This document shows, in pieces, positions 1 through 64,000 of a stretch of DNA of 64,000 nucleotides (position 1 is the stretch's first letter; each line of letters starts with the position of its first letter). This stretch comes from Terebella lapidaria (lineage: Eukaryota; Annelida; Polychaeta; Terebellida; Terebellidae): NCBI GenBank assembly GCA_949152475.1, contig OX424563.1, forward strand, positions 16,713,001 through 16,777,000. Reading direction: 5' to 3'. The position numbers were made by a program, and so were the translations under genes. The notes under the pieces are model-generated. The model saw nothing but the letters and a program-made list of their open reading frames with translations, had not been told where the DNA came from and ran no database searches.

Positions 1-1760
1 GGTCATCTGGTCAAACGACCTTTGACTTAGAGCTCGGAAGAATTTTTGCTGAGTGATCCTTGAGGCTTCCTGCATATCTCGGAAACGGTGCGGACGAGTG
101 TACGAACGGACCCTTGTGTGGCTCGTACATGTTAAATTCCCTATCTAAAATAGCCACACAAGTCCCAAAAATAGCCACACAAAAAGAACATTTTGTATAC
201 ATCATGGTTTTGTGTCTTCAGCAACGAAAACTAGACAAACAAGTATACTCTCGTAGAGCGTCGTAGAGCGAAACGGACGTTATTTTCGGACTCGCCGCCC
301 TGGACAAACATATCTGGGGGGGGGGGGGGATATTATGGATGAACTTTGACCTTGACCTTAAATTTTTTGCTGACTCGGCATTTGTCGTTTTCGTCGATAT
401 CTCAGAAACGGTGTGTCATACATAGAGCAAAACGGACGTTATTTTCGGACTCGTGGCCCTAGACAAACATGTCTTTGCAGGTATCAGGGATGACCTTTGA
501 CTTTTAGCTTAAATATTTTCAGCATTTTTCATTTTCATCGATACCTCGGAAACGGTGCGAACTAGAGCAAAACAGACATCCGACAGATAGTCTTAGGGGT
601 ATCAAGTTTGTCCTAGGGCTCGAAATAATTTTAGCTGACTCATACTTGAGGTTCTCATGCATATCTCAGAAACGGTGCGTCGTAGAGCGAAACGGACGTT
701 ATTTTCGGACTCGCAGCCCTGGACAAACATGTCTTAGGGACATAATGTATGAACTTTGACCTGACCTGAAATGTTTCTGCTGAGTCGGCATTTTTCGTTT
801 TTGTCAATATCTCGGAAACAGTGCGTTGTAGAGTGTTTAAAACGGACGTTATTTTCGGACTCGTCGCCCTAGACAAACTCATCTGAGGGGTATTATTGGT
901 GAACTTTGACTAGCAGCATTTTTTTCCTTTTCGCTGATATATCAGAAACGGTGCGTCATAGAGCGAAACGGACGTTATTTTCGGACTCGTAGCCCTAGAC
1001 AAACATGTCTTAGGGATATTATGTATGAGCTTTGACCGTGACCTCAATTTTTTTGCCGAGTTGATATTTTTCGTTTTCATCGATATCTCAGAAACGGTGC
1101 ATAGAAGAACGAAAAGGACGTTATTTTCGGACTCGACAAACATGTCTGAGGCGGTATTATGGATGACCTTGACCTCAAATTTTTCTGCCGATTCGGCATA
1201 TTTCAGAAACAGTGTGTCGTAGAGCGAAACAGACATTATTTTCGGACTCATGGCCCTAGACAAACATGTCTTAGGGATATCATGTATGAACTTTGACCTT
1301 GACCTCAAATTTTTTTGCCGAGTCGGCACTTTTCTTTACCGTCAATATCTCGGAAACGGTGCGTCGTAGAGCGAAACGGGCGATATTTTAGGACTCGACG
1401 CGCTGGAAAAACATGTCTGAGGGGTACTAGGGATGAATTTGATCTTGACCTTGAATTTTTTCCCCGAGTTGGTATTTTTCGTTTTTTATCGATATCTATG
1501 AAATGGTGCGTTGTAGAGCGAAATGGACATTATTTTCGGGCACGATGCCCTAGACAAACATGTTTTCATCGATATCTCTGATATCTTTGACCTTGGTCTG
1601 AGGTCACGAGTCCGAAAATAACGTCCGTTCGCTCTACATAACATGTCTAAGGGGTATTATGGACGAAATTATTCTTGCTGAGTTGGCATGTTTCGTTTTT
1701 CGGCGATATCTCGGAAATGGTGCATCGTAGAGCAAAACTGACATTATGTCTGGACTCGTC
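1..1760. repeat. Degenerate 147-bp-period tandem repeat (Helitron-like element interior), truncated by window edge
   Basis: The stretch repeats a unit with recognisable blocks: a run of CTTTGACCTTGACC, then GCCGAGTCGGCATTTTTCG, ATATCTCGGAAACGGTGCG, GAGCGAAACGGACGTTATT, and CCTAGACAAACATGTCT. The same unit occurs at 28.9-30.5, 36.8, 40.95-41.4, 46.4-47.4 and 52.3-56.1 kb. In the best-preserved array (about 55.1-55.8 kb) the period is exactly 147 bp. Here the units are diverged, with indels. The first bases match the region that follows the 5' end of the other copies, so the window opens inside an element. The minus strand stays open only because 147 is divisible by three; I do not call a gene. 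Confidence 0.85.
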
Positions 1761-1794
1761 GTCCTAGACAAACCTGTTTTGTGGGGGGGGGGGG

Positions 1795-1940
1795 TGTAAT
1801 TTGCATGTTATGAATTCTTTTGCATACTCTGGATCGTGAGTTGTGATGGCAATGTGATAGAATAGAATGTAATAGTGTGATCAAGTGTGGGAAACATGTC
1901 ATGTTTGCAGGTGCATGTATGGGGGCCGGGAACACTGTGT
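1795..1940 (-). repeat. Truncated LTR-like repeat, left copy
   Basis: This block shares a long interrupted match with 9838-9975, including TTGCATGTTATGAAT, TTTTGCATA, GTGATAGAATA and GTCATGTTTGCAGGTGC, in the same orientation. Direct repeats flanking a region with gypsy-type pol remnants suggest the two LTRs of one element. This copy is cut off on its left against the 147-bp repeat array and a G-rich tract (about 1783-1793). Confidence 0.5.
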
Positions 1941-3880
1941 ATTCCTGGCCAAGGTCGAAATGCATGTGATGTGTGCTTGTCTGTATATGGGGATAAGTTT
2001 TGGGGAAAGTCCCTTCCTGACATAAATATCCTACAATACACCCCTTCGTTAATCCTGCCCTCAGAGCGTACCTTTCCAAAAACCTACTTCAGAAAAATCT
2101 AACATATTTTGAAACTAAAGTCGTTTATGTTGCTAAAGAAAACATCTCCCTGCAAGCACACATGAAAACAATGAACGAAAAAATATGTACAAACCTAACC
2201 TGTCAAAAGAAAAGTCATCGGTCAGTCTGTCAGCTAAGAGGATGGTGATTTAATTAACATATATTCAAAACTATACCCTGCAGCACCGGATCACACATGC
2301 GCTCGGGTACCGCACCAAGCAACTAAAATACTGCATGGCACTCGTAGGTGACCAGGATTACCAGAAATCTCATTCGAAGTACCATACATGGATGACATTT
2401 TATGAGCATATTTTGGAATGGCAAGAAATGTCAGCTATCACAGATGCGAAGCCATGGGTCATTCCACAATCATCCATTGGTGTCCGGCATACACGGGAGT
2501 ATAGGAAAGTCCTCGGCTGGAGTGACCAGGCCCGCTTGCACCCGGTAATCATGACATTGGGTGCCATGGGTCATTCCACAATCATCCATTGCGGGATGAC
2601 GTATGAATTCCGAGTCTTCACCCGTGTGTCTGGCAAGGATCCTGGAGCAGGTGGAGGACGTTGACAATGCGTTGGTCGGGTTGTTGTCCGACGTCCTCCC
2701 GAAGCTGGGCATCTCCAGCTGGGTCGAACTCGCTTGGCTCTGGTAGTTGTGGTCACCAGGTCCAAGAAGGTCACCTTGTGGGGTCAATGAAAATGGACCC
2801 GGGGTCGATCGCGGCACAGGCGCTCCATCGCGTCTTCTGCTTCCGGTCCACAGCCGTCAATACTTTTGGGTCATTCCAGAAGGAGTATGACATTTGCCAC
2901 GTTGTTTGGCTGGTCTTACTTCATTCATTAGGCTGGTGTTGCTAATTGGGATGAAAGACGTGAGGCTGAAATCGTGGTTATTGTATAACCCGTGGTTCCA
3001 GTTCGGGCAGGCGGGAGGGAACGTACCCAATCAATGTGAGGTACTCTTATTGGCGCAGGCATTGCTGGGTCGATCGACAGGAGTGCGTCAATCTGACATT
3101 CGACGGCGTCAGCAAGGGCGGCGCCGGTGGCCGGTGATTGAGGGCACCACTTCTGCTGGTCGTGGTCGTGGTCTTGGGTCATGCTCCCAAAGTGCTGGAC
3201 CCTTCAGGTTCAATCGTTCCTTATCAAACGCAAGACACTAGGATGGGGCGGCTGAATTGTGTAAACAGACAACAGTGTCAATGGGGCTGTGATATTTATT
3301 TCATACTCATAGTGAGCTAGATGGGCGAAACTTGTAGGTCATGGATGTGGGGCGATGAATGTTGGTGATAGATGAGTGTGCTGAGAAGGTCGCGCCATGG
3401 CATGAATGGGTTCATCACATCGAACTTCCACTATGGTGTTCTCTCGAATTCTTCGTCGGTAATCAGAGGCTTAGGTTGACTGCAAGCTTGATTCTAAGGA
3501 TTGTGTCCCGTCATCTCATAAGCAACAAGGTGACCGTGCCGATTCATGACTGGTTACTATTACTGTCACATTGAGGCAAATACATGGCATGTGAGGGAGT
3601 CAGCCCTGTAAGGGTCGAGTATCAGCCCTGTAATGTGTGCCATTGCTGATCACTGGCCTCAGTCGGTAGCACATTCACTTCTTACCAGAAGAAGAGTCGG
3701 TGGTAGCTCCAGTGGCTGACTTGTGTGCTCGTGTCTGGCGTCCGGCTGCAGACGGAAGTCTTGGTAGCAGCATTCCAGACGCAGTGCTGTCACTAGATTG
3801 AGGTTTGGGGTGGGTCGGCATTTGTGATCTGGTGGATATTTCACAAGAGAAATATAATTCTTTGAGCAGGTCGAGGGGGT
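1941..3880 (-). mobile_element. Retroelement 3' region, non-coding or decayed
   Basis: I see no convincing gene. Open frames on both strands are short and unconserved in appearance. A block beginning GCCATGGGTCATTCCACAAT occurs twice (about 2452-2485 and 2563-2595), an internal direct duplication. From its position between integrase remnants and the left LTR-like block, this is probably the decayed 3' end of the element (integrase C-terminus and untranslated region). Confidence 0.4.
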
Positions 3881-4860
3881 CGTGATGACTTTATCCTGCT
3901 AGGCCTTCATGGCTGAATGATAAGTCACTGTCTGCTGATCCAGGTGGCAGATCAATGTCCGAGATAGAGTATGTCCATGTATAATATGCGTGTCTGTCAT
4001 GGGTTAGACACTTACACATTACGATAGTCCATGTCAGTCACTAGTTCGAGTACTCTCCATCATCCAGTCCATGGCCGGGCGAACTTGTTGTTTTGTGTGA
4101 GTGGTAGATACCGTACCAAGTCGCCTCTCTTGAACTGTAATCAAACTTTGGTGTGGGCGTCGTGTCCCATCTCTGGATCACATGGCGGTGGTGGTTCCTG
4201 GTCGTAGGTCGAGAAGACGATGTCAACTGGTAGGTTGCATTCACGACCGAATACCATCAGATGTGGAGTGTATTCTGTCGATGAGTGGACAGAAGTGTGA
4301 TATGCCATCAGGACAAATGGTAGATTTTGGTCCCTATCCGTGGCGTGGTTGGAGACAAAGGCGCTGACCATGTTGAGCAGAGTTAAACCATTCAACCTGT
4401 CCATCACTCTGTTGCTCCCAACATGGCCACTGTGTAGCGGAACAGGGCGATTCGAGTTCACTGTGGACGCCCTTGGTGAACCCGTGGTATATGATCCACC
4501 TGTTGTCGAGGGCATTGGTGACACTCTTTGCCATATAGCGGAACAGTGGGAAGGTGTCGATATACTTCATAAAGTAATCTGACACAACTAGAATGTGCCT
4601 ATGGCCACGTCTTGTGACTTTGTGAGTGTCCAGGATGTCCACGGCGATCCTGTCAAAGGGTGCACCAGTCGGCATTTGCATGAGCAGTGTCTGCTTGGGT
4701 CTGTTTGAGTCTGCTTTCCTTTCCAGGTCGTGCATCGTGAGCAGCGGGCAGCACGCGCACCATCTGGCAATGGCAAGGGCGAGACCGAGCCAGTAGTACT
4801 GGCGTTTGACATGCTCGATCGTCCTCTGGATATCAATGTGTCAAACGATACAAAGATCAT
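3881..4860 (-). pseudogene. Ty3/gypsy integrase fragment, copy 1
   Basis: Minus-strand frames hold the integrase core start (GAPFDRIAVDIL, then HILVVSDYF, with the first catalytic aspartate), and in a second frame the late core (LPFVLMAYHTSVHSSTEYTP, then a GRECNLPVD motif). These match the shape of Ty3/gypsy integrases. Frameshifts separate the blocks, and the late catalytic region reads VEWF rather than the usual VERF. The stretch upstream (4773-5050) belongs to this copy only. Bases 3881-4772 are duplicated at 5051-5942. Inactive. Confidence 0.8.
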
Positions 4861-5050
4861 GTAACAGGTGAAGTACTATGGCTTGTAGGGTAGCAGAACT
4901 GTTTGGATGATGGGACGTCCGGTGGAGTCTTGCTTGACTCTCCTGACAAGAACTTTGTACATGTAGGATGAGAAGGTTCCACTGCATGGCGAGGGTTTTG
5001 GCTTCCTCTCCTTGGCATGTGGCCTCCTTGGGTATGGGTATGGTTTGGTT

Positions 5051-6072
5051 CGTGATGACTTTATCCTGCTAGGCCTTCATGGCTGAATGATAAGTCACTG
5101 TCTGCTGATCCAGGTGGCAGATCAATGTCCGAGATAGAGTATGTCCATGTATAATATGCGTGTCTGTCATGGGTTAGACACTTACACATTACGATGGTCC
5201 ATGTCAGTCACTAGTTCGAGTACTCTCCATCATCCAGTCCATGGCCGGGCGAACTTGTTGTTTTGTGTGAGTGGCAGATACCGTACCAAGTCGCCTCTCT
5301 TGAACTGTAATCAAACTTTGGTGTGGGCGTCGTGTCCCATCTCTGGATCACATGGCGGTGGTGGTTCCTGGTCGTAGGTCGAGAAGACGATGTCAACTGG
5401 TAGGTTGCATTCACGACCGAATACCATCAGATGTGGAGTGTATTCTGTCGATGAGTGGACAGAAGTGTGATATGCCATCAGGACAAATGGTAGATTTTGG
5501 TCCCTATCCGTGGCGTGGTTGGAGACAAAGGCGCTGACCATGTTGAGCAGAGTTAAACCATTCAACCTGTCCATCACTCTGTGGCTCCCAACATGGCCAC
5601 TGTGTAGCGGAACAGGGCGATTCGAGTTCACTGTGGACGCCCTTGGTGAACCCGTCGTATATGATCCACCTGTTGTCGAGAGCATTGGTGACACTCTTTG
5701 CCATATAGCGGAACAATGGGAAGGTGTCGATATACTTCATAAAGTAATCTGACACAACTAGAATGTGCCTATGGCCACGTCTTGTGACTTTGTGAGTGTC
5801 CAGGATGTCCACGGCGATCCTGTCAAAGGGTGCACCAGTCGGCATTTGCATGAGCGTTGTCTGCTTGGGTCTGTTTGGGTCTGCTTTCCTTTCCAGGTCG
5901 TGCATCGTGAGCAGCGGGCAGCACGCGCACCATCTGGCAATGGAAGTGATAGATTTTGGGCCACTCCAGGGAGCTGTAGTCTGTGCACAACAAGAACTTG
6001 TATCCCCAAAGATAGTGGCGGTACTGATGGACCATCTCCTCCATGGCGAGGAGATCTCAGTATGTCATAGTG
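5051..6072 (-). pseudogene. Ty3/gypsy RNase H end plus integrase fragment, copy 2
   Basis: This is a near-identical second copy of the integrase segment, continuing on its 5' side (minus strand) into the end of an RNase H domain (DLLAM ... HQYRHYLWGYKFLLCTDYSS). That motif run is typical of gypsy RNase H. The same frameshifts are present as in copy 1, so the decay predates the duplication or both came from one dead template. The RNase H domain is interrupted at 6072 by a nested insertion and resumes near 7277. Confidence 0.8.
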
Positions 6073-7271
6073 TAGCGATTTTAAGCCGATAAGTTGTGTT
6101 TGGCCAGGTTTAGTACATGTTTATTAAATGTTATATGTGTTTACCTGATGTTGTTCAGTCATTAAAAAGGTTTACAAATGATTTTGTAACTGTATATAAG
6201 TTTGGGTACTTTTCGGTGGCTTCGGTTGCTATTCAGCTGAACTCAGACCTTGGTGGTCAAAATACGCTATTACATAAATGTGCTCAGAAGCAGATTTAGA
6301 ACAATGCACATTGCTATGTGGTGGTTCCTGATTGGATATCAATCATAAAATAAAGTTCTGTAAAATACACAGTATTGATTGGTTGGGGTCGATCACATGA
6401 CACCTACCTCAAAATGTATAAATACCACTGACTCGCAGAAGTCAGCGCCTTTTGACCCTGGGCACCCACCAGTACACATCGCGGTTCAGCTGAACTTGGC
6501 TGAAGAGTGGAGAAGCAACCGAAACTGTCATCTCTAGATGAATTCACAACTATTTGTACTGACTGTATGATTCGACAATAAACCTTGAACTGTAGCCAAG
6601 AGTTGATCTTTGAGTCAGCCCAACCAACTTCGTTTTGGATATACAGATGGAATTACACTGAAACTGTACTTAGAAAATCTCAAGAAGTAGAGTCAGCCGA
6701 AGTAATAAGAAAGAGACTGGAAGACCAGTCAGGTCAGAAAATAAAGCTGATAACGTCAGGAATAGCCGAAAACCCAAGCTATCCACTGAACATACAGCCG
6801 TAGAAGAGTGTCGATAGAAGAAGGCGAACTCCGAATTACATGATCAGTAATCCCTACTCCGGGCACACAAGGAGCCGCAGTCCCGAACACGCTACCACCG
6901 AGGCGGCCTGCAGCCGGAGCACTACAGTTGCCTGAAGTACCTCACTAGCTGAAGTGCCAGAGTCCACCGAGACGGCCAGCACCCGGAGCATTGGAGCCTC
7001 CAGAAGCACCTCTGCAGCCGAAGTACAGGAGCCTCCCGAAGCACCCCTGCAACCATAATAACGGAGTCTCCTGAAACAACCCTGTGGCCGAAGTCAACCA
7101 AGACGGCTTGCAGCTGGAGTCTCCCGAAGTACCACTAAAGTCAAAATACTAGAACTTCCCGAAGCATCCCTACAGCCGGAAGATCAAAGACAGACATTCA
7201 GATATTTGGTTGACCAAGAAAATCTGAAGTAGAAATCGACCCTAGAACCATTACAGTACTATTTTTTTTTT
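6073..7271 (+). mobile_element. Nested 1.2-kb insertion with 5-bp target duplication and LTR-like promoter
   Basis: The insertion splits the gypsy RNase H domain and is flanked by TAGTG on both sides (6068-6072 and 7272-7276), a probable 5-bp target-site duplication. Removing it restores the reading order across the RNase H remnant. Inside, a TATA-like box (TATAAATA, about 6418) is followed by a polyadenylation-type AATAAA (about 6580), the arrangement of an LTR read on the plus strand. A degenerate GC-rich repeat (CTCCCGAAGCACC-like, about 6880-7160) and a T-run at the right end follow. I see no coding domain. A truncated LTR element or other non-autonomous insertion are both possible. Confidence 0.55.
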
Positions 7272-7289
7272 TAGTGTTTTGCTGGGGAA

Positions 7290-7950
7290 TTCAATCGGGA
7301 TCTCTTTGCCTTTGGTGCATTGAGAGAGGTTGTCTGAGCACGAATCTGCTGGCGTTGGTGTCAAGAATGAAGATGTTGTCTTCCGAGGTCGATATATGGG
7401 CAAAGTCGTGCAGGCACTGAAATGCATGGCGTTGTGGCATGCCCCAGGTGAATCGGCTTTTACCTCGAGTGAGAGTGACGAGGGGCTTGGGGATTTCAGC
7501 GTATCTTTTGATGAACCACCGGTGGTAGTTGGTAAACCAGAAGAACGATCGGACGTCGGTTATTCCAATCACAGACGTGGGCCAATCACAGATTGCCTTG
7601 ATCTTGTTTGGGTCTACGTTTAAAACTTGGCCGCTGATGATGAAGCCGAGATTACTCACACTTGGTGGGCTGCAGTCGTAAGCCGGCCAAGCAGATCCTG
7701 TGGAGGATGGCTTCCAGCTTGATGAGGATGTGGTGGAACGTCCATCTGTAGGAGATGACATCATCCAGGTATCACATGCACCTAGACCATAACTAACCTC
7801 GGAGGACCATCTCCATGAGACGCTTGAAGGTTGCGGGGGTATTGCTGAGTAGAAAAGGCATGACGTCGAACTCATACAGTCCTTTCCTGGTGGCAAAGGC
7901 TGTCTTTCATCAGTCGACGGAGTTCACCCGACTTGCTAGTAGCCGGAGGT
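7290..7950 (-). pseudogene. Ty3/gypsy reverse transcriptase and RNase H start, frameshifted
   Basis: On the minus strand the RT catalytic motif YLDDVIS lies at about 7777-7751, followed in that frame by HHILIKLEAILHRICLAGL and LQPTKCE. After a frameshift come the conserved RT thumb/connection blocks: FIISGQVLNVDPNKIKAI, then DVRSFFWFTNYHRWF and AEIPKPLVTLTRG, and the RNase H start (ILDTNASRF). These blocks are diagnostic of Ty3/gypsy RT. The frameshift and stops show it is inactive. The domain is cut at its 3' side by the insertion ending at 7271. Confidence 0.85.
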
Positions 7951-8289
7951 GAGGTTGAGTGCCGATCAGTAGCGATGGGGCTGGCGATGGCGACTGGGTC
8001 ACAACGAATGAGTCACTCTGGTGTCGGCTGGGTTAATGACCGTCCTCTTGATGCATTGACGGTTAAGGGTCATCCTGAGTGTTCATCCCATGACGAGGTT
8101 GGACTCGTCATTGGTCGTTCGTCTTTGGTTGGACGATCCATGGATGACATCAGACTCGCACTCTAGATGTGGGAACAAGCTCGATGACAGCTTCGCTCCT
8201 AGGTGGTATGTTCACGACTCGACAGACCGTCAGTTATACGTAATGGGCGGAAAAATCTTTTTAGGCATACTGGATTTCTTGTCCAATTT

Positions 8290-8420
8290 GGATAGTTCCT
8301 TCACCATAGTTCACTACGGCACACAATTGACAGAAATAGTTCATGCCGAGTATCATGTCGTCTCTATTGGTGCTACACAACAAGTCTGTGTCAGATGTGA
8401 ACAGCAACTTGGATCGGCAA
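8290..8420 (-). pseudogene. Retroelement aspartic protease C-terminal remnant
   Basis: The minus strand reads DDMILGMNYFCQLCAVVNYG, then TIQIG, which fits the end of a gypsy-type protease (hydrophobic-LGMDFL-like turn followed by V-x-D/N-Y-G). It lies just upstream of RT, as expected for gag-pro-pol order. The active-site DTG part was not located. Decayed. Confidence 0.5.
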
Positions 8421-8429
8421 GTCTATTAT

Positions 8430-9391
8430 TCAATTGATAGGGGTTTGGTTGCCATTCGTGATCGTGGAACTGATGGGGGGTGCAGGATGTGCTTGTTTAA
8501 GGGCATATGTGACACATGGTCGCATGGACAGTTTTGTCTCCGCCGCACCACTGATGTTGATGTCGACAAACCACTGACTGGCTGGTTCAAGTCAGTGCAT
8601 GCAAAGGCTAACGTGAACTGTTCAAAGCCTATGCGTTGGGCGCCTGTGGCACGTAGATATGTGGCGTGTTCGTTTTGGGTGCTGGCGGTGTGGTGTGCTG
8701 GACGCTTGCACCGCGAACACTTGCTGTGGGATGTGTTGTGGGTACACCACTGGTGTATATCTGCACACAGGGTACCTGGCCGGCGCTACTGTCACCTGGG
8801 TTGTTCCTGGAGTGGAGGTCACGTGTGCAGGCAGAGCATGGGATTGATGTGTCATGGACGTGTGGCACTTGTACTGTTGTGGAGGGTGCGGACGAGACCA
8901 GCACGATTAGCAGTATGGTGTGGTAGGTGATCATGGCCCTCACGGGACGGGTGGTAACTCCGTTTCATTACAGAGTCCCTGGTCATAGTCACCGAGGTAG
9001 TGTATCTTCCTCTTCCTCTACTGATGTGTAGGAGTCGTGGACGTGTGATGTACCCGGTACAGTGACGTACATGTGGACAGGCTTCAATCGAGTGACTGAC
9101 CTTGTCGGGCGCCAGTGTTCCGGGGGACTTGAATAGTTGAATTCCCTTGGGCATCGGGTCTTGGTTGAGTGGCAGGTGTTCTTGAGTGACTGTGGCTATC
9201 TCAGAGGCGGTGGTTATATTGATACCGATAACCGCGGGAATGTGACCTCACTATCTGTGCTGCGTAGCTTGTACAGGTAGGGAGGTACAAGGGGCGTGGT
9301 CGGCTCCCGTAGAGTTGCCATTGACTTCGGACGGAACTCAGGCTTGTCGAGGACGAAAAATGTCAATTTCCGAGGATTCCGAGACTTTCGG
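8430..9391 (-). mobile_element. Presumed gag-leader region of the retroelement
   Basis: This lies between the primer-binding-site-like sequence and the protease remnant, where gag belongs. Minus-strand frames are proline/threonine/histidine-rich and include a CxxC pair, but I find no clean zinc knuckle or capsid signature. Assignment rests on position only. Confidence 0.35.
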
Positions 9392-9410
9392 ATCCTAGTC
9401 ACAGCACCAA
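9392..9410 (-). other. Primer-binding-site-like sequence
   Basis: The minus strand reads TTGGTGCTGTGACTAGGAT directly after an LTR end of the form ...CACA. TGGTGC-type sequences at this place are the usual tRNA primer sites of LTR retroelements. It fixes the inner border of the right-hand LTR. Confidence 0.5.
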
Positions 9411-9985
9411 TGTGGCCGATTTTTTCGGACTCTCCTGGAACCGCGACTCTCTTAAGTGTTGAGTATGTAAGCGACACTAGATCAAGACCAGCAATGTCGT
9501 TTTCAATTGTTTATTTCAACAGTGAACAAGCCGCAGGCGAAAACAATGTTCCTTCCACTCACACACTCACTCAATCACTCGTATTCCGGATTCAGTCCAC
9601 TCAAATTACACAGATTTAGACCCCTAAAGCTAGTCACTGTATGAACTCAGATCACTTTTTGAAAACAATCTCTGTGACACGTCCGTACAGGCGGACTTCT
9701 ACTTCTCATCTCCTCGAGTTCCGCCTGGGGGCTTGCTCAACCTTGCTGGGAACTCAGATAACGCTGTGAATACATGTACAAGGTGAATGATAATAAGTAC
9801 GCAGTTCTGTGATTGGTACAGGTCTGTTTTGTGGTGGGGTGTAAGTTGCATGTTATGAATACTTTTGCATAATGTGGCGCGTGATTGTGGGTTGCCATGC
9901 CAGTGTGATAGAATATAATGTAACAGCGTGAACATGTGTGGGAAACGTGTCATGTTTGCAGGTGCGTGTATGTGAGTGGGGGACA
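9411..9985 (-). repeat. 5' LTR of the gypsy-like element (minus strand)
   Basis: It extends from the primer-binding-site-like sequence to about 9985, where the minus strand begins TGTCCCCCAC. Its outer part matches the left block at 1795-1940. LTR boundaries are inferred from the TG...CA ends and the repeat match, not from a target-site duplication. Confidence 0.5.
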
Positions 9986-9999
9986 CGTCTTCAGGTTGT

Positions 10000-12000
10000 C
10001 TTGAAAATTGCTTTGTGCGAGGCTCAGGCTCCAGGATACCGGCATATTCAATTGTACCTATATTTAGGTCTGGGTGCGCAAGATAGGTGACTGTAGGTAC
10101 ACTGAAGGAGGTTCAGGCTTAGATATATTATCAGAATATACGTGAACTATAGGCTCGAAATCAGAAATTATAAAGAACTAAATGTCAATATTCATGGAAA
10201 ATTGAAATTGATTGTGGGGATATAACATATAGTGAGGGTATGATAGCAAACCAGACAGCGTTCATATTTTCAAGGCCATATCGTGAAACATCGCGTCAAT
10301 TTATTTTTTGGTATGAGATTTCCGGACGAGTGAAGAACGCGATCTGTGGAGCGGAAAAGGCGAATGGGGTTTGCACAAGCGCACGTATTAGGAAAGTGTT
10401 GTATTTTCTTACCGCGAGTTCATTTGAGTCAAGAAAATTATTAATTTGTCATGCCAAATGTTCATACTTACATTCCGATGTCTAGCGAGCTGTCACTGGG
10501 TTTTTGTTTGGATATTTGCATACATGGTTCGAATAGCCTAAGTGTGCAGGGGAAGGGGGGGGGGGGGGGTGGGGGTGCGGGGGGTCGGAGGGGGAAGTTC
10601 GACACGCGAGGGGGTTATCGACTAGGGAAGATATTACCCAGGCAGGTGGTCGGGTAGATATTTCCTTGTTGTGTAATGCCAGCTGTTGACTCTGGCAGAT
10701 TACATCCAGATCAAACACACACCCACGTGGGTGCATCGAAATGTATGTATATGCAAATTACATGTATATGTAGCCATAAACGGCCGTACATAGTTTTATT
10801 ATTTGAACAGCATGCATGTACGTATACGGCCCAGTATAGGGCAAGTTCTACCTGAGAGTTCAGTCCAACGAGGAGGTCTGAGCTCAGATAAATCGCAGTT
10901 AATCAATGTATGGGTTTAATATTTTTCACGAGTAAATTATATTATATTGAATAAACCACATTTGGCTAATATCCGATTTCGAAATGAGGCTATATAGAAA
11001 TATATACATGTTTACACCGAAACAAAAATTGTTAATCGGTTATTTAATCTAGGCCGATGTAAATATATTTTCTCAGACATCTTTAAGGGTATAATTATGG
11101 TCGACCACAAGGCAAATTTTAAAATGTTTTTGTACGATGATTTATTGCAGAAACTTTTACATGAAGCAATAAAGAAACTCATGACAATGCCAGGTTAAAT
11201 AGATAACGAAAGATCTGTTTTTCTGATACTAGGCATGAAATATGAGGGAATACAACACATTGATGTGCGCCGATTAACGCCACCGAATTTCGAGATACAA
11301 TATTGCTGAGAAAACATCCCGAATATCCGAACCTAATGGACTGTGTGAATCAGTAATTTCAGCTTCCTAAATATTTCCTGTGTATTGGAAAAGTATAGGC
11401 TAATTGGTCTTTGTGTTGAAGTGCATATATACTAGTACCTCCGCGCCCCACCCCCTCATATATCTAGAGACAGTGTATTCTTGGGCTCTAGAAGCAACAT
11501 TCAGTTGCAATGTATTCCAAAATAGAAAAAAAGATCGCTCCGCTATTTTCCTCTGTTTCAGTTATGTAAACAACTGGCCACCGACGCGAACTGTATCTTG
11601 TATACGATCCATATGTCTGAAGTTAGATCACCATGGAAACAGCAATGCTGTATCCCGGCCCTATACACAGCCCGGACCCCCGGCCTCTTCCCGTCGTCAT
11701 CGCTAACTCGCGTGTGCATTCTGTAGCTAGTTTGCCATAGTAATATTCTGGCAGGTAAGCCTGAAATAGTGTTTATTCATAGCCCGATTCTCGGTACAGG
11801 CGTATCCCTTAGCATCTGGATCTAGCAAGAGTCAATAACGTAGCGGGGGATAGTTCGAGCCAAAAGTCGCCTGTAATCCGCCCGCACGCTCTTCCTAATC
11901 CCCAGTGCAGCACCTGCCTCCAACCACTAATCCCCCTCTCCCCCTCCGATCTTCCACCAGGACTGCACGCGCTCCAGAACGTCCGGATCATATCCATGTA
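10000..12000. other. Intergenic region upstream of the myosin light chain gene
   Basis: I see no gene. Open frames are short and compositionally unremarkable. A G-tract at about 10556-10570 and further G-rich sequence to 10600 could form a quadruplex. Much of 10.75-11.4 kb is AT-rich. The stretch from about 11.64 to 12.06 kb is more GC-rich and leads into the promoter. Confidence 0.6.
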
Positions 12001-12020
12001 GGACCCTGACTTTGCGCCGA

Positions 12021-12077
12021 CCAATCAGAGCGTGGCGTGCCCGTCACGTGACCCAGTGGGACAGGGACGTTTAAAAG
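12021..12077 (+). promoter_or_regulatory. Promoter 1 of the myosin regulatory light chain gene
   Basis: A CCAAT box (12021-12025), a palindromic E-box-type site GTCACGTGAC (12043-12052) and a TATA-like TTTAAAAG (12070-12077) lie in order and at normal spacing. They sit just upstream of a sequence that ends in a consensus splice donor at 12192. The expected start site is near 12100. This is inference from motif layout. Confidence 0.6.
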
Positions 12078-12099
12078 TCGGAGATATTTGTGACGGGGT

Positions 12100-12191
12100 C
12101 TCAGAGTGCTCTCAGAGTGGGACATACTTGGTCCAGTCGGCTGAAGGGGACACTCTCATCAGGAACTCTTTCGCGGGGCTCGAACAAAAAG
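12100..12191 (+). other. Non-coding first exon (exon 1a) of the myosin regulatory light chain gene
   Basis: The sequence downstream of the TATA-like box ends in CAAAAAG followed by the donor GTGAGTTT at 12192. The next acceptor, TTCTTTCAG, ends at 13929 and opens a small coding exon. The transcription start is approximate. Confidence 0.55.
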
Positions 12192-13929
12192 GTGAGTTTT
12201 GTGTGATAAAATCGTGAATTGTGATAGGGATCTGGGTGGAATTGTGTGACATGCTGACAAAGTTTGGATTGCATGAAAATGGGAGTTTTCCAACAAACTC
12301 ACGGATTACAGAGCTAACTATGAATAAAAAGTTCCCTGGAAAAATATATTTCATTTGAACGGATGCATAAATCATCAATCGGATAACTACTCGATCACAC
12401 CATCGAGCCATGGATACAGTTTCCTTGGAGATCTTTGGAGTGGATTGCAGAATTATTTGTAAATAACCTGGATTTTGAATGTTATGTTAGGTAATAGGTA
12501 GCATAGTAAGTTCACAATATCGTTATTCGTTTAAGAATAATTATTAGTTGTTTTGCGTGTTTCCGAAAGACCGTGCCTTATCAAAATCATGGTTCAGTCC
12601 TACATAATGTTAGCAGTAGAAGTCATGGAAACGGATCACGTCGATCCTTGAAGTGATCTCAAGACGTAGCGTTGTTGATCTCGTGGACGGGTCCTATTGG
12701 ATATTATTGTACGAGGCCTATTTGAATACCTAGTAATGGGGTTTGAATATTCGAATGTATGTTCAGAGAGATAATCATCGCAGTTCAAGACCAATGGGTC
12801 CAACCAAGAAAAGTCTAAATGTCGTTTTGGTATATTCAGATTTTTGAAATATAAAGATCACTGCTGTAAAATGAATAGGCCGATTTTGTGTACAAAATAG
12901 TTTGTTCAGCGAATTTGGAAAAATTCCCATCGTCCAGTTCTTACATATATATCAGAAGTACATTGATAATTCCAAGCAGCTCTATTCTGGGAGCATATGT
13001 AATCTAACCCAGGCAGAGCAGAGCTATATTTATAATACCGACCGTCTTGGGGAAACCACGTGTGTACACTACCACCTCGGATATTGATCCGTGTTGGCTT
13101 CCAGAAAAAATAGCACACGATAAAAAAAAAAGGCAAGAAAAAAATCAACAAGCGGTATCTATGACTAACGTTACTTTTGAATGTTAAGATAAAAAGCAAA
13201 ACTGCAAAAAGACTGAACCTAAAGAATATTGAAAATGTCGGTGAATTCATGGTAATCCGCCCAACAGAAATGAAGCAAAATATTACTGGCCAAGTTAAAG
13301 AAAAGTTTGTAAAAATGTAAACAGATCAAATCGAAACACATAAAATGCTCAGTGAAGAAGTCAAAGGTATGATTGATGATTGATGAAAGGCGGGATAAGT
13401 AGGGAAGGGGGATGTTGGGGGTCAGAAAGTGTTTAGTGGGGAAAGAGGCGAGTAGTGGCGTGGTCGGTTTCGGTAGTTTAGGTTAGGCATAATATATACA
13501 GCAACTTATCAGGTCCAGACTAGGTTACGAAATACCCCTTCTCCCACGAGCAGGCTAACATACTGGGCGAGTGCAGTTTGTGGTATCTGCAGGGGAGGAG
13601 GGGGGGGGGGGGGGGGGGAGGGCGGGGTTCCATAGGTAACCCATAGAGGAAATGGTTACGTCTATGATAACAAATCCATTTATCTCTACGCAATATGATA
13701 TTCCACGATGTTACGATATACTGCCTGTGATAACAATCTAGATGTAACATGTTATGTTAGCATTTTATCAACATGCTATCTAAACAAACTTTGTTATATT
13801 ATTAGAATTTCAATTATTCATTATTCATAGAATTTATTGATAAAATGAGAATTAAAACATATTGTAATCCGTTATTGTTTTCATTTGTATGATATGAATA
13901 TTACAGTTGTATTTCTCTTGTTCTTTCAG

Positions 13930-13951
13930 ACCAACCATGGGTGAAGATAAG
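13930..13951 (+). CDS. Coding exon 2a: start MGEDK, promoter-1 isoform
   Basis: Acceptor TTCTTTCAG ends at 13929; the ATG at 13937 has a good context (ACCATGG); donor GTGAGT starts at 13952. It ends in phase 0, and the next coding exon starts SSKKEKK. It would be joined to the non-coding exon ending at 12191. Confidence 0.8.
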
Positions 13952-16900
13952 GTGAGTCAATTTTTGCATTTTTGTGTGAATTCCATTCTACGATCAAATC
14001 GCAGGGCAATACGAGAGAGAGTCTCTATGACAATTCATTGAAGGACATTTAAGACATCATCAATATGTAAGGTGAAAGGTGACACATTGAAAGTTTAATC
14101 ATATTACAAAATCACACCAGATTTCGGATACACATTGTTACTGAAGGAGTCTTTGTCAGGATACGTTTGAGATCGCTTGGTATAACACATGTACATATAT
14201 GATAAATTGTGAAGAACTTCTCAGTAGACCAACCCTTGATAAGAGTCATGAAACACAATTAATGGTACTGGAGTGCATGCAAATGCAATACTCTGATAAG
14301 ACTGAATGACCGTTAATTGTATCAACCCCTTACTACATACATATAAGCTTAATACCTCTTGTGAAATGATAGGGACGGAAACAGATTCTTGTGATTTCAA
14401 GATACTATCACCCAATTTAATTACAAGTACGATTACAAGTACAAGTCTACAATCCCTGAAATTATAGACGGAGGAAAGAAGGTATTTGAATGCTAAGGCT
14501 TGTGAGGTCGATACACCCATTATGTATAAATATGGAAAGCTAGCGCCTAATCCACATAGTGAATCGAGAAAGTACTAGTAATTATCTTCATCGCATGAGA
14601 TAGGTTATCAATGACGTGTTCATATAAGCACGATGAACGCCATCATCAGTTACACAAGTTTAGTTTCTGAATTCTCCTCAGAATGTTCATTGCATGTATA
14701 GCATTATTTCCCGATCCTGTGCGGAAACCTTAATCAGTATTGGGAGAGGGGGGGGGGGAGGTGGCTTCGTGTTGTACGCGTTCAAACGGATCCAGATTAG
14801 TCAAAGACGCCAGTGTGCAGATCTTGGCCCACAACTATAGCTCCATTCTGGAGCCGGGCTTCAGTGATTGTGGTGGCAGGGGGTACCGTGCTGCCGCGTA
14901 TACCAGGCATCAGATAGCCGAGCGCCACGGGAGGGAACAGACCAGAAGCTCCGGGAAGAGCGAGGGAGTACGGCAAGCTCGGGCGCGGTTGCAACGATCT
15001 ATTCCTTCTTCTAAGGATCAATTCCTCCAGGATCTCTATTCGACACTGAGATACTTCTAGGCAATCACTAGGCAAAGTCATCAAAATGGTGAGTGCAAAA
15101 TCTCCTCAATGGGCATTAAAAAATATTTGGCTATCGGAGGTCCAAGACAAAATGAGTAAGCAGTAAGAGCTATAGGAATGAGGGAAAAAGGAAGAAAAAC
15201 CAGTGGATGTATCTGGTTTCAACACAAGTTTTATAGTGTTATATGTTTCAATTTTTTAGTGTTTTATATGTTATATATGATATAACTATAGTATGTGTAT
15301 AGAGGGTTACAGAGCTATTTTCTGGCTGTATGCAGCATGCAGTGGATAGAGGGTTAAACAAGATGGCTACAGACGAGGAATGTGCCACTTGGCACCGGAT
15401 ATGACGGCACTGGTTTCTATGGCGACTAGCCTCCCCTACAGATATAAAGCTTAGCTCTCCAGAAGCATTAACAGAACAGAACACTTGCCCAAAAAGTCGG
15501 GGTTATCAGAGCCGAAAAATAAAAAGAAGTACATGCAAGAAACCGCTCATTTTGTTGTAAACAAATTTAAATGGCTGTTCTGTAAGCAGAAAGGTTTAGC
15601 TATTATCATGCTCATATAGTTTCTAATATGAATCGTTAGTTTTATTGGCCCGTTGAATGTTTCGTGTCTGTACAGTAAGACTAGCAAAAAGTGATGAATA
15701 AGAAATTTGTGTTGAAAGCTGTGGGAAGATGGATAAGGGACTTGTGTGGAAAGCTGGGTACAGGTTTGCTGCTATCGGAAGCAACTATTGTGGTTATTCT
15801 AGGAGGTTTGGAAGTTGCCGATGGGGAGGGGAGCGTGGGAGGGGGGGGGGGGGGGGGGGTAGTCGCTGTACTTGTATATACGTACGATTTCTATGTGGTG
15901 GTGGTGAGGAGGGGGGGGGGGGGCATGGATTGCCAGTCAGTATCATACTCCCAGTACTCGTGTATTCTAGGAAGGAAGATCACGTGACCATTCCTTCCGG
16001 ATCTGATCCGGAGCCAGAGCCAAACATGGGAGGCATTGGCGGCTGGAGGGGGAAGGAAGGGAGGGGCGGGGGGGGGGGGAGATAATAGATAGAAGAGCTG
16101 GTTATAGACATATTTCTGTGGTTATTGATCCCGGGACTTTCTTACAGTACTCGTTTGTTCATCAATATGAAACGTTGCCAACAATAGTTCCCAACTCAGA
16201 ACTGATCTGATATGATGCTGTAAACTAAATATATTTAGACGAGGGTCACATCGAATGGAGGCCTCAGTTCACATATAGCGCATTGCTTATGAAATATTGT
16301 TAAATTATACACACAGCGATCTTCGAGTATCTTTGTATATATTTCGTGTTTAAATCTCTGTCTATGATAATCGATTTTCTATAGATTTCATGCACCCATT
16401 GGGCAAACTGGTGGAATGCCAATGGTTGAGATTCCAAAGACCTACCATTTCAGCAATATAAATACACCACAATATTACCTGAAACATATATAATAGACAC
16501 AAATTGAAAACAGCAGAGCGTATTGAATCAATGGGGCTGTTTCTTAGGCGCTCCCCAGTTCCTGCTTCTGTGGTTTATGAGTTTAAACGAAACAAATAAA
16601 ACAATCAGAGCATAAAAGATCCTATCGTTTTATTGGTAGCGTTATGGCTTATTTCACGTACATGTCAATGGCTCCATAATTATATCGTCATCTGCTGCTC
16701 ACAGAACTGGATTTGTTTTTTAGGAAAAAAATAAATTGAACCATCACCGATATATATTTCGTGCTCTCCGACAGTTCATTATGGATCTGACTCTAGTGTC
16801 CTGAGTTCTTACACTTGCTCTCTGACAGTTCATTATTGACCTGACTCTAGTGTTCTGAGTTCTTACACTTGTTCTCTGACAGTTCATTATTGACCTGACT

Positions 16901-19900
16901 CTAGTGTTCTGAGTTCTTACACTTGCACTCTGACAGTTCATTATTGACCTGACTCTAGTGTTCTGAGTTCTTACACTTGCTCTCTGACAGTTCATTATTG
17001 ACCTGACTCTAGTGTTCTGAGTTCTTACACTTGCACTCTGACAGTTCATTATGGATCTGACTCTAGTGTTCTGAGTTCTTACACTTGCACTCTGACAGTT
17101 CATTATGGATCTGACTCTAGTGTCCTGAGTTCTTACACTTGCTCTCTGACAGTTCATTATTGACCTGACTAGTGTTCTGAGTTCTTACACTTGCTCTCTG
17201 ACAGTTCATTATTGACCTGACTCTAGTGTTCTGAGTTCTTACACTTGCACTCTGACAGTTCATTATTGACCTGACTAGTGTTCTGAGTTCTTACACTTGC
17301 ACTCTGACAGTTCATTATTGACCTGACTCTAGTGTCCTGAGTTCCTACACTTGCTCTCTGACAGTTCATTATTGACCTGACTCTAGTGTCCTGAGTTCTT
17401 ACACTTGCACTCTGACAGTTCATTATTAATGTGACTGTACTGTTCTGGATCCCTTGTTCTCTGACAGTACACTCTGCATTGCATTCTGATCGCAATAAAT
17501 ATATGAAAGTACAATTCACATTGTGTTCTATAATCACGTTTGCGCGCAAACGCTTTCGTTCACGCCCATACTTTGACACCTACGTATTTTACAATTACCC
17601 TTTTCCCCCGGTACAGTCAAGCAAGAAGGAGAAGAAGAGCAAGAAGAAGGAGAAGAAGTCTGAGGACGAGGAGCCCAAGGAAGAAGGAGGAGATGAAGCC
17701 CCGAAGGAGGAGCCCAAGCGCGCCCAGAGAGCGACCTCCAACGTCTTCGCCCTGTTTAACCAGGGTCAGATCCAAGAGTTCAAAGAGGTCAGTGTGGGTT
17801 GAAGACCGTAGTTTATAGTAAGAGTTTATACTAATAAGATGATCAAAATACCATAAGATATGAAGTACCCCATGATATAAAATGGCATGCGATATTTTGA
17901 AATATGTGACGAATACCATAGAACATTGTCTTGCGCATTAGCCTATTTTACACTGTGCCATTTTTCATTCTGCATTCTATCGTGGAGTTTGTTATATATA
18001 TTATTTGAGTCTCATACAGTACAATAATAAATCTGCTAACTAAGTGTCATCAATACGTACGATTTTCTGATATGTGAGTATAGTTTTTGCAAGTTAGTTT
18101 ATCAAAGTATTTACAGAACCAGAGACACACATTTTGATAACGAGACTAACTACCCCAGAATTTATATTTTAGGCTTTTGACCTAATAATATATATATATA
18201 TAGTATAGTATATATCTATATAGTATAGTATATATCTGGGGTGTATGTAGAGAAATAAGAGAGTGATATTGTACTTTCAATCAAGATTCAGTGCTTAGAC
18301 GTCGTTATAGCATAGCCTAGCAAATTCCGATGACTTCATATGAAGAAATATACCTCGGTATACAGAATACTTGATGGACGCTATACATTTACCCCTCCAC
18401 TACAATATGAGCTGGTTTTCGTTTCAAATTAATCACTGAATCACCCGTACACGTATCAGGCATTTACAATGATGGATCAGAACCGTGATGGTGTCATTGA
18501 CGTGGCCGACCTTCAAGGGATCTATGGCAGTCTCGGTAAGGCAGGCCATGACGTCATATATCACGTGACCAATGTCAACGAGTGTTGTTGACTGGCTGAT
18601 GCCACGTTCGGAGCGCATGCGCTGTTTAGGACATGCCACGACCACTGCTAGTTGCTAGCAGTGAACGTTTCGCAGAACTCAAATAAATTGTGGCTTTTCT
18701 CTAATTTGTATACAGGCTTTTTTAAAAGTAGTGCAACTGTCCATATGGTTTTGTTTCTATAGTCCGCAAGTTGAATGCGCTTTGGTTAGGCCTAACAACT
18801 GTTACATTATGCTTGTTGGGAAAGAAATATATTTGATCATGAACACACACAATTCGAGCTGAAACTAATCGCATCAACGGTCAGAAACAGTTTGGAACAT
18901 TTAGTCGCTCACACTGCATCATATAGAATATAGGTGTTGGCTATAGCATCACTGAGCATGACGTTCGCGCAGACGCAGGCTCGCCTTTAGTTGCAGTAGG
19001 CTATATTGTGTGATTTCACAGAGTGGTTTTGTACAACAACGAATATGACTGACTGAGGTGGGAGCTCGATGTCCCGAAGGCTCGGACACCTGTCGAGTGT
19101 ATTGTACCGTCACTAAGCATGTTTGTTTGTGTTAACTCTCCCAGGCCTTCACCATGATTGATCAGAACCGTGACGGCATTATTGACGTCAGTGACCTTAT
19201 GGCCATCTACCAACAAATTGGTGAGTTTGCAACATTTAATTCCAATAAATTGGCGTCGTAATCAACACATCACGATTTAATCCATGTGAACAGACTTGAG
19301 ATACTTGAATTGTGATAGATCTTTCCAAATTCCGAAGAATTATCAAGTGATCGAGTGAACGTATGCACATGGTCCATATATGGGTGTCTAACCTGTTGGC
19401 AGCTTGTAGCTTATCGTGCCTCGCCTTGAAGCATTTATCAGCTGTGGTTTGCACGATGTAATATCACTTGTGGTCTGATATGCTACTGGTCACGAGAACT
19501 TGTTGCTTCGTAATCACATAAATTAAAGAATATGATTGCATAAATATGTTTATGATTCAATATAATCATCATAAAAATTTCGTTTAAAAATTATTGAACG
19601 TTTCTTAAAACGTAATGAAGTATTTAATCTCAAACGCTGTGGATATACCTATCCATCTAAGTGAACTTTACTTTGTATATGTATGTATCCCTGACTAATC
19701 CAAAAAAATATTAATGGTCGCACTCGCTACACCACGTTAGCCACTGCACACTTTCTTAGGTCAGATATATAGTTGAGACGAAACAGGCGCCAAACCTCAA
19801 AATATCAACCATCGGGGATCGGTAGCTAGCATGACATGGCACCGGGACTAAGAACTTATTTGTTACAGGTCGCGAGGGTGATCCCAAAGTCCTCGAGAAA

Positions 19901-22708
19901 ATGCTGGATGAAGCTCCCGGACAGCTGAATTTCACACATTTCTTAACATTGTTTGGTGAAAAGTTGCACGGTAAGCGAGCGTGGTCCGGGTCTTTGTCAG
20001 CGTGTTGCCGTGCTTTGGCCATGCCCTGGGTGGTGCTGCCGTCTGGCGCCAGTAGCGTGGACTAGCCCCTCACTCCTCCCTCCCCAACTGTCCGGTCTTC
20101 TCTCAAATTCGGCATATTCTAGTTGCGACTGGTCAGTGTTGTGTCGCTCTTCCACCCACTATACACCGAAATTCCAGCAAAATATTCAAGCTGCAGCCAG
20201 AACCACGTACGCAATAGAGTATGCCGTCTTACCAGCTTGATTGTGTCGTTTGTACGTAATATTAACAGACGAGGTGTCCAATCAGACACGCCCGTGTTTG
20301 GCGATCAACCAATCATATATTCGTTCTTCTCTAACACACATGCCTGTGCTAAGACACTTCATATCACAAATGCATATGTCTACCTATTCACAATCTAGAA
20401 CACCAGCAATACCTTACAAGTTTGTCGTTCCCTGCCAAACCCATGTTTACTTCACTACAGATGACCAATAACACACCAAGAAATCAAAAACAAGGGAACT
20501 TCATACAAAATCACACACTAGCAAAATATACATGTACACACGACTCGCCTGTTACTCATGAAAAGGCACACAACATTGGTCAAAAGTTAACTGTGTGTTT
20601 CTTTTATCCAGACGACAGGATTGGTTTCTGTGGTGACGCCATCATATTACGTGCATGCTTGCTGAGTGTCCGTATGTCCGACAGGCTCCGCCCCCTGCGC
20701 CTAGCTCCGCCCCTCGAGGGGCACCTGTCCAATCACGTCTGTGCTGTTGCTAAGTGCGGGGTCAACAATATCATGTATTAACCAATATAACCGTTTCTTC
20801 TTTACTGTACCAGAATCCATCCATGCTTGCCATAAACATAATCGAAAACAAATCAGGTTAAAACGATTACGATCTATCCAAGCTGCATGACATGGGTTGG
20901 TTCCGGTGTTTCTCGTCAGATGAACTGACGGCTATTTCTGACGCTGTGACCAAGATGTCGTGACTCCACCTACGTACACCCCCTCCCACAACCCCAGTAC
21001 CTAACAATTTCCTTGTCTTACCGACCTCGCCACGGGTGCTGATTGGCCTGTCGTGGTCACGTGTGACTAGTCATGTGACCCACCCTTATTAACACATGGT
21101 CTTGGTGTGTCCTGTGTTTGCAGGGAGAGATCCTGACGTAAAAATTTTGGAAAAAATGCTGGATGAATGTACAGGACCCCTTAACTTCACCATGTTTCTC
21201 ACTTTGTTTGGTGATAAGTTAAAAGGTTAGTGGTAATCATGCCGCCGTCTGGTGGTAGGTTCCTGAACAGGTGAGTCATACTTCGTTCCATATTCCGTCC
21301 ACTAACAATTATTCATAAACCATTCTGCTCTAGAATTCTATCCTCCACCCTGACAATACCAATTTTCTTTGCAATGCAATTTGTTTTGTTCCTGAATACT
21401 TTTTCACATCGATTACTACATATTCAGCATATAAATGAAAAATCACATATTTATATCTCCTTACATTCCGTAAAGCATCAATCATTGATTAGCAATACAT
21501 ATTCAAATTCATTTCTCTTCAAATAACTTCCTCCTCATGCTTAATTACCAATATTATTCATTTGTTTATCCTTTTGTACAAGCACTAGATCTTAGTCGGA
21601 TTTTCATTCCTTGTTGTTCTTGATTCATTTGACAGTTAATTGAGTCCACCGCAGTATCAGCTTTAATTGTTATTCTGAATATTAACGTTACTTGTGTATC
21701 AGATTCTGTTAGACAACAATTAAAAGGTCAAAAAGATGAAGCTGGTATTTGTACAATATTGCATATCAATGAACAACGATCCTTTTAAATTATACGTTTA
21801 CCTATATTTAGAGTATATACTATATCAGATAAAAATATTGGATGAATTTCGTAAATATCACCTAAAGACCTTGCAGCTCGTGCCATGCTGATAATAAAGT
21901 TGGTTCTTCTAGGTACGGACCCGGAGAACACGCTCCGTGATGCCTTCATCATGTTTGATGAGGAACACAAAGGAAGCCTTCCTGAGGAGTAGTAAGTGTC
22001 AATTAATGCTATTGTCTCATACCCTAAACGTTAAATGATGGGACCAATTAATAAGATTTCTCCCGGAAGTCATACATGTAACACGAATAACTCGAATTCA
22101 CATTAGCATCCAACTCAGTGCAACTTTTACTCTCACCACAGCGTCAAGGATCTTCTGACGAATGTCGGTGACCAGTTTTCCAAGGACGAGGTAGGTATCC
22201 AAGCATCCATGCAGTCTGAGAGTAACCGATACGAAAGAGCCTGAGATACAAAGAAGGGTCACTCCAATTTTATTCTTTTGGACAGTGATCAGCAATTCCG
22301 ATTGCCGAACTTTAAGTTACACTCAATTTACGCCTGGAATCTCCATGGTTTGCACTAACCAAGGCCGGAGTGCCCACTTCTAGTATTTCATGCTCCATAT
22401 CCTCTTAGATGAGAAAACAGCGATAACAACAGTACAAAATTGTAGTCAAATCCCCATAACCATGTGATAGAACCAGTTGCAGTATTGTCGTATTGTCGGC
22501 AAGAGGGAATACATTTTTGTTACATTCATCCAGGCCTATCTTGGGGATGCCGAACGTTATGGTTGTTGGAGTATATTTGCGGTGACAGTGTTATGTTGTC
22601 GTGACGTTGCAGATCAAGCAGTTCTGGAAGGAGGTTCCGATAGAGGGCGGTATGCTGGACTACCTGAAGCTTGTCAAGTGGATCAAGCGAGGAAAGGAGG
22701 ACGAGTAA
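13937..22708 (+). CDS. Myosin regulatory light chain, spliced, with alternative exons
   Basis: The protein binds the IQ motif of the myosin heavy-chain neck and controls motor activity. One isoform joins 13937-13951, 17617-17787, 18460-18535 or 19145-19220, 19869-19970 or 21124-21225, 21913-21991, 22142-22190 and 22613-22708: 195 residues, all junctions GT-AG and in frame. A Lys/Glu-rich extension (about residues 6-40) precedes the phosphorylation motif QRATSNVF (Thr45/Ser46 in this isoform), the site used by myosin light-chain kinase in smooth/non-muscle-type light chains. The first EF-hand loop (residues 68-79, DQNRDG start) keeps its divalent-metal ligands, as in other regulatory light chains. 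LNFTx[23 protein letters not shown] and the C-terminal lobe follow. The length exceeds typical light chains (about 155-175) because of the N-terminal extension. No defects are seen. Confidence 0.96.
14880..15088 (+). other. Alternative first exon (exon 1b) ending in a bare ATG
   Basis: A GC-richer stretch leads to TCATCAAAATG at 15079-15088 (ATG 15086-15088), followed at once by a consensus donor GTGAGTGC. Splicing to 17617 would give a protein starting M-SSKKEKK, as vertebrate regulatory light chains start MSSK. It would use a second promoter upstream of about 15.0 kb. The 5' limit is a guess; no TATA box is obvious. Confidence 0.6.
15089..16760. other. Intron with G-runs, no gene
   Basis: I see no coding features. 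Long G-tracts occur at about 15841-15859, 15910-15923 and 16069-16079, with smaller ones at 14749-14758 just upstream. They could form quadruplexes and are also typical places for assembly error. Confidence 0.6.
16765..17470. repeat. 54-bp tandem repeat (minisatellite) in a light-chain intron
   Basis: About twelve to thirteen copies of a 54-bp unit containing CTCTGACAGTTCATTATTGA and CTAGTGTTCTGAGTTCTTAC lie end to end. Most units are nearly identical. Two copies lack three bases (GACTAGTG instead of GACTCTAGTG, allowing for a shift). The unit length is a multiple of three, so the minus strand stays open for over 130 codons; that frame is not a gene. The array ends 150 bp before the acceptor of the common coding exon. 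Confidence 0.95.
17617..17787 (+). CDS. Common exon: Lys/Glu-rich extension and phosphorylation site
   Basis: Acceptor GGTACAG ends at 17616 and donor GTCAGT starts at 17788. It is 171 bp, phase 0 at both ends. It encodes a charged Lys/Glu tract, then [10 protein letters not shown] and the start of the first EF-hand helix (QIQEFKE). Both first exons can join it in frame. Confidence 0.93.
18460..18535 (+). CDS. Alternative exon 4a: EF-hand 1 version a
   Basis: Acceptor GTATCAG, donor GTAAGG, 76 bp, phase 0 in and phase 1 out. It encodes [20 protein letters not shown] and then IYGSLG. It has the same size, phases and position in the protein as 19145-19220, so joining both in series would shift the frame. 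They must be mutually exclusive. Confidence 0.93.
19145..19220 (+). CDS. Alternative exon 4b: EF-hand 1 version b
   Basis: Acceptor CTCTCCCAG, donor GTGAGT, 76 bp, phase 0 in and phase 1 out. It encodes [20 protein letters not shown] and then IYQQIG. The metal-binding loop is intact in both versions. The differences cluster in the exiting helix, which faces the heavy chain or the other EF-hand. Confidence 0.93.
19869..19970 (+). CDS. Alternative exon 5a: EF-hand 2 version a
   Basis: Acceptor TGTTACAG, donor GTAAGC, 102 bp, phase 1 to phase 1. It encodes [20 protein letters not shown] then [15 protein letters not shown]. It is paired with 21124-21225, which has identical length and phases. 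Because 102 is a multiple of three, joint inclusion would stay in frame but would duplicate an EF-hand segment, so exclusive use is likely, not forced. Confidence 0.92.
21124..21225 (+). CDS. Alternative exon 5b: EF-hand 2 version b
   Basis: Acceptor TGTTTGCAG, donor GTTAGT, 102 bp, phase 1 to phase 1. It encodes [20 protein letters not shown] then [15 protein letters not shown]. The usual APG of this family is CTG here, and NFTMFL is the family-typical form. The 1.15-kb intron between 5a and 5b holds GC-rich, CACGTG-containing sequence near 21058 and no gene. Confidence 0.92.
21913..21991 (+). CDS. Constitutive light-chain exon 6
   Basis: Acceptor TTCTTCTAG, donor GTAAGT, 79 bp, phase 1 to phase 2. 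It encodes [20 protein letters not shown] then SLPEE and the split tyrosine codon. This is the start of the C-terminal lobe. Confidence 0.95.
22142..22190 (+). CDS. Constitutive light-chain exon 7
   Basis: Acceptor CACCACAG, donor GTAGGT, 49 bp, phase 2 to 0. It encodes (Y)[16 protein letters not shown]. Confidence 0.95.
22613..22708 (+). CDS. Last coding exon of the light chain
   Basis: Acceptor GACGTTGCAG, then [20 protein letters not shown] and [11 protein letters not shown], with stop TAA at 22706-22708. The EGGxxDYxxLVxxIKxG pattern is the family C-terminus. Confidence 0.95.
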   Translation: MKQFWKEVPIEGGMLDYLKLVKWIKRGKEDE

Positions 22709-25190
22709 ACGCGTGACCAGATTCCCTGTTCCAAGCCTCAACTCCGACATAACGACTTTATGCTGGACTCTTGTAAACAACCTGAATTGATACCACCTAG
22801 AACGAAGATGTACCAACGTGAAATCGAGATCTTGAGTTATGCCGAGATCACAACATGTATCTGTTGTCGGATTAGCCGATGTTCGATCTGTATAGTAATG
22901 TAAATCGTGCCACTTTGGCATTAACGTGCCAAGCTACTTAATACTCCACAACGTGACTGATGTAAAACACGAAATGGCTGATCAGTGTTTGAAATTGACT
23001 TATTGATGTTGTTTTGAAAAAGGTACTGGAAGTTTAAAATTTCATCGTGGGCTAAGATTACATCTATTTGCTGACGGTAACTAGGTTCGGTTCGCCTCAC
23101 CTTGGCTGTGATATTGTGTGACGTCATCATGTACGTAGTAAGTAAGCAGAATCGATACTCGTGTCTCGTGTGTCCAGAAAGACGTGACCTTGACCTTGGG
23201 GGTCGGTTCTACGTCATGGTGTCGCCCGCCGGAGTCAGATCTCGCTATATTCGGTCCAAAGTCAACCACAAGTCAAACCTGACAGAAACCATAAGACATC
23301 TTTTCACTACTGAGTCCCATTACACATCATCACCAGACACAGCGACCATGACCAGAAAGTGACAACAACCAGTTGAACACACAAGTCTCAGACCCACACC
23401 CGCAACCAGGCTTACAATTAGCCAGTAGTCGAGTAGTTTTGTTTTAGGAAAAAGTAGACACCACACCCACCAACCCACTTTTCACTCGGGATAAACGCAT
23501 GGCCTTCCATGAGCTTCTTGTACAAATCAATCTTACTCGAGTCCCAAACGTGCAAATTATTGAGAAGATCATGAGAGGTCAACTCTGTCGGTAAGATCAG
23601 ATGGAGTGGGCTTTTTGTAAGATCACACATGCGTAAATCCAGAGGGAACAACAACAACAACAACAACAACAACAAAGCGCCAGTGGTCAATGTTAAGGAT
23701 GATGGGTACTGATTATGGGAACCGAACATAAGCGAGATCTTTGGCTCCGGCCAATTTCACGGCAGGTATCATAGGTTGACTGCACTCCGGGGTTAATGTT
23801 GTACTTTAGTCAAAACCAAGTAGAAGCAAAGAAATGCAGTAGAATTCCCGTAACTATAGCCACGTATGCAGACGCCTCCAAGCTACAGGCCGTTGTACCA
23901 TACAGTACAGAAGTCTCAGCATGTGGCTATTGCTTACCAGACACTCGGCATCTAAGATTGTACACTGTACCAATCGATGAGTAAACCCGGCCACGTCGTA
24001 ATGCCAAGTGCAGCATTCTTTACTATATGTAGACAGTTGGGAATGCCCCGCTTCTGGCCGCCCCCGAACGTGGGGGCAGGGGATAGACCCGGAACTGTAG
24101 TGTATATAGTGTACTGCTGCCAGGCGATGTACGCGTGTCCAGAGGAACAACCAAAGCCTTCGCTCTCTCCCACTCTGCGCCAAAGAACATAGACCATTCC
24201 ATTTCTAAATGCTATTTCCGTTGCTGCCAGTCTCGCTGGTTGCCATGACGATAGCACCGAGGGGGATGCGGCGAGTACCAACAGACGTTCCGGATCATGC
24301 CGGGAAGAGCTCGCCGTGCGTGGCTGGGAGTCAGAATTTCACCAGTCCGGGCTCTGGATACGGGTTCTAAGCTCGCTTATGCCAGCCGCCCAGGCCCCCA
24401 GCCCACCCCCACATTCTGTTGGCCGAGTGGGAGAGAGCTGCCAGATCTAGGTCCTTATTTAGCAACAACCATCCGCCGGAGTGTAGCCGGCCTATCGCAG
24501 CGAGCAACACGAGCTTATAGCTGGTGTACGGAATGCACTCCCCCTTCAAAGGGGATGAGTAGTTGGTGTTTCTTAGATTTGTGAATAATAACACTGATTT
24601 CTTGTTTATCTTTATCAAAATTTAATAAAATTAATGCTGGAACCCGAGATCTTACTTGGAGAATTAGAACGTTTATTAATGTGTACCAACGAAAAAAAAA
24701 GAGAGTTGTACTTCACAATGAGAAGGCAAAGTGTTGGAATTCTTTCCATTTGTACCATTTTTTGTTTCCTTTTTTCTTTGTACAGACTGATGAAAAACGT
24801 CTTGTTTTGTGTTATGTGTTTCGTATGGATTTGAGACAAATGTGTTTGAATGTGTATCATTGAATGTGCATCATTTTCGGGGATATAATATTGGGCTACG
24901 CTATTGTACATCATCTATGTGAAAAGAGAAAACTAATTTATTACTATCGATGTAAGATCTAAGTATCGAAATGACCTGTCGAATACTGTGCCAAACTTCA
25001 TGCACCCCAGGCGGCGGCTGTTGCAGACTGCCAGAGCACCTGGGGCTGGTAGACCAAGTACTTGTTCTATAGAAGGCTGGATGAGGCCAACTGAAGCCTT
25101 GCCTCATCTAGCCTTTGCATGCTTCACCCCTCGGGATGTTTGTAGATTTTATAACAAAAATAAAAGTGTCTGTGCACAGAAGAAATGAGT
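22709..25190 (+). other. Light-chain 3' untranslated or downstream region
   Basis: No gene is recognised. AATAAA hexamers lie at 24624-24629 and 25159-25164; the second is followed by a GT-rich GTGTCTGTG, the usual arrangement of a cleavage site. If that is the true end, the 3' untranslated region is about 2.4 kb. A (CAA)n microsatellite lies at about 23648-23677. Short frames at 23.8-24.6 kb look like chance. Confidence 0.45.
25159..25164 (+). terminator. Candidate polyadenylation signal
   Basis: AATAAA followed within 3 bp by a GT-rich tract. It is the best-formed candidate downstream of the light-chain stop codon. Confidence 0.4.
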
Positions 25191-25727
25191 TCGTTTCTTA
25201 GTGGAATATTGTAGACCGTACAAAATAGTAATTAGGCTTTACATATGGTTGATGTCATGATTTCTTCAGTAATTAATCAATTTAAGCAAGAAATTATTTG
25301 CAGGATCTGGCATCTAAGTAATATGCAAATGAGATTTCAATCAGATTGCTTTCTCATTTAGCCAATAAGCTTTCAATATTTATATTATCCTCACCAACAC
25401 CTATTTCGTGATATTTCCATGAGGAATAGTCAATGTGTTCATGACATTGTTCGTGGTTAGATGGAAAGCATATGATAGAAGAAATGGATATTTAGTAGAA
25501 AAATATATAGAACTATATTTTTTTCAACATACCTTGAAAATAGTTCTGTTCAGCTCAATGGGTGGTTTCAAACGCCAAAATCATCTTTACGGTGCTGCCA
25601 TATAACAAATCGTAAGAATGCTTCACATGGAGCAATCAGTGACACCACAAATATTCAACGACTGGATAATGATTACCAGTCAGTTCCAAAACGTGATTAC
25701 AGGTTGACACATTGATCAGAAAGGATT

Positions 25728-26400
25728 ACAAGCATCACAACAGCAGAACTTGAGGTTACGTGTGCGGCCACAGGGACAAAGGAGAGTAGAACCAGTACTC
25801 GAGGCTGAGTGAACACGAAAAAAAAATCAAGGATAAGTAGACACGAAACCCATTTCTTGGTTAAACAACCAAACAAAATATTGCGGGTCTTGTTTCTATG
25901 TGATATGAAAATTCTAATTGTGAACCTGAACGTTATGACAACCTGTCGAATATTTTGATGTCCATGCGTAAATTGATTGTTGAGTTGCCCATTATTCTTG
26001 CCCAAATGTGTTTTGGTTGAACTTTCCACAAAGGACTATGGTGTGTGTTTCCCTTGCTCAATATTTGGAAATCAACTTAAAGCCTATTGATTAGTTTGAT
26101 AACAACAAAGATGTCCGCTTTGATAACAATATGAAACAATGAACTCGAATCGTATTGTAACTCGAACTCGTATTGTAATAACTCTCTACTTCCCTCTCAC
26201 AGAGAACAATTCTCGTAGATGGTCTTACACTACCATAGTACCTCCAATACTGGTGCCGAGCTTGTCCATGCGAAAATTGATTGTTACTCGCATTTGTTTG
26301 TCGATTCGTCCATTATTCTTGCCAAAATGTGTTTTAGTTGCACTTTCTACAAATGACCAAGGTGTGTGTTTTCTTTGTTCAATATTTGCTACTTAACTTT
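25728..26400. repeat. Diverged retroelement remnant and direct duplication
   Basis: Bases 25965-26075 and 26265-26398 are a diverged direct repeat (shared blocks: AAATTGATTGTT, CCATTATTCTTGCC, AAATGTGTTTT, TTCAATATTTG-like). The stretch 25728-25800 is a paralogue of the sequence flanking the MITE at 27888-28753 (CAAGCATCACAACAG, then GTGCGGCCAC). The surrounding minus-strand frames resemble decayed retroelement coding ends. No intact gene. Confidence 0.5.
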
Positions 26401-27160
26401 GTTGTAATCTGAGATTGTGACATAAAATATGGATAATGTCATCGCTGATTTAACTCGGTAGCAATAAGTCCACGCATGGACAAGCTCCTCACCAGTAGTA
26501 CCATGGGGTCAAAATTACACTAACAGATATAGTACGGCTAACGCCGCACAATAACAAGACGTTAGTAGAATGAAAACAGAAAGCTATTTGACCTAAAAAA
26601 AATATGGTGCCAAAAATACCCATATCAAACATGTAGACAAGCATAGACATAGTCCAGAGAAGCTCTATCCGGGAATAATATGCAGGTATGCGGTTATATC
26701 ATAACGTTTTTGCAATTTAGAAATGGATACAAACAAACTGACAGTTTCATATTCAAAGACGGAATCCAGGAAGAATTTTACAAAACTAGTGTAAGTGGGA
26801 TCAAAATTTTCCGAGTGCTACTAAAGTATCAAATGTAAGTATCAATGTATTACCACCATTACCACCCATACAGTCAGTCAGATACAGTCAGAAAATGCCA
26901 ATAACAAACGTAAAAATATTAATATAACATTTTGCAAGAGAAAAAAAAGCCCGACCAAATAGTTTATCCAAAGACACGTTGGAGTCATCAGTGCAAGTCA
27001 ATGCCATGTAAATATCACAGACACCGGACCAGCTCGGCGTTACATTCAACCAGACGATGACAACAGCCAGGCCGCATCCCTGTACAGTTTGAGAAGTTCG
27101 GAAGTCAGAACCTGTAGGCCCCTCAAAGGGGTAAAAACGAAGTCGCGATGTTGGCATTCT
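26400..27160. other. AT-rich intergenic stretch, nothing recognised
   Basis: I see no gene, RNA or transposon end. A short minus-strand frame (27169-26888) has no recognisable domain. Confidence 0.5.
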
Positions 27161-27164
27161 GAGC

Positions 27165-27690
27165 AACATCGTTTCGATGTTGCTACTCTTAAACTGTGAT
27201 TAAATACTGACTAAATTCCGACGTTGCGATATCCTTCTCCTTAAATGATGATTAAAAAACGAAGTGTACGACGCTCACTCATCAAATACTGACTAAATTT
27301 CGATGTCTGACTTTTGTGTTGATATTACCGATTAAATATCGATGTAAACGATGTTAAATAATATGAAACTGCTAAAGAGTGACGATGTACTTGATGCAGG
27401 TACACCAGCACATCAGTCTGTTGAATAACTATAAATATGACGTGCGATCCTGAGGCTCTTAAGAATATGACTAAGTCTGCCGTGCAAAGTCAAGGCGCTA
27501 AAATATGACTAAAATCTGACGTGCGATGTTAAGGCTCTAAAATTATGACTAAATTCTGACGTGCGATGTTAAGGTTCTAAAAATATGACTATATTCTGAA
27601 GTGCGAAGTTGAGGCTAAAAAATATGACTAAAATATGATGTGTGATGTTTCTCAGCTTAAAAAATGATGTTGCGATGTTGGACCCCCCCT
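27165..27690. repeat. Degenerate tandem repeat with GACTAAATTCTGACGTGCGA core
   Basis: A loose repeat of about 40-55 bp, with a core like ATATGACTAAATTCTGACGT then GCGATGTTAAGGCTCTAAAA, recurs roughly ten times; units on the left are very diverged. The right end abuts CCCCCCCTTTGAGGGGCCTA (about 27684-27703), which is the inverse of CCCCTCAAAGGGG near 27119-27131, so the array is bracketed by a short inverted repeat. Confidence 0.6.
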
Positions 27691-27699
27691 TTGAGGGGC

Positions 27700-27883
27700 C
27701 TACCTGTGCTCTGAGTGTGAATTCCTGGTAAGATAAACATGCTTCAGCGTAACGGATTAACTGGGACAAATAGACACCAGTGGCTGGTGATGCTGATATA
27801 TTATCCATCGAGAAAAGTGGAGGACGTTTTTCATAACATGCGGGTGCAATACCAATGTAGACAACAAGCATCACAACAGTAGA
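27700..27883 (-). pseudogene. Retroelement coding remnant with SQLIRYAEA motif
   Basis: The minus strand reads SMDNISASPATGVYLSQLIR then YAEACLSYQEFTLRAQ. To my recollection, fragments with GVYxSQLIRYARA recur near the ends of retroelements in many invertebrate genomes; the exact family cannot be named here. The MITE at 27888 interrupts it on one side, the tandem repeat on the other. Confidence 0.35.
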
Positions 27884-27887
27884 TTAA

Positions 27888-28753
27888 AGTACTAGTAACA
27901 TGCAAATATGATGTGTACTTATATGAAAGATCTAATTTTGATCTGAGCAAAATGGTCTTTACGACATGTCAATATCGCTATCCGTTCAAAAAGTTACAGC
28001 CATTTGAAACTGCCATTCCGGCACTACATTACAGAAAAGTTTTAGCAGCTCATTAATATGCAAATTAGATGTTAATGAGGAGTCATGACGTCATGAGGGG
28101 AACAAATTTTGATTAGGATATTTTAGACCATGAAATCATGATTGCATATTGTTATGTACCACAAATAGTCAATATCCACACAAGCTGTATTGTTGCTATG
28201 GTTACCAGTCCTTCCCTAGAGCCCTAGGTACCCATGGTCGCCATGGCTGTTAACCGCTAAGTCAAGCTATCTGCAGACTTTCTGTCGATTATTTATGAAT
28301 TAAATCAATGTAGTGCTCGAGTTGGCACCGTTTTTATTTGTGCATACCCTATTCTAATCGGGTTTCTGGCCCTAGCAACCATGGTTGCTAAGGGCCGTAC
28401 CAGGTCACTGGTTGCCTTGACAACAACATAAAACATGTAAAAAGTGAAAACACTGATTATTTATATTGAACACTATATTGAAAGAGTTTTCATGAATAAT
28501 CATAACATTAAATGAGGGAATAATACATATTAAAGTACCTAATTAAAATAGCTTCCCCCGATGACGTCATGACTAATTCATTTGCATACTGATTAGCTAA
28601 AGGATTTTGAAAAGGCAAATATGCCGATTTCAGTCTTCAACGTGCTGTAACTTTTGAACGGGTTGTGATAATTACAGGTCGTAAAGGCCATTTTGCTCAG
28701 ATCGATGAGATCTTTCATATAATATCACATCATATTTGCACTATACTAGTACT
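27888..28753. mobile_element. Long-TIR MITE with TTAA target duplication
   Basis: An 866-bp element is bounded by TTAA on each side (27884-27887 and 28754-28757). The ends are inverted copies starting AGTACTAGTA, then TGCAAATATGATGTG, TATATGAAAGATCT and CTGAGCAAAATGG, continuing through GTTACAGC, with an inner inverted block around CATGACGTCATG (28085-28096 and 28562-28573). The terminal inverted repeats thus exceed 100 bp. A paralogous site without the element is seen at 25728-25790. TTAA duplication is the hallmark of piggyBac-type transposition. No transposase is present. Confidence 0.8.
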
Positions 28754-28931
28754 TTAAGGTTACTAGTGCGGCCACGGGACAAATGAAACTTAGTGAACCA
28801 ATACTCATGATATTTGAGACTGATAAAACACCTAAGCGTTTAAAAATTGGTGAACACAAAAAACGTTGCGTGGTTAAATGTCATAAAAAATAAATGCTAT
28901 TCCAATTAATTTACTGACCAGTTTGTTAATT

Positions 28932-30540
28932 AAGGCCTTTCGGCAGAAATGCCTCTATGGTTTTGTCAGAATTCTTCTTCTTTTTTTTTTCTTCCGCCGT
29001 TTTCGTTTCCGCGCGATAACTCGAGAACGCCTCGACGGATCGACTTGTATTTTTCACCACTGTTCAGACATATTAATTACGTAGATGTGCTGTGTAGTTT
29101 TGAAGCCGGATCCGAGGTCCGTGAGGATGAAATTGAGGTCATTTTTTGGACTTCATTTCCGCGCGATAACTCAAAAACTATTCAGGCAATGGCTGCAAAA
29201 CTGTCCACGGAGGTTCATATATCAACAGGGTGGAACCCTATCGATTTTGGGATCAATCCGTCAAACGACCTTTGACCTAAAGGTCGGAAGATTTTTCGCC
29301 CAGTCATCCTTGAGCTTTCCTGCATATCTCGGAAACGGTGCGTCGTAGACTCGTCGCCCTAGACAAACATGTCTAAGGGGTATTAGGGAAGACCTTTGAC
29401 CTTGACCTTGAATTTTTTTGTCAAGCCGGCATTTTTCGTTTTCTTCGATATCTCGGAAACGGTGCGTCGTAGAGCAAAACGCACGTTATTTTCAGACTCG
29501 TCGCCCTAGACAAACATGTCTAAGGGGTATTAGGGATGAACTTTGACCTTGACCTGAATTTTTTTTGCCGAGTCGACATTTTTTGTTTTCATCAATATCT
29601 CGGAAACAGTGCGTCGTAGAGAGAAACGGACGTTATTTTTGGACTCGTCGCCCTGGACAGATATGTCTAAGGAGTATTAGGGATGACTTTTGACCTTGAG
29701 CTGGAATTATTTTGTGTTACAAATGACGAATTATTAGTAATAATTATTAAAATTGGGGTATCATTACAGTATTATTACAATCAGTACGGAACATACAGAA
29801 ATTATATCATTGCATATTTACTAAATGTACCTCTTAGTCTACAGACACGAAGCCCGTTCCATACAAGGGACTCGAGCCAGCCAGCCCGTGATGTCTACCC
29901 AGAAGTCAGCCAAGCGAGACGCCGTGGCCAAGGCGAGTAGAGGAGACAGTGTACGGCAGAGGCAGACAGGACACCGAGCTGGACGGACGGGGCAAGCGTC
30001 GCTCATACAGCAGATTACTCCGCGTGTTTTTATAGTTTGGGTTTTGGTTGGTGACATTCGGTAACAAGGACATTTGGTAAAGAACAATTTATGAACTAGT
30101 CAGTACAATTCTTTTACATATATACATTTTTTACCTATACATTGTACAGTGAGGATATTCTAGTAAACTTGTCAACTCTAACTTTGTGTTGTGTCTTTGT
30201 TGTGACGAAAGTGAATACATCTGTGGTATCTGAAAAAGAACCTGAATAACGTGAACACAAGAATTCCCTTCACGTTACAATTTGCCGAGTCGGCATTTTC
30301 GTTTTCGGCGATATCTCGGAAACGGTGCGTCGTACAGCAAAACGGACGTTATTTTCGGACTCGACGCCCTACACAAACTTGTCTATGGGGGTAATAGGGA
30401 TGAACTTTGACATTGACCTGAATTTTTTTGCCGCGTCCGCATTTTTCGTTTCCGGCGATATCTCGGAAACAGTGCTTCTTAGAACACGGGGTAAACGGTT
30501 GCGTGCGTACTGTATTGAATGCTAAGCAAAGTCCCGGATG
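28932..30540 (+). mobile_element. Helitron-like non-autonomous element, copy II (5' part)
   Basis: It starts with a palindrome (AAGGCCTTTCGGCAGAAATG, about 28932-28951), a T/C-rich tract and a unique leader (CCGGATCCGAGGTCCGTGAG; CGCGATAACTC), then several 147-bp units. The same leader and palindrome occur at 51979. Its 3' hairpin end is missing. A solo LTR has inserted at 29715-30279. Confidence 0.7.
29715..30279 (-). mobile_element. Probable solo LTR nested in copy II
   Basis: This 565-bp stretch interrupts a 147-bp unit between GGAATTATTTTG and ATTTGCCGAGTCGG. On the minus strand it begins TGTAACGTGAAGG and ends TTTGTAACA, with a TATA-like CTATAAAAAC (about 30036). TG...CA ends and a promoter fit a solo LTR. 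No exact target-site duplication is visible. Confidence 0.55.
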
Positions 30541-30826
30541 TGTACGCACGCAAAACACAAGATAAGAAGGAATCGTAGGTGGTTTTCTTGTTGTGTTTCG
30601 CCCACCAGAGTCTATTTAGAAGGAATCAAAGACACAAGTACCTGGATTCGATGTCAATTGTGACAAGCTCACTAACCATCAAGCAGTTCGATAATAATTA
30701 CCGCCAGATAATTATGTGGCGGCCGCCACTTAAATATATATCCACACCTGGCACTAACGGTCTTCCGTATTAACCTAGAATACATGCCAATAGATGCACA
30801 CATGTAACATAGCATGTACATGTAAA
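30540..30826. other. Spacer, nothing recognised
   Basis: No gene or repeat family recognised. Confidence 0.5.
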
Positions 30827-32572
30827 AATTAGCCCAATGGGCTAGAAAGGTTACCGGAGAAATATACAGAGTTAAGCCGAGAAAGTTGAAGGTCAAATTC
30901 AAGGTGACCACTGAAATCGCCATATCTCTAACCTTGAAAATGGGATCAAAGGTTAAATTCTAGATCACCAAACTATTCAGCATACATCATTTCCTATATG
31001 TTCACTATGGACCCCTAAGCTGTAAATTTGATAATAAGCGAGATATAAGCCATTTTGTAATCTGACTTTGAAAATAAAATGACTGACCTTGAAATTTAGG
31101 TCAAAGGTCAAATTCAATATCATTAAAATATTCAGAATATATCATATCCTATATGTTCACAATTGATTCCTAAGCTGTAAAGTCGATAATAAGCGAGATA
31201 TTAGCCATTTTGTTATGTTGACCTTGAAAATGAGGTCAAAAGTCAAATTCAAGGTCACTAGAATATTCAGCATATATCATTTCCTATATGTTCACAATTG
31301 ATTTCTAAGCTGTAAAGGCGATAATACGCAAGATATTGGCCATTTTGTCCTGTGACCTTGAAAATGAGGTCAAAGGTCAAATTCAAGATCATGAGAATAT
31401 TCAGCATATATCATTTCCTATATGTTCACAATTGATTCATAAGCTGTAAAGTCGATAATAAGCGAGATATTAGCAATTTTGTCCTGTGACCTTGGAAATG
31501 AGGTCAAAGGTCAAATTCAAGGTCATGAGAATATTCAGCATATATCATTTCCTATATGTTCACAACTGATTCCTAAGCTGTAAATTAAGTCGATAATAAG
31601 CGAGATATTAGCCATTTTGTCCTGTGACCTTGAAAATGAGGTCAAAAGTCAAATTCAAGGTCACGAGAATATTCAGCATATATCATTTCCTATATGTCCA
31701 CAATTCATTCCTAGTCTCTAATTTCAATATTAAGTGAGATATTAGGCTTAATATGTGCCATTATAAAGCATAGGAAAATTTAACATGGGAAAGTCACATT
31801 GGGGCCGAGTTTGGGCCCAAAATGGCCCACTTCAAGCGATTCAAGCGCAACGAAATTTATACATGTCACAGGGGTACATATGAGGAGTGTTTTTCATCAA
31901 TAAGAAAAAAAAGTTACTGAACAGATTTTGAGAAAACGACCGTCGAAGTCCAAAATTGGCCATTTTTCGACGAAAAAGGCCGCTCTGACCTTGAAACCAA
32001 GGTCAGAGGTCAAATTCAAGGTCACGACAATATTCAGCATATATCATTTCCTATATGTCCACAATTGATTCCTAGTCTCTAATCTCAATATTAAGTGAGA
32101 TATTAGGCTTTAATGTGTCCCATTATGAAGCATAGGAGAATTTAACATGGGAAAGTCCCATTCGGGCCGAGTTTGGGCCCAAAATGGCCCACTTCGAGCG
32201 ATTCAAGCGCAACGAAATTTATACATGTCACAGGGGTACATATGAGGAGTGTTATGCATCAATAAAAAAAAAAGTTACTGAACAGATTTTGAGAAAATGG
32301 CCGCCAAAATCCAAAATTGACCGTTTTTCGATGAAAACGGCTGCCATTTTGAAAAAAAATGCGAAAATAAAAAAACTAAAAAATACCTCCCTCTCGAAAT
32401 ATTTTTAGGCATTTTTGTGCAAAATTTCAGAAAAATTCGATCGTAAACTTTAAAGATAAAATTGTTGACGGACGACGACGACGACGACGACGACGGACGA
32501 CGGACGACGGACGACGACGCCGGACGCATCGCCATGCCAATAGGTTACGGACCATAGGTACGGTAACCTAAA
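30827..32572. mobile_element. Satellite-bearing TIR element, copy 1
   Basis: The ends are near-inverse (AGGTTACCGG-like at about 30848 and CGGTAACCTA at about 32560). Inside are tandem units of about 134 bp (TGACCTTGAAAATGAGGTCA, ATATTCAGCATATATCATTT, CACAATTGATTCCTAAGCTG), then a duplicated segment (GGGCCGAGTTTGGGCCCAAA) and a (GAC)n microsatellite before CCATGCCAATAGGTTA. A second copy lies at 59041-60199 in the same orientation. No transposase. Confidence 0.8.
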
Positions 32573-33057
32573 ATTGGACAGACTATCAAGGGTGACGCTA
32601 TCAATGTTATATGATTACAAAATATTCCGTCAGAGATTTTACACCCTACATTCAACCAATATGCTATAAACGCTGAAATATGGATATGCACATAATAAAA
32701 TGCATTACATACGGACATTGAGGACGATGTGTATGCCTCTCTGGTCTATTGATTATACCACACTGTAGGGTCGTTGTTGCTGTACTAGGGGTTATGGGGG
32801 CGCCATAACTCGATGATGTGCCCCCAGATCCGGATAACGATTATCAATGCTTATTGAAAGACAGAAGCCCGGGATCAGGGAAATTCCCTACTCTATACGA
32901 TAAATCCCAAGGGATCTTTCAGATGCCAGACACCATAAACAGTCTCTGACACCACCCGGCCTTTGTTTATACCGCTGTAACAAAATCCATGCAACTGCCG
33001 CGCTAAACCGTTCGTTAGGAACGACCACGTGACCTTCAAAGTCTACTGGCGACGACA

Positions 33058-33185
33058 CCGTTCGCGGAAGAACCATTCGCGGAAGAACCGTTCGCAGAGG
33101 CACCACCAGCGGAAGCACCGTTCGCGGAGGTACCGTTCGCGGAAGAGGAGCTATCGCGGAAGAACCGTTCGCGGACGCAGTCTTC
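33058..33185. repeat. Short tandem repeat, GTTCGCGGAAGAACC type
   Basis: About eight to ten imperfect copies of a 12-15 bp unit (GTTCGCGGAAGAACC, GTTCGCGGAGGTACC) lie directly upstream of a TATA box. This placement resembles an enhancer array in an LTR or viral-type promoter. Confidence 0.75.
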
Positions 33186-33570
33186 ACCACGTGGAGATGA
33201 GTAGGGAAGAGACGTTCGCAGACGAAGATGCGCGCGCAACCACCCTGGCTATATAAGGGAGAGCGGACGGCCGCTCTGAGAGCACTGCAACAGCGACATC
33301 GACCGTGGGGAGATCGTCACCGCCACAGCCAAGGGACTCGACGACCTCCGTGCGGACGACTCCTTCTTCAGGGCCTTTGAGTCGACGGGACTAACGACTA
33401 ACTACCTGGAGAAACCATTCGACTAACGGGACGGGAAACTTCAACGGGAAGGGACAGAGAGAAGCCTCGGCGAAGAACTCTTTTTAGTTGTGCCCTCGTG
33501 CACTAGTTATTTTTAAACGTGATCATACAGTGCTCCATGTTTGAACTTCATATCTGTACGTCACGTTGGT
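33186..33570 (+). mobile_element. LTR-like promoter segment, truncated
   Basis: TATATAA at 33250-33256 is followed by a GC-rich transcribed-looking leader. At 33561-33573 the sequence CACGTTGGTGACCGAC resembles an LTR end followed by a tRNA primer site (TGGTGACC). No retroelement genes follow. It could be a truncated LTR element or a stand-alone promoter; confidence is low. Confidence 0.35.
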
Positions 33571-33734
33571 GACCGACAATTCATTGATGATGAGATGTTG
33601 ATAAATCTTCATTTATTTACGTCTGAGTTGATTCTTGCCTGAAGTAAGCCGGTAAGCTACTGAGTGATGATAAGCACCATTTAGTGACGGCTCTCGAATC
33701 ACAACGAGCGGGAGTTACAAAAGTCTATACGATC

Positions 33735-33925
33735 AAGAAGCAGGGTTTTTGGGAAGACAAAAACACACACAACCTGAGATACCCACTATACGTCACACCG
33801 CCAGTCGGGCTGCACTGGCGTGGGAGGTTTTCAGGCACAAGTGGCGCTGAGCGGACTCGAACCGACGACCTGTAGATAATGGACCGAGCGCTCTGCCACT
33901 GCACCATCAGAATAAAGAAAGGGTG
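33735..33925 (-). mobile_element. tRNA-derived SINE
   Basis: On the minus strand an A-box-like TGGTGCAGTGG (33906-33896) and a perfect B box GGTTCGAGTCC (33863-33853) have tRNA spacing. Acceptor and anticodon stems do not fold as a clean tRNA, and a non-tRNA body follows (CCACGCCAGTGCAGCCCGAC). This is the layout of a tRNA-derived SINE, not a functional tRNA. Confidence 0.6.
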
Positions 33926-34044
33926 AGCATTTCCTGCTCCATATGGCATGTGACAACCGCCATGAATTCTAACAAAAAAATATCATGCAAACACGTCTTG
34001 CTGCATACTAGTGAGGTATCTCTTAAAAGCGACTCTATTAGTTT

Positions 34045-34330
34045 GGATAAAACAAGGTTGAGGAATAAAACACCAAGAATATCTGGCTCAAGCGAAGTTG
34101 GGGAATAGAACACTTATGGTATCTAGTGGTTGTGGAATAAAACACCCAGGGTATCTCAAGGTTGGGGGATAAAACACCCATAGGGAATAGAACAACTATG
34201 TTATCCGGGTCAAGTAAGGTTGAGGAATTGAACTGTTGAACACCAATGTTGTCTGGACCAAGTCTGGTTGGGGAATATAACACCGCCCTATCTAGGACAA
34301 GTAACGTTGGGAAATAGCAATCTCCAAAAA
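34045..34330. repeat. Degenerate minisatellite, GGTTGGGGAATAGAACACC type
   Basis: About eight copies of a 30-45 bp unit (AAGGTTGAGGAATAAAACACC; TATCTGGCTCAAG) repeat with variable spacing. Confidence 0.7.
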
Positions 34331-36835
34331 GCAATCGATCGAACATTCCGAAGTGAAACCACTGCATGTTAGTAAATCCACACCAATTCCTTTCTGGTTT
34401 CCCACGGGGGTTTTCCGATAATTTCTTCATGGTTTTTCCGCTTTATTTTCCGGAATGACACTCAGTCACATGTGCGTTCTATTCACTCAATGATGCGGTG
34501 GCGTGCAGTGATATAGGCTTGATATTTTCCCTAAAACATAAACTGTTCCAAATCGCTCATGTCGTGGACAGACCGCGCTATAATAATGGGCTTTCGTCCT
34601 ATTCTACGGAATTGAACGGGCGCGGCATGCTGGTCTTGGCCGAGCGCCAGGTTCTACAATCGTGGTGAGATCTGGGTCAGAACAAACCCAACGAGACCAA
34701 TAGTATAGTGCGGTTGTGCACTCTGTTGGTCATATGACGGGACAACAACGATGGAGGAAAGCGTTTATGCCGAAACATGGTGAGCGGTATTCTATGTGTT
34801 TTGGTGATAGTTGACATTACTCGTTTACGTGAAAATTATCAAATAATGAATAATTCCTCGAACAGGTAACGCCCATGCAGGCGTTGCAAGGATGAGACGG
34901 CGGTCGATGAAAAAGCACATCGTAACAGAGTAGCAGCTAGACCGATCAATATGGATGCGGCGCCATAACCACACTGCCTTGCATCACTATACCCTTGCAC
35001 GGTAAGTGGTGACCCAGAGAACACTCATGGCACTTTCGAGGCAATATACACAATGAAGAAGATAAAGCTAATTCTCACGATGAAATTGTTCGAGATTTTT
35101 TGCACAATTCGTATATAACTGCGCGTATTTATCAACAGCTGCATGGTAAACTGACGAAATTAGTGACATAATTCCAAAATATACGTGCGTTTCACACACA
35201 ATATTTTTACGTATAATAGCTTTCATTTTTTCTTCGCAGAAACATCTGAAACGACAAAATCTCCCCCCACAATCAGCCAACAACTCTGCAGGTATGTTAA
35301 CAATGATTATACTCATACATTACAGTCCACATAAGTGATTTGTACGTGTTCATGTAGATGAAATGGAAAAGTACATATTAGACCATGGCCCAGATATGGA
35401 AAAACCACCCAACGGTTGAGAAGGGGGGGGGGGGAAGCATTGGGATTACCTGTTTTTTGCACAAAAACCATCGGTGAAGTTATTAAAGCGGCTCTTTCAC
35501 TTCCACTTCCCGGAATATATATTTTTTGGGCCTATGCATATTTTGAGTCCTATCAACTGATAGACATGTCAGTTGCAAAACAGTGACAATAGAACAGCAC
35601 ACACGGGTCTTGTAAGCTAAAATATCGAGGGATTTCCTCGGTCACTTCCTGGGTTGAAGGGTTCACTCGATGGCCTAGCGTGTGGCCATGCGTGATATTT
35701 GCATATTCAAGAGCTTGTTGAGTTTTGATGTCTCACATACGGTGCCCATTCGTTTCGCGTTGTTGCAAATTAAGAAAACGAATTCCGCGCATTTTCAGCA
35801 ATGTCATGAAAAAATCAATATTCCGAGAAACTGGTGGTGTACATCAATATTCTATGTAAGAATTATCGCATTTTACCAGGACCATGTTGGAACTTAGGCG
35901 CATCCAGTGTGTTTATAATGACACGGACCCAAACCATACTAAAATCGATTTCTTACCAGCAACAATGCGGAACGGCTGGCAATCGTGGTTGAATGTGTGA
36001 CGTGTCAGGGATCCCTCTCTTAAAGACCTGATTCCATTGTAAACATATACATAAACTTGCGCGCCTGTCAATCTTGATGTAAACACCACTTTCAGTCTTC
36101 TGTTTTGGGTGAAATAGCGCATAAATAGCCATGTGTATGCGATTTTGGGATTCATGCTTAATTGTTTTCATATAATTTTGTCAACTGAGCTGGTTTTTCG
36201 TTTGGAACAAATATTAATAACTAAGTGCAAATGCCGTTTTAACGAGAGGCATATCAATGTATCACACTGTTGAACTTAGTTCACTTTTATTGGCAAATAT
36301 CATTCGGTTCAGTCTGTTAGGTTCCAAGGTGTATGCCCTCCACTGATGTTCCTCAGTGTACTTCAGCCATACACTTTCTTCTCGGTTCTGACTTCCTCTC
36401 CAGGAATCAACATTATAACACACCCAAGTTTCTGTGATGAGGTACACAAAGTCATGTGCCAGATGATTTTGATATCCATGTACAGTGGTACACAAATACA
36501 TACGGTATATCTTACAACAATAACCGACTCACCATTTGGAAGATAATCAAATGAGCTTTACAACAATATATGTAGGCTATAGCTGCATGATGGTAGAAGT
36601 AAGACGAAGTTATGGGCTAAAGACTGACCATATCGTCAAGTACCGATTTCATGAGAGTACTGGATCTAGGTACCCTACAACTACTGCTTGTGGCACGATG
36701 GTGCATGAAAATGTTGGATAAATATCTCAAAAAAGTATGTGACCGATCCCCCGATATGGGTCTCTACATGATACTGTGATACTACCTAATTCTAAACTAT
36801 TGAGATGCATGCTTTCTAATGCATTTCAGGAGAAT
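34330..36835. other. Intergenic region, no gene recognised
   Basis: Only short frames without recognisable domains. A G-run lies at 35426-35435. Nothing else stands out. Confidence 0.5.
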
Positions 36836-36885
36836 TGAAGTTTTCGGACTTGGCGCCCTAGACAAACATGTCTAAAGGCTATACT
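36835..36885 (+). repeat. Left stub of Helitron-like copy III
   Basis: The block TTCGGACTTGGCGCCCTAGA then CAAACATGTCTAAAGG is part of a 147-bp unit. It is separated from the rest of copy III (40960 onward) by the foldback element. Confidence 0.6.
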
Positions 36886-36889
36886 AAAG

Positions 36890-39800
36890 TTCATCTGTCA
36901 GTGAAACACGCTTTTTGGCCATAGTTTTGTTTTGGATAATCGATTCAACTTGAAATTTTGTATGTTTTTATTGGGTATCATGCCGTAATTTTTCACCGAA
37001 ATTGAGAGTTCTATCTCAAAAATGGAAAAAGTTGGTAATCTACCCCTATGTTAAATCTCAGCCTCACAATGGAATTTCAGGGTTTGCACACAAAAACGAC
37101 TTTTATTTGATGTTTGAGTTATATACTGATTCAAAATAAACACGTTTACTTAATATACACTGCGACTATGCCTTCCGAAATTTAAATCAAAGCAATAAAT
37201 TCATTCTGTACTGGCATAAACATCATAAAAGCCCTGAATTTGTTGGATTCGTTTGATCCCAGTTTGGACTGAAATTAGTCTACCAAAATTAGGTAAAAAA
37301 AGCCCATAAGGTGGACATTTGGGTGTCAAAGCTGAATTTTTGCACAGTGACTCTGGAGACCATATAGATAACCCACAAAAAAGTCCCCATCAATCCCATG
37401 GGGGGGTTTTCCCAAAAATCCAAGATGGCCGCCATTTATACGCGAAATAGCTTAAAATTGACCTAGCGAGTTATGTACTGCACCTACGTTGGTGATTTTA
37501 GTGTCTACCCCCATGTTTTCTGTCCAAAGGAATCTGATGGTGATATTGCCGAGTCTTTGTGACTGTTGGTTGTTTCAAAATCCAAAATGGCTGCCACAAA
37601 AACCCGGAAAAATCGTAATATCACGTTTCCGTCTATATTCCAGCTGCTATGGCGAATAGAGGCAAAATTTGGGTGTCTACTCCCACGTTTTCTGACCCAA
37701 GGAATCCAATGGTGATAATGCTAGGTCTGTGTGACTGTTGGTTGTTTAAAAAGCCAAAATGGCTGCCACAAAAACCCGGAAAAATCGTAATATCACGTTT
37801 CCATCTATATTTCAGCTGCTGTGGCAAATAGAGGCAAATTTGGGTGTCTACTCCCACGTTTTCTGACCCAAGGAATCCAATGGTGATAATGCTTGGTCTG
37901 TGTGGCTTTGGTCGTTTCAAAATCCAAAATGGCACAAAAACCGGGAAAATGTGTAAATAAATTTGTAAATAAATTTGCTGTGGCAAATAGAGGCAAAATT
38001 TGGGTGTCTACTCCCACGTTTTCTGACCCAAGGAATCCAATGGTGATAATGCTGGGTCTGTGTGACTGTTGGTTGTTTAAAAATCCAAAATGGCTGCCAC
38101 AAAAACCCGGAAAAATCGTAATATCACGTTTCCATCTATATTTCAGCTGCTGTGGCAAATAGAGGCAAAATTTGGGTGTCTACTCCCACGTTTTCTGACC
38201 CAAGGAATCCAATGGTGATAATGCTTGGACTGTGTGGCTGTTGGTCGTTTCAAAATCCAAAATGGCTGCCACAAAAACCGGGAAAATGTGTAATATCACG
38301 TTTCCATCTATATTTCAGCTGCTGTGGCAAATAAAGGCAAAATTTGGGTGTCTACTCCCACGTTTTCTGACCTAAGGAATCCAATGGTGATAATGCTGGA
38401 TTTGTGACTGTTGATTGCTTCGAAATTCAAAATGACTGTCATCAATAACGGTGAAATTTGCCTCAGAATTCAATATGGCTGTCCTCAAAACCTGTGAAAT
38501 TCGCATAATTAAATTTCGATTATGTAAGCTTCTCTGGAAGATCGAAACAAGATTTTGGTGTTCACCTCCATGTTTTCTGACCCATGGAGTCCAATTGTAA
38601 TGTTGGAATGGTGATAATAGTCTCTGGGATGCGTTGTAGTATCGAAGTTCCAGTGCAATCGAAACCTCAAAACCAGGTTTCTAGCTAAATGAGCACAAAT
38701 AGATATATCAATAACATATATAGATATAACAAACATATACATTCATATCCGAAGACCCCAGACACAATTCATCAAATCAAAATACATGTAAGTGGTAGAA
38801 TCCAGATGATACTATCAGTTACAAAGTCGTAGCCAGCTAAACATCACATATATAACCATACTTGTAAATTTAGATGCAAATATATCCACAAAATCACAAT
38901 GATTGGGAAATATATACCATCATACATGTACATGTATGTGAGAGGTTTGAACTAACCTTCAACCATGCCTATCATAATACTTTAAAATCTAAACTTTATA
39001 CAATCATTTTGAGCAATTTGGAAGTCGAAACCTGTGCTCCGGCTATGAGTTCCTGGTGAAATGCATGCACTATCTGGCAAAGCTGGAAAACTGCGATACA
39101 CATGTTTAGACGCCGTAGGCTGGAGAAGTTGCGATATTACTGCTCAAGACAGGGATATTGATAAGTGGAAACCCAGATTTGTCACGTTAGTCATATACCC
39201 TTGTACACACTTTACATTTGTGCTCAATTTGAAGGGATCTCAGCAGAGCCACTTGTTTATGGTTTCATTGTGGGTGAGAGTTGTGGATGTGGATGAGCTG
39301 AGCTCCATTGTGGAGGAGTTCTTGTTGTGCAATGATTTGTATGTAAGCATGCTCTTTTCAAGATTTTTGACATGTTTTGCCTCTCGTGAATTAGCATCAA
39401 CCTCTCTCCGGCCACAGCAACTGCATAATCTACTCTTCCTGTTTGTGAATACGACAAGGGATCATCAAAACTCTGCTGAGCAGGCACGATTCACGCAACT
39501 ATGGTTGTCATTCAAAATGAAGCCACTGTGTAAATAATAAAAAAAAACATTGCACCGTGACAGGTAATTATTCATCAAAATTGTAGACTTATTCCAAACT
39601 ACTACCGAACAGATGATTGCTACTCTCAGTTATGAAAAACTGAGTTGTCTGTCTTGAGAAAATGGCTCTGCTAAGATGCAGTCCCTCCACATTCCTTCAA
39701 TTCGGCACTGTGATTGTCATTATGTCACATCAATGACTTGTAGTAAGCCAATGTCTGTGTTGGTTCTGAACTTTGAGTTAACAGAGATTATGTGGCATTT

Positions 39801-40950
39801 TTAACTTGTTAGTTGGATATGGGTCCACTGGTACTCTTACTTCTTTCACTGGGTAAAACATGAATATAAACACCAAAATCTTTTATTTGCCACAGAAGCT
39901 GATATATAGTCGAAACAGGGTTTGCAAATTTTGAAACAGGGTTTCACAGATTTTGATGGCAGCCACATTTATTTCTGTGGCAACCAACAGTTACAGCGAC
40001 ACGGCATTATCACTACTGTATTCCTTGGGTCAGAAAATATGGGGGTAGACACCAAAATGATGCTTCAATCTGCCATAGAAGCTGGAATATAGCTATATTC
40101 CCCGGGGTTTTGTTGTGGCAATTTTGGATTTTGAAACAACCAACATTCACATAGTCTCAGTGTTATTACCATTGGAGTCCTTAGGTCAGAAAACGTGGGG
40201 GTAGACACCAAAAATTCGCTTCTATCTGCCATAGCAGCTGAATTATAGCTGGAACAGTGATTTTACGATTTTTCCGGGATTTTGTGGCAGCGATTTTGGA
40301 TTCTGAAACAACCAACAGTCACACAGACCCAGCATTATCACCATTGGATTCCTTGGGCCAGAAAACGTGGGAGTAGACACCCAAATTTTGCCTCTATTTG
40401 CCATAGCAGCTGAAATATAGCTGGAAACGTGATTTTACGAATTTCCCGGGTTTTCATGGCAGCCATATTGGATTTTGAAACAACCAACCGTCACAGAGAC
40501 TCAGCAATATCATCATCAGATTCCTTGGGTCAGAAAACATGGGGATAGACACTAAAATCACCAACGTAGGTGCAGTAGATAACTCGCTAGTTCAATTCTA
40601 AGCGATTTTGCATATAAATGGTGGCCATCTTGGATTTTCGGGAAAACCCCCTATGGGATTGATGGGGACATTTTGTGGGTTATCTATATGGTCTCCAGAG
40701 TCACTGTGCAAAAATTTAGCTTTGACACCCAAATGTCTACCCCAAACCCTAAATACAGTAGAATTTAACATTGAGGTAGATTGCCAACTTTTTCATTTCT
40801 TGAGATAAAATTCTGAAACTCGGTGAAAAATTACGGCATGATACCCAATTAAGACACACAAAATTTGAAATTGATTCGATTATCCAAAACAAAGTTATCG
40901 CCAAAAAGCGTGTTTCACTGCCAGATGAATTTGACTTTATCAGCATGAAC
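36890..40950. mobile_element. Giant foldback element with tandem repeats in its arms
   Basis: The left end (TTCATCTGTCAGTGAAACAC, 36891 onward) and right end (CGTGTTTCACTGCCAGATGA, about 40910-40929) are inverse copies. The inverted match continues inward for over 1 kb, including TTACGGCATGATACCCAA/GGTATCATGCCGTAA. Inner arms consist of about 172-bp tandem units (CTACTCCCACGTTTTCTGAC, AAAATGGCTGCCACAAAAAC): four to five on the left (37450-38460) and about four inverted on the right (39890-40600). The centre (38460-39890) is unique sequence. This is the architecture of foldback (Galileo/FB-like) transposons. Confidence 0.8.
39061..39537 (+). CDS. Hypothetical ORF in the centre of the foldback element
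   Basis: A 158-codon open frame from ATG 39061 to the stop at 39535-39537, leucine/phenylalanine-rich. No domain is recognised and it is not transposase-like by eye. Its place at the centre of a foldback element makes an element-encoded remnant possible, but chance is equally likely. Confidence 0.2.
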   Translation: MHALSGKAGKLRYTCLDAVGWRSCDITAQDRDIDKWKPRFVTLVIYPCTHFTFVLNLKGSQQSHLFMVSLWVRVVDVDELSSIVEEFLLCNDLYVSMLFSRFLTCFASRELASTSLRPQQLHNLLFLFVNTTRDHQNSAEQARFTQLWLSFKMKPLCK

Positions 40951-40959
40951 TTTCACTTT

Positions 40960-41446
40960 GACCTGAATGTTCTTGCTGAGTTTTTCATTTCCATCGATAT
41001 CTCTGAAACGGTGTCCCTAGACAAACATGTGTAAGGTGTATAGGGACATTGGCCTTGACCTAAATTTTTTTACTGAGTCATAAAGCGAAATGGGCATTAT
41101 TTTTGGACTTGTGGCCCTCTACCAATATGTTTTAGTGATAAACTATGAATTTGACCTGAATTTTTTTCTTGAGTCGGCATTTTCATTTCTTTCCATATCT
41201 TGGAAACCATGTGTCGTAAAGTGAAACGGACGTTATTTTCGGTCTCGTTGTCCAAAAGAAACATGTCTTGGGAATGAACTGTGAACCTGACTTGAACTGT
41301 TTTCTTGAAACAGCATTTTTTGTTTTTGTTTCATCTCAGAAGCAGTGTGTCATACAGCAAATTAGACTAATCACCCAGGCAAACATGTTATAGATCAATC
41401 TTCACACTGAAATGCCTTCAAGGCATCTTTGGTCCTTGACGTCTAG
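40960..41446 (+). mobile_element. Helitron-like copy III, 3' part with hairpin and CTAG end
   Basis: Diverged 147-bp units end in AAATGCCTTCAAGGCATCTT, an imperfect hairpin (about 41411-41430), then GTCCTTGACGTCTAG, with CTAG at 41443-41446. A hairpin shortly before CTRR is the Helitron 3' signature. The end lies 93 bp before the ATG of the large gene. Confidence 0.7.
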
Positions 41447-41539
41447 TTGTAAATAATTAGAGGACAAAGAAGGTTGATATACGAGGCTAGTGTAGAGGGA
41501 TATGTATTGAGTTTTGTTCGTTGAATTTATTCGAAAGGT

Positions 41540-42889
41540 ATGGATGGTCCAAGACACCTCGAACACACATACTATGAAGTCCAGAAGCAGTCCAGTCAAA
41601 ATTGTGGTTGCCAGTTCAATGCGAAAGCCACTATACAAGATGAGCAATTCCAGAAATTATTGTCGGACATTGATATCACCTATCTGCAGAAGTCGAGGCT
41701 GCTATATGAAGAATGTGACATGGATCTGGTGATGGCTCTCGAACAGCTGCGTGCAAACCTGAAACCGAAGTTCAAGGAAAAAGGTCTTCATGGAGAGGTC
41801 AAACCAATCGGTTCTCTGGTGTCACAATTGAAAACTTCTTGCCTGGACGAAATCGACACAGCATTTTTGATCGACAAGGACGAAGGATACGAGTGTCGTG
41901 CAACTCCTGGCTCACGTGTGTATGACGTGCACAAATCCGAGAGAGGTGATTCATACCCCAGGGAAGTTGGCGCCAGGGCATTGCGAGAGAGTTTCGCCAA
42001 AGATGTTCAAGATATCATGGCTGCCGTCGATCTACCATCCGGCCTTCAGCACAGCGGGTATGCCTCACCAAAGTTCAGTGGTGTGCGGTACAATGGCCCA
42101 GCCACTACAATGCTGCTTACGTGGGATCCAGAGGGAGAAAAACGCGAGATATCAATGGACGTCACTCCCATGCTGCATTTGCCTTTGCAAGACGAATCAG
42201 ATTGGAAGAGCAATATAGCACGTCAAATCAAACAAATAAATAAAGAAATGCCCCATGTGATTTTCCCCTTTGACGGGATATACTTGTTTCCAAATCCCAT
42301 CACTGACCAGTGGGAGCTGACAACGGCATGTTATGAGGCCACCAGTCTGTTAGACCACATTCCTCTTGAAACACCATTCAAAACCAGCATCGTGATGTGC
42401 AAGATTATCGGTAGTAGGATAGCTAAACTCCCAGTACCATCATCAATCACTGAGCTTGCACCATCAAAAGAAATGGAGAATGTGGCGACAATTCTGTCAA
42501 ACCCAGTGGATCATACCCAGGAATCCATGAAATACGGCCATGCTTTCTTAACCCCCGAAAGTGGCAAGGTGCACAGAGAGATGGCGAAAAGGGCGATATC
42601 TATCAACAATGCAGCAATAACACACACTATCCTGAGCTTGACAAACAACATGCCTGGTGCTTTCACATCAACCCACGAACAGAAGAAACACAAAGCCATA
42701 ACAAGAAAGCTGATGATTCATGTATTTGAGCAGTTATCATCAAGCAATACTGCCGCACAGCATTTTTTCCTTGATACCACTATCAGCTTCCACTCTATAG
42801 CTACATGGGCACGTCAAAGTTACGATGCCCGACTGCTTGTAGAAAACCTGAGGATGCAGTGTCTAATGGTGGCATGCATCCTGACGCAC
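41540..42889 (+). CDS. Exon 1: Mab-21/cGAS-like nucleotidyltransferase domain
   Basis: 450 codons ending at donor GTGAGT (42890). The core motif GSLVSQLKTSCLDEIDTAFL has the family pattern GS-x5-K-x5-E-x-D, and ISMDVTPML supplies the third acidic residue (D207). All three metal ligands known to be needed for catalysis in cGAS are therefore present, unlike many Mab-21 proteins. The second half (about residues 330-450) is helical-looking and probably the C-terminal lobe. No zinc-binding insertion like that of vertebrate cGAS is obvious. Without splicing, the frame stops at 42920-42922. Confidence 0.88.
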
Positions 42890-45800
42890 GTGAGTTTTAG
42901 TTCTTTTACGTGTCACGTATAACTACATGTACTATGGAACTACTATTCCCAATCAATGGTACTAGTAACCATTAATAATTGTTGATAAATGCTCATATTT
43001 CAGGGGATAATTGGTTTTGGTGTTGAAGATGAAATCCTATCACTTGAGCAGTACAAAGTGCTGCCGGCACAACTGAGGTATGCTGAAGAGTCATTCCGAG
43101 TCGCCGCTAAGTTTAATGGCGAGAGATGCAATGAAAGCTTCGCTGTTCTTCTCAAGCTCATCAATGCTCTAGGAAACACGTTTGGCGGTATAATACACGT
43201 CTATGACAACGAAAGTGTATTGGAATGTGAACCAGGAAATATGGACCAGCGAAAGCACGGAGAAACTAACCAGACATCCAACATACTGATGTGGCAGGAA
43301 GCCTTCAAAACATTATGTGAATATCATAATGTTCTACCACATGTCACCTTCTTAAATGTGCGACATTACGCCGTTGATCTTCATGTTCGTAGGTTTCCAG
43401 CCAACCTGCCCTTAGTTTTCTACTCGATTGCTGAAACAGATGAAGCAACACCTAAGTCCGTCACCAGAGAGACACATAGATATTATTCCATCACCAATGA
43501 TGGAACAATCAGACACGATACTCCCCTCACTGTGTCAAATACACATGTGAACCAAGACCAGTCAACACAAATCAACAATAGGGTTACAGGACAGCTCACT
43601 TCACGAAACGTCTCTGATATCGAACTTGAAGTTGATATAAAAGACGAGGTGGATAATCCAAATGACGAGAAAGTTGATCCAGATGACGAGATAGATAATC
43701 CAGATGATGGAGCAGATGATCCAGATGATGAAGCAGATGTTCGGAGTGATGAAGCAGGTGATCCAGATGATGAAGCAGGTGATTCAGATGAGGAGGTTTA
43801 TGTTGATGATCGAGATGGTAGTCGAGATGATCAAGATGAAGATAGAGATGGAGAGTCACATGTAGATGACTATAATGACCAGAGTGACTCAACGACATCT
43901 AAAGAAATCCATAATGTCCCTACTGATCAACCAGGAAATAGGACAGAAGCCACACCACCTTCTGTTTTACCGAAATCAGCAGATTGGGTTCGGCTACGAA
44001 AAGAACGATACCAGGTAGGATGGACAACTCATTCTCGAAAATGGGATAAAAACTTGCATCAAGTCAACATAGATATTGAGTCCAGTGTCAGGGACATGGT
44101 GAATCGTGAAACAACAATCCTCAAACCAACAAGGCCGATGACGTTCATACCATCCAAAGAAGCCATACTTCACCGATATCCAGCACTGTCTGTTGCACTA
44201 CAGAAAATCGAACAGCTGATAGGAGTTGACGAGGCAATAGCTATTGCCTGCAATAGTTGGCGAAAACGTGCTGATATCGCCGTTTCAGAGGTATTGGAAG
44301 CACCTAATCATGTACTAGATATATTTGCCTTCACCAGATCGTGCATGATGCACATTTTCTGCTTGATACAAGAAGAGGAAGGTGAAGATGTGTCGGAAGC
44401 CTGGACTTATGTTTTGACACTCGGACAGGCTACAAAACGAGCAGTTTGTTCAGGGCAAAGTTGTGATGTGCACGTCCAGTGTCATGTGTACTCCTGTACA
44501 ACACAAAAGATGATTAGTTCAGATGTGATTGGAGAGAACACGGGCTCCATCACTGACTTGATGTATGAGGTCGCCCACTTGTTGATTCGACAGACATCTT
44601 GTCACAAGGACCGCCTAGGTCATGACCTAAGCATCACCTTGACAGCACAACAGCTGGAAGCTATATTGATATCTATTTGCCACAAATTCGTTCTTGTCGA
44701 AGGACCACCAGGCTGTGGTAAAACATATATGGCTTTCCACGTCTGTGCTCAGTACGAACAACACCAGGTCCTCTACATGTGCTCAACAGTGGCTTTCAAG
44801 GAGTTCCTAAACACCCAGATTGTGTGCACATCAGAGTTAGTCCGTGATGAGAATGACATGAAGGAGCTTTCCAGCAGAGTGAATCTCGCCAATTACAAGT
44901 GCCTGATCATAGATGATGGACATCAATTATGCTTTTCATACAAGACGTGGAAGGCATTCTTTGATATGGCCAAGAAGTATTCATACAGAGTGTACATATT
45001 CATCGATAGCAAGTATCAGAACTTCAAGGAAGTGGACCTCCAACCTCTGAAACGTTGTCTGGATGAGGAAGAGGACAGCGCGATTCAGATCCCACTCTAT
45101 GTGATTCACAGGAACAGCAAGAAGGTCACGTCCTATATCGTGTCAACCGCGGAGGATGACACCAATGGAGACCAGTTAGCATGTTCGTCCCAAATTGATG
45201 GACAAGATGTCGAAGTGCTGTACTTGAACAATGTCTTTGAACGAAGCGAGAGCAACAAGTTATTGCACTTGATAAATTCACTGCTACGTGGACCAAGCAT
45301 TGACAGACATGTTTATGATTCTAAAGATATCGCCATTTTGATTGACACAAGAGAAGCAGAGAAAGATGCTGAACAGCTGATGTCCATAATTCAACATTTC
45401 ATGTCAGGTCTCTCTGTGCATTCGGCTGGCACTTTCCCTGTTACCGGTATCACAGTTGATACTTTAGACAACTTCATGGGATTCGATAGACCTATTTGCC
45501 TGTGTATTTCCCGTGAGTGGAAGATGGACATCGGGACAAAACTGAAAACACTTCTGTTAAAAAAGCTTCCAGAACGACACCTGCTGAATCCTAAGTACAA
45601 AACCTTTGTAGCTTCCCGAGGTGTGTCAAGTGTCCGTTTCATAATAGACCAGCCCGTCAGTGCTGAAGTAGCAACAACAATGCAGATGGATTCAATTCAA
45701 ACTGTAAGTACAAATCGGAAACGATCAGTGGTACTAGTACCCACAAATAAATTGATAACAGGTTTGAATAATGTGGATAATGATAACGACTTTCATCCCC

Positions 45801-48800
45801 CCTGTCTCCTGCCACCGTTTACTCTACGTGTACGATGTATTTTTGTGTATTTCATTCAGAAACCCCGCCATCTCTGGACGAAGAATATTATGATCCGCGA
45901 CATGAGTTGGTTATCTACAGCTGGCACTAGTGCTTTGTTGTATACTACAGGCTCGAGTATACGTCTCCTTTCAAGCAACGAAGAACATCTTCCACTTGAG
46001 ATGGATATCAGCAATATAGAGAACCCAGAGCTTCTCGCTAGTACCCAAGATGGAGAGTTGATTGTGGTGGCTGATCCTAAAAACCATAGTTGGACTGTGT
46101 TCAGAAGACAAACTGGCTTCGTGTACAGGCAAAAGGCCTCCTACTCCGTCAATGGTGAACCAAGGGCCATTCGTTGGACGCCAGACAATGATGTGATCAT
46201 GCTAGTGCTTCAGGTGGGTTCATGAATTTTTGTGCGAGTTTTCAATACTAGTATATTTATGCACGCTTGTGGTCTCGTGCATGCTCGCTTGGAAACCACT
46301 GTCGCGATATCCTGACTTTAGACGCATTAAGGCATTTCAACAGACTTGATGTATATTTGCAAGAAAAAGAAGCCTATTTTTAAGCCTGTTTATAGCAGCA
46401 TCTGGGATCCATGAGGTCCATAGGGATGCGACCTATCGAATTTGGATCTGAAGAAAATTAAGCTGAGTCTCCCTGCATATCTATCTCATATCTATCTCTA
46501 TCATTGTGTGTCATAGGGTGAAACAGACATTTTTCGGATTCATCACCCTAGACAAACATCTCTTTGGGGAATTAGGTTTGAACATTTTCCTTGGCTTAAT
46601 TTCTTTCATGCTGAGTCAGTCGTATTTTGTCGTAATTAGTCTAGGGTTTAATATATTCCCGGTTTTCCGGGAACCGGGAATAAAAACTGCTCAGAACCGG
46701 GTACCCGGGAATGGAACCGGGAATAAACTCGTAGCTTCAAAACAATAGCACACATGAATTGGTTCGTTAGTTATCACTCCAGACACTATGTGTCAACGAG
46801 TTTTCCTTATAAATCACCATGCAACCACGCTTACAGGAATTTATAAAGCAAGCAAATGTAAAAATGGGTGAAATCAGAATTTCAAAATCCTAATTTACGT
46901 TGGAGGTATGATGTAACAGGAGAGGGCTCACAAGTTCACAACCCTCCCCCGTCTTTGTTCATATTTAATATGGACACAAATATTGTGAAGGGACAAGTCG
47001 CTGGGTGGTCCCACTGTTACATTAAGTCTAGTTTTAGATTTAAAAAAAAATACCCAAGGTGTCTACCAAGGTTATTTTTACCTTATTTTGGCCATACATT
47101 GTAATGCTATACCACAGAGTGTTGTAGGAAATGCACAGGAACGAAAGATACCTCTGTTTTCTTCTGTTTATATGTAGTTTTTTCTTGGGGGAGGGGGCGA
47201 TATATTCCCGGTTCCTGGCCACCTTATTCCGGGGAAACGGGAACTCTGATATCTTGATAATTCCCGGGAATTCCATTCCCGGGATTAAACCCTAATTTAG
47301 TCGATATCTTAGAAATGGTGTGTCGTGAAGTGGGAGAGACAGAATCGAGGCCCTAGACGAAGATGTGTCTTGAGGGTACATAAACATGTCTCAAGGGTAT
47401 TATAAAGGTCTACATGTAGGTATTAGGGATCCCGATGCTTCACACCAAAATGCCTCCAGGCTTATAGGCATCGACACTAGTTTAGTTTCCCTTCAAATCC
47501 TCAGGATGTTTGGACGCGGTCTTTTAATCACTCGTTGAAGTGTTATAGCAGATGAATGTTAGGGGGCATCACTGCTCACTCGATTCAGGGGTGTATACGT
47601 TTTCATGGACACGTCCATTTGAAATTGAAATTAGCGTGAGATTTGAGTTTTTGAACGATAACTTCAGATTGCTATCAGCAGTAGTGACGTGTACGCGTAC
47701 TGCACTGTACGTTGGAGATTCATATTTTTTCAAGTCGGCTTGTGCATTCACATGTACATGAAGCTCTTGGAATCGGCTTGAGTACAGGTAGGGGACTAAA
47801 TATCGAACAGCACCAAATGTCGAACACAATTTTTAATTTTAGCAGTACTCAAAAAGCATCAAATTAAATGAAAATTTTATGAGTAAGATTTGATTATATC
47901 TCACATTTGTATGCTCATGTGCCATAAGTTGTGATTTACGCTCATTATTTTCTGAGCACTGACAACATTAAAAACTGTGTTCGACATTTGGTGCTGTTCG
48001 ACGTTTAGTCCTCTACCTGTATTCATTTCAGTGATTTCTGAATGATACAAGTAACCATTCAGACAAAGAATACCAATCATGCATGAAAATTCAAATGCTG
48101 TCAGGATACAAGAAAGCACCATATTTTTTTGGCCTCTGTCCATCGTTCCATCTTGACTCAGGGGCGAAAAGTTGCGATTCAAGACATCTGGAGTCTCTTT
48201 GATGCGTATGTAATCGACTCTGGCTCGCTTCAGTCGAACAAGTCATCGAGGGTATTTCGGATTGACATAGCATGATGCTCTAAACCGGAACGTTTCTAGG
48301 CTTTGTTATGCTTCGACGTATGCTGATATATCTCAGGAAATAATCAAATAATGAGTGATGTACACGGAGAACAAAACATTTGGTTTTGTGGAATCATATT
48401 ATGCCAGTATGTTTTATATTGTGCAACGGTAATTCTCCATGTTGCATGTTGGATGTAGTCATGTACATTTTAAACTGTCGTGCCTACTCGACGTGTTTTC
48501 TTTCTTTTCTGGTCTGTTTCGTTCTTTTTGCGCAATTTTCCTACCCAGACTACTGAGCTCATCTGTTGGATAACGACTTCAAATGGCGAATATCTCCACT
48601 GGTTGCCGAAGTGTATGACATTTTTGAAGAGCCACCGAACCCTCTTCTGAAAAAATCCTTCATTTTTCCCGTGCATTTACAAGTGTATGTCCCTACTATC
48701 GACGCTGTATCACTATCATACAGCGTACAATATTTTATGGTGCTAATGGAAATCATGTACATCACTAAATCTAGCCAGGGTTTCAGCAGGAGAAAGGATC

Positions 48801-49407
48801 TTTCATTGGTAAAGTGTTGGGTAAGCCACAGCAAGACCATTAGCTTTTCCTTTCCCATCCATAATTAGAATGTATTAGTAATTTTTATCAGTCACAGGCT
48901 CCGCAGTTGAACCAACTGCTCACGGTTGGCCACAGATGCGATCTGCAGAGGTACCGAGGCGCTGATGGCCACCTGATCTGGAAAGTGTGGGATGTCCGTT
49001 GTGTGTCTGACCATTTTTCTGTAACGCCAGACGATGGACGTGTTCTGCTCGCAAAAAGCTGCGCTGTTCTCGTATATAGTTCCAGTGGATCATACATCGA
49101 CGAACTAGAACAGCCTGGTTATATTGCAGATCGATGGAGAGCACCAAGCAGTAGTGCTGGACCAATTTCGGCAATGTGTGAAGTAGGATGCGACAAGTGG
49201 TTCACTGCGCACGTGGTAGCATATAGTAGTACATCGACGTACTGTTCAGTCCGCTTTTGGGGCAGTGATCACACATTGGAACCTGAACGTCCACTGGTCG
49301 ATACTGAAGCGAGAATCCTGGACCTGGCTCTGACTGAGGACAGATTTCTGGCCATACGTACGTCGTATAGTATTCACGTCTACAACGTAGAGGGAGTTCT
49401 GTGGTGA
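41540..49407 (+). CDS. cGAS-like nucleotidyltransferase / Schlafen-type helicase / beta-propeller fusion protein (isoform with last exon A)
   Basis: Model: 41540-42889, 43004-45703, 45860-46213, then 48898-49407; all junctions phase 0, about 1,637 residues. The ATG at 41540 follows an in-frame TGA (41522-41524) and has G at -3 and +4. Domains: Mab-21/cGAS-like nucleotidyltransferase (about 85-330; GS at 91-92, E104-x-D106, D207); helical segment to 450; Schlafen/AlbA-like segment (about 471-525, ending NALGNTFGGIIHVYD); acidic D/E linker (655-745); SF1 NTPase (Walker A GPPGCGKT 1017-1024, Walker B LIIDDGH 1084-1090, HRN 1152-1154, VDTLDNFMGFD 1268-1278, FVASRG 1318-1323); propeller-like repeats (about 1360 to end). 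cGAS-like enzymes make second-messenger nucleotides upon sensing nucleic acid; Schlafens restrict viruses and cleave tRNA. The joint function here is inference. No signal peptide or membrane segment is apparent. Confidence 0.85.
43004..45703 (+). CDS. Exon 2: Schlafen/AlbA-like segment, acidic linker and SF1 helicase-like NTPase
   Basis: Acceptor CATATTTCAG ends at 43003; exactly 900 codons to donor GTAAGT at 45704. The start resembles the Schlafen core (AEESFRVAAKF, then LLKLINALGNTFGGIIHVYD). In Schlafens the motif is usually V-E-F-K with a catalytic glutamate; here it is V-A-A-K, so nuclease activity may be lost. About 90 Asp/Glu-rich residues follow. The NTPase has LTAQQ (Q-motif-like), GPPGCGKT, LIIDDGHQ, FIDSKYQ, HRNS, VDTLDNFMGFD and SRG, the order of Schlafen-type SF1 proteins. 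Walker B has DDGH where helicases usually have DExQ, so ATP hydrolysis should be tested rather than assumed. Confidence 0.85.
45704..45859 (+). other. In-frame 156-bp intron (or retained segment)
   Basis: Donor GTAAGTAC and acceptor TTTCATTCAG bound 156 bp with no stop codon. Because 156 is a multiple of three the frame stays open through it, so a simple ORF reading hides it. The internal residues are low in homology and interrupt the join between helicase and propeller, favouring removal. Retention would add 52 residues. Confidence 0.75.
45860..46213 (+). CDS. Exon 3: first beta-propeller-like blades
   Basis: 118 codons, phase 0 at both ends; donor GTGGGT at 46214. Repeats of the type SALLYTTGSSIRLLS, ELIVVADPKNHSWTVF and EPRAIRWTPDNDVIMLV alternate short hydrophobic strands with turns, as in WD40/NHL-like propellers. 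It has no stop and must be completed by a downstream exon; each of 48898, 50761, 56215 and 61280 fits in phase. Confidence 0.8.
46430..47505 (+). mobile_element. Helitron-like copy IV, diverged
   Basis: Diverged pieces of the 147-bp unit (GACAAACATCTCTTTGGGG; GTCGATATCTTAGAAATGGT) end in AAAATGCCTCCAGGCTTATA then GGCATCGACACTAG, a decayed version of the hairpin-plus-CTAG end. It is interrupted by a hAT-type MITE. Confidence 0.55.
46642..47294. mobile_element. hAT-type MITE
   Basis: The ends are inverse: TAGGGTTTAATATATTCCCG and, read backwards from the right, TAGGGTTTAATCCCGGGAAT. Flanks AATTAGTC (46634-46641) and ATTTAGTC (47295-47302) match at 7 of 8 positions, an aged 8-bp target duplication typical of hAT elements. 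Length 653 bp, no transposase. Confidence 0.75.
47783..48021. mobile_element. Tc1/mariner-type MITE
   Basis: About 240 bp with inverted ends of about 45 bp (TACAGGTAGGGGACTAAAT; GAACAGCACCAAATGTCGAA) flanked by TA. TA duplication and short size fit a mariner-derived MITE. Confidence 0.7.
48898..49407 (+). CDS. Alternative last exon A: propeller C-terminus
   Basis: Acceptor TCAGTCACAG ends at 48897; 169 codons and stop TGA (49405-49407). It contains YRGADGHLIWKVWDVR, FSVTPDDGRVLLAK, VLVYSSSGSYIDEL, VDTEARILDLALTEDRFLAI and ends HVYNVEGVLW. It has an 11-residue longer start than the other versions. Subfamily 1, with exon C. Being nearest the donor, it is the default partner of exon 3. Confidence 0.82.
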   Translation, partial: APQLNQLLTVGHRCDLQRYRGADGHLIWKVWDVRCVSDHFSVTPDDGRVLLAKSCAVLVYSSSGSYIDELEQPGYIADRWRAPSSSAGPISAMCEVGCDKWFTAHVVAYSSTSTYCSVRFWGSDHTLEPERPLVDTEARILDLALTEDRFLAIRTSYSIHVYNVEGVLW

Positions 49408-50760
49408 TCTGCTCAACTCATCAACTGATAATATGACTTTCACAAATCACGTTTCAATTGAATTAGGCCCAACATATATGTAGCACTTCCTAGGATTGTG
49501 TCATGGCCACTTGATTACTACTTTTACAGCTTACATCGTCTTGAACACGTCAACATTTGCGCCTTCACAAGATTCCAGCTTGTGTTGAGTGACTGAACAC
49601 TGGAGGCAAAGGAATTTCGCCATAGAGTCATGTTATGCACAAATGTTACTCAATTTACAGTGGCAATTATTTTTGTTCAGCAATTATAATATATTTATAC
49701 CTGAACATATCACTGATGAACTGCTTCCTGTGCCATACAAGGGAGATAGACATTCATCTGATAACAAACTACAACCGACACAGCTTCCATGATTGTGCTT
49801 GATTATCTGACTATTTAATTTGTGTTAAAGTGATATGGTCACATGTCTGCTTGTGTAGATGTTCATGTCAATATGTACTTGTATATTCTCAGCTGTACAG
49901 GGGAGTAGCAAAGTAATATATTGGAAGATGCATGTTTATATTGCTTTTTCATAACAAAAACCTGATGTTTCAAAATACCCAACAGCTTTTTAATCGTGTA
50001 CATAGTAGCCAGACAACAAGCTTTCTCGTGAATAGAATAGATAATAGAAAAGAATTTTTCGCACTGCCTCAAGTGTATATACATACAAACATAATACTAA
50101 CGATACAGAGCAGTCACGAGATGATGGGCTTGAGTCACTAAATGTAATGTAGAGGCATATATTTTATAAGCTAATCCACGACCCAACTGCATTGGTAACT
50201 GTGTAAGTAAAGATTTATTCAATACCATATTCAGTGGGAATACACGAAAAAACATGAAATGGTACATACATGATACATTTCATACCAGTATGTATAATTA
50301 TTATCCAGTGAAGCATTTTAGTGGTTATGACACTTCGATACACTTAAACTTCTCGCCATATTTAGTATGCATGAATATTGCGCTGTTAGATAGCGCTGTT
50401 TGACAAACGTGTCCTCTGCGTAGACAGTTCTAGAGCGAGATACAATTTGAGTCGGCAGATGGTTGCCGCATGTACTGAGAACTGGCCAGATTGCTCACGG
50501 AGCCGGAAACCATCTATATTATGTATGTATTCTCATGCCCACCTGTGGAAAACAGGCAATGAGCAGTTGCTCATTAAAAACATTCAGTACAACTGAGTGT
50601 GCCAATATGTATAACATCGAGGGATTCCTGGCTAGAATGTATTCACCACGTTATGACCGAATAAATTACAATATGCAACGCAATATTTCAACTGTATTGT
50701 GTTGAATGTTGGACGTTATATAAGCAAAGCTTTTTATACTATTTGGTATCATTATTACAG

Positions 50761-51225
50761 GATGGACAGGAGAAGCGACTGCGGAGATATAGAGTCACTG
50801 ACGGCCACCTGTTGTGGGAGCATACTTTCCACTTCCTTGTTGATGTCTGGTTGGCTGTAGCTCCTGAAGATGGACACATTTTGCTCGGTTACAGCTTCAT
50901 GATCTACATCTATAGTGCAAGTGGGAAGCAGATTCGAATAACAACCTTGTCCAGACTTTTCTCTTTATCATATCCCGATGACAGCACTCCTATCTCTGTA
51001 AATCCCATGAGCAACGACACGTGGGTAACTGCTAACGAGTTCTTCGGGAACAAAATTTGGAAATGGGATCCCGGGAATGCGAGCTTGCTGATTGATACAG
51101 GAGAGGAGGTGGTCCGGGACACAGCACTGTCTAGGGACAGACTTCTCGCGGTACACACACTCGGTCACCATCCCCGCAGTGTCCACAAACTCAGTGTGTA
51201 TGATGTCGAAGGGGCCCTGCAGTAA
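50761..51225 (+). CDS. Alternative last exon B: propeller C-terminus
   Basis: Acceptor ATTATTACAG ends at 50760; 154 codons and stop TAA (51223-51225). It contains RRYRVTDGHLLWEHTFHF, LAVAPEDGHILLGYS, IYIYSASGKQIRI, LLIDTGEEVVRDTALSRDRL and ends LSVYDVEGALQ. Subfamily 2, with exon E and the decayed copy at 57.2 kb. There is no donor-like end: it can only be terminal. A possible ATTAAA signal lies at about 51317. Confidence 0.8.
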   Translation, partial: DGQEKRLRRYRVTDGHLLWEHTFHFLVDVWLAVAPEDGHILLGYSFMIYIYSASGKQIRITTLSRLFSLSYPDDSTPISVNPMSNDTWVTANEFFGNKIWKWDPGNASLLIDTGEEVVRDTALSRDRLLAVHTLGHHPRSVHKLSVYDVEGALQ

Positions 51226-51970
51226 CATTCGCTCCCCTCACATTGAAAAGGTTTTATGATGTTATACAAGGACTACTGACCAATAACCTATCGTGAAATC
51301 ATGTTTCCTTTTGTATAATTAAATGCATGAATAGAACTTGAGCCTGAACTTCACCCAGATGGCCTTGGCTGCATGGTGAACTCCAAGATCATACTTGCAG
51401 TTAAAACTGAAATTGTCCGGTGACCTATCTTAGTCCTTGGGCTAATGTTAATATGTTACAGACCATGGTTCAATAACCTATTGGCATAGCGTCCGTCCGT
51501 CCGTCGTCCCTCTTTTCGTCTGTCCACATATTTGAATGGGTTGTGGATTTTTTTCTTGAAATTTTTGCACAAAAATACCTGAAATTATTTTAAAAAGACG
51601 TTTTTATTTGAACTGGCAGTCGTTTCAGACAGCAAATGTCCCATTTTCGGGTCGTTTTCTCAAAATCCATTCATACAATTTTTTTCCCAACTCGTGCACT
51701 GGGATCCGCATATGTGCCTAGGTCTGTGAAGTTATGAGTTTCGTTTCCCTTGATTCGCCTGCCGATATATTTTCCGACAGATTGACAAAAAATCAGTCCA
51801 AACTAAGAAAACATACGTTATTTTCAGCTGAAGAGAATGGAGAGAGTGAAATGGACTCATGATCTGTCTCGTTGCTCTAGACGAATATATATGACATCCT
51901 GCTGAATCTCGTATTGGACGTCGAAAGCAAGAAAGCATGAGATCTAGTTTTTGACTAGAATACATTTGCT
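51226..51970 (+). other. 3' flank of exon B
   Basis: The first ~100 bp (CGTGAAATCATGTTTCCTTT; TATAATTAAATGCATGAATA) match the flank of the decayed exon at 57.4 kb, so the duplication covered non-coding flank too. No gene is seen in the rest. Confidence 0.6.
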
Positions 51971-51972
51971 CC

Positions 51973-54900
51973 TTCATTAAGGCATTTCGGCAGAAATGCC
52001 TTTATGGTTTTAGCAGAATTTTTTTTTTTTTTCTTCTTCTTCTTCTTCTTCCGCCACTTTTGGTTTCCGGACGATAACTTTAGTTTTCCTTGACGGATCC
52101 TCGTCAAATTTTCACCACAAGTAAGAAATGATATGTGGAAGAACCCTATTCTTTTTGAGCCGGATCCGAGGTCCGTGAGGATGAAATCAAGACTAATTTT
52201 GAGACTTGGTTTCCGGACGATAACTGCAAAAATATTGACGCAATAGTTGCAGAACTCTGCATGGAGGTTCATATGCCACCAGGGAAGAACCCTATTGATT
52301 TTGGGATCGATCCGTCAAACGACCTTTGACCTAGAGGTCGAAATAATTTTTTGCTGATTCATCCTTGAGGCTTCCTGCATATCTCAGAAACCGTGCATCG
52401 TAGAGCGAAACGGACGTTATTTTCGGACTCGTCGCCCTAGACAAACATCTCTAGGGTGTATTATTGTATCCCCCGAACAAAGTTCGGCGGATACTATGGA
52501 TTTACGATCGTCGCGCCGCCGCCGCCGCCGCCGCCGCGTCCGCAGACACTTTCTTGTGAACGCGCTACAGCTTGCAAATCTGAACCGATTTTGATAATAT
52601 TTTACATGCCTTATGTATTATGTTTTGTCTTATGGTGAGATCACGACACCTATCGATTTTGGTTGCCATAGCAACCAAAATAGCCGATTGGCGTAACATT
52701 TTGTGCTCAAATTAGCCTGTTTAGCACACATGGGTTGTGAACGCTCTACGGGTGGGAGTTTTCGATGAATGATGATGAAATTGCACAGGCTCAATGAGAA
52801 AGACCCTCACACGAAACCTATTGTTTTTCAGAATGATCGAATAAATATTAATAAGTTTGAGAGGTTAACTTATTACGACAATTAACATACCTACTTTGAC
52901 GTGTGATCACTCCAATAACCTGTACTATGAAAGCAAATTGCACTGGATTCTTGTTCAGAATACAGAACTGATGTTTTTGGTGAAAACAAAACATTATTAC
53001 TGAATAAGTTAACATTGGTTTTACTAGTTAAGTCTATTATTGACCACAATAAAAATAGTTAAGACAAGAAACATTTATTATTGAGCTCAACAAGGTAAAC
53101 GTTTTGTCCAGTAGAGATTTCACAGGTGTTACCGAATAAGTTAACATTATTTTTACTAGTTAAGTCTATTATTGACCTCAAGAAAAATAGTTAAGACAAG
53201 AAACATTTATTATTGGGCTCAACGAGGTAAAGCTTTTGTGCAGTAAAGATTTCATGGCTGTAACCGAATAAGTTAACATCATTTTTACTAGTTAAGTCTA
53301 TTATTGACCTCAAGAAAAATAGTTGAAACAAGAAACATTTATTATTGAGCTCAACAATTTAAAAGTTTTGTCCAGTAGAGATTTCATGGGTGTGACCGGA
53401 TAAGATTATTTTTACCAGTAAAGTCAATTTTTACTTCGAATTTCAGCTTGAAACCCAATCTGGCACATAATATGAGTTGAAATATAACTTATGGTGAAAA
53501 GTTCGATCTGGCTCCAATTTAGTCATCTTGAAATGCAGTTTTTGTCAACTTTGAATTTCAACTTGGAACCAAGTTTGTCAAATATTCTGAGTTGAAATAT
53601 AACTTTAGGTGAAAACTTTATCTGGCTGTAATTTTGTTATTTTATCGAACATGTCGAAATGGAAATTCGTGTGCAGTGATTTCAGTGGTGATCGTGATTT
53701 CGACCTTCAATAAGCTTGAAAGGTTTCACACTCACAATGTACATCAGTAATATATTTGGGGCAACAGTGATGATAGGGCTACGGGGAATACACCCAAGCG
53801 GTCGTAGGCGACCGAAAGCGAAGTTTTTTTTGATCCGGCTCCGAGGTCCGTGAGGTCCTTGAGGATGAAATCGAGGCTGATCTTGAAACTTGGTTTCCGG
53901 ACGATAACTCGAAAAATATTCGGGCAATAGTTGCAGAATTTTGCACGGAGGTTTATATATCAACAGGGAAGAACCCTATTGATTTTGGGATCGATACGTC
54001 AAACGACCTTTGACCTAGAGGTCGAAATAATTTTTTGCTGATTCATCCTTGAGGCTTCCTGCATATCTCGGAAACCGTGCATCGTAGAGCGAAACGGACG
54101 TCATTTTCGGACTCGTCTCCCTAGACAAACATGTCTAAGGGGTATCATTGATGAACTTTGACCTTGACCCGAAATTTTTTTGCCGAGTCGGTATTTTTCG
54201 TTTTCGTTGATATCTCGGAAACGGTGCTTTGTTGAGCGAAACGGACGTTATTTTCGGAATCGTCGCCCTAGACAAACATGTCTAAGGGGTATTATGGATG
54301 AAGATTGACCTTGACCCGAATTTTTTTTGCCGAGTCGGCATTTTTCGTGTTCGTCGATATCTCGGAAACGGTGCGTCGTAGAGTGAAACGGACGTTGCGT
54401 CGTAGAGTGAAACGGACGTTATTTTCGGACCCGTTGCCTTAGACAAACATGGGGTATTATTGATGAACTTTGACCTTGACCTGAAATTTTTTTGCCGAGT
54501 CGGCATTTTTCGTTTTTGTCGATATCTCGGAAACGGTGCTTCGTAGAGCGAAACGGACATTATTTTCCGACTCGTCACCCTAGACAAATATGTCTTAAGG
54601 GTATTATGGATGAACTTTGACCTTGACCCGGAATTTTTTTGCCGAGTCGGCATTTTTCGTTTTCGTCGATATCTCGGAAACGGTGTGTCGTAGAGCGAAA
54701 CGGACGTTATTTTCGGACTCGTCGCCCTAGACAAACATGTCTAAGGGGTATTATTGATGAACTTTGATGAATATTATTGATGAACTACGATTGCCGAGTC
54801 GGCATTTTTCGTTTTCGTCGATATCTCGGAAACGGTGCGTCGTAGAGCGAAACGGACGTTATTTTCGGACTCGTCGCCCTAGACAAACATGTCTGAGGGG

Positions 54901-56205
54901 TATTATTGATGAACTTTGACCTTGACCTGAAATTTTTTTGCCAAGTCAGCATTTTTCGTTTTCGTCGATATCTCGGAAACGGTGCTTCGTAGAGCGAAAC
55001 GGACGTTATTTTCGGACTCGTCGCCCTAGACAAATATGTCTTAAGGGTATTATGGATGAACTTTGACCTTGACCCGAAATTTTTTTGCCGAGTCGGCATT
55101 TTTCGTTTTCGTCGATATCTCGGGAACGGTGTGTCGTAGAGCGAAACAGACGTTATTTTCGGACTCGTCGCCCTAGACAAATATGTCTTAAGGGTATTAT
55201 GGATGAACTTTGACCTTGACCCGAAATTTTTTTGCCGAGTCAGCATTTTTCGTTTTCGTCGATATCTCGGAAACGGTGCTTCGTAGAGCGAAATGGGCGT
55301 TATTTTCGGACTCGTCGCCCTAGACAAACATGTCTAAGGGGTATTATGGATGAACTTTGACCTTGACCTGAAATTTTTTTGCCGAGTCGGCATTTCTCGT
55401 TTTCGTCAATATCTCGGGAATGATGTGTTGTAGAGCGAAACGGACGTTATTTTCGGACTCGTCGCCCTAGACAAACATGTCTAAGGGGTACTATGGATGA
55501 ACTTTGACCTTGACCCGAAATTTTTTTGCCGAGTCGGCATTTCTCGTCTTCGTCGATATCTCGGAAACGATGCTTCGTAGAGCGAAACGGACGTTATTTT
55601 CGGACTCGTCGCCCTAGACAAACATGTCTAATTGGTATTATGGATGAACTTTGACCTTGACCCGAAATGTTTTTGCCGAGTCGGCATTTTTCGTTTTCGT
55701 CGATATCTCGGAAACGGTGCGTCGTAGAGCGAAACGGATGTTATTTTCGGACTCGTCGCCCCAGACAAAGATGTCTTATAAGTAATATGGATGAACTTTG
55801 ACCTTGACTCAAACTTTTTTTGCCGAGTCGGCATTTTTCGTTTTCGTCGATATCTCGGAAACGGTGCGTCGTAGAGCGAAACAAACGTTATTTTCGGACT
55901 CGTCGCTCTAGACAACATTTATCTTATATGTATTATGGATGAACTTTGACCTTGACTAAAAAATTTATTGCCGAGTTGGCATTTTTCGTTTTCGTCGATA
56001 TCTCGGAAAAGGTGAGTCGTAGAGCGAAACGGACTTTTTTTTCGGACTCGTCGCCCTAGACAAACATGTCTAAGGGGTATTATTTTAACGGTAATTTTTT
56101 TTTGTGGAGTCGACATTTTTCATTTTCGTCGATATCTAGTATATATTATAAATTAATCATCACACCGAAATGCCTCCAAGGCATCTTTAGGCCTTGACGT
56201 CTAGT
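51973..56205 (+). mobile_element. Helitron-like copy V, both ends present, 147-bp array
   Basis: The 5' palindrome AAGGCATTTCGGCAGAAATG (51979-51998) precedes a (TTC)n tract and leader. A second leader copy starts at about 53830 after an inserted repeat. About a dozen units of 147 bp run from 54.1 to 56.1 kb. The 3' end is AAATGCCTCCAAGGCATCTT (hairpin, 56168-56187), then GCCTTGACGTCTAG with CTAG at 56201-56204. Palindrome at each end, internal minisatellite and hairpin-CTAG terminus fit non-autonomous Helitron/Helentron elements. No Rep/helicase gene. Confidence 0.75.
52466..53825. mobile_element. Repeat inserted within copy V
   Basis: It begins TGTATCCCCCGAACAAAGTT with a hairpin and a (GCC)n tract (about 52514-52536). 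It carries three tandem units of about 130 bp (ATAAGTTAACATTATTTTTA; CTATTATTGACCTCAAG; about 53005-53400) and ends near GGGGAATACACCCAAGCGGT. No coding domain. Element class unknown. Confidence 0.5.
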
Positions 56206-56214
56206 TATCAACAG

Positions 56215-56691
56215 CCTCTCAGACGAAACGGGCTCAGGAAGTACAGCGGCAATGACGGCCGTCTGATATGGGATGTTATGGATGTCGGCTCTGTCTCTCA
56301 CTGCCTTTGTGTGACTTCTGACGACGGTCAAGTTCTGCTGCCTGAGGGTCGAGTTGTCCACATCTACAATACCAACGGTAAACACGTTCGTGACGATGGT
56401 AGCGAATACACATTCACGTGTTCCCTTGGGCTGGTCACGGCATTATGTGCAGACAGGAATGATGAATGGTTCTATGCACGTGATAGACCTCGCAGCCTGG
56501 AGCAGTTTGGCTCGTATATCTATTTCTGGACGAAAAGGGAAACTACTGATTACGAGACCGAACAATTCGAACCTTCGCTGATAGACACAGATCAAAGAGT
56601 CTTGGACCTGGCCCTATTCGCTGATCGACTCCTCGCCATACGTACAGCCCAGTGTATCCATGTGTACAACGTAGAGGGGATGTTTGCTTAG
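56215..56691 (+). CDS. Alternative last exon C: propeller C-terminus
   Basis: 158 codons, stop TAG (56689-56691). The start at 56215 (acceptor TTATCAACAG) gives exactly the same distance to the conserved (R/K)Y as exon B. An upstream in-frame acceptor (CATCTTTAG, 56190) would add eight residues from the transposon. It contains RKYSGNDGRLIWDVMDVG, CVTSDDGQVLLPEGRVVHIY, LIDTDQRVLDLALFADRLLA and ends HVYNVEGMFA. Subfamily 1, with exon A. A polyadenylation signal AATAAA lies at 56854-56859. Confidence 0.8.
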   Translation, partial: PLRRNGLRKYSGNDGRLIWDVMDVGSVSHCLCVTSDDGQVLLPEGRVVHIYNTNGKHVRDDGSEYTFTCSLGLVTALCADRNDEWFYARDRPRSLEQFGSYIYFWTKRETTDYETEQFEPSLIDTDQRVLDLALFADRLLAIRTAQCIHVYNVEGMFA

Positions 56692-56853
56692 TCTCTCTGA
56701 GAGACTGTGAAGAAATGTTGGCCAGCATAACCTCAAAGAAAAAGAGGCGGAACTCTATAAGTGTTCCTATGCGATAAGCAAGAACATTTTATTGTGTTAT
56801 CCATGTAATCTGAATATATTCATCATTTTTGTATGTTTACATTGATTTTACTA

Positions 56854-56859
56854 AATAAA
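56854..56859 (+). terminator. Polyadenylation signal after exon C
   Basis: AATAAA 163 bp after the stop codon of exon C, consistent with exon C being used as a true 3'-terminal exon. Confidence 0.5.
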
Positions 56860-57169
56860 CTCAATCAATCAATAGAAACTGGTCTCCTAGCATTGTAGTC
56901 ATATCACCCTGAGTTTCTCGAGTTAGAAGTGCTCAGTCACGCATTTTTGTGAGAGTACGGCCAGTTATCGATATTACACTCTTTGATAACCTTTGAATGT
57001 TTAGTATTTTGTGTGTTACCGGTGTATTTGAGGCATAATTCCCAGTTGATTTTACAATGCACAGTTGGTATTTGAGCCAGCACCAAACCTGGTTTGAATT
57101 TATTAAAGTTTACTTATTTTACAACAATTGATGGATAAATACATTTTTCTTGGTTCATCATCCACATCC

Positions 57170-57465
57170 ATAGTTCAAGTTGGAAGGAGACTCGGAAAAC
57201 AAACATGGTCATGTTTTTTCCCTTTATCTTCTACCGCTCTCAGCCCTTCTTTATCTGTAAATTCTATAAGCAATGACACATCTGGGAGTGGGATCCCAGG
57301 AACAGGCACTTGCTGATTGATACAGGAGAGGAGGTGGTCCGGGACACAGCACTGTCTGGGGACAGGCTCTACGATGTTACACCATATACAACTGAACATT
57401 AAACTATCGTGTAGTCATGTTTCCGTTTGTATAATTAAATGCATGGATAGTTTGATTGCATTCAG
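57170..57465 (+). pseudogene. Decayed last-exon copy (D)
   Basis: It matches exon B in pieces: CTTTATCTTCTACC...TCTGTAAATTCTATAAGCAA, GGGATCCCAGGAACAGGCAC, then TTGCTGATTGATACAGGAGA and GGTGGTCCGGGACACAGCAC, followed by the B-type 3' flank (TATAATTAAATGCATGGATA). The 5' half including the acceptor is missing, an internal deletion removes about 60 bp, and the 3' end is truncated after GACAGGCTC. It cannot encode a propeller end. Confidence 0.85.
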
Positions 57466-57619
57466 CTCTCCAAATTCCTGGCTTTGAGGTGTCTGACATC
57501 GGCATACATTGTGAAAAAACATTTGGGTGATTATATACAGAGTACATTCATTGTAATAGTGTATTGTCAACGCGCCTAATCACTGCATGAATATGAAATA
57601 TGTTAACATTATACGGCAT

Positions 57620-57775
57620 TATATAAATACAACCCTGCATGTATATTGGCACAGCGGATTATTCCCCGAGGGAGAAATTACTGCCCGAGCCGTAAGCCGA
57701 GGGTGGAAATGTCTCACGAGGGGAATAATCCGCGGTACCAATATGCATGCAGGGTTGTATTTATTATAGTATACA
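57620..57775. repeat. Foldback hairpin repeat
   Basis: Left arm ATACAACCCTGCATGTATAT...GCGGATTATTCCCC and right arm GGGGAATAATCCGCGGTACC...GCATGCAGGGTTGTAT are inverse copies of about 45-50 bp around a loop of about 50 bp. Probably a small foldback transposon. Confidence 0.75.
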
Positions 57776-57849
57776 GAATGTCTGATTTGATGAAACGTCA
57801 TTGACGAATAAAGGCGGGAACACACCTGTCCGGTTTGTGTATCAAGTTA

Positions 57850-58045
57850 ACAACCCGTACAATGTAAATCATTCGTTTGGCTCTAGTAGAGCGTATTGCT
57901 TGACGTGTGTTGGCCAATCACAGAGCGTGATTCTTACATGAGGTATCATATATCAAATTACCAGCCGGTAAATCGTTTTTTGCGGTCGGCTCCAGCAGAG
58001 CGTATTACTTCACGTGTATTGGCCAATCACAGAGAGTAAGAACAT
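57850..58045. repeat. Local direct duplication
   Basis: Two diverged copies share GGCTCTAGTAGAGCGTATTG, ACGTGT(G/A)TTGGCCAATCACAGAG. The CCAAT-type motif recurs in both. Confidence 0.65.
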
Positions 58046-58265
58046 TTTGCGCGTTCCCTCGTTCAAATGCGATGCTTTCGCGCTCACATGCTATCTTTTC
58101 GCGTTCCCTCGCAAAGTTTTCGCGTTCGAACACAATCTTTGTGCGTTCCCTCGCGATAGGATTGATTGTGCTGACGCCAATGACGTCTGAATAGGTTCTG
58201 CTATACGATTGCACTCGAACGCGAAAATATCGTGACGGAACGCGAAAGATCGGATTCGAACGCGG
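58045..58265. repeat. Clustered GCGTTCCCTCGC repeats, direct and inverted
   Basis: The motif (C/G)CGTTC(C)(C/G)...CGCG recurs about four times rightward (58048-58155) and three times inverted (58215-58262, e.g. GAACGCGAAA), forming an irregular foldback. Function unknown. Confidence 0.6.
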
Positions 58266-58819
58266 ATTTTTTTTATTTTTTTCACTCCGTAGCCGAGAAA
58301 CACATTGACAAAAGAAAAAACGGTAACATTGCATTTTCAATGTTTATTGTCAATATATTTCTCATTTCTAAAGCGACATAACAGCAGGTTTACAGTTTCT
58401 TGACTGTGATCAGTTGAGAGAATCTGCTCAGAATTCCACTTTTACCCGTGTAAATACAGCGTATATATCTGGTTAGCAAAAGGATTAAAATTAATCCATG
58501 GCACCAGTCATTGGTTGTTTTCATCAGATATATCCTGACGTGAAACGAGCCTCATGTGAAAAACCGGGAATCAACTCCATATTCATGAATGTAGATATAT
58601 TGTGTTCAAGGTTGGCATTCAAATCTTCGATTCACTGATTGTATAGTGAGGTTCCTGCGCGTCGCATTTAATGTGAGCATGAAGAGCGGGAAATGAGTAT
58701 AAGTCTTCTTAGAATTGTTTTTGCGCTATCCATGGTGTAATGTTGATACATGTGTCTTGGGCCTACTTGTAAGTGTTGTACGTGAGATAAACTAGCCAAA
58801 TCCGATTAAAATAGTAGCA

Positions 58820-58970
58820 GCATGAACAAGGACCCGACTTTACGCTGTATGAACGCTGCATGAACCCGACTTTACGCTGTATGAACGCTGCATGGACCCG
58901 ACTTTACGCTGCATGAACGCTGCATGAACCCGACTTTACGCTGAACGCTGCATGAACCCGACTTTGCTCA
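58820..58970. repeat. Short tandem repeat CATGAACCCGACTTTACGCTG
   Basis: Five near-perfect units of about 25-34 bp built from ACCCGACTTTACGCTG and (T/C)ATGAACGCTG. Confidence 0.85.
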
Positions 58971-59040
58971 TTGCTGTATTTCGGATGTCATCTCTGGCGG
59001 GATGCGCTTGGTATATCCATTGTCTTAAATATTAACATTA

Positions 59041-60199
59041 AAAATTAGGCCAAGGGCCGAAGATAGGTTACCGGACAATGTTTAATATTTTAGATGTTAG
59101 CCAGGTCACTGGTCAAGAGAATATTCAGCATATATAATATTAAGCATATATCATGTCCACAGTTGATTGCTAAGTTGTAAATTCAATAATCAGAGAGATA
59201 TTAGCAATTTTGTGCTGTGGCCTTGAAAATGAAGGCAAAGGTCAAATTTAAGGTAATCAAAATATTCAGTGTATATCATTTTTTATATGTCCACAATTGA
59301 TTCCCGAGACATACAGTCAATAGAGGAGCAAGATATGAGCCATTTTGTCCTGTGACCTTGAAAATGAGGTCAGAGGTCAAATTCAAGGTCACGAGAATAT
59401 TCAGCATATATCATCCTATATGTCCACAATTGATTCCTAAGCTGTAAAATCCATAATAAGTGAGATATTAGCCATTTTGTTCTATGACCTTGAAAATGGG
59501 GTCGAAGGTCAAATTCAAGGTCACGAGAATATTCAGCATATATCATTTCCTATATGTCCACAATTGATTCCTAAGCTGAAGAGTCGATAATAAGCGAGAT
59601 ACAAGCCATTTTGTGCTCTGACCTTGAAACTGAGGTCAGAGGTCAAATTCAAGGTCACGAGAATATTCAGCATATATCATTTCCTATATGTCCACAATTG
59701 ATTCCTAGTCTCTGATATCAATATTAAGTGAGATATTAGGCATAATGTGTCCCATTATAAAGCATAGGAGAATTTAACATGGGAAAGTCCCATTTGGGCC
59801 GAGTTTGGGCCAAAATGGCCCACTTCGAGCGATTCAAGCGCAACGAAATTCATAGACATCATATGAGTAGATATGAAGAGTGTTATGTATCAAAAAGAAA
59901 AAAAGTTACTGAACAGATTTTGAGAAAATGGCAGCCAAAGTAAAAAAAATCAGGCATTTTTCATCGAAAACGGCCGCCATTTTGAAAAAAATGTGAAAAT
60001 CAAAAAACTAAAAAATACCTCCTTCTTGAATTATTTTTAAGTATTTTTGTGCAAAATTTCAGAAAAATTCGCCCGTAAACAAAAATGATAAAAATGTGGA
60101 CGACGACGACGACGACGGACGACGACGGACGACGGACGCCGGACGACGGACGCAACGCCATGCCAATAGGTTATCGGACCATAGGGCCGGTAACCTAAA
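59041..60199. mobile_element. Satellite-bearing TIR element, copy 2
   Basis: Same family and orientation as 30827-32572: inverse-like ends (AGGTTACCGG, CCGGTAACCT), about five to six 134-bp units, GGGCCGAGTTTGGGCC block, (GAC)n tract and CCATGCCAATAGGTTA. Non-autonomous. Confidence 0.8.
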
Positions 60200-60599
60200 A
60201 ACCGGTGTGCGTGTTCTTGATATGGACTAGAATATGGGGGTCCCCATGCTACTTGTCACAACAGGCACTCAAATTATTCGATGGTTAGAAAATGATACAC
60301 AGTTTTGACAACACATTTAGGAGAGCGAACATGCACACCGGTTAGTTGATGGGTACCATTATCTGAAAAAATTGCAGCCCATTTTCCAGGTATTTTGAAT
60401 GATAATTACCTATATTTTCACATTGGAGAGAATATCTCCGATATGTTCAAAATTTCTGATTAAGAATGCAGAATGTCGTTTTGATGATCATTTAAAATCG
60501 GGAAATAATCAAGGAAATCACAATATTAGTAGCCCTTCTAAGTACATAATTCAATATATTGATCTTTTCAGTGAAGGAACCAAACTATAATTCAAGAAT

Positions 60600-61054
60600 A
60601 TATTCACCCCATATGGCCGAATAAATTATATTCCCGACGTTGTCATTGGTTAAAAGCAGGTCACGTGTCTTTGCATAAAAGTACACATTCACCAGACCAG
60701 CCGGTGAAGTTTTTTTGATATTCACCGATCAGTCCATATCACATAAATGCACCTCTCGCCAAAGAGCAACTCTGGCCAAATGCTTTTTCATGATTGTTTT
60801 CTTTTTCTTACTATTGTGTATCCAGTGATATAGTGAATTGAATGAGCTTGATTCAGAAATCATTCCTCGTTTGTTTATAGTGTTCCTGAAATATTGACAT
60901 CAAACTGAAATCTAAAGGCCTGACTGGCGCAGTACTGATTCGAATCAACACATGATAGTTTTAGATGTATTATGTTTATATCATACATCCATGTCATACA
61001 TAAACATTGCTTCAGTATTTGCATGAACTTTACACATGTATTATATAATAAAAC
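60600..61054. other. Upstream flank of exon E
   Basis: No gene. The stretch TATTCACCCCATATGGCCGA then ATAAATTA matches TATTCACCACGTTATGACCG then AATAAATTA before exon B (about 50640-50670). The flank is interrupted before the exon by a hairpin repeat. Confidence 0.5.
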
Positions 61055-61195
61055 AAATATTAACTTTTGGTTTCGGTGAATACGTGAAAATATGTACCTC
61101 TCACAAAAGACATATTCACCTCGCAAGCTCGGTCAATATGTCTTTTGCGAGAGGTACATATTTTCACGTATTCACCGAAACCAAAAGTCGATATT
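61055..61195. repeat. Near-perfect inverted repeat, ~60-bp arms
   Basis: Arms 61055-61116 and 61135-61195 (core ACTTTTGGTTTCGGTGAATA, CGTGAAAATATGTACCTCTC) are inverse with only a few mismatches, around an ~18-bp loop. It lies 85 bp before the acceptor of exon E, inside sequence duplicated from the exon B flank, so it was inserted after that duplication. Confidence 0.9.
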
Positions 61196-61279
61196 TGTAT
61201 AATATGCAATGCAAAAGTTCAATCGCATTGTTTTGAATGTTGGACGCCTTATGAAGGCCCGGGTACTTTATTATTACAG

Positions 61280-61777
61280 AATAGATGGAAGAAGCAACTG
61301 CTGAGATGCAGAGTCACTGATGGCCACCTGTGGTGGGAGGTGTCGGTTCACGGTCGTATGTCTGACTGGCTGGCTGTAACTCCTGACCAAGGACACATTT
61401 TGATCGGTGAAATATGTACCGTCCATATATATAATCCCAGTGGGGAGTGGATAGGTATGCGATTATCAATATCGACCGGTTCTGCTTCCTTCTCAATTCC
61501 TCACGCCATCAAGTGTTTAAGCCCTGTGAGAAATAACACGTGGCTATTTGTCAACAAGTCCTTCAGGTCTACAATAGTCTGGATGCTTAATGCCAGTGAC
61601 ACGAGCTTGCTGATTGATACGGGAGAGGAGGCGGTCCGGGGCCTGGCGCTGTTCGGGGACAGACTTCTCGCGGTACGCACACTTGACAAGTTTGTGGATG
61701 GTCGCCATCCTCATGGTGTCCGCAAACTCAGTGTGTATGATGTCGAAGGCGCCCTGCAGCAAAATCTGCTCCCTTAA
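61280..61777 (+). CDS. Alternative last exon E: propeller C-terminus
   Basis: Acceptor TTATTATTACAG ends at 61279; 165 codons and stop TAA (61775-61777). It contains LRCRVTDGHLWWEVSVHG, LAVTPDQGHILIGEI, VHIYNPSGEWIGM, LLIDTGEEAVRGLALFGDRL and ends LSVYDVEGALQQNLLP. Subfamily 2, closest to exon B, with the same acceptor and upstream flank (TTGAATGTTGGACG). A polyadenylation signal AATAAA lies at about 62160. It is about 15 kb from exon 3, so its use in the same transcript is the least certain. Confidence 0.72.
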   Translation, partial: NRWKKQLLRCRVTDGHLWWEVSVHGRMSDWLAVTPDQGHILIGEICTVHIYNPSGEWIGMRLSISTGSASFSIPHAIKCLSPVRNNTWLFVNKSFRSTIVWMLNASDTSLLIDTGEEAVRGLALFGDRLLAVRTLDKFVDGRHPHGVRKLSVYDVEGALQQNLLP

Positions 61778-61799
61778 AGTTGGAATCAATTTTGAAATC

Positions 61800-62800
61800 A
61801 GCCAAATTTAGCATTCTTTTTTGTCACGCAAATTTGAAAGTACATCTCGGGATAGTCGGGAATATATAGGAAATATGCACAGTTCGACAGATACCCAGAA
61901 AATTGCCATTAATCGTGCATGAAAACAGTGAATAGAGAATGATCGGCCTGCCTACATTGCCGGTTGGAACAGTATCTAGACAAATACCAATGACGTCATA
62001 GAACTCGCCCACAAAGGTGGGCCGCTTTGAGGGAAAAATTGATGCGCCCGAATTCGAATCTTGATTTGGAAACTCAATTTAGGCACATAATACACATTTT
62101 CAGACCCAAATTTGTACGATGTCTCATTCTATAGACAAAATGAAGCTATCGCAGAATGAAATAAATATTGTCATTTCTAAAAGTGATTATAGCTTTAACA
62201 TTGATAATAGCTCTGCGATGTTACACAAGTACGGTGGTTGATAAGTGACATTATAAAAAAACAACTTACTTATTTTTCGGAGTAATCTTGACTTGTTCAT
62301 ATTTGACATAGATTGTTCAGAAATAATGTTATTTCCGAGTGAATAATTTATTTCCGCGTAAATAATGTTATTCACACGTAAATAACGTTATTTACTATTT
62401 CTGCATTATATATATATACATGTATATAAGTTATTATACTGGTGGACATTTGTATTCTTTAGATGCAGGAGTGCCCAGCAAGCGTAAACATTTTGGTATT
62501 CAGTCAAACTCTTGTTTTTTTCACACGAACATTGACCATGGGGTGTGAGCTCATCAAGTGTTGGGCGATAATGGGTGAATTTCGTTATTAGGTACACCTT
62601 TACAGCCATATGGCGGTTTTCACGCTTAGGGAAATTTTGTTGCGAATTTTTAAGAAGGTCTGTATTTTTTTAAATATTGGTCACAGTTCCTATATCTTGG
62701 TATTCTGTGATCAGGAATCGATCAAATATATACTAGAAACAGTCTGTTCGTAATTGCTAGAAAATTATTTATTATTTTGCTCATAAATCGTCAAAAAGTA
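61800..62800. other. Downstream region, no gene recognised
   Basis: AT-rich sequence without coding features. A cluster of TTATTTCCG/CGTAAATAA-type blocks at 62330-62395 is weakly repetitive. Confidence 0.5.
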
Positions 62801-62809
62801 ACGGATTTA

Positions 62810-63880
62810 GGACGGACAAAATTCTCGATATTTTTATATGCATTATATAACGAACAGAATGACAAAATGGCTCAGTCGGAATGTTGAGAAGAGTGTGTAT
62901 GTCGGTAAATGGACATGATATGCATCAAATAAACTGAAGTACATGTTTTGCAGACAAGATTAACTTTTGTTGTATCAATTTAAAAGTGCACTTTAAATTA
63001 TCTCTTTGTCCGTCCAAGACGGACAACATGTCCCCCCAAAAAGTAATGTAACATAATATTATAAAAAATAGGTTCTGCTCCAATATCGTAGCAACAACAC
63101 GAAATATATTGGTACCAATGTGAAGTACTTGATGTAAACATCAGTTTTATTTGTTTGTATCAAATTTTGGCGGATGAAAAAAAATGCGAATGATACGTGT
63201 TTTTTGTCCGTCCAAGTTATGTAACGATCGCAGCGTATGTTCTACCTTTGATTACGTTACTACTTTTGGCAAGCACGTGTTTCTTTTTGGTCCCAGATGG
63301 CCACTGATCAAGCTGGTGATGACGACAACCAGAGGTGGTACATGGTAATCTTCACGAGAAAACTGTTCAACATTGTCGTCAGTCCGTCCAATTAATAACG
63401 ATAGATGCATGTGACATTCGCAACTAAATAGTGCAACCTATTCTGCAGATACGTGTTCAATATCACAGTTTTAAAGTCAATATTTTTGTAGAAACGTCGC
63501 AGGATTGCGACTCCCGCCGTTTGGAATTTTCTTTTCATAGTGTGACAGATTTTGACATCTTTAAAGCATTCTCCTGGTGCGAACGTTACACATGAGGACG
63601 GATTGGTGGTGCGAATGTTATAGAAAGGGGACAGACAACTGTATGCGAACGTTATCAACAGAAGACTTGCGATTTAGTAGTTGCTCTGTGATACTGCATT
63701 GCTATTTTATTTCGAGCGAAAACCTCCTGTGCAACAGGAAGAGTAACAAAATCACTAAATACATATTTTCGCTACCCCAAAATCGATTTTCCATCTGGTG
63801 AGATACTTTTCTATAATGCAATAATGCTAACGTTATATTTGAGGACGGACATTGTGGCAAACTTCATTGCTAGGACGGAC
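62810..63880. repeat. Region with recurrent GTCCGTCC/GGACGGAC motifs
   Basis: GTCCGTCCAA or its inverse recurs irregularly (about 62811, 63007, 63018, 63208, 63382, 63595, 63842, 63871), partly with GCGAACGTTA nearby. It looks like a very degenerate repeat. No gene seen. Confidence 0.4.
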
Positions 63881-64000
63881 ACGATATATGCGAACTAAGC
63901 AACTATTAAAAGTTACTAAGCAATTGGAGGCATATATGCTAAACGTTCTTTCATATAACATCTTGGAAGTTCACTCATCTAAGATGAATATTACCATTCA

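Follow-up and report, generated by a model that had tools for sequence, protein, structure and literature searches.

The window (the whole 64-kb stretch of DNA analysed here) contains a series of exons whose sequence supports a single gene fusing a cGAS-like nucleotidyltransferase (NTase), a Schlafen helicase and a WD40 propeller (Table 1). Dozens of related genes lie in the same genome, and with this fusion they suggest a family of intracellular immune receptors that has not been described. The initial annotation knew of no described protein combining these families, and the papers listed by literature searches, judged by titles and abstract openings, likewise gave no description of an NTase-Schlafen-propeller fusion. 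Neither the full spliced protein nor the NTase family profile (profile A2) found a homologue in protein database searches.

Table 1. Exons, introns and motifs of the fused gene, in window coordinates
Feature	Position	Strand	Remarks
Exon 1 (E1), cGAS/Mab-21-like nucleotidyltransferase, ATG start	41540..42889	+	450 open codons; family-profile match to cGAS
NTase active-site motif: G91 S92, E104, D106, D207	41810..42160	+	invariant in window and 9 close paralogs
Intron 1, GTGAGT...TTTCAG, phase 0	42890..43003	+	consensus GT-AG ends; E2 acceptor conserved in 7/7 paralogs
Exon 2 (E2): Schlafen first core lobe, acidic linker, Schlafen linker, group III helicase	43004..45703	+	900 codons
Remnant first lobe of Schlafen core, motif ...LINALGNTFGGIIHVYD...	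43073..43228	+	motif common to full-core relatives L038-L042
Acidic linker, D+E content 41%, made up in part of a 21-base tandem repeat	43604..43963	+	occupies place of relatives' Schlafen RNase lobe
Walker A GPPGCGKT, Schlafen-type helicase	44702..44725	+	invariant in 8 sequences bar one position
Walker B CLIIDDGH	44900..44923	+	second acid Asp, likewise in human SLFN5
Intron 2, GTAAGT...ATTCAG, phase 0	45704..45859	+	consensus GT-AG ends; donor conserved in 7/7 paralogs
Exon 3 (E3), probable first propeller part	45860..46213	+	118 open codons
Terminal exon A1, part of WD40-type propeller	48898..49407	+	AATAAA/ATTAAA absent within 1 kb
Terminal exon B1	50761..51225	+	ATTAAA 93 bases past stop
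Terminal exon A2, groups with A1 (98/91)	56215..56691	+	AATAAA 163 bases past stop
Decayed B-type terminal exon	57154..57390	+	tblastn E=6e-14; stop and losses
Terminal exon B2, groups with B1 (100/98)	61280..61777	+	AATAAA 383 bases past stop

The joining of NTase, Schlafen sequence, NTPase and propeller in one gene through phase-0 exons, as first proposed, is borne out by open frames and conserved splice sites. E1, E2 and E3 join in frame, with every join in phase 0 via GT-AG introns, and the acceptor and donor of E2 lie at homologous phase-0 places in all seven paralogs examined (L002-L008). The longest open frame among 200 base shuffles of E2 was 181 codons, as opposed to the 900 open codons of E2 itself. 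Under predicted splicing, E1-E2-E3 followed by any of the four terminal exons encodes 1622-1637 aa free of internal stops. An Rfam scan and a tRNA scan of the window were both empty.

By family profile, the terminal exons are WD40-propeller sequence, in agreement with the propeller-like C-terminal repeats of the initial annotation. Their profile (A4) matched 196 PDB chains (best E=6.6e-11), of which the best 60 were WD40 propellers, a few NHL propellers and one dynein-tail chain. Pfam WD40 matched none of the terminal exons of the window itself; among paralog terminal exons it was above the cut-off in L049 and, of four others scanned, below it in three and unmatched in one. Structure prediction for B1 and the window's other terminal exons gave no usable model (pLDDT 36.8). 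E3 is probably the first part of the propeller, and at 19 of the 25 paralog loci read an E3 homologue lies ahead of the terminal exon.

The four terminal exons reported after E3 are indeed intact: in each the frame is open, and the CAG acceptor and the stop occupy corresponding positions. From this layout we infer that the last exons may be exchangeable. It is unlikely, although a reading to be taken seriously, that only one of them, perhaps the nearest (A1), is used and that the rest are surplus duplicates heading to decay: a single terminal exon was found in 24 of the 29 close fused genes and none in three, and beside the four of the window's gene only L054 has two, the second lacking the usual stop, while one copy in the window has already decayed; yet all four intact exons have kept acceptor, frame and stop despite residue differences of 52% between B1 and B2 and about two thirds between the A and B types, and dN between B1 and B2 (0.39) is lower than dS (0.59). 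A second decayed exon near 48550 was possible only and was dropped, as was a weak match near 50.6 kb (E=0.07, as opposed to 0.10 for the best match in the reversed-sequence control).

A new observation, made on paralogs and not on the window's own exons, is that terminal exons are variable at about 12 codons and the NTase is conserved. In the same seven C13 genes, pN/pS was 0.35 for the NTase, 0.56 for the Schlafen/helicase part and 2.48 (95%, 1.40-5.38) for the terminal exon; this matched set omits the gene of L024, and E2 reaches only about the first 420 codons in four of the seven. Across all 20 terminal exons the ratio was 1.02 (0.77-1.32), in a set that omits L005, L048, L049 and L050 as too divergent and L054, which has no stop at the usual place and is also omitted from the terminal-exon tree; ten disjoint pairs gave 1.04, which is not significant. 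In these ten pairs, about 39% of the replacement differences fall in 12 of the 145 codons, and in held-out pairs the replacement rate of the chosen codons was about five times that of the remaining ones; the two halves of this test gave P 0.32 and 0.032, so that one was significant. Positive selection on propeller codons is suggested by these sequence comparisons, and gene conversion shapes the paralog terminal exons too. Of the variable C-terminal recognition propeller proposed at the outset, the variability stands, concentrated at few paralog codons, and recognition is a putative role. As candidate sensor, the variable WD40 propeller is to be preferred to the NTase, which would then be the effector.

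E1 encodes a cGAS-like NTase by homology extending beyond the motif, with messenger synthesis as its putative activity. A cGLR-type active site, G[S/G]...[E/D]xD...D, was found in E1, and the GS..E.D..D motif, described from the beginning as intact, proved to be so; among 17 diverse members of the family G91, S92, D106 and D207 are invariant and E104 is nearly invariant. Profile A2, run against PDB with hmmsearch, matched cGAS (E=1e-12) and cGAS-like receptor 1 (E=1.7e-5), and none of the 42 PDB chains listed was labelled MAB21L1. Neither the window's E1 alone nor a profile of ten close members gave a convincing match. Pfam Mab-21 matched seven family members out of 10 with E values of up to 1, and seven out of 17 with values of up to 0.1, but not the window's own E1, and structure prediction of E1 alone gave no usable model (pLDDT 34.9).

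The first reading of this gene had allowed for nucleic-acid sensing, which as a function of the NTase itself is not favoured by its sequence because the predicted pI is 6.1 and a zinc-thumb-like motif is lacking. That motif, searched as an assumed pattern, is missing from all 23 NTase members checked, the window's included. Nucleic-acid-sensing cGLRs are basic, with a pI over 8.5 (PMC9980059), whereas the window's E1 has a pI of 6.14; among 11 fused NTases, 8 have a pI of 7.4 or less and 3 fall between 8.39 and 8.56, one of them above 8.5. These few basic members are consistent with an arrangement in which the NTase senses nucleic acid as in cGAS, the Schlafen helicase presents or remodels RNA or DNA and the propeller is only a scaffold, as are the position of cGAS as best structural relative of E1 and the binding of nucleic acid by Schlafens (PMC9482658, PMC8789055). 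We nevertheless consider such an arrangement improbable; in addition to the acidic pI values and the missing zinc thumb, it is in the terminal exon and not in the NTase that the seven paralogs show a relative excess of replacement changes.

Several proteins of the Mab-21 family are not known to make any enzymatic product, and E1 might conceivably be a structural NTase similar to MAB21L proteins, making no messenger, in a nuclease-dead Schlafen regulator. We consider this improbable given the invariant catalytic residues in the window and nine close paralogs, the purifying selection on the NTase exon in the seven paralogs and the matches of the profile to cGAS and cGLR1 chains with no MAB21L1 label among those listed.

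The Schlafen segment and the GPPGCGKT SF1 NTPase of the initial annotation are both present but are not two modules; they form a single Schlafen group III unit, in which the NTPase is the Schlafen helicase. Pfam SLFN-g3_helicase matched all eight fused members (best 3.4e-8), although the window's own score of 21.8 bits falls short of the cut-off (24), and the helicase family profile matched SLFN11 with E=3.3e-10. The nSTAND3 family reached 24.8 bits (cut-off 27.2) in the P-loop region only; E2 is not a NACHT, NB-ARC or other STAND NTPase, though it may work like one. Human SLFN5, with Asp at the same Walker B place, binds ATP with no hydrolysis seen (PMC8789055).

The remnant of the first Schlafen lobe was recognised by motif alone; Pfam did not match it in the sequence of the window itself. 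SLFN_AlbA_2, the two-lobed core, was absent from the window, from the 25 families (out of 26) listed for the eight fused members and from two fused members searched singly, whereas it was present in all four unfused relatives, in two above the cut-off. The RNase motif E-x4-E-x-K, followed by a GG motif, was found in all five NTase-free relatives read. In contrast, E-x4-E-x-K occurred in none of 12 close fused genes (13 rows, since L007 and L022 are one gene; five rows are partial) and none of eight divergent ones; two divergent C16 genes have kept the lobe shape and the second E, with the first E replaced by V and the K by P. The presence of the motif in 5/5 NTase-free relatives and 0/20 NTase-bearing genes is a new observation and looks like an effector swap.

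Genome-wide, 32 of the 108 Schlafen-type helicase loci have a cGAS-like exon on their own strand no more than 5 kb upstream, as opposed to 0/108 for a control placement of the same test, and 72 helicase loci have no NTase match within 30 kb; the earlier, narrower count of fused genes, 29/43, was widened to these 108 loci. A chance neighbourhood of NTase and helicase is therefore ruled out. The reading of the locus as two or more genes, namely a Schlafen gene downstream of a cGAS-like one, the WD exons belonging to other genes, could appeal to the distance of terminal exons from E2 (up to 85 kb in one paralog) but is rejected as highly improbable because of this pairing and the conserved phase-0 splice sites, and it also runs against the E3 match adjoining the terminal exon and the C8 paralog, which has all four exon types inside about 5 kb. 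The same genome possesses STING genes.

On balance, we lean towards a model in which the window gene and its many relatives encode intracellular receptors of three parts that signal from propeller to ATPase to NTase. In this model, the hypervariable face of the WD40-type propeller would recognise a ligand and the Schlafen group III ATPase/helicase with its shortened core would act as a switch or oligomerisation platform; the N-terminal cGAS-like NTase, then freed or assembled, would make a nucleotide second messenger to be read by the STING proteins of the genome or another receptor. The four terminal exons would provide four alternative sensor faces on one signalling body; these faces, the direction of signalling, the chemistry and the ligand are what we infer in the model. 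The Asp in place of Glu in Walker B and the all-exon pN/pS near 1 count against it. More doubtful is the further suggestion of a new animal receptor class that follows NLR logic with other parts, in which the NTase replaced the tRNA-cleaving lobe and the four terminal exons are alternatives. If true, cGAS-like enzymes and Schlafens, two antiviral families, would be linked within one molecule, and evolution would have exchanged one effector enzyme for another, an RNase lobe for a messenger synthase, around one and the same ATPase framework. The activation of acidic animal cGLRs unlike the nucleic-acid sensors would become testable, with a candidate sensor attached and its variable positions named.

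Animal cGLRs resemble the window gene in their cGAS-kind NTase (GS..E.D..D), in forming an expanded family and in the presence of STING in the same genome (PMC9980059). Of the published cGLRs 87% have no appended domain, and the fusions described in the same source are to ankyrin, TPR or death domains or to additional cGLR domains, in contrast to the Schlafen and WD40 parts here; this source, its supplementary table of fused domains aside, is not among the papers having both 'schlafen' and 'cglr'. With Schlafen group III (SLFN11, SLFN5; PMC9482658, PMC8789055) the window gene shares a linker and an SF1-type helicase domain and, with SLFN5, a Walker B ending in Asp, and the unfused relatives in the same genome retain the RNase E-x4-E-x-K. 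Unlike these proteins, the window gene has no RNase lobe, and its Schlafen part is flanked by an NTase on the N-terminal side and a WD40 propeller on the C-terminal side.

Fungal NWD/HNWD NOD-like receptors likewise have an N-terminal effector, which in their case is of the cell-death type, whereas here it would be a cGAS-like enzyme. They are also similar in the order of NTPase and C-terminal WD40 propeller, in the pairing of hypervariable codons at propeller turns and in repeats homogenised across the gene family (PMC1805685). However, their NTPase is of the NACHT type and not a Schlafen helicase, and their repeats are near-identical (PMC1805685), whereas the blades of the window family are divergent.

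The initial annotation's chain of phase-0 exons followed by four intact terminal exons is confirmed, with open frames, consensus introns, acceptors and stops all in place. The introns that separate the nucleotidyltransferase (NTase) exon E1, the Schlafen/helicase exon E2 and the short exon E3 are 114 and 156 bases long with consensus ends, and all joins, including the acceptors of the two A-type and two B-type terminal exons, are in phase 0. Predicted products spliced to A1, B1, A2 and B2 comprise 1637, 1622, 1626 and 1633 aa, respectively. E2 is open over 900 codons, as opposed to a maximum of 181 codons in 200 shuffles of its bases. A search of the window with an E limit of 0.01 revealed no further copies of E1, E2 or E3. 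The gene's 5' flank carries a 172-base satellite at 37501–38438 and 40097–40557.

Exons of the NTase-Schlafen-propeller gene (window coordinates)
Feature	Position	Strand	Description
E1	41540-42889	+	open exon, 450 codons
E2	43004-45703	+	open exon, 900 codons
E3	45860-46213	+	open exon, 118 codons
Terminal exon A1	48898-49407	+	CAG acceptor, stop at homologous place
Terminal exon B1	50761-51225	+	CAG acceptor, stop at homologous place
Terminal exon A2	56215-56691	+	CAG acceptor, stop at homologous place
Decayed B-type exon	57154-57390		
Terminal exon B2	61280-61777	+	CAG acceptor, stop at homologous place

The NTase-Schlafen fusion is a gene family, not a single oddity. In the 762-Mb assembly that holds the window, exons 2–3 as query identified at least 43 helicase loci; family counts are lower bounds because only the best candidates were scored by the search. 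At least 29 of these loci, spread over seven contigs, have a close NTase exon (at least 45% identity) upstream in the same orientation; its distance from the helicase is no more than 1.3 kb in 26 and 11–22 kb in three. A divergent helicase query yielded at least 108 loci, at least 32 of them preceded in the same orientation, at a distance of at most 5 kb, by one of 99 NTase matches; among the matches listed, the corresponding control (opposite strand or downstream) gave 0 of 108, and widening the distance to 30 kb gave 36 versus 2. Eight of 22 divergent NTases adjoin a Schlafen-type helicase (4–8 kb read beside each), and two more have one 13–17 kb away. The E2 acceptor and donor occupy homologous phase-0 positions in all seven paralogs read, and a C8 paralog packs the NTase exon, E2, E3 and one terminal exon into about 5 kb. 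At C9:30021835, stops occur in the NTase and helicase matches alike. In one C16 paralog a gag-pol-like frame (L075:1111–5022, + strand) interrupts the NTase exon, so this copy is probably a pseudogene. At C1:84.41 Mb (L028, L074), four NTase matches with identical or nearly identical scores are spaced by 2196 bases and represent either recent tandem duplication or a repeat in the assembly.

E1 alone had no match in PDB or Pfam, and a profile of ten close NTase members retrieved nothing convincing from PDB. With a profile built from 17 diverse members, cGAS was recovered at E=1e-12. Of the 42 distinct chains with E no greater than 1, all carry the label cGAS apart from two named 'Uncharacterized protein', two for cGAS-like receptor 1 (1.7e-5, 0.12) and two called 'Nucleotidyltransferase' (0.44, 0.51); MAB21L1 is absent from the labels. 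Pfam Mab-21 was detected at E up to 1 in seven of the ten members, the best value being 7.7e-4, and at E up to 0.1 in seven of the 17, with 6.3e-6 as the best; it was not found in the window's own E1 sequence. The NTase motif described previously as intact is indeed so; G91, S92, E104, D106 and D207 are invariant across the window gene and nine close paralogs, and the spacing from GS to E is that of cGAS. Judged from sequence, E1 is a predicted cGAS-like enzyme. Its pI is 6.14, whereas PMC9980059 gives values over 8.5 for nucleic-acid-sensing cGLRs and describes some acidic cGLRs as thought to respond to other ligands. Among fused NTases, pI is at most 7.4 in eight of 11 and 8.39–8.56 in three, and no zinc-thumb-like pattern was seen in any of 23 NTase members.

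The proposed Schlafen segment stands in part. A profile of eight E2 sequences matched SLFN11 (3.3e-10) and SLFN5 (2.4e-8) across the linker and helicase, and Pfam SLFN-g3_helicase was present in all eight members (best 3.4e-8), with the window's own score under the cut-off; the unit lacks its RNase lobe. In the alignment, Walker B of the window gene ends in Asp, as it does in human SLFN5, for which PMC8789055 reports ATP binding with no hydrolysis seen. NTase-free relatives (helicases without an NTase exon) retain the second core lobe: SLFN_AlbA_2 was matched in all four scanned (E=1.9e-8 to 2e-4), above the cut-off in two, and all five read have an E-x4-E-x-K motif followed by GG. As aligned for L042, E-x4-E-x-K corresponds to E209, E214 and K216 of SLFN11, which tRNA cleavage requires according to PMC9482658. 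Among 12 close fused genes (13 rows, of which five are partial) and eight divergent ones, not one has the full motif with GG; three close fused genes have E-x4-E-x-K with no GG after it. Two of the eight divergent genes, the C16 copies L065 and L075, retain the lobe shape and GG and carry V, E and P where relatives have E, E and K, leaving one of the three essential residues in place. Fused and unfused helicases separate in the tree with support of 100/100 (eight and five rows; divergent fused genes left out). Our reading is that NTase gain may have proceeded stepwise with RNase loss, on a small unfused sample (five genes read, out of 72 helicase loci that lack any NTase match within 30 kb).

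The propeller-like repeats noted earlier are borne out by a profile of 20 terminal exons (including the window's four), which hit 196 PDB chains with E no greater than 1; the best 60 comprise WD40 propellers, a few NHL propellers and one dynein-tail chain (top E 6.6e-11). The C end is annotated as a WD40 propeller with a hypervariable face. Variation among 20 paralog exons is concentrated in 12 of 145 codons (consensus codons 24–26, 31, 46, 70, 72, 87, 113, 115, 130 and 131), which by eye fall on x-hydrophobic-x and GHxDG repeat positions, presumably the turns of the propeller. Mean dN and dS are 1.11 and 0.40 in these codons, picked for their variation, and 0.081 and 0.133 in the remaining 133; whole-exon pairwise medians are 0.111 and 0.054. 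The 12 codons hold about 39% of replacement differences (ten disjoint pairs), and the roughly five-fold contrast in replacement rate recurs in both held-out halves. This concentration of variation is solid. Positive selection on the propeller codons is likely, not proved: pN/pS across seven C13 genes is 0.35 in E1, 0.56 in E2 and 2.48 (1.40–5.38) in the terminal exon, but it is 1.02 over all 20 paralog exons and 1.04 in ten disjoint pairs, and one of the two halves failed the held-out test (P 0.032, 0.32). In the same seven genes, pS is 0.033 in the terminal exon versus 0.29 in E1, a sign that terminal exons are homogenised between genes. Fungal NWD receptors show positive selection at paired codons of the upper propeller face, together with concerted evolution (PMC1805685).

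The tree unites A1 with A2 (98/91) and B1 with B2 (100/98) and leaves the two types unjoined, with a long-branch warning. The succession A1, B1, A2, decayed B, B2 has the appearance of an A-B pair that duplicated repeatedly. Within 120 kb, 24 of the 29 close fused genes have one terminal exon, one has two (the second lacking the usual stop) and three have none found; since only the window gene has four, its exon choice is plausibly a local elaboration, still unproved. In the C16 gene L065, a further E3-like match and a near-identical pair of terminal exons show that duplication of the terminal part has occurred on more than one occasion within the family. Amid the window's terminal exons, between B1 and A2, lies a tandem array with a 147-base unit in about 13.6 copies (54063–56083); other 147-base arrays are at 1198–1563 and 29347–29714.

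In the mode of action judged most likely, the C-terminal propeller would be the sensor, the middle Schlafen ATPase the switch and the N-terminal NTase a messenger-making effector; we infer the signalling direction, ligand and product. STING_LBD matches on three contigs indicate that cyclic-dinucleotide receptors are present in this genome. At L068:177–575 (- strand), repeats that look ankyrin-like by eye lie about 2 kb downstream of a divergent NTase-Schlafen-helicase gene and on its strand. They would be in keeping with interchangeable sensor modules and suggest variation among the C-terminal modules. Among the open-licence papers listed by literature searches, none describes an NTase-Schlafen-WD40 protein in its title or abstract opening.

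Elsewhere in the window, an open frame at 17416–17802 has a lysine/glutamate-rich stretch followed by 23 residues (not shown) and resembles a myosin regulatory light chain's first coding exon. The - strand at 4141–7923 carries broken retroelement-like frames in repeated copies, integrase- and reverse-transcriptase-like by eye.
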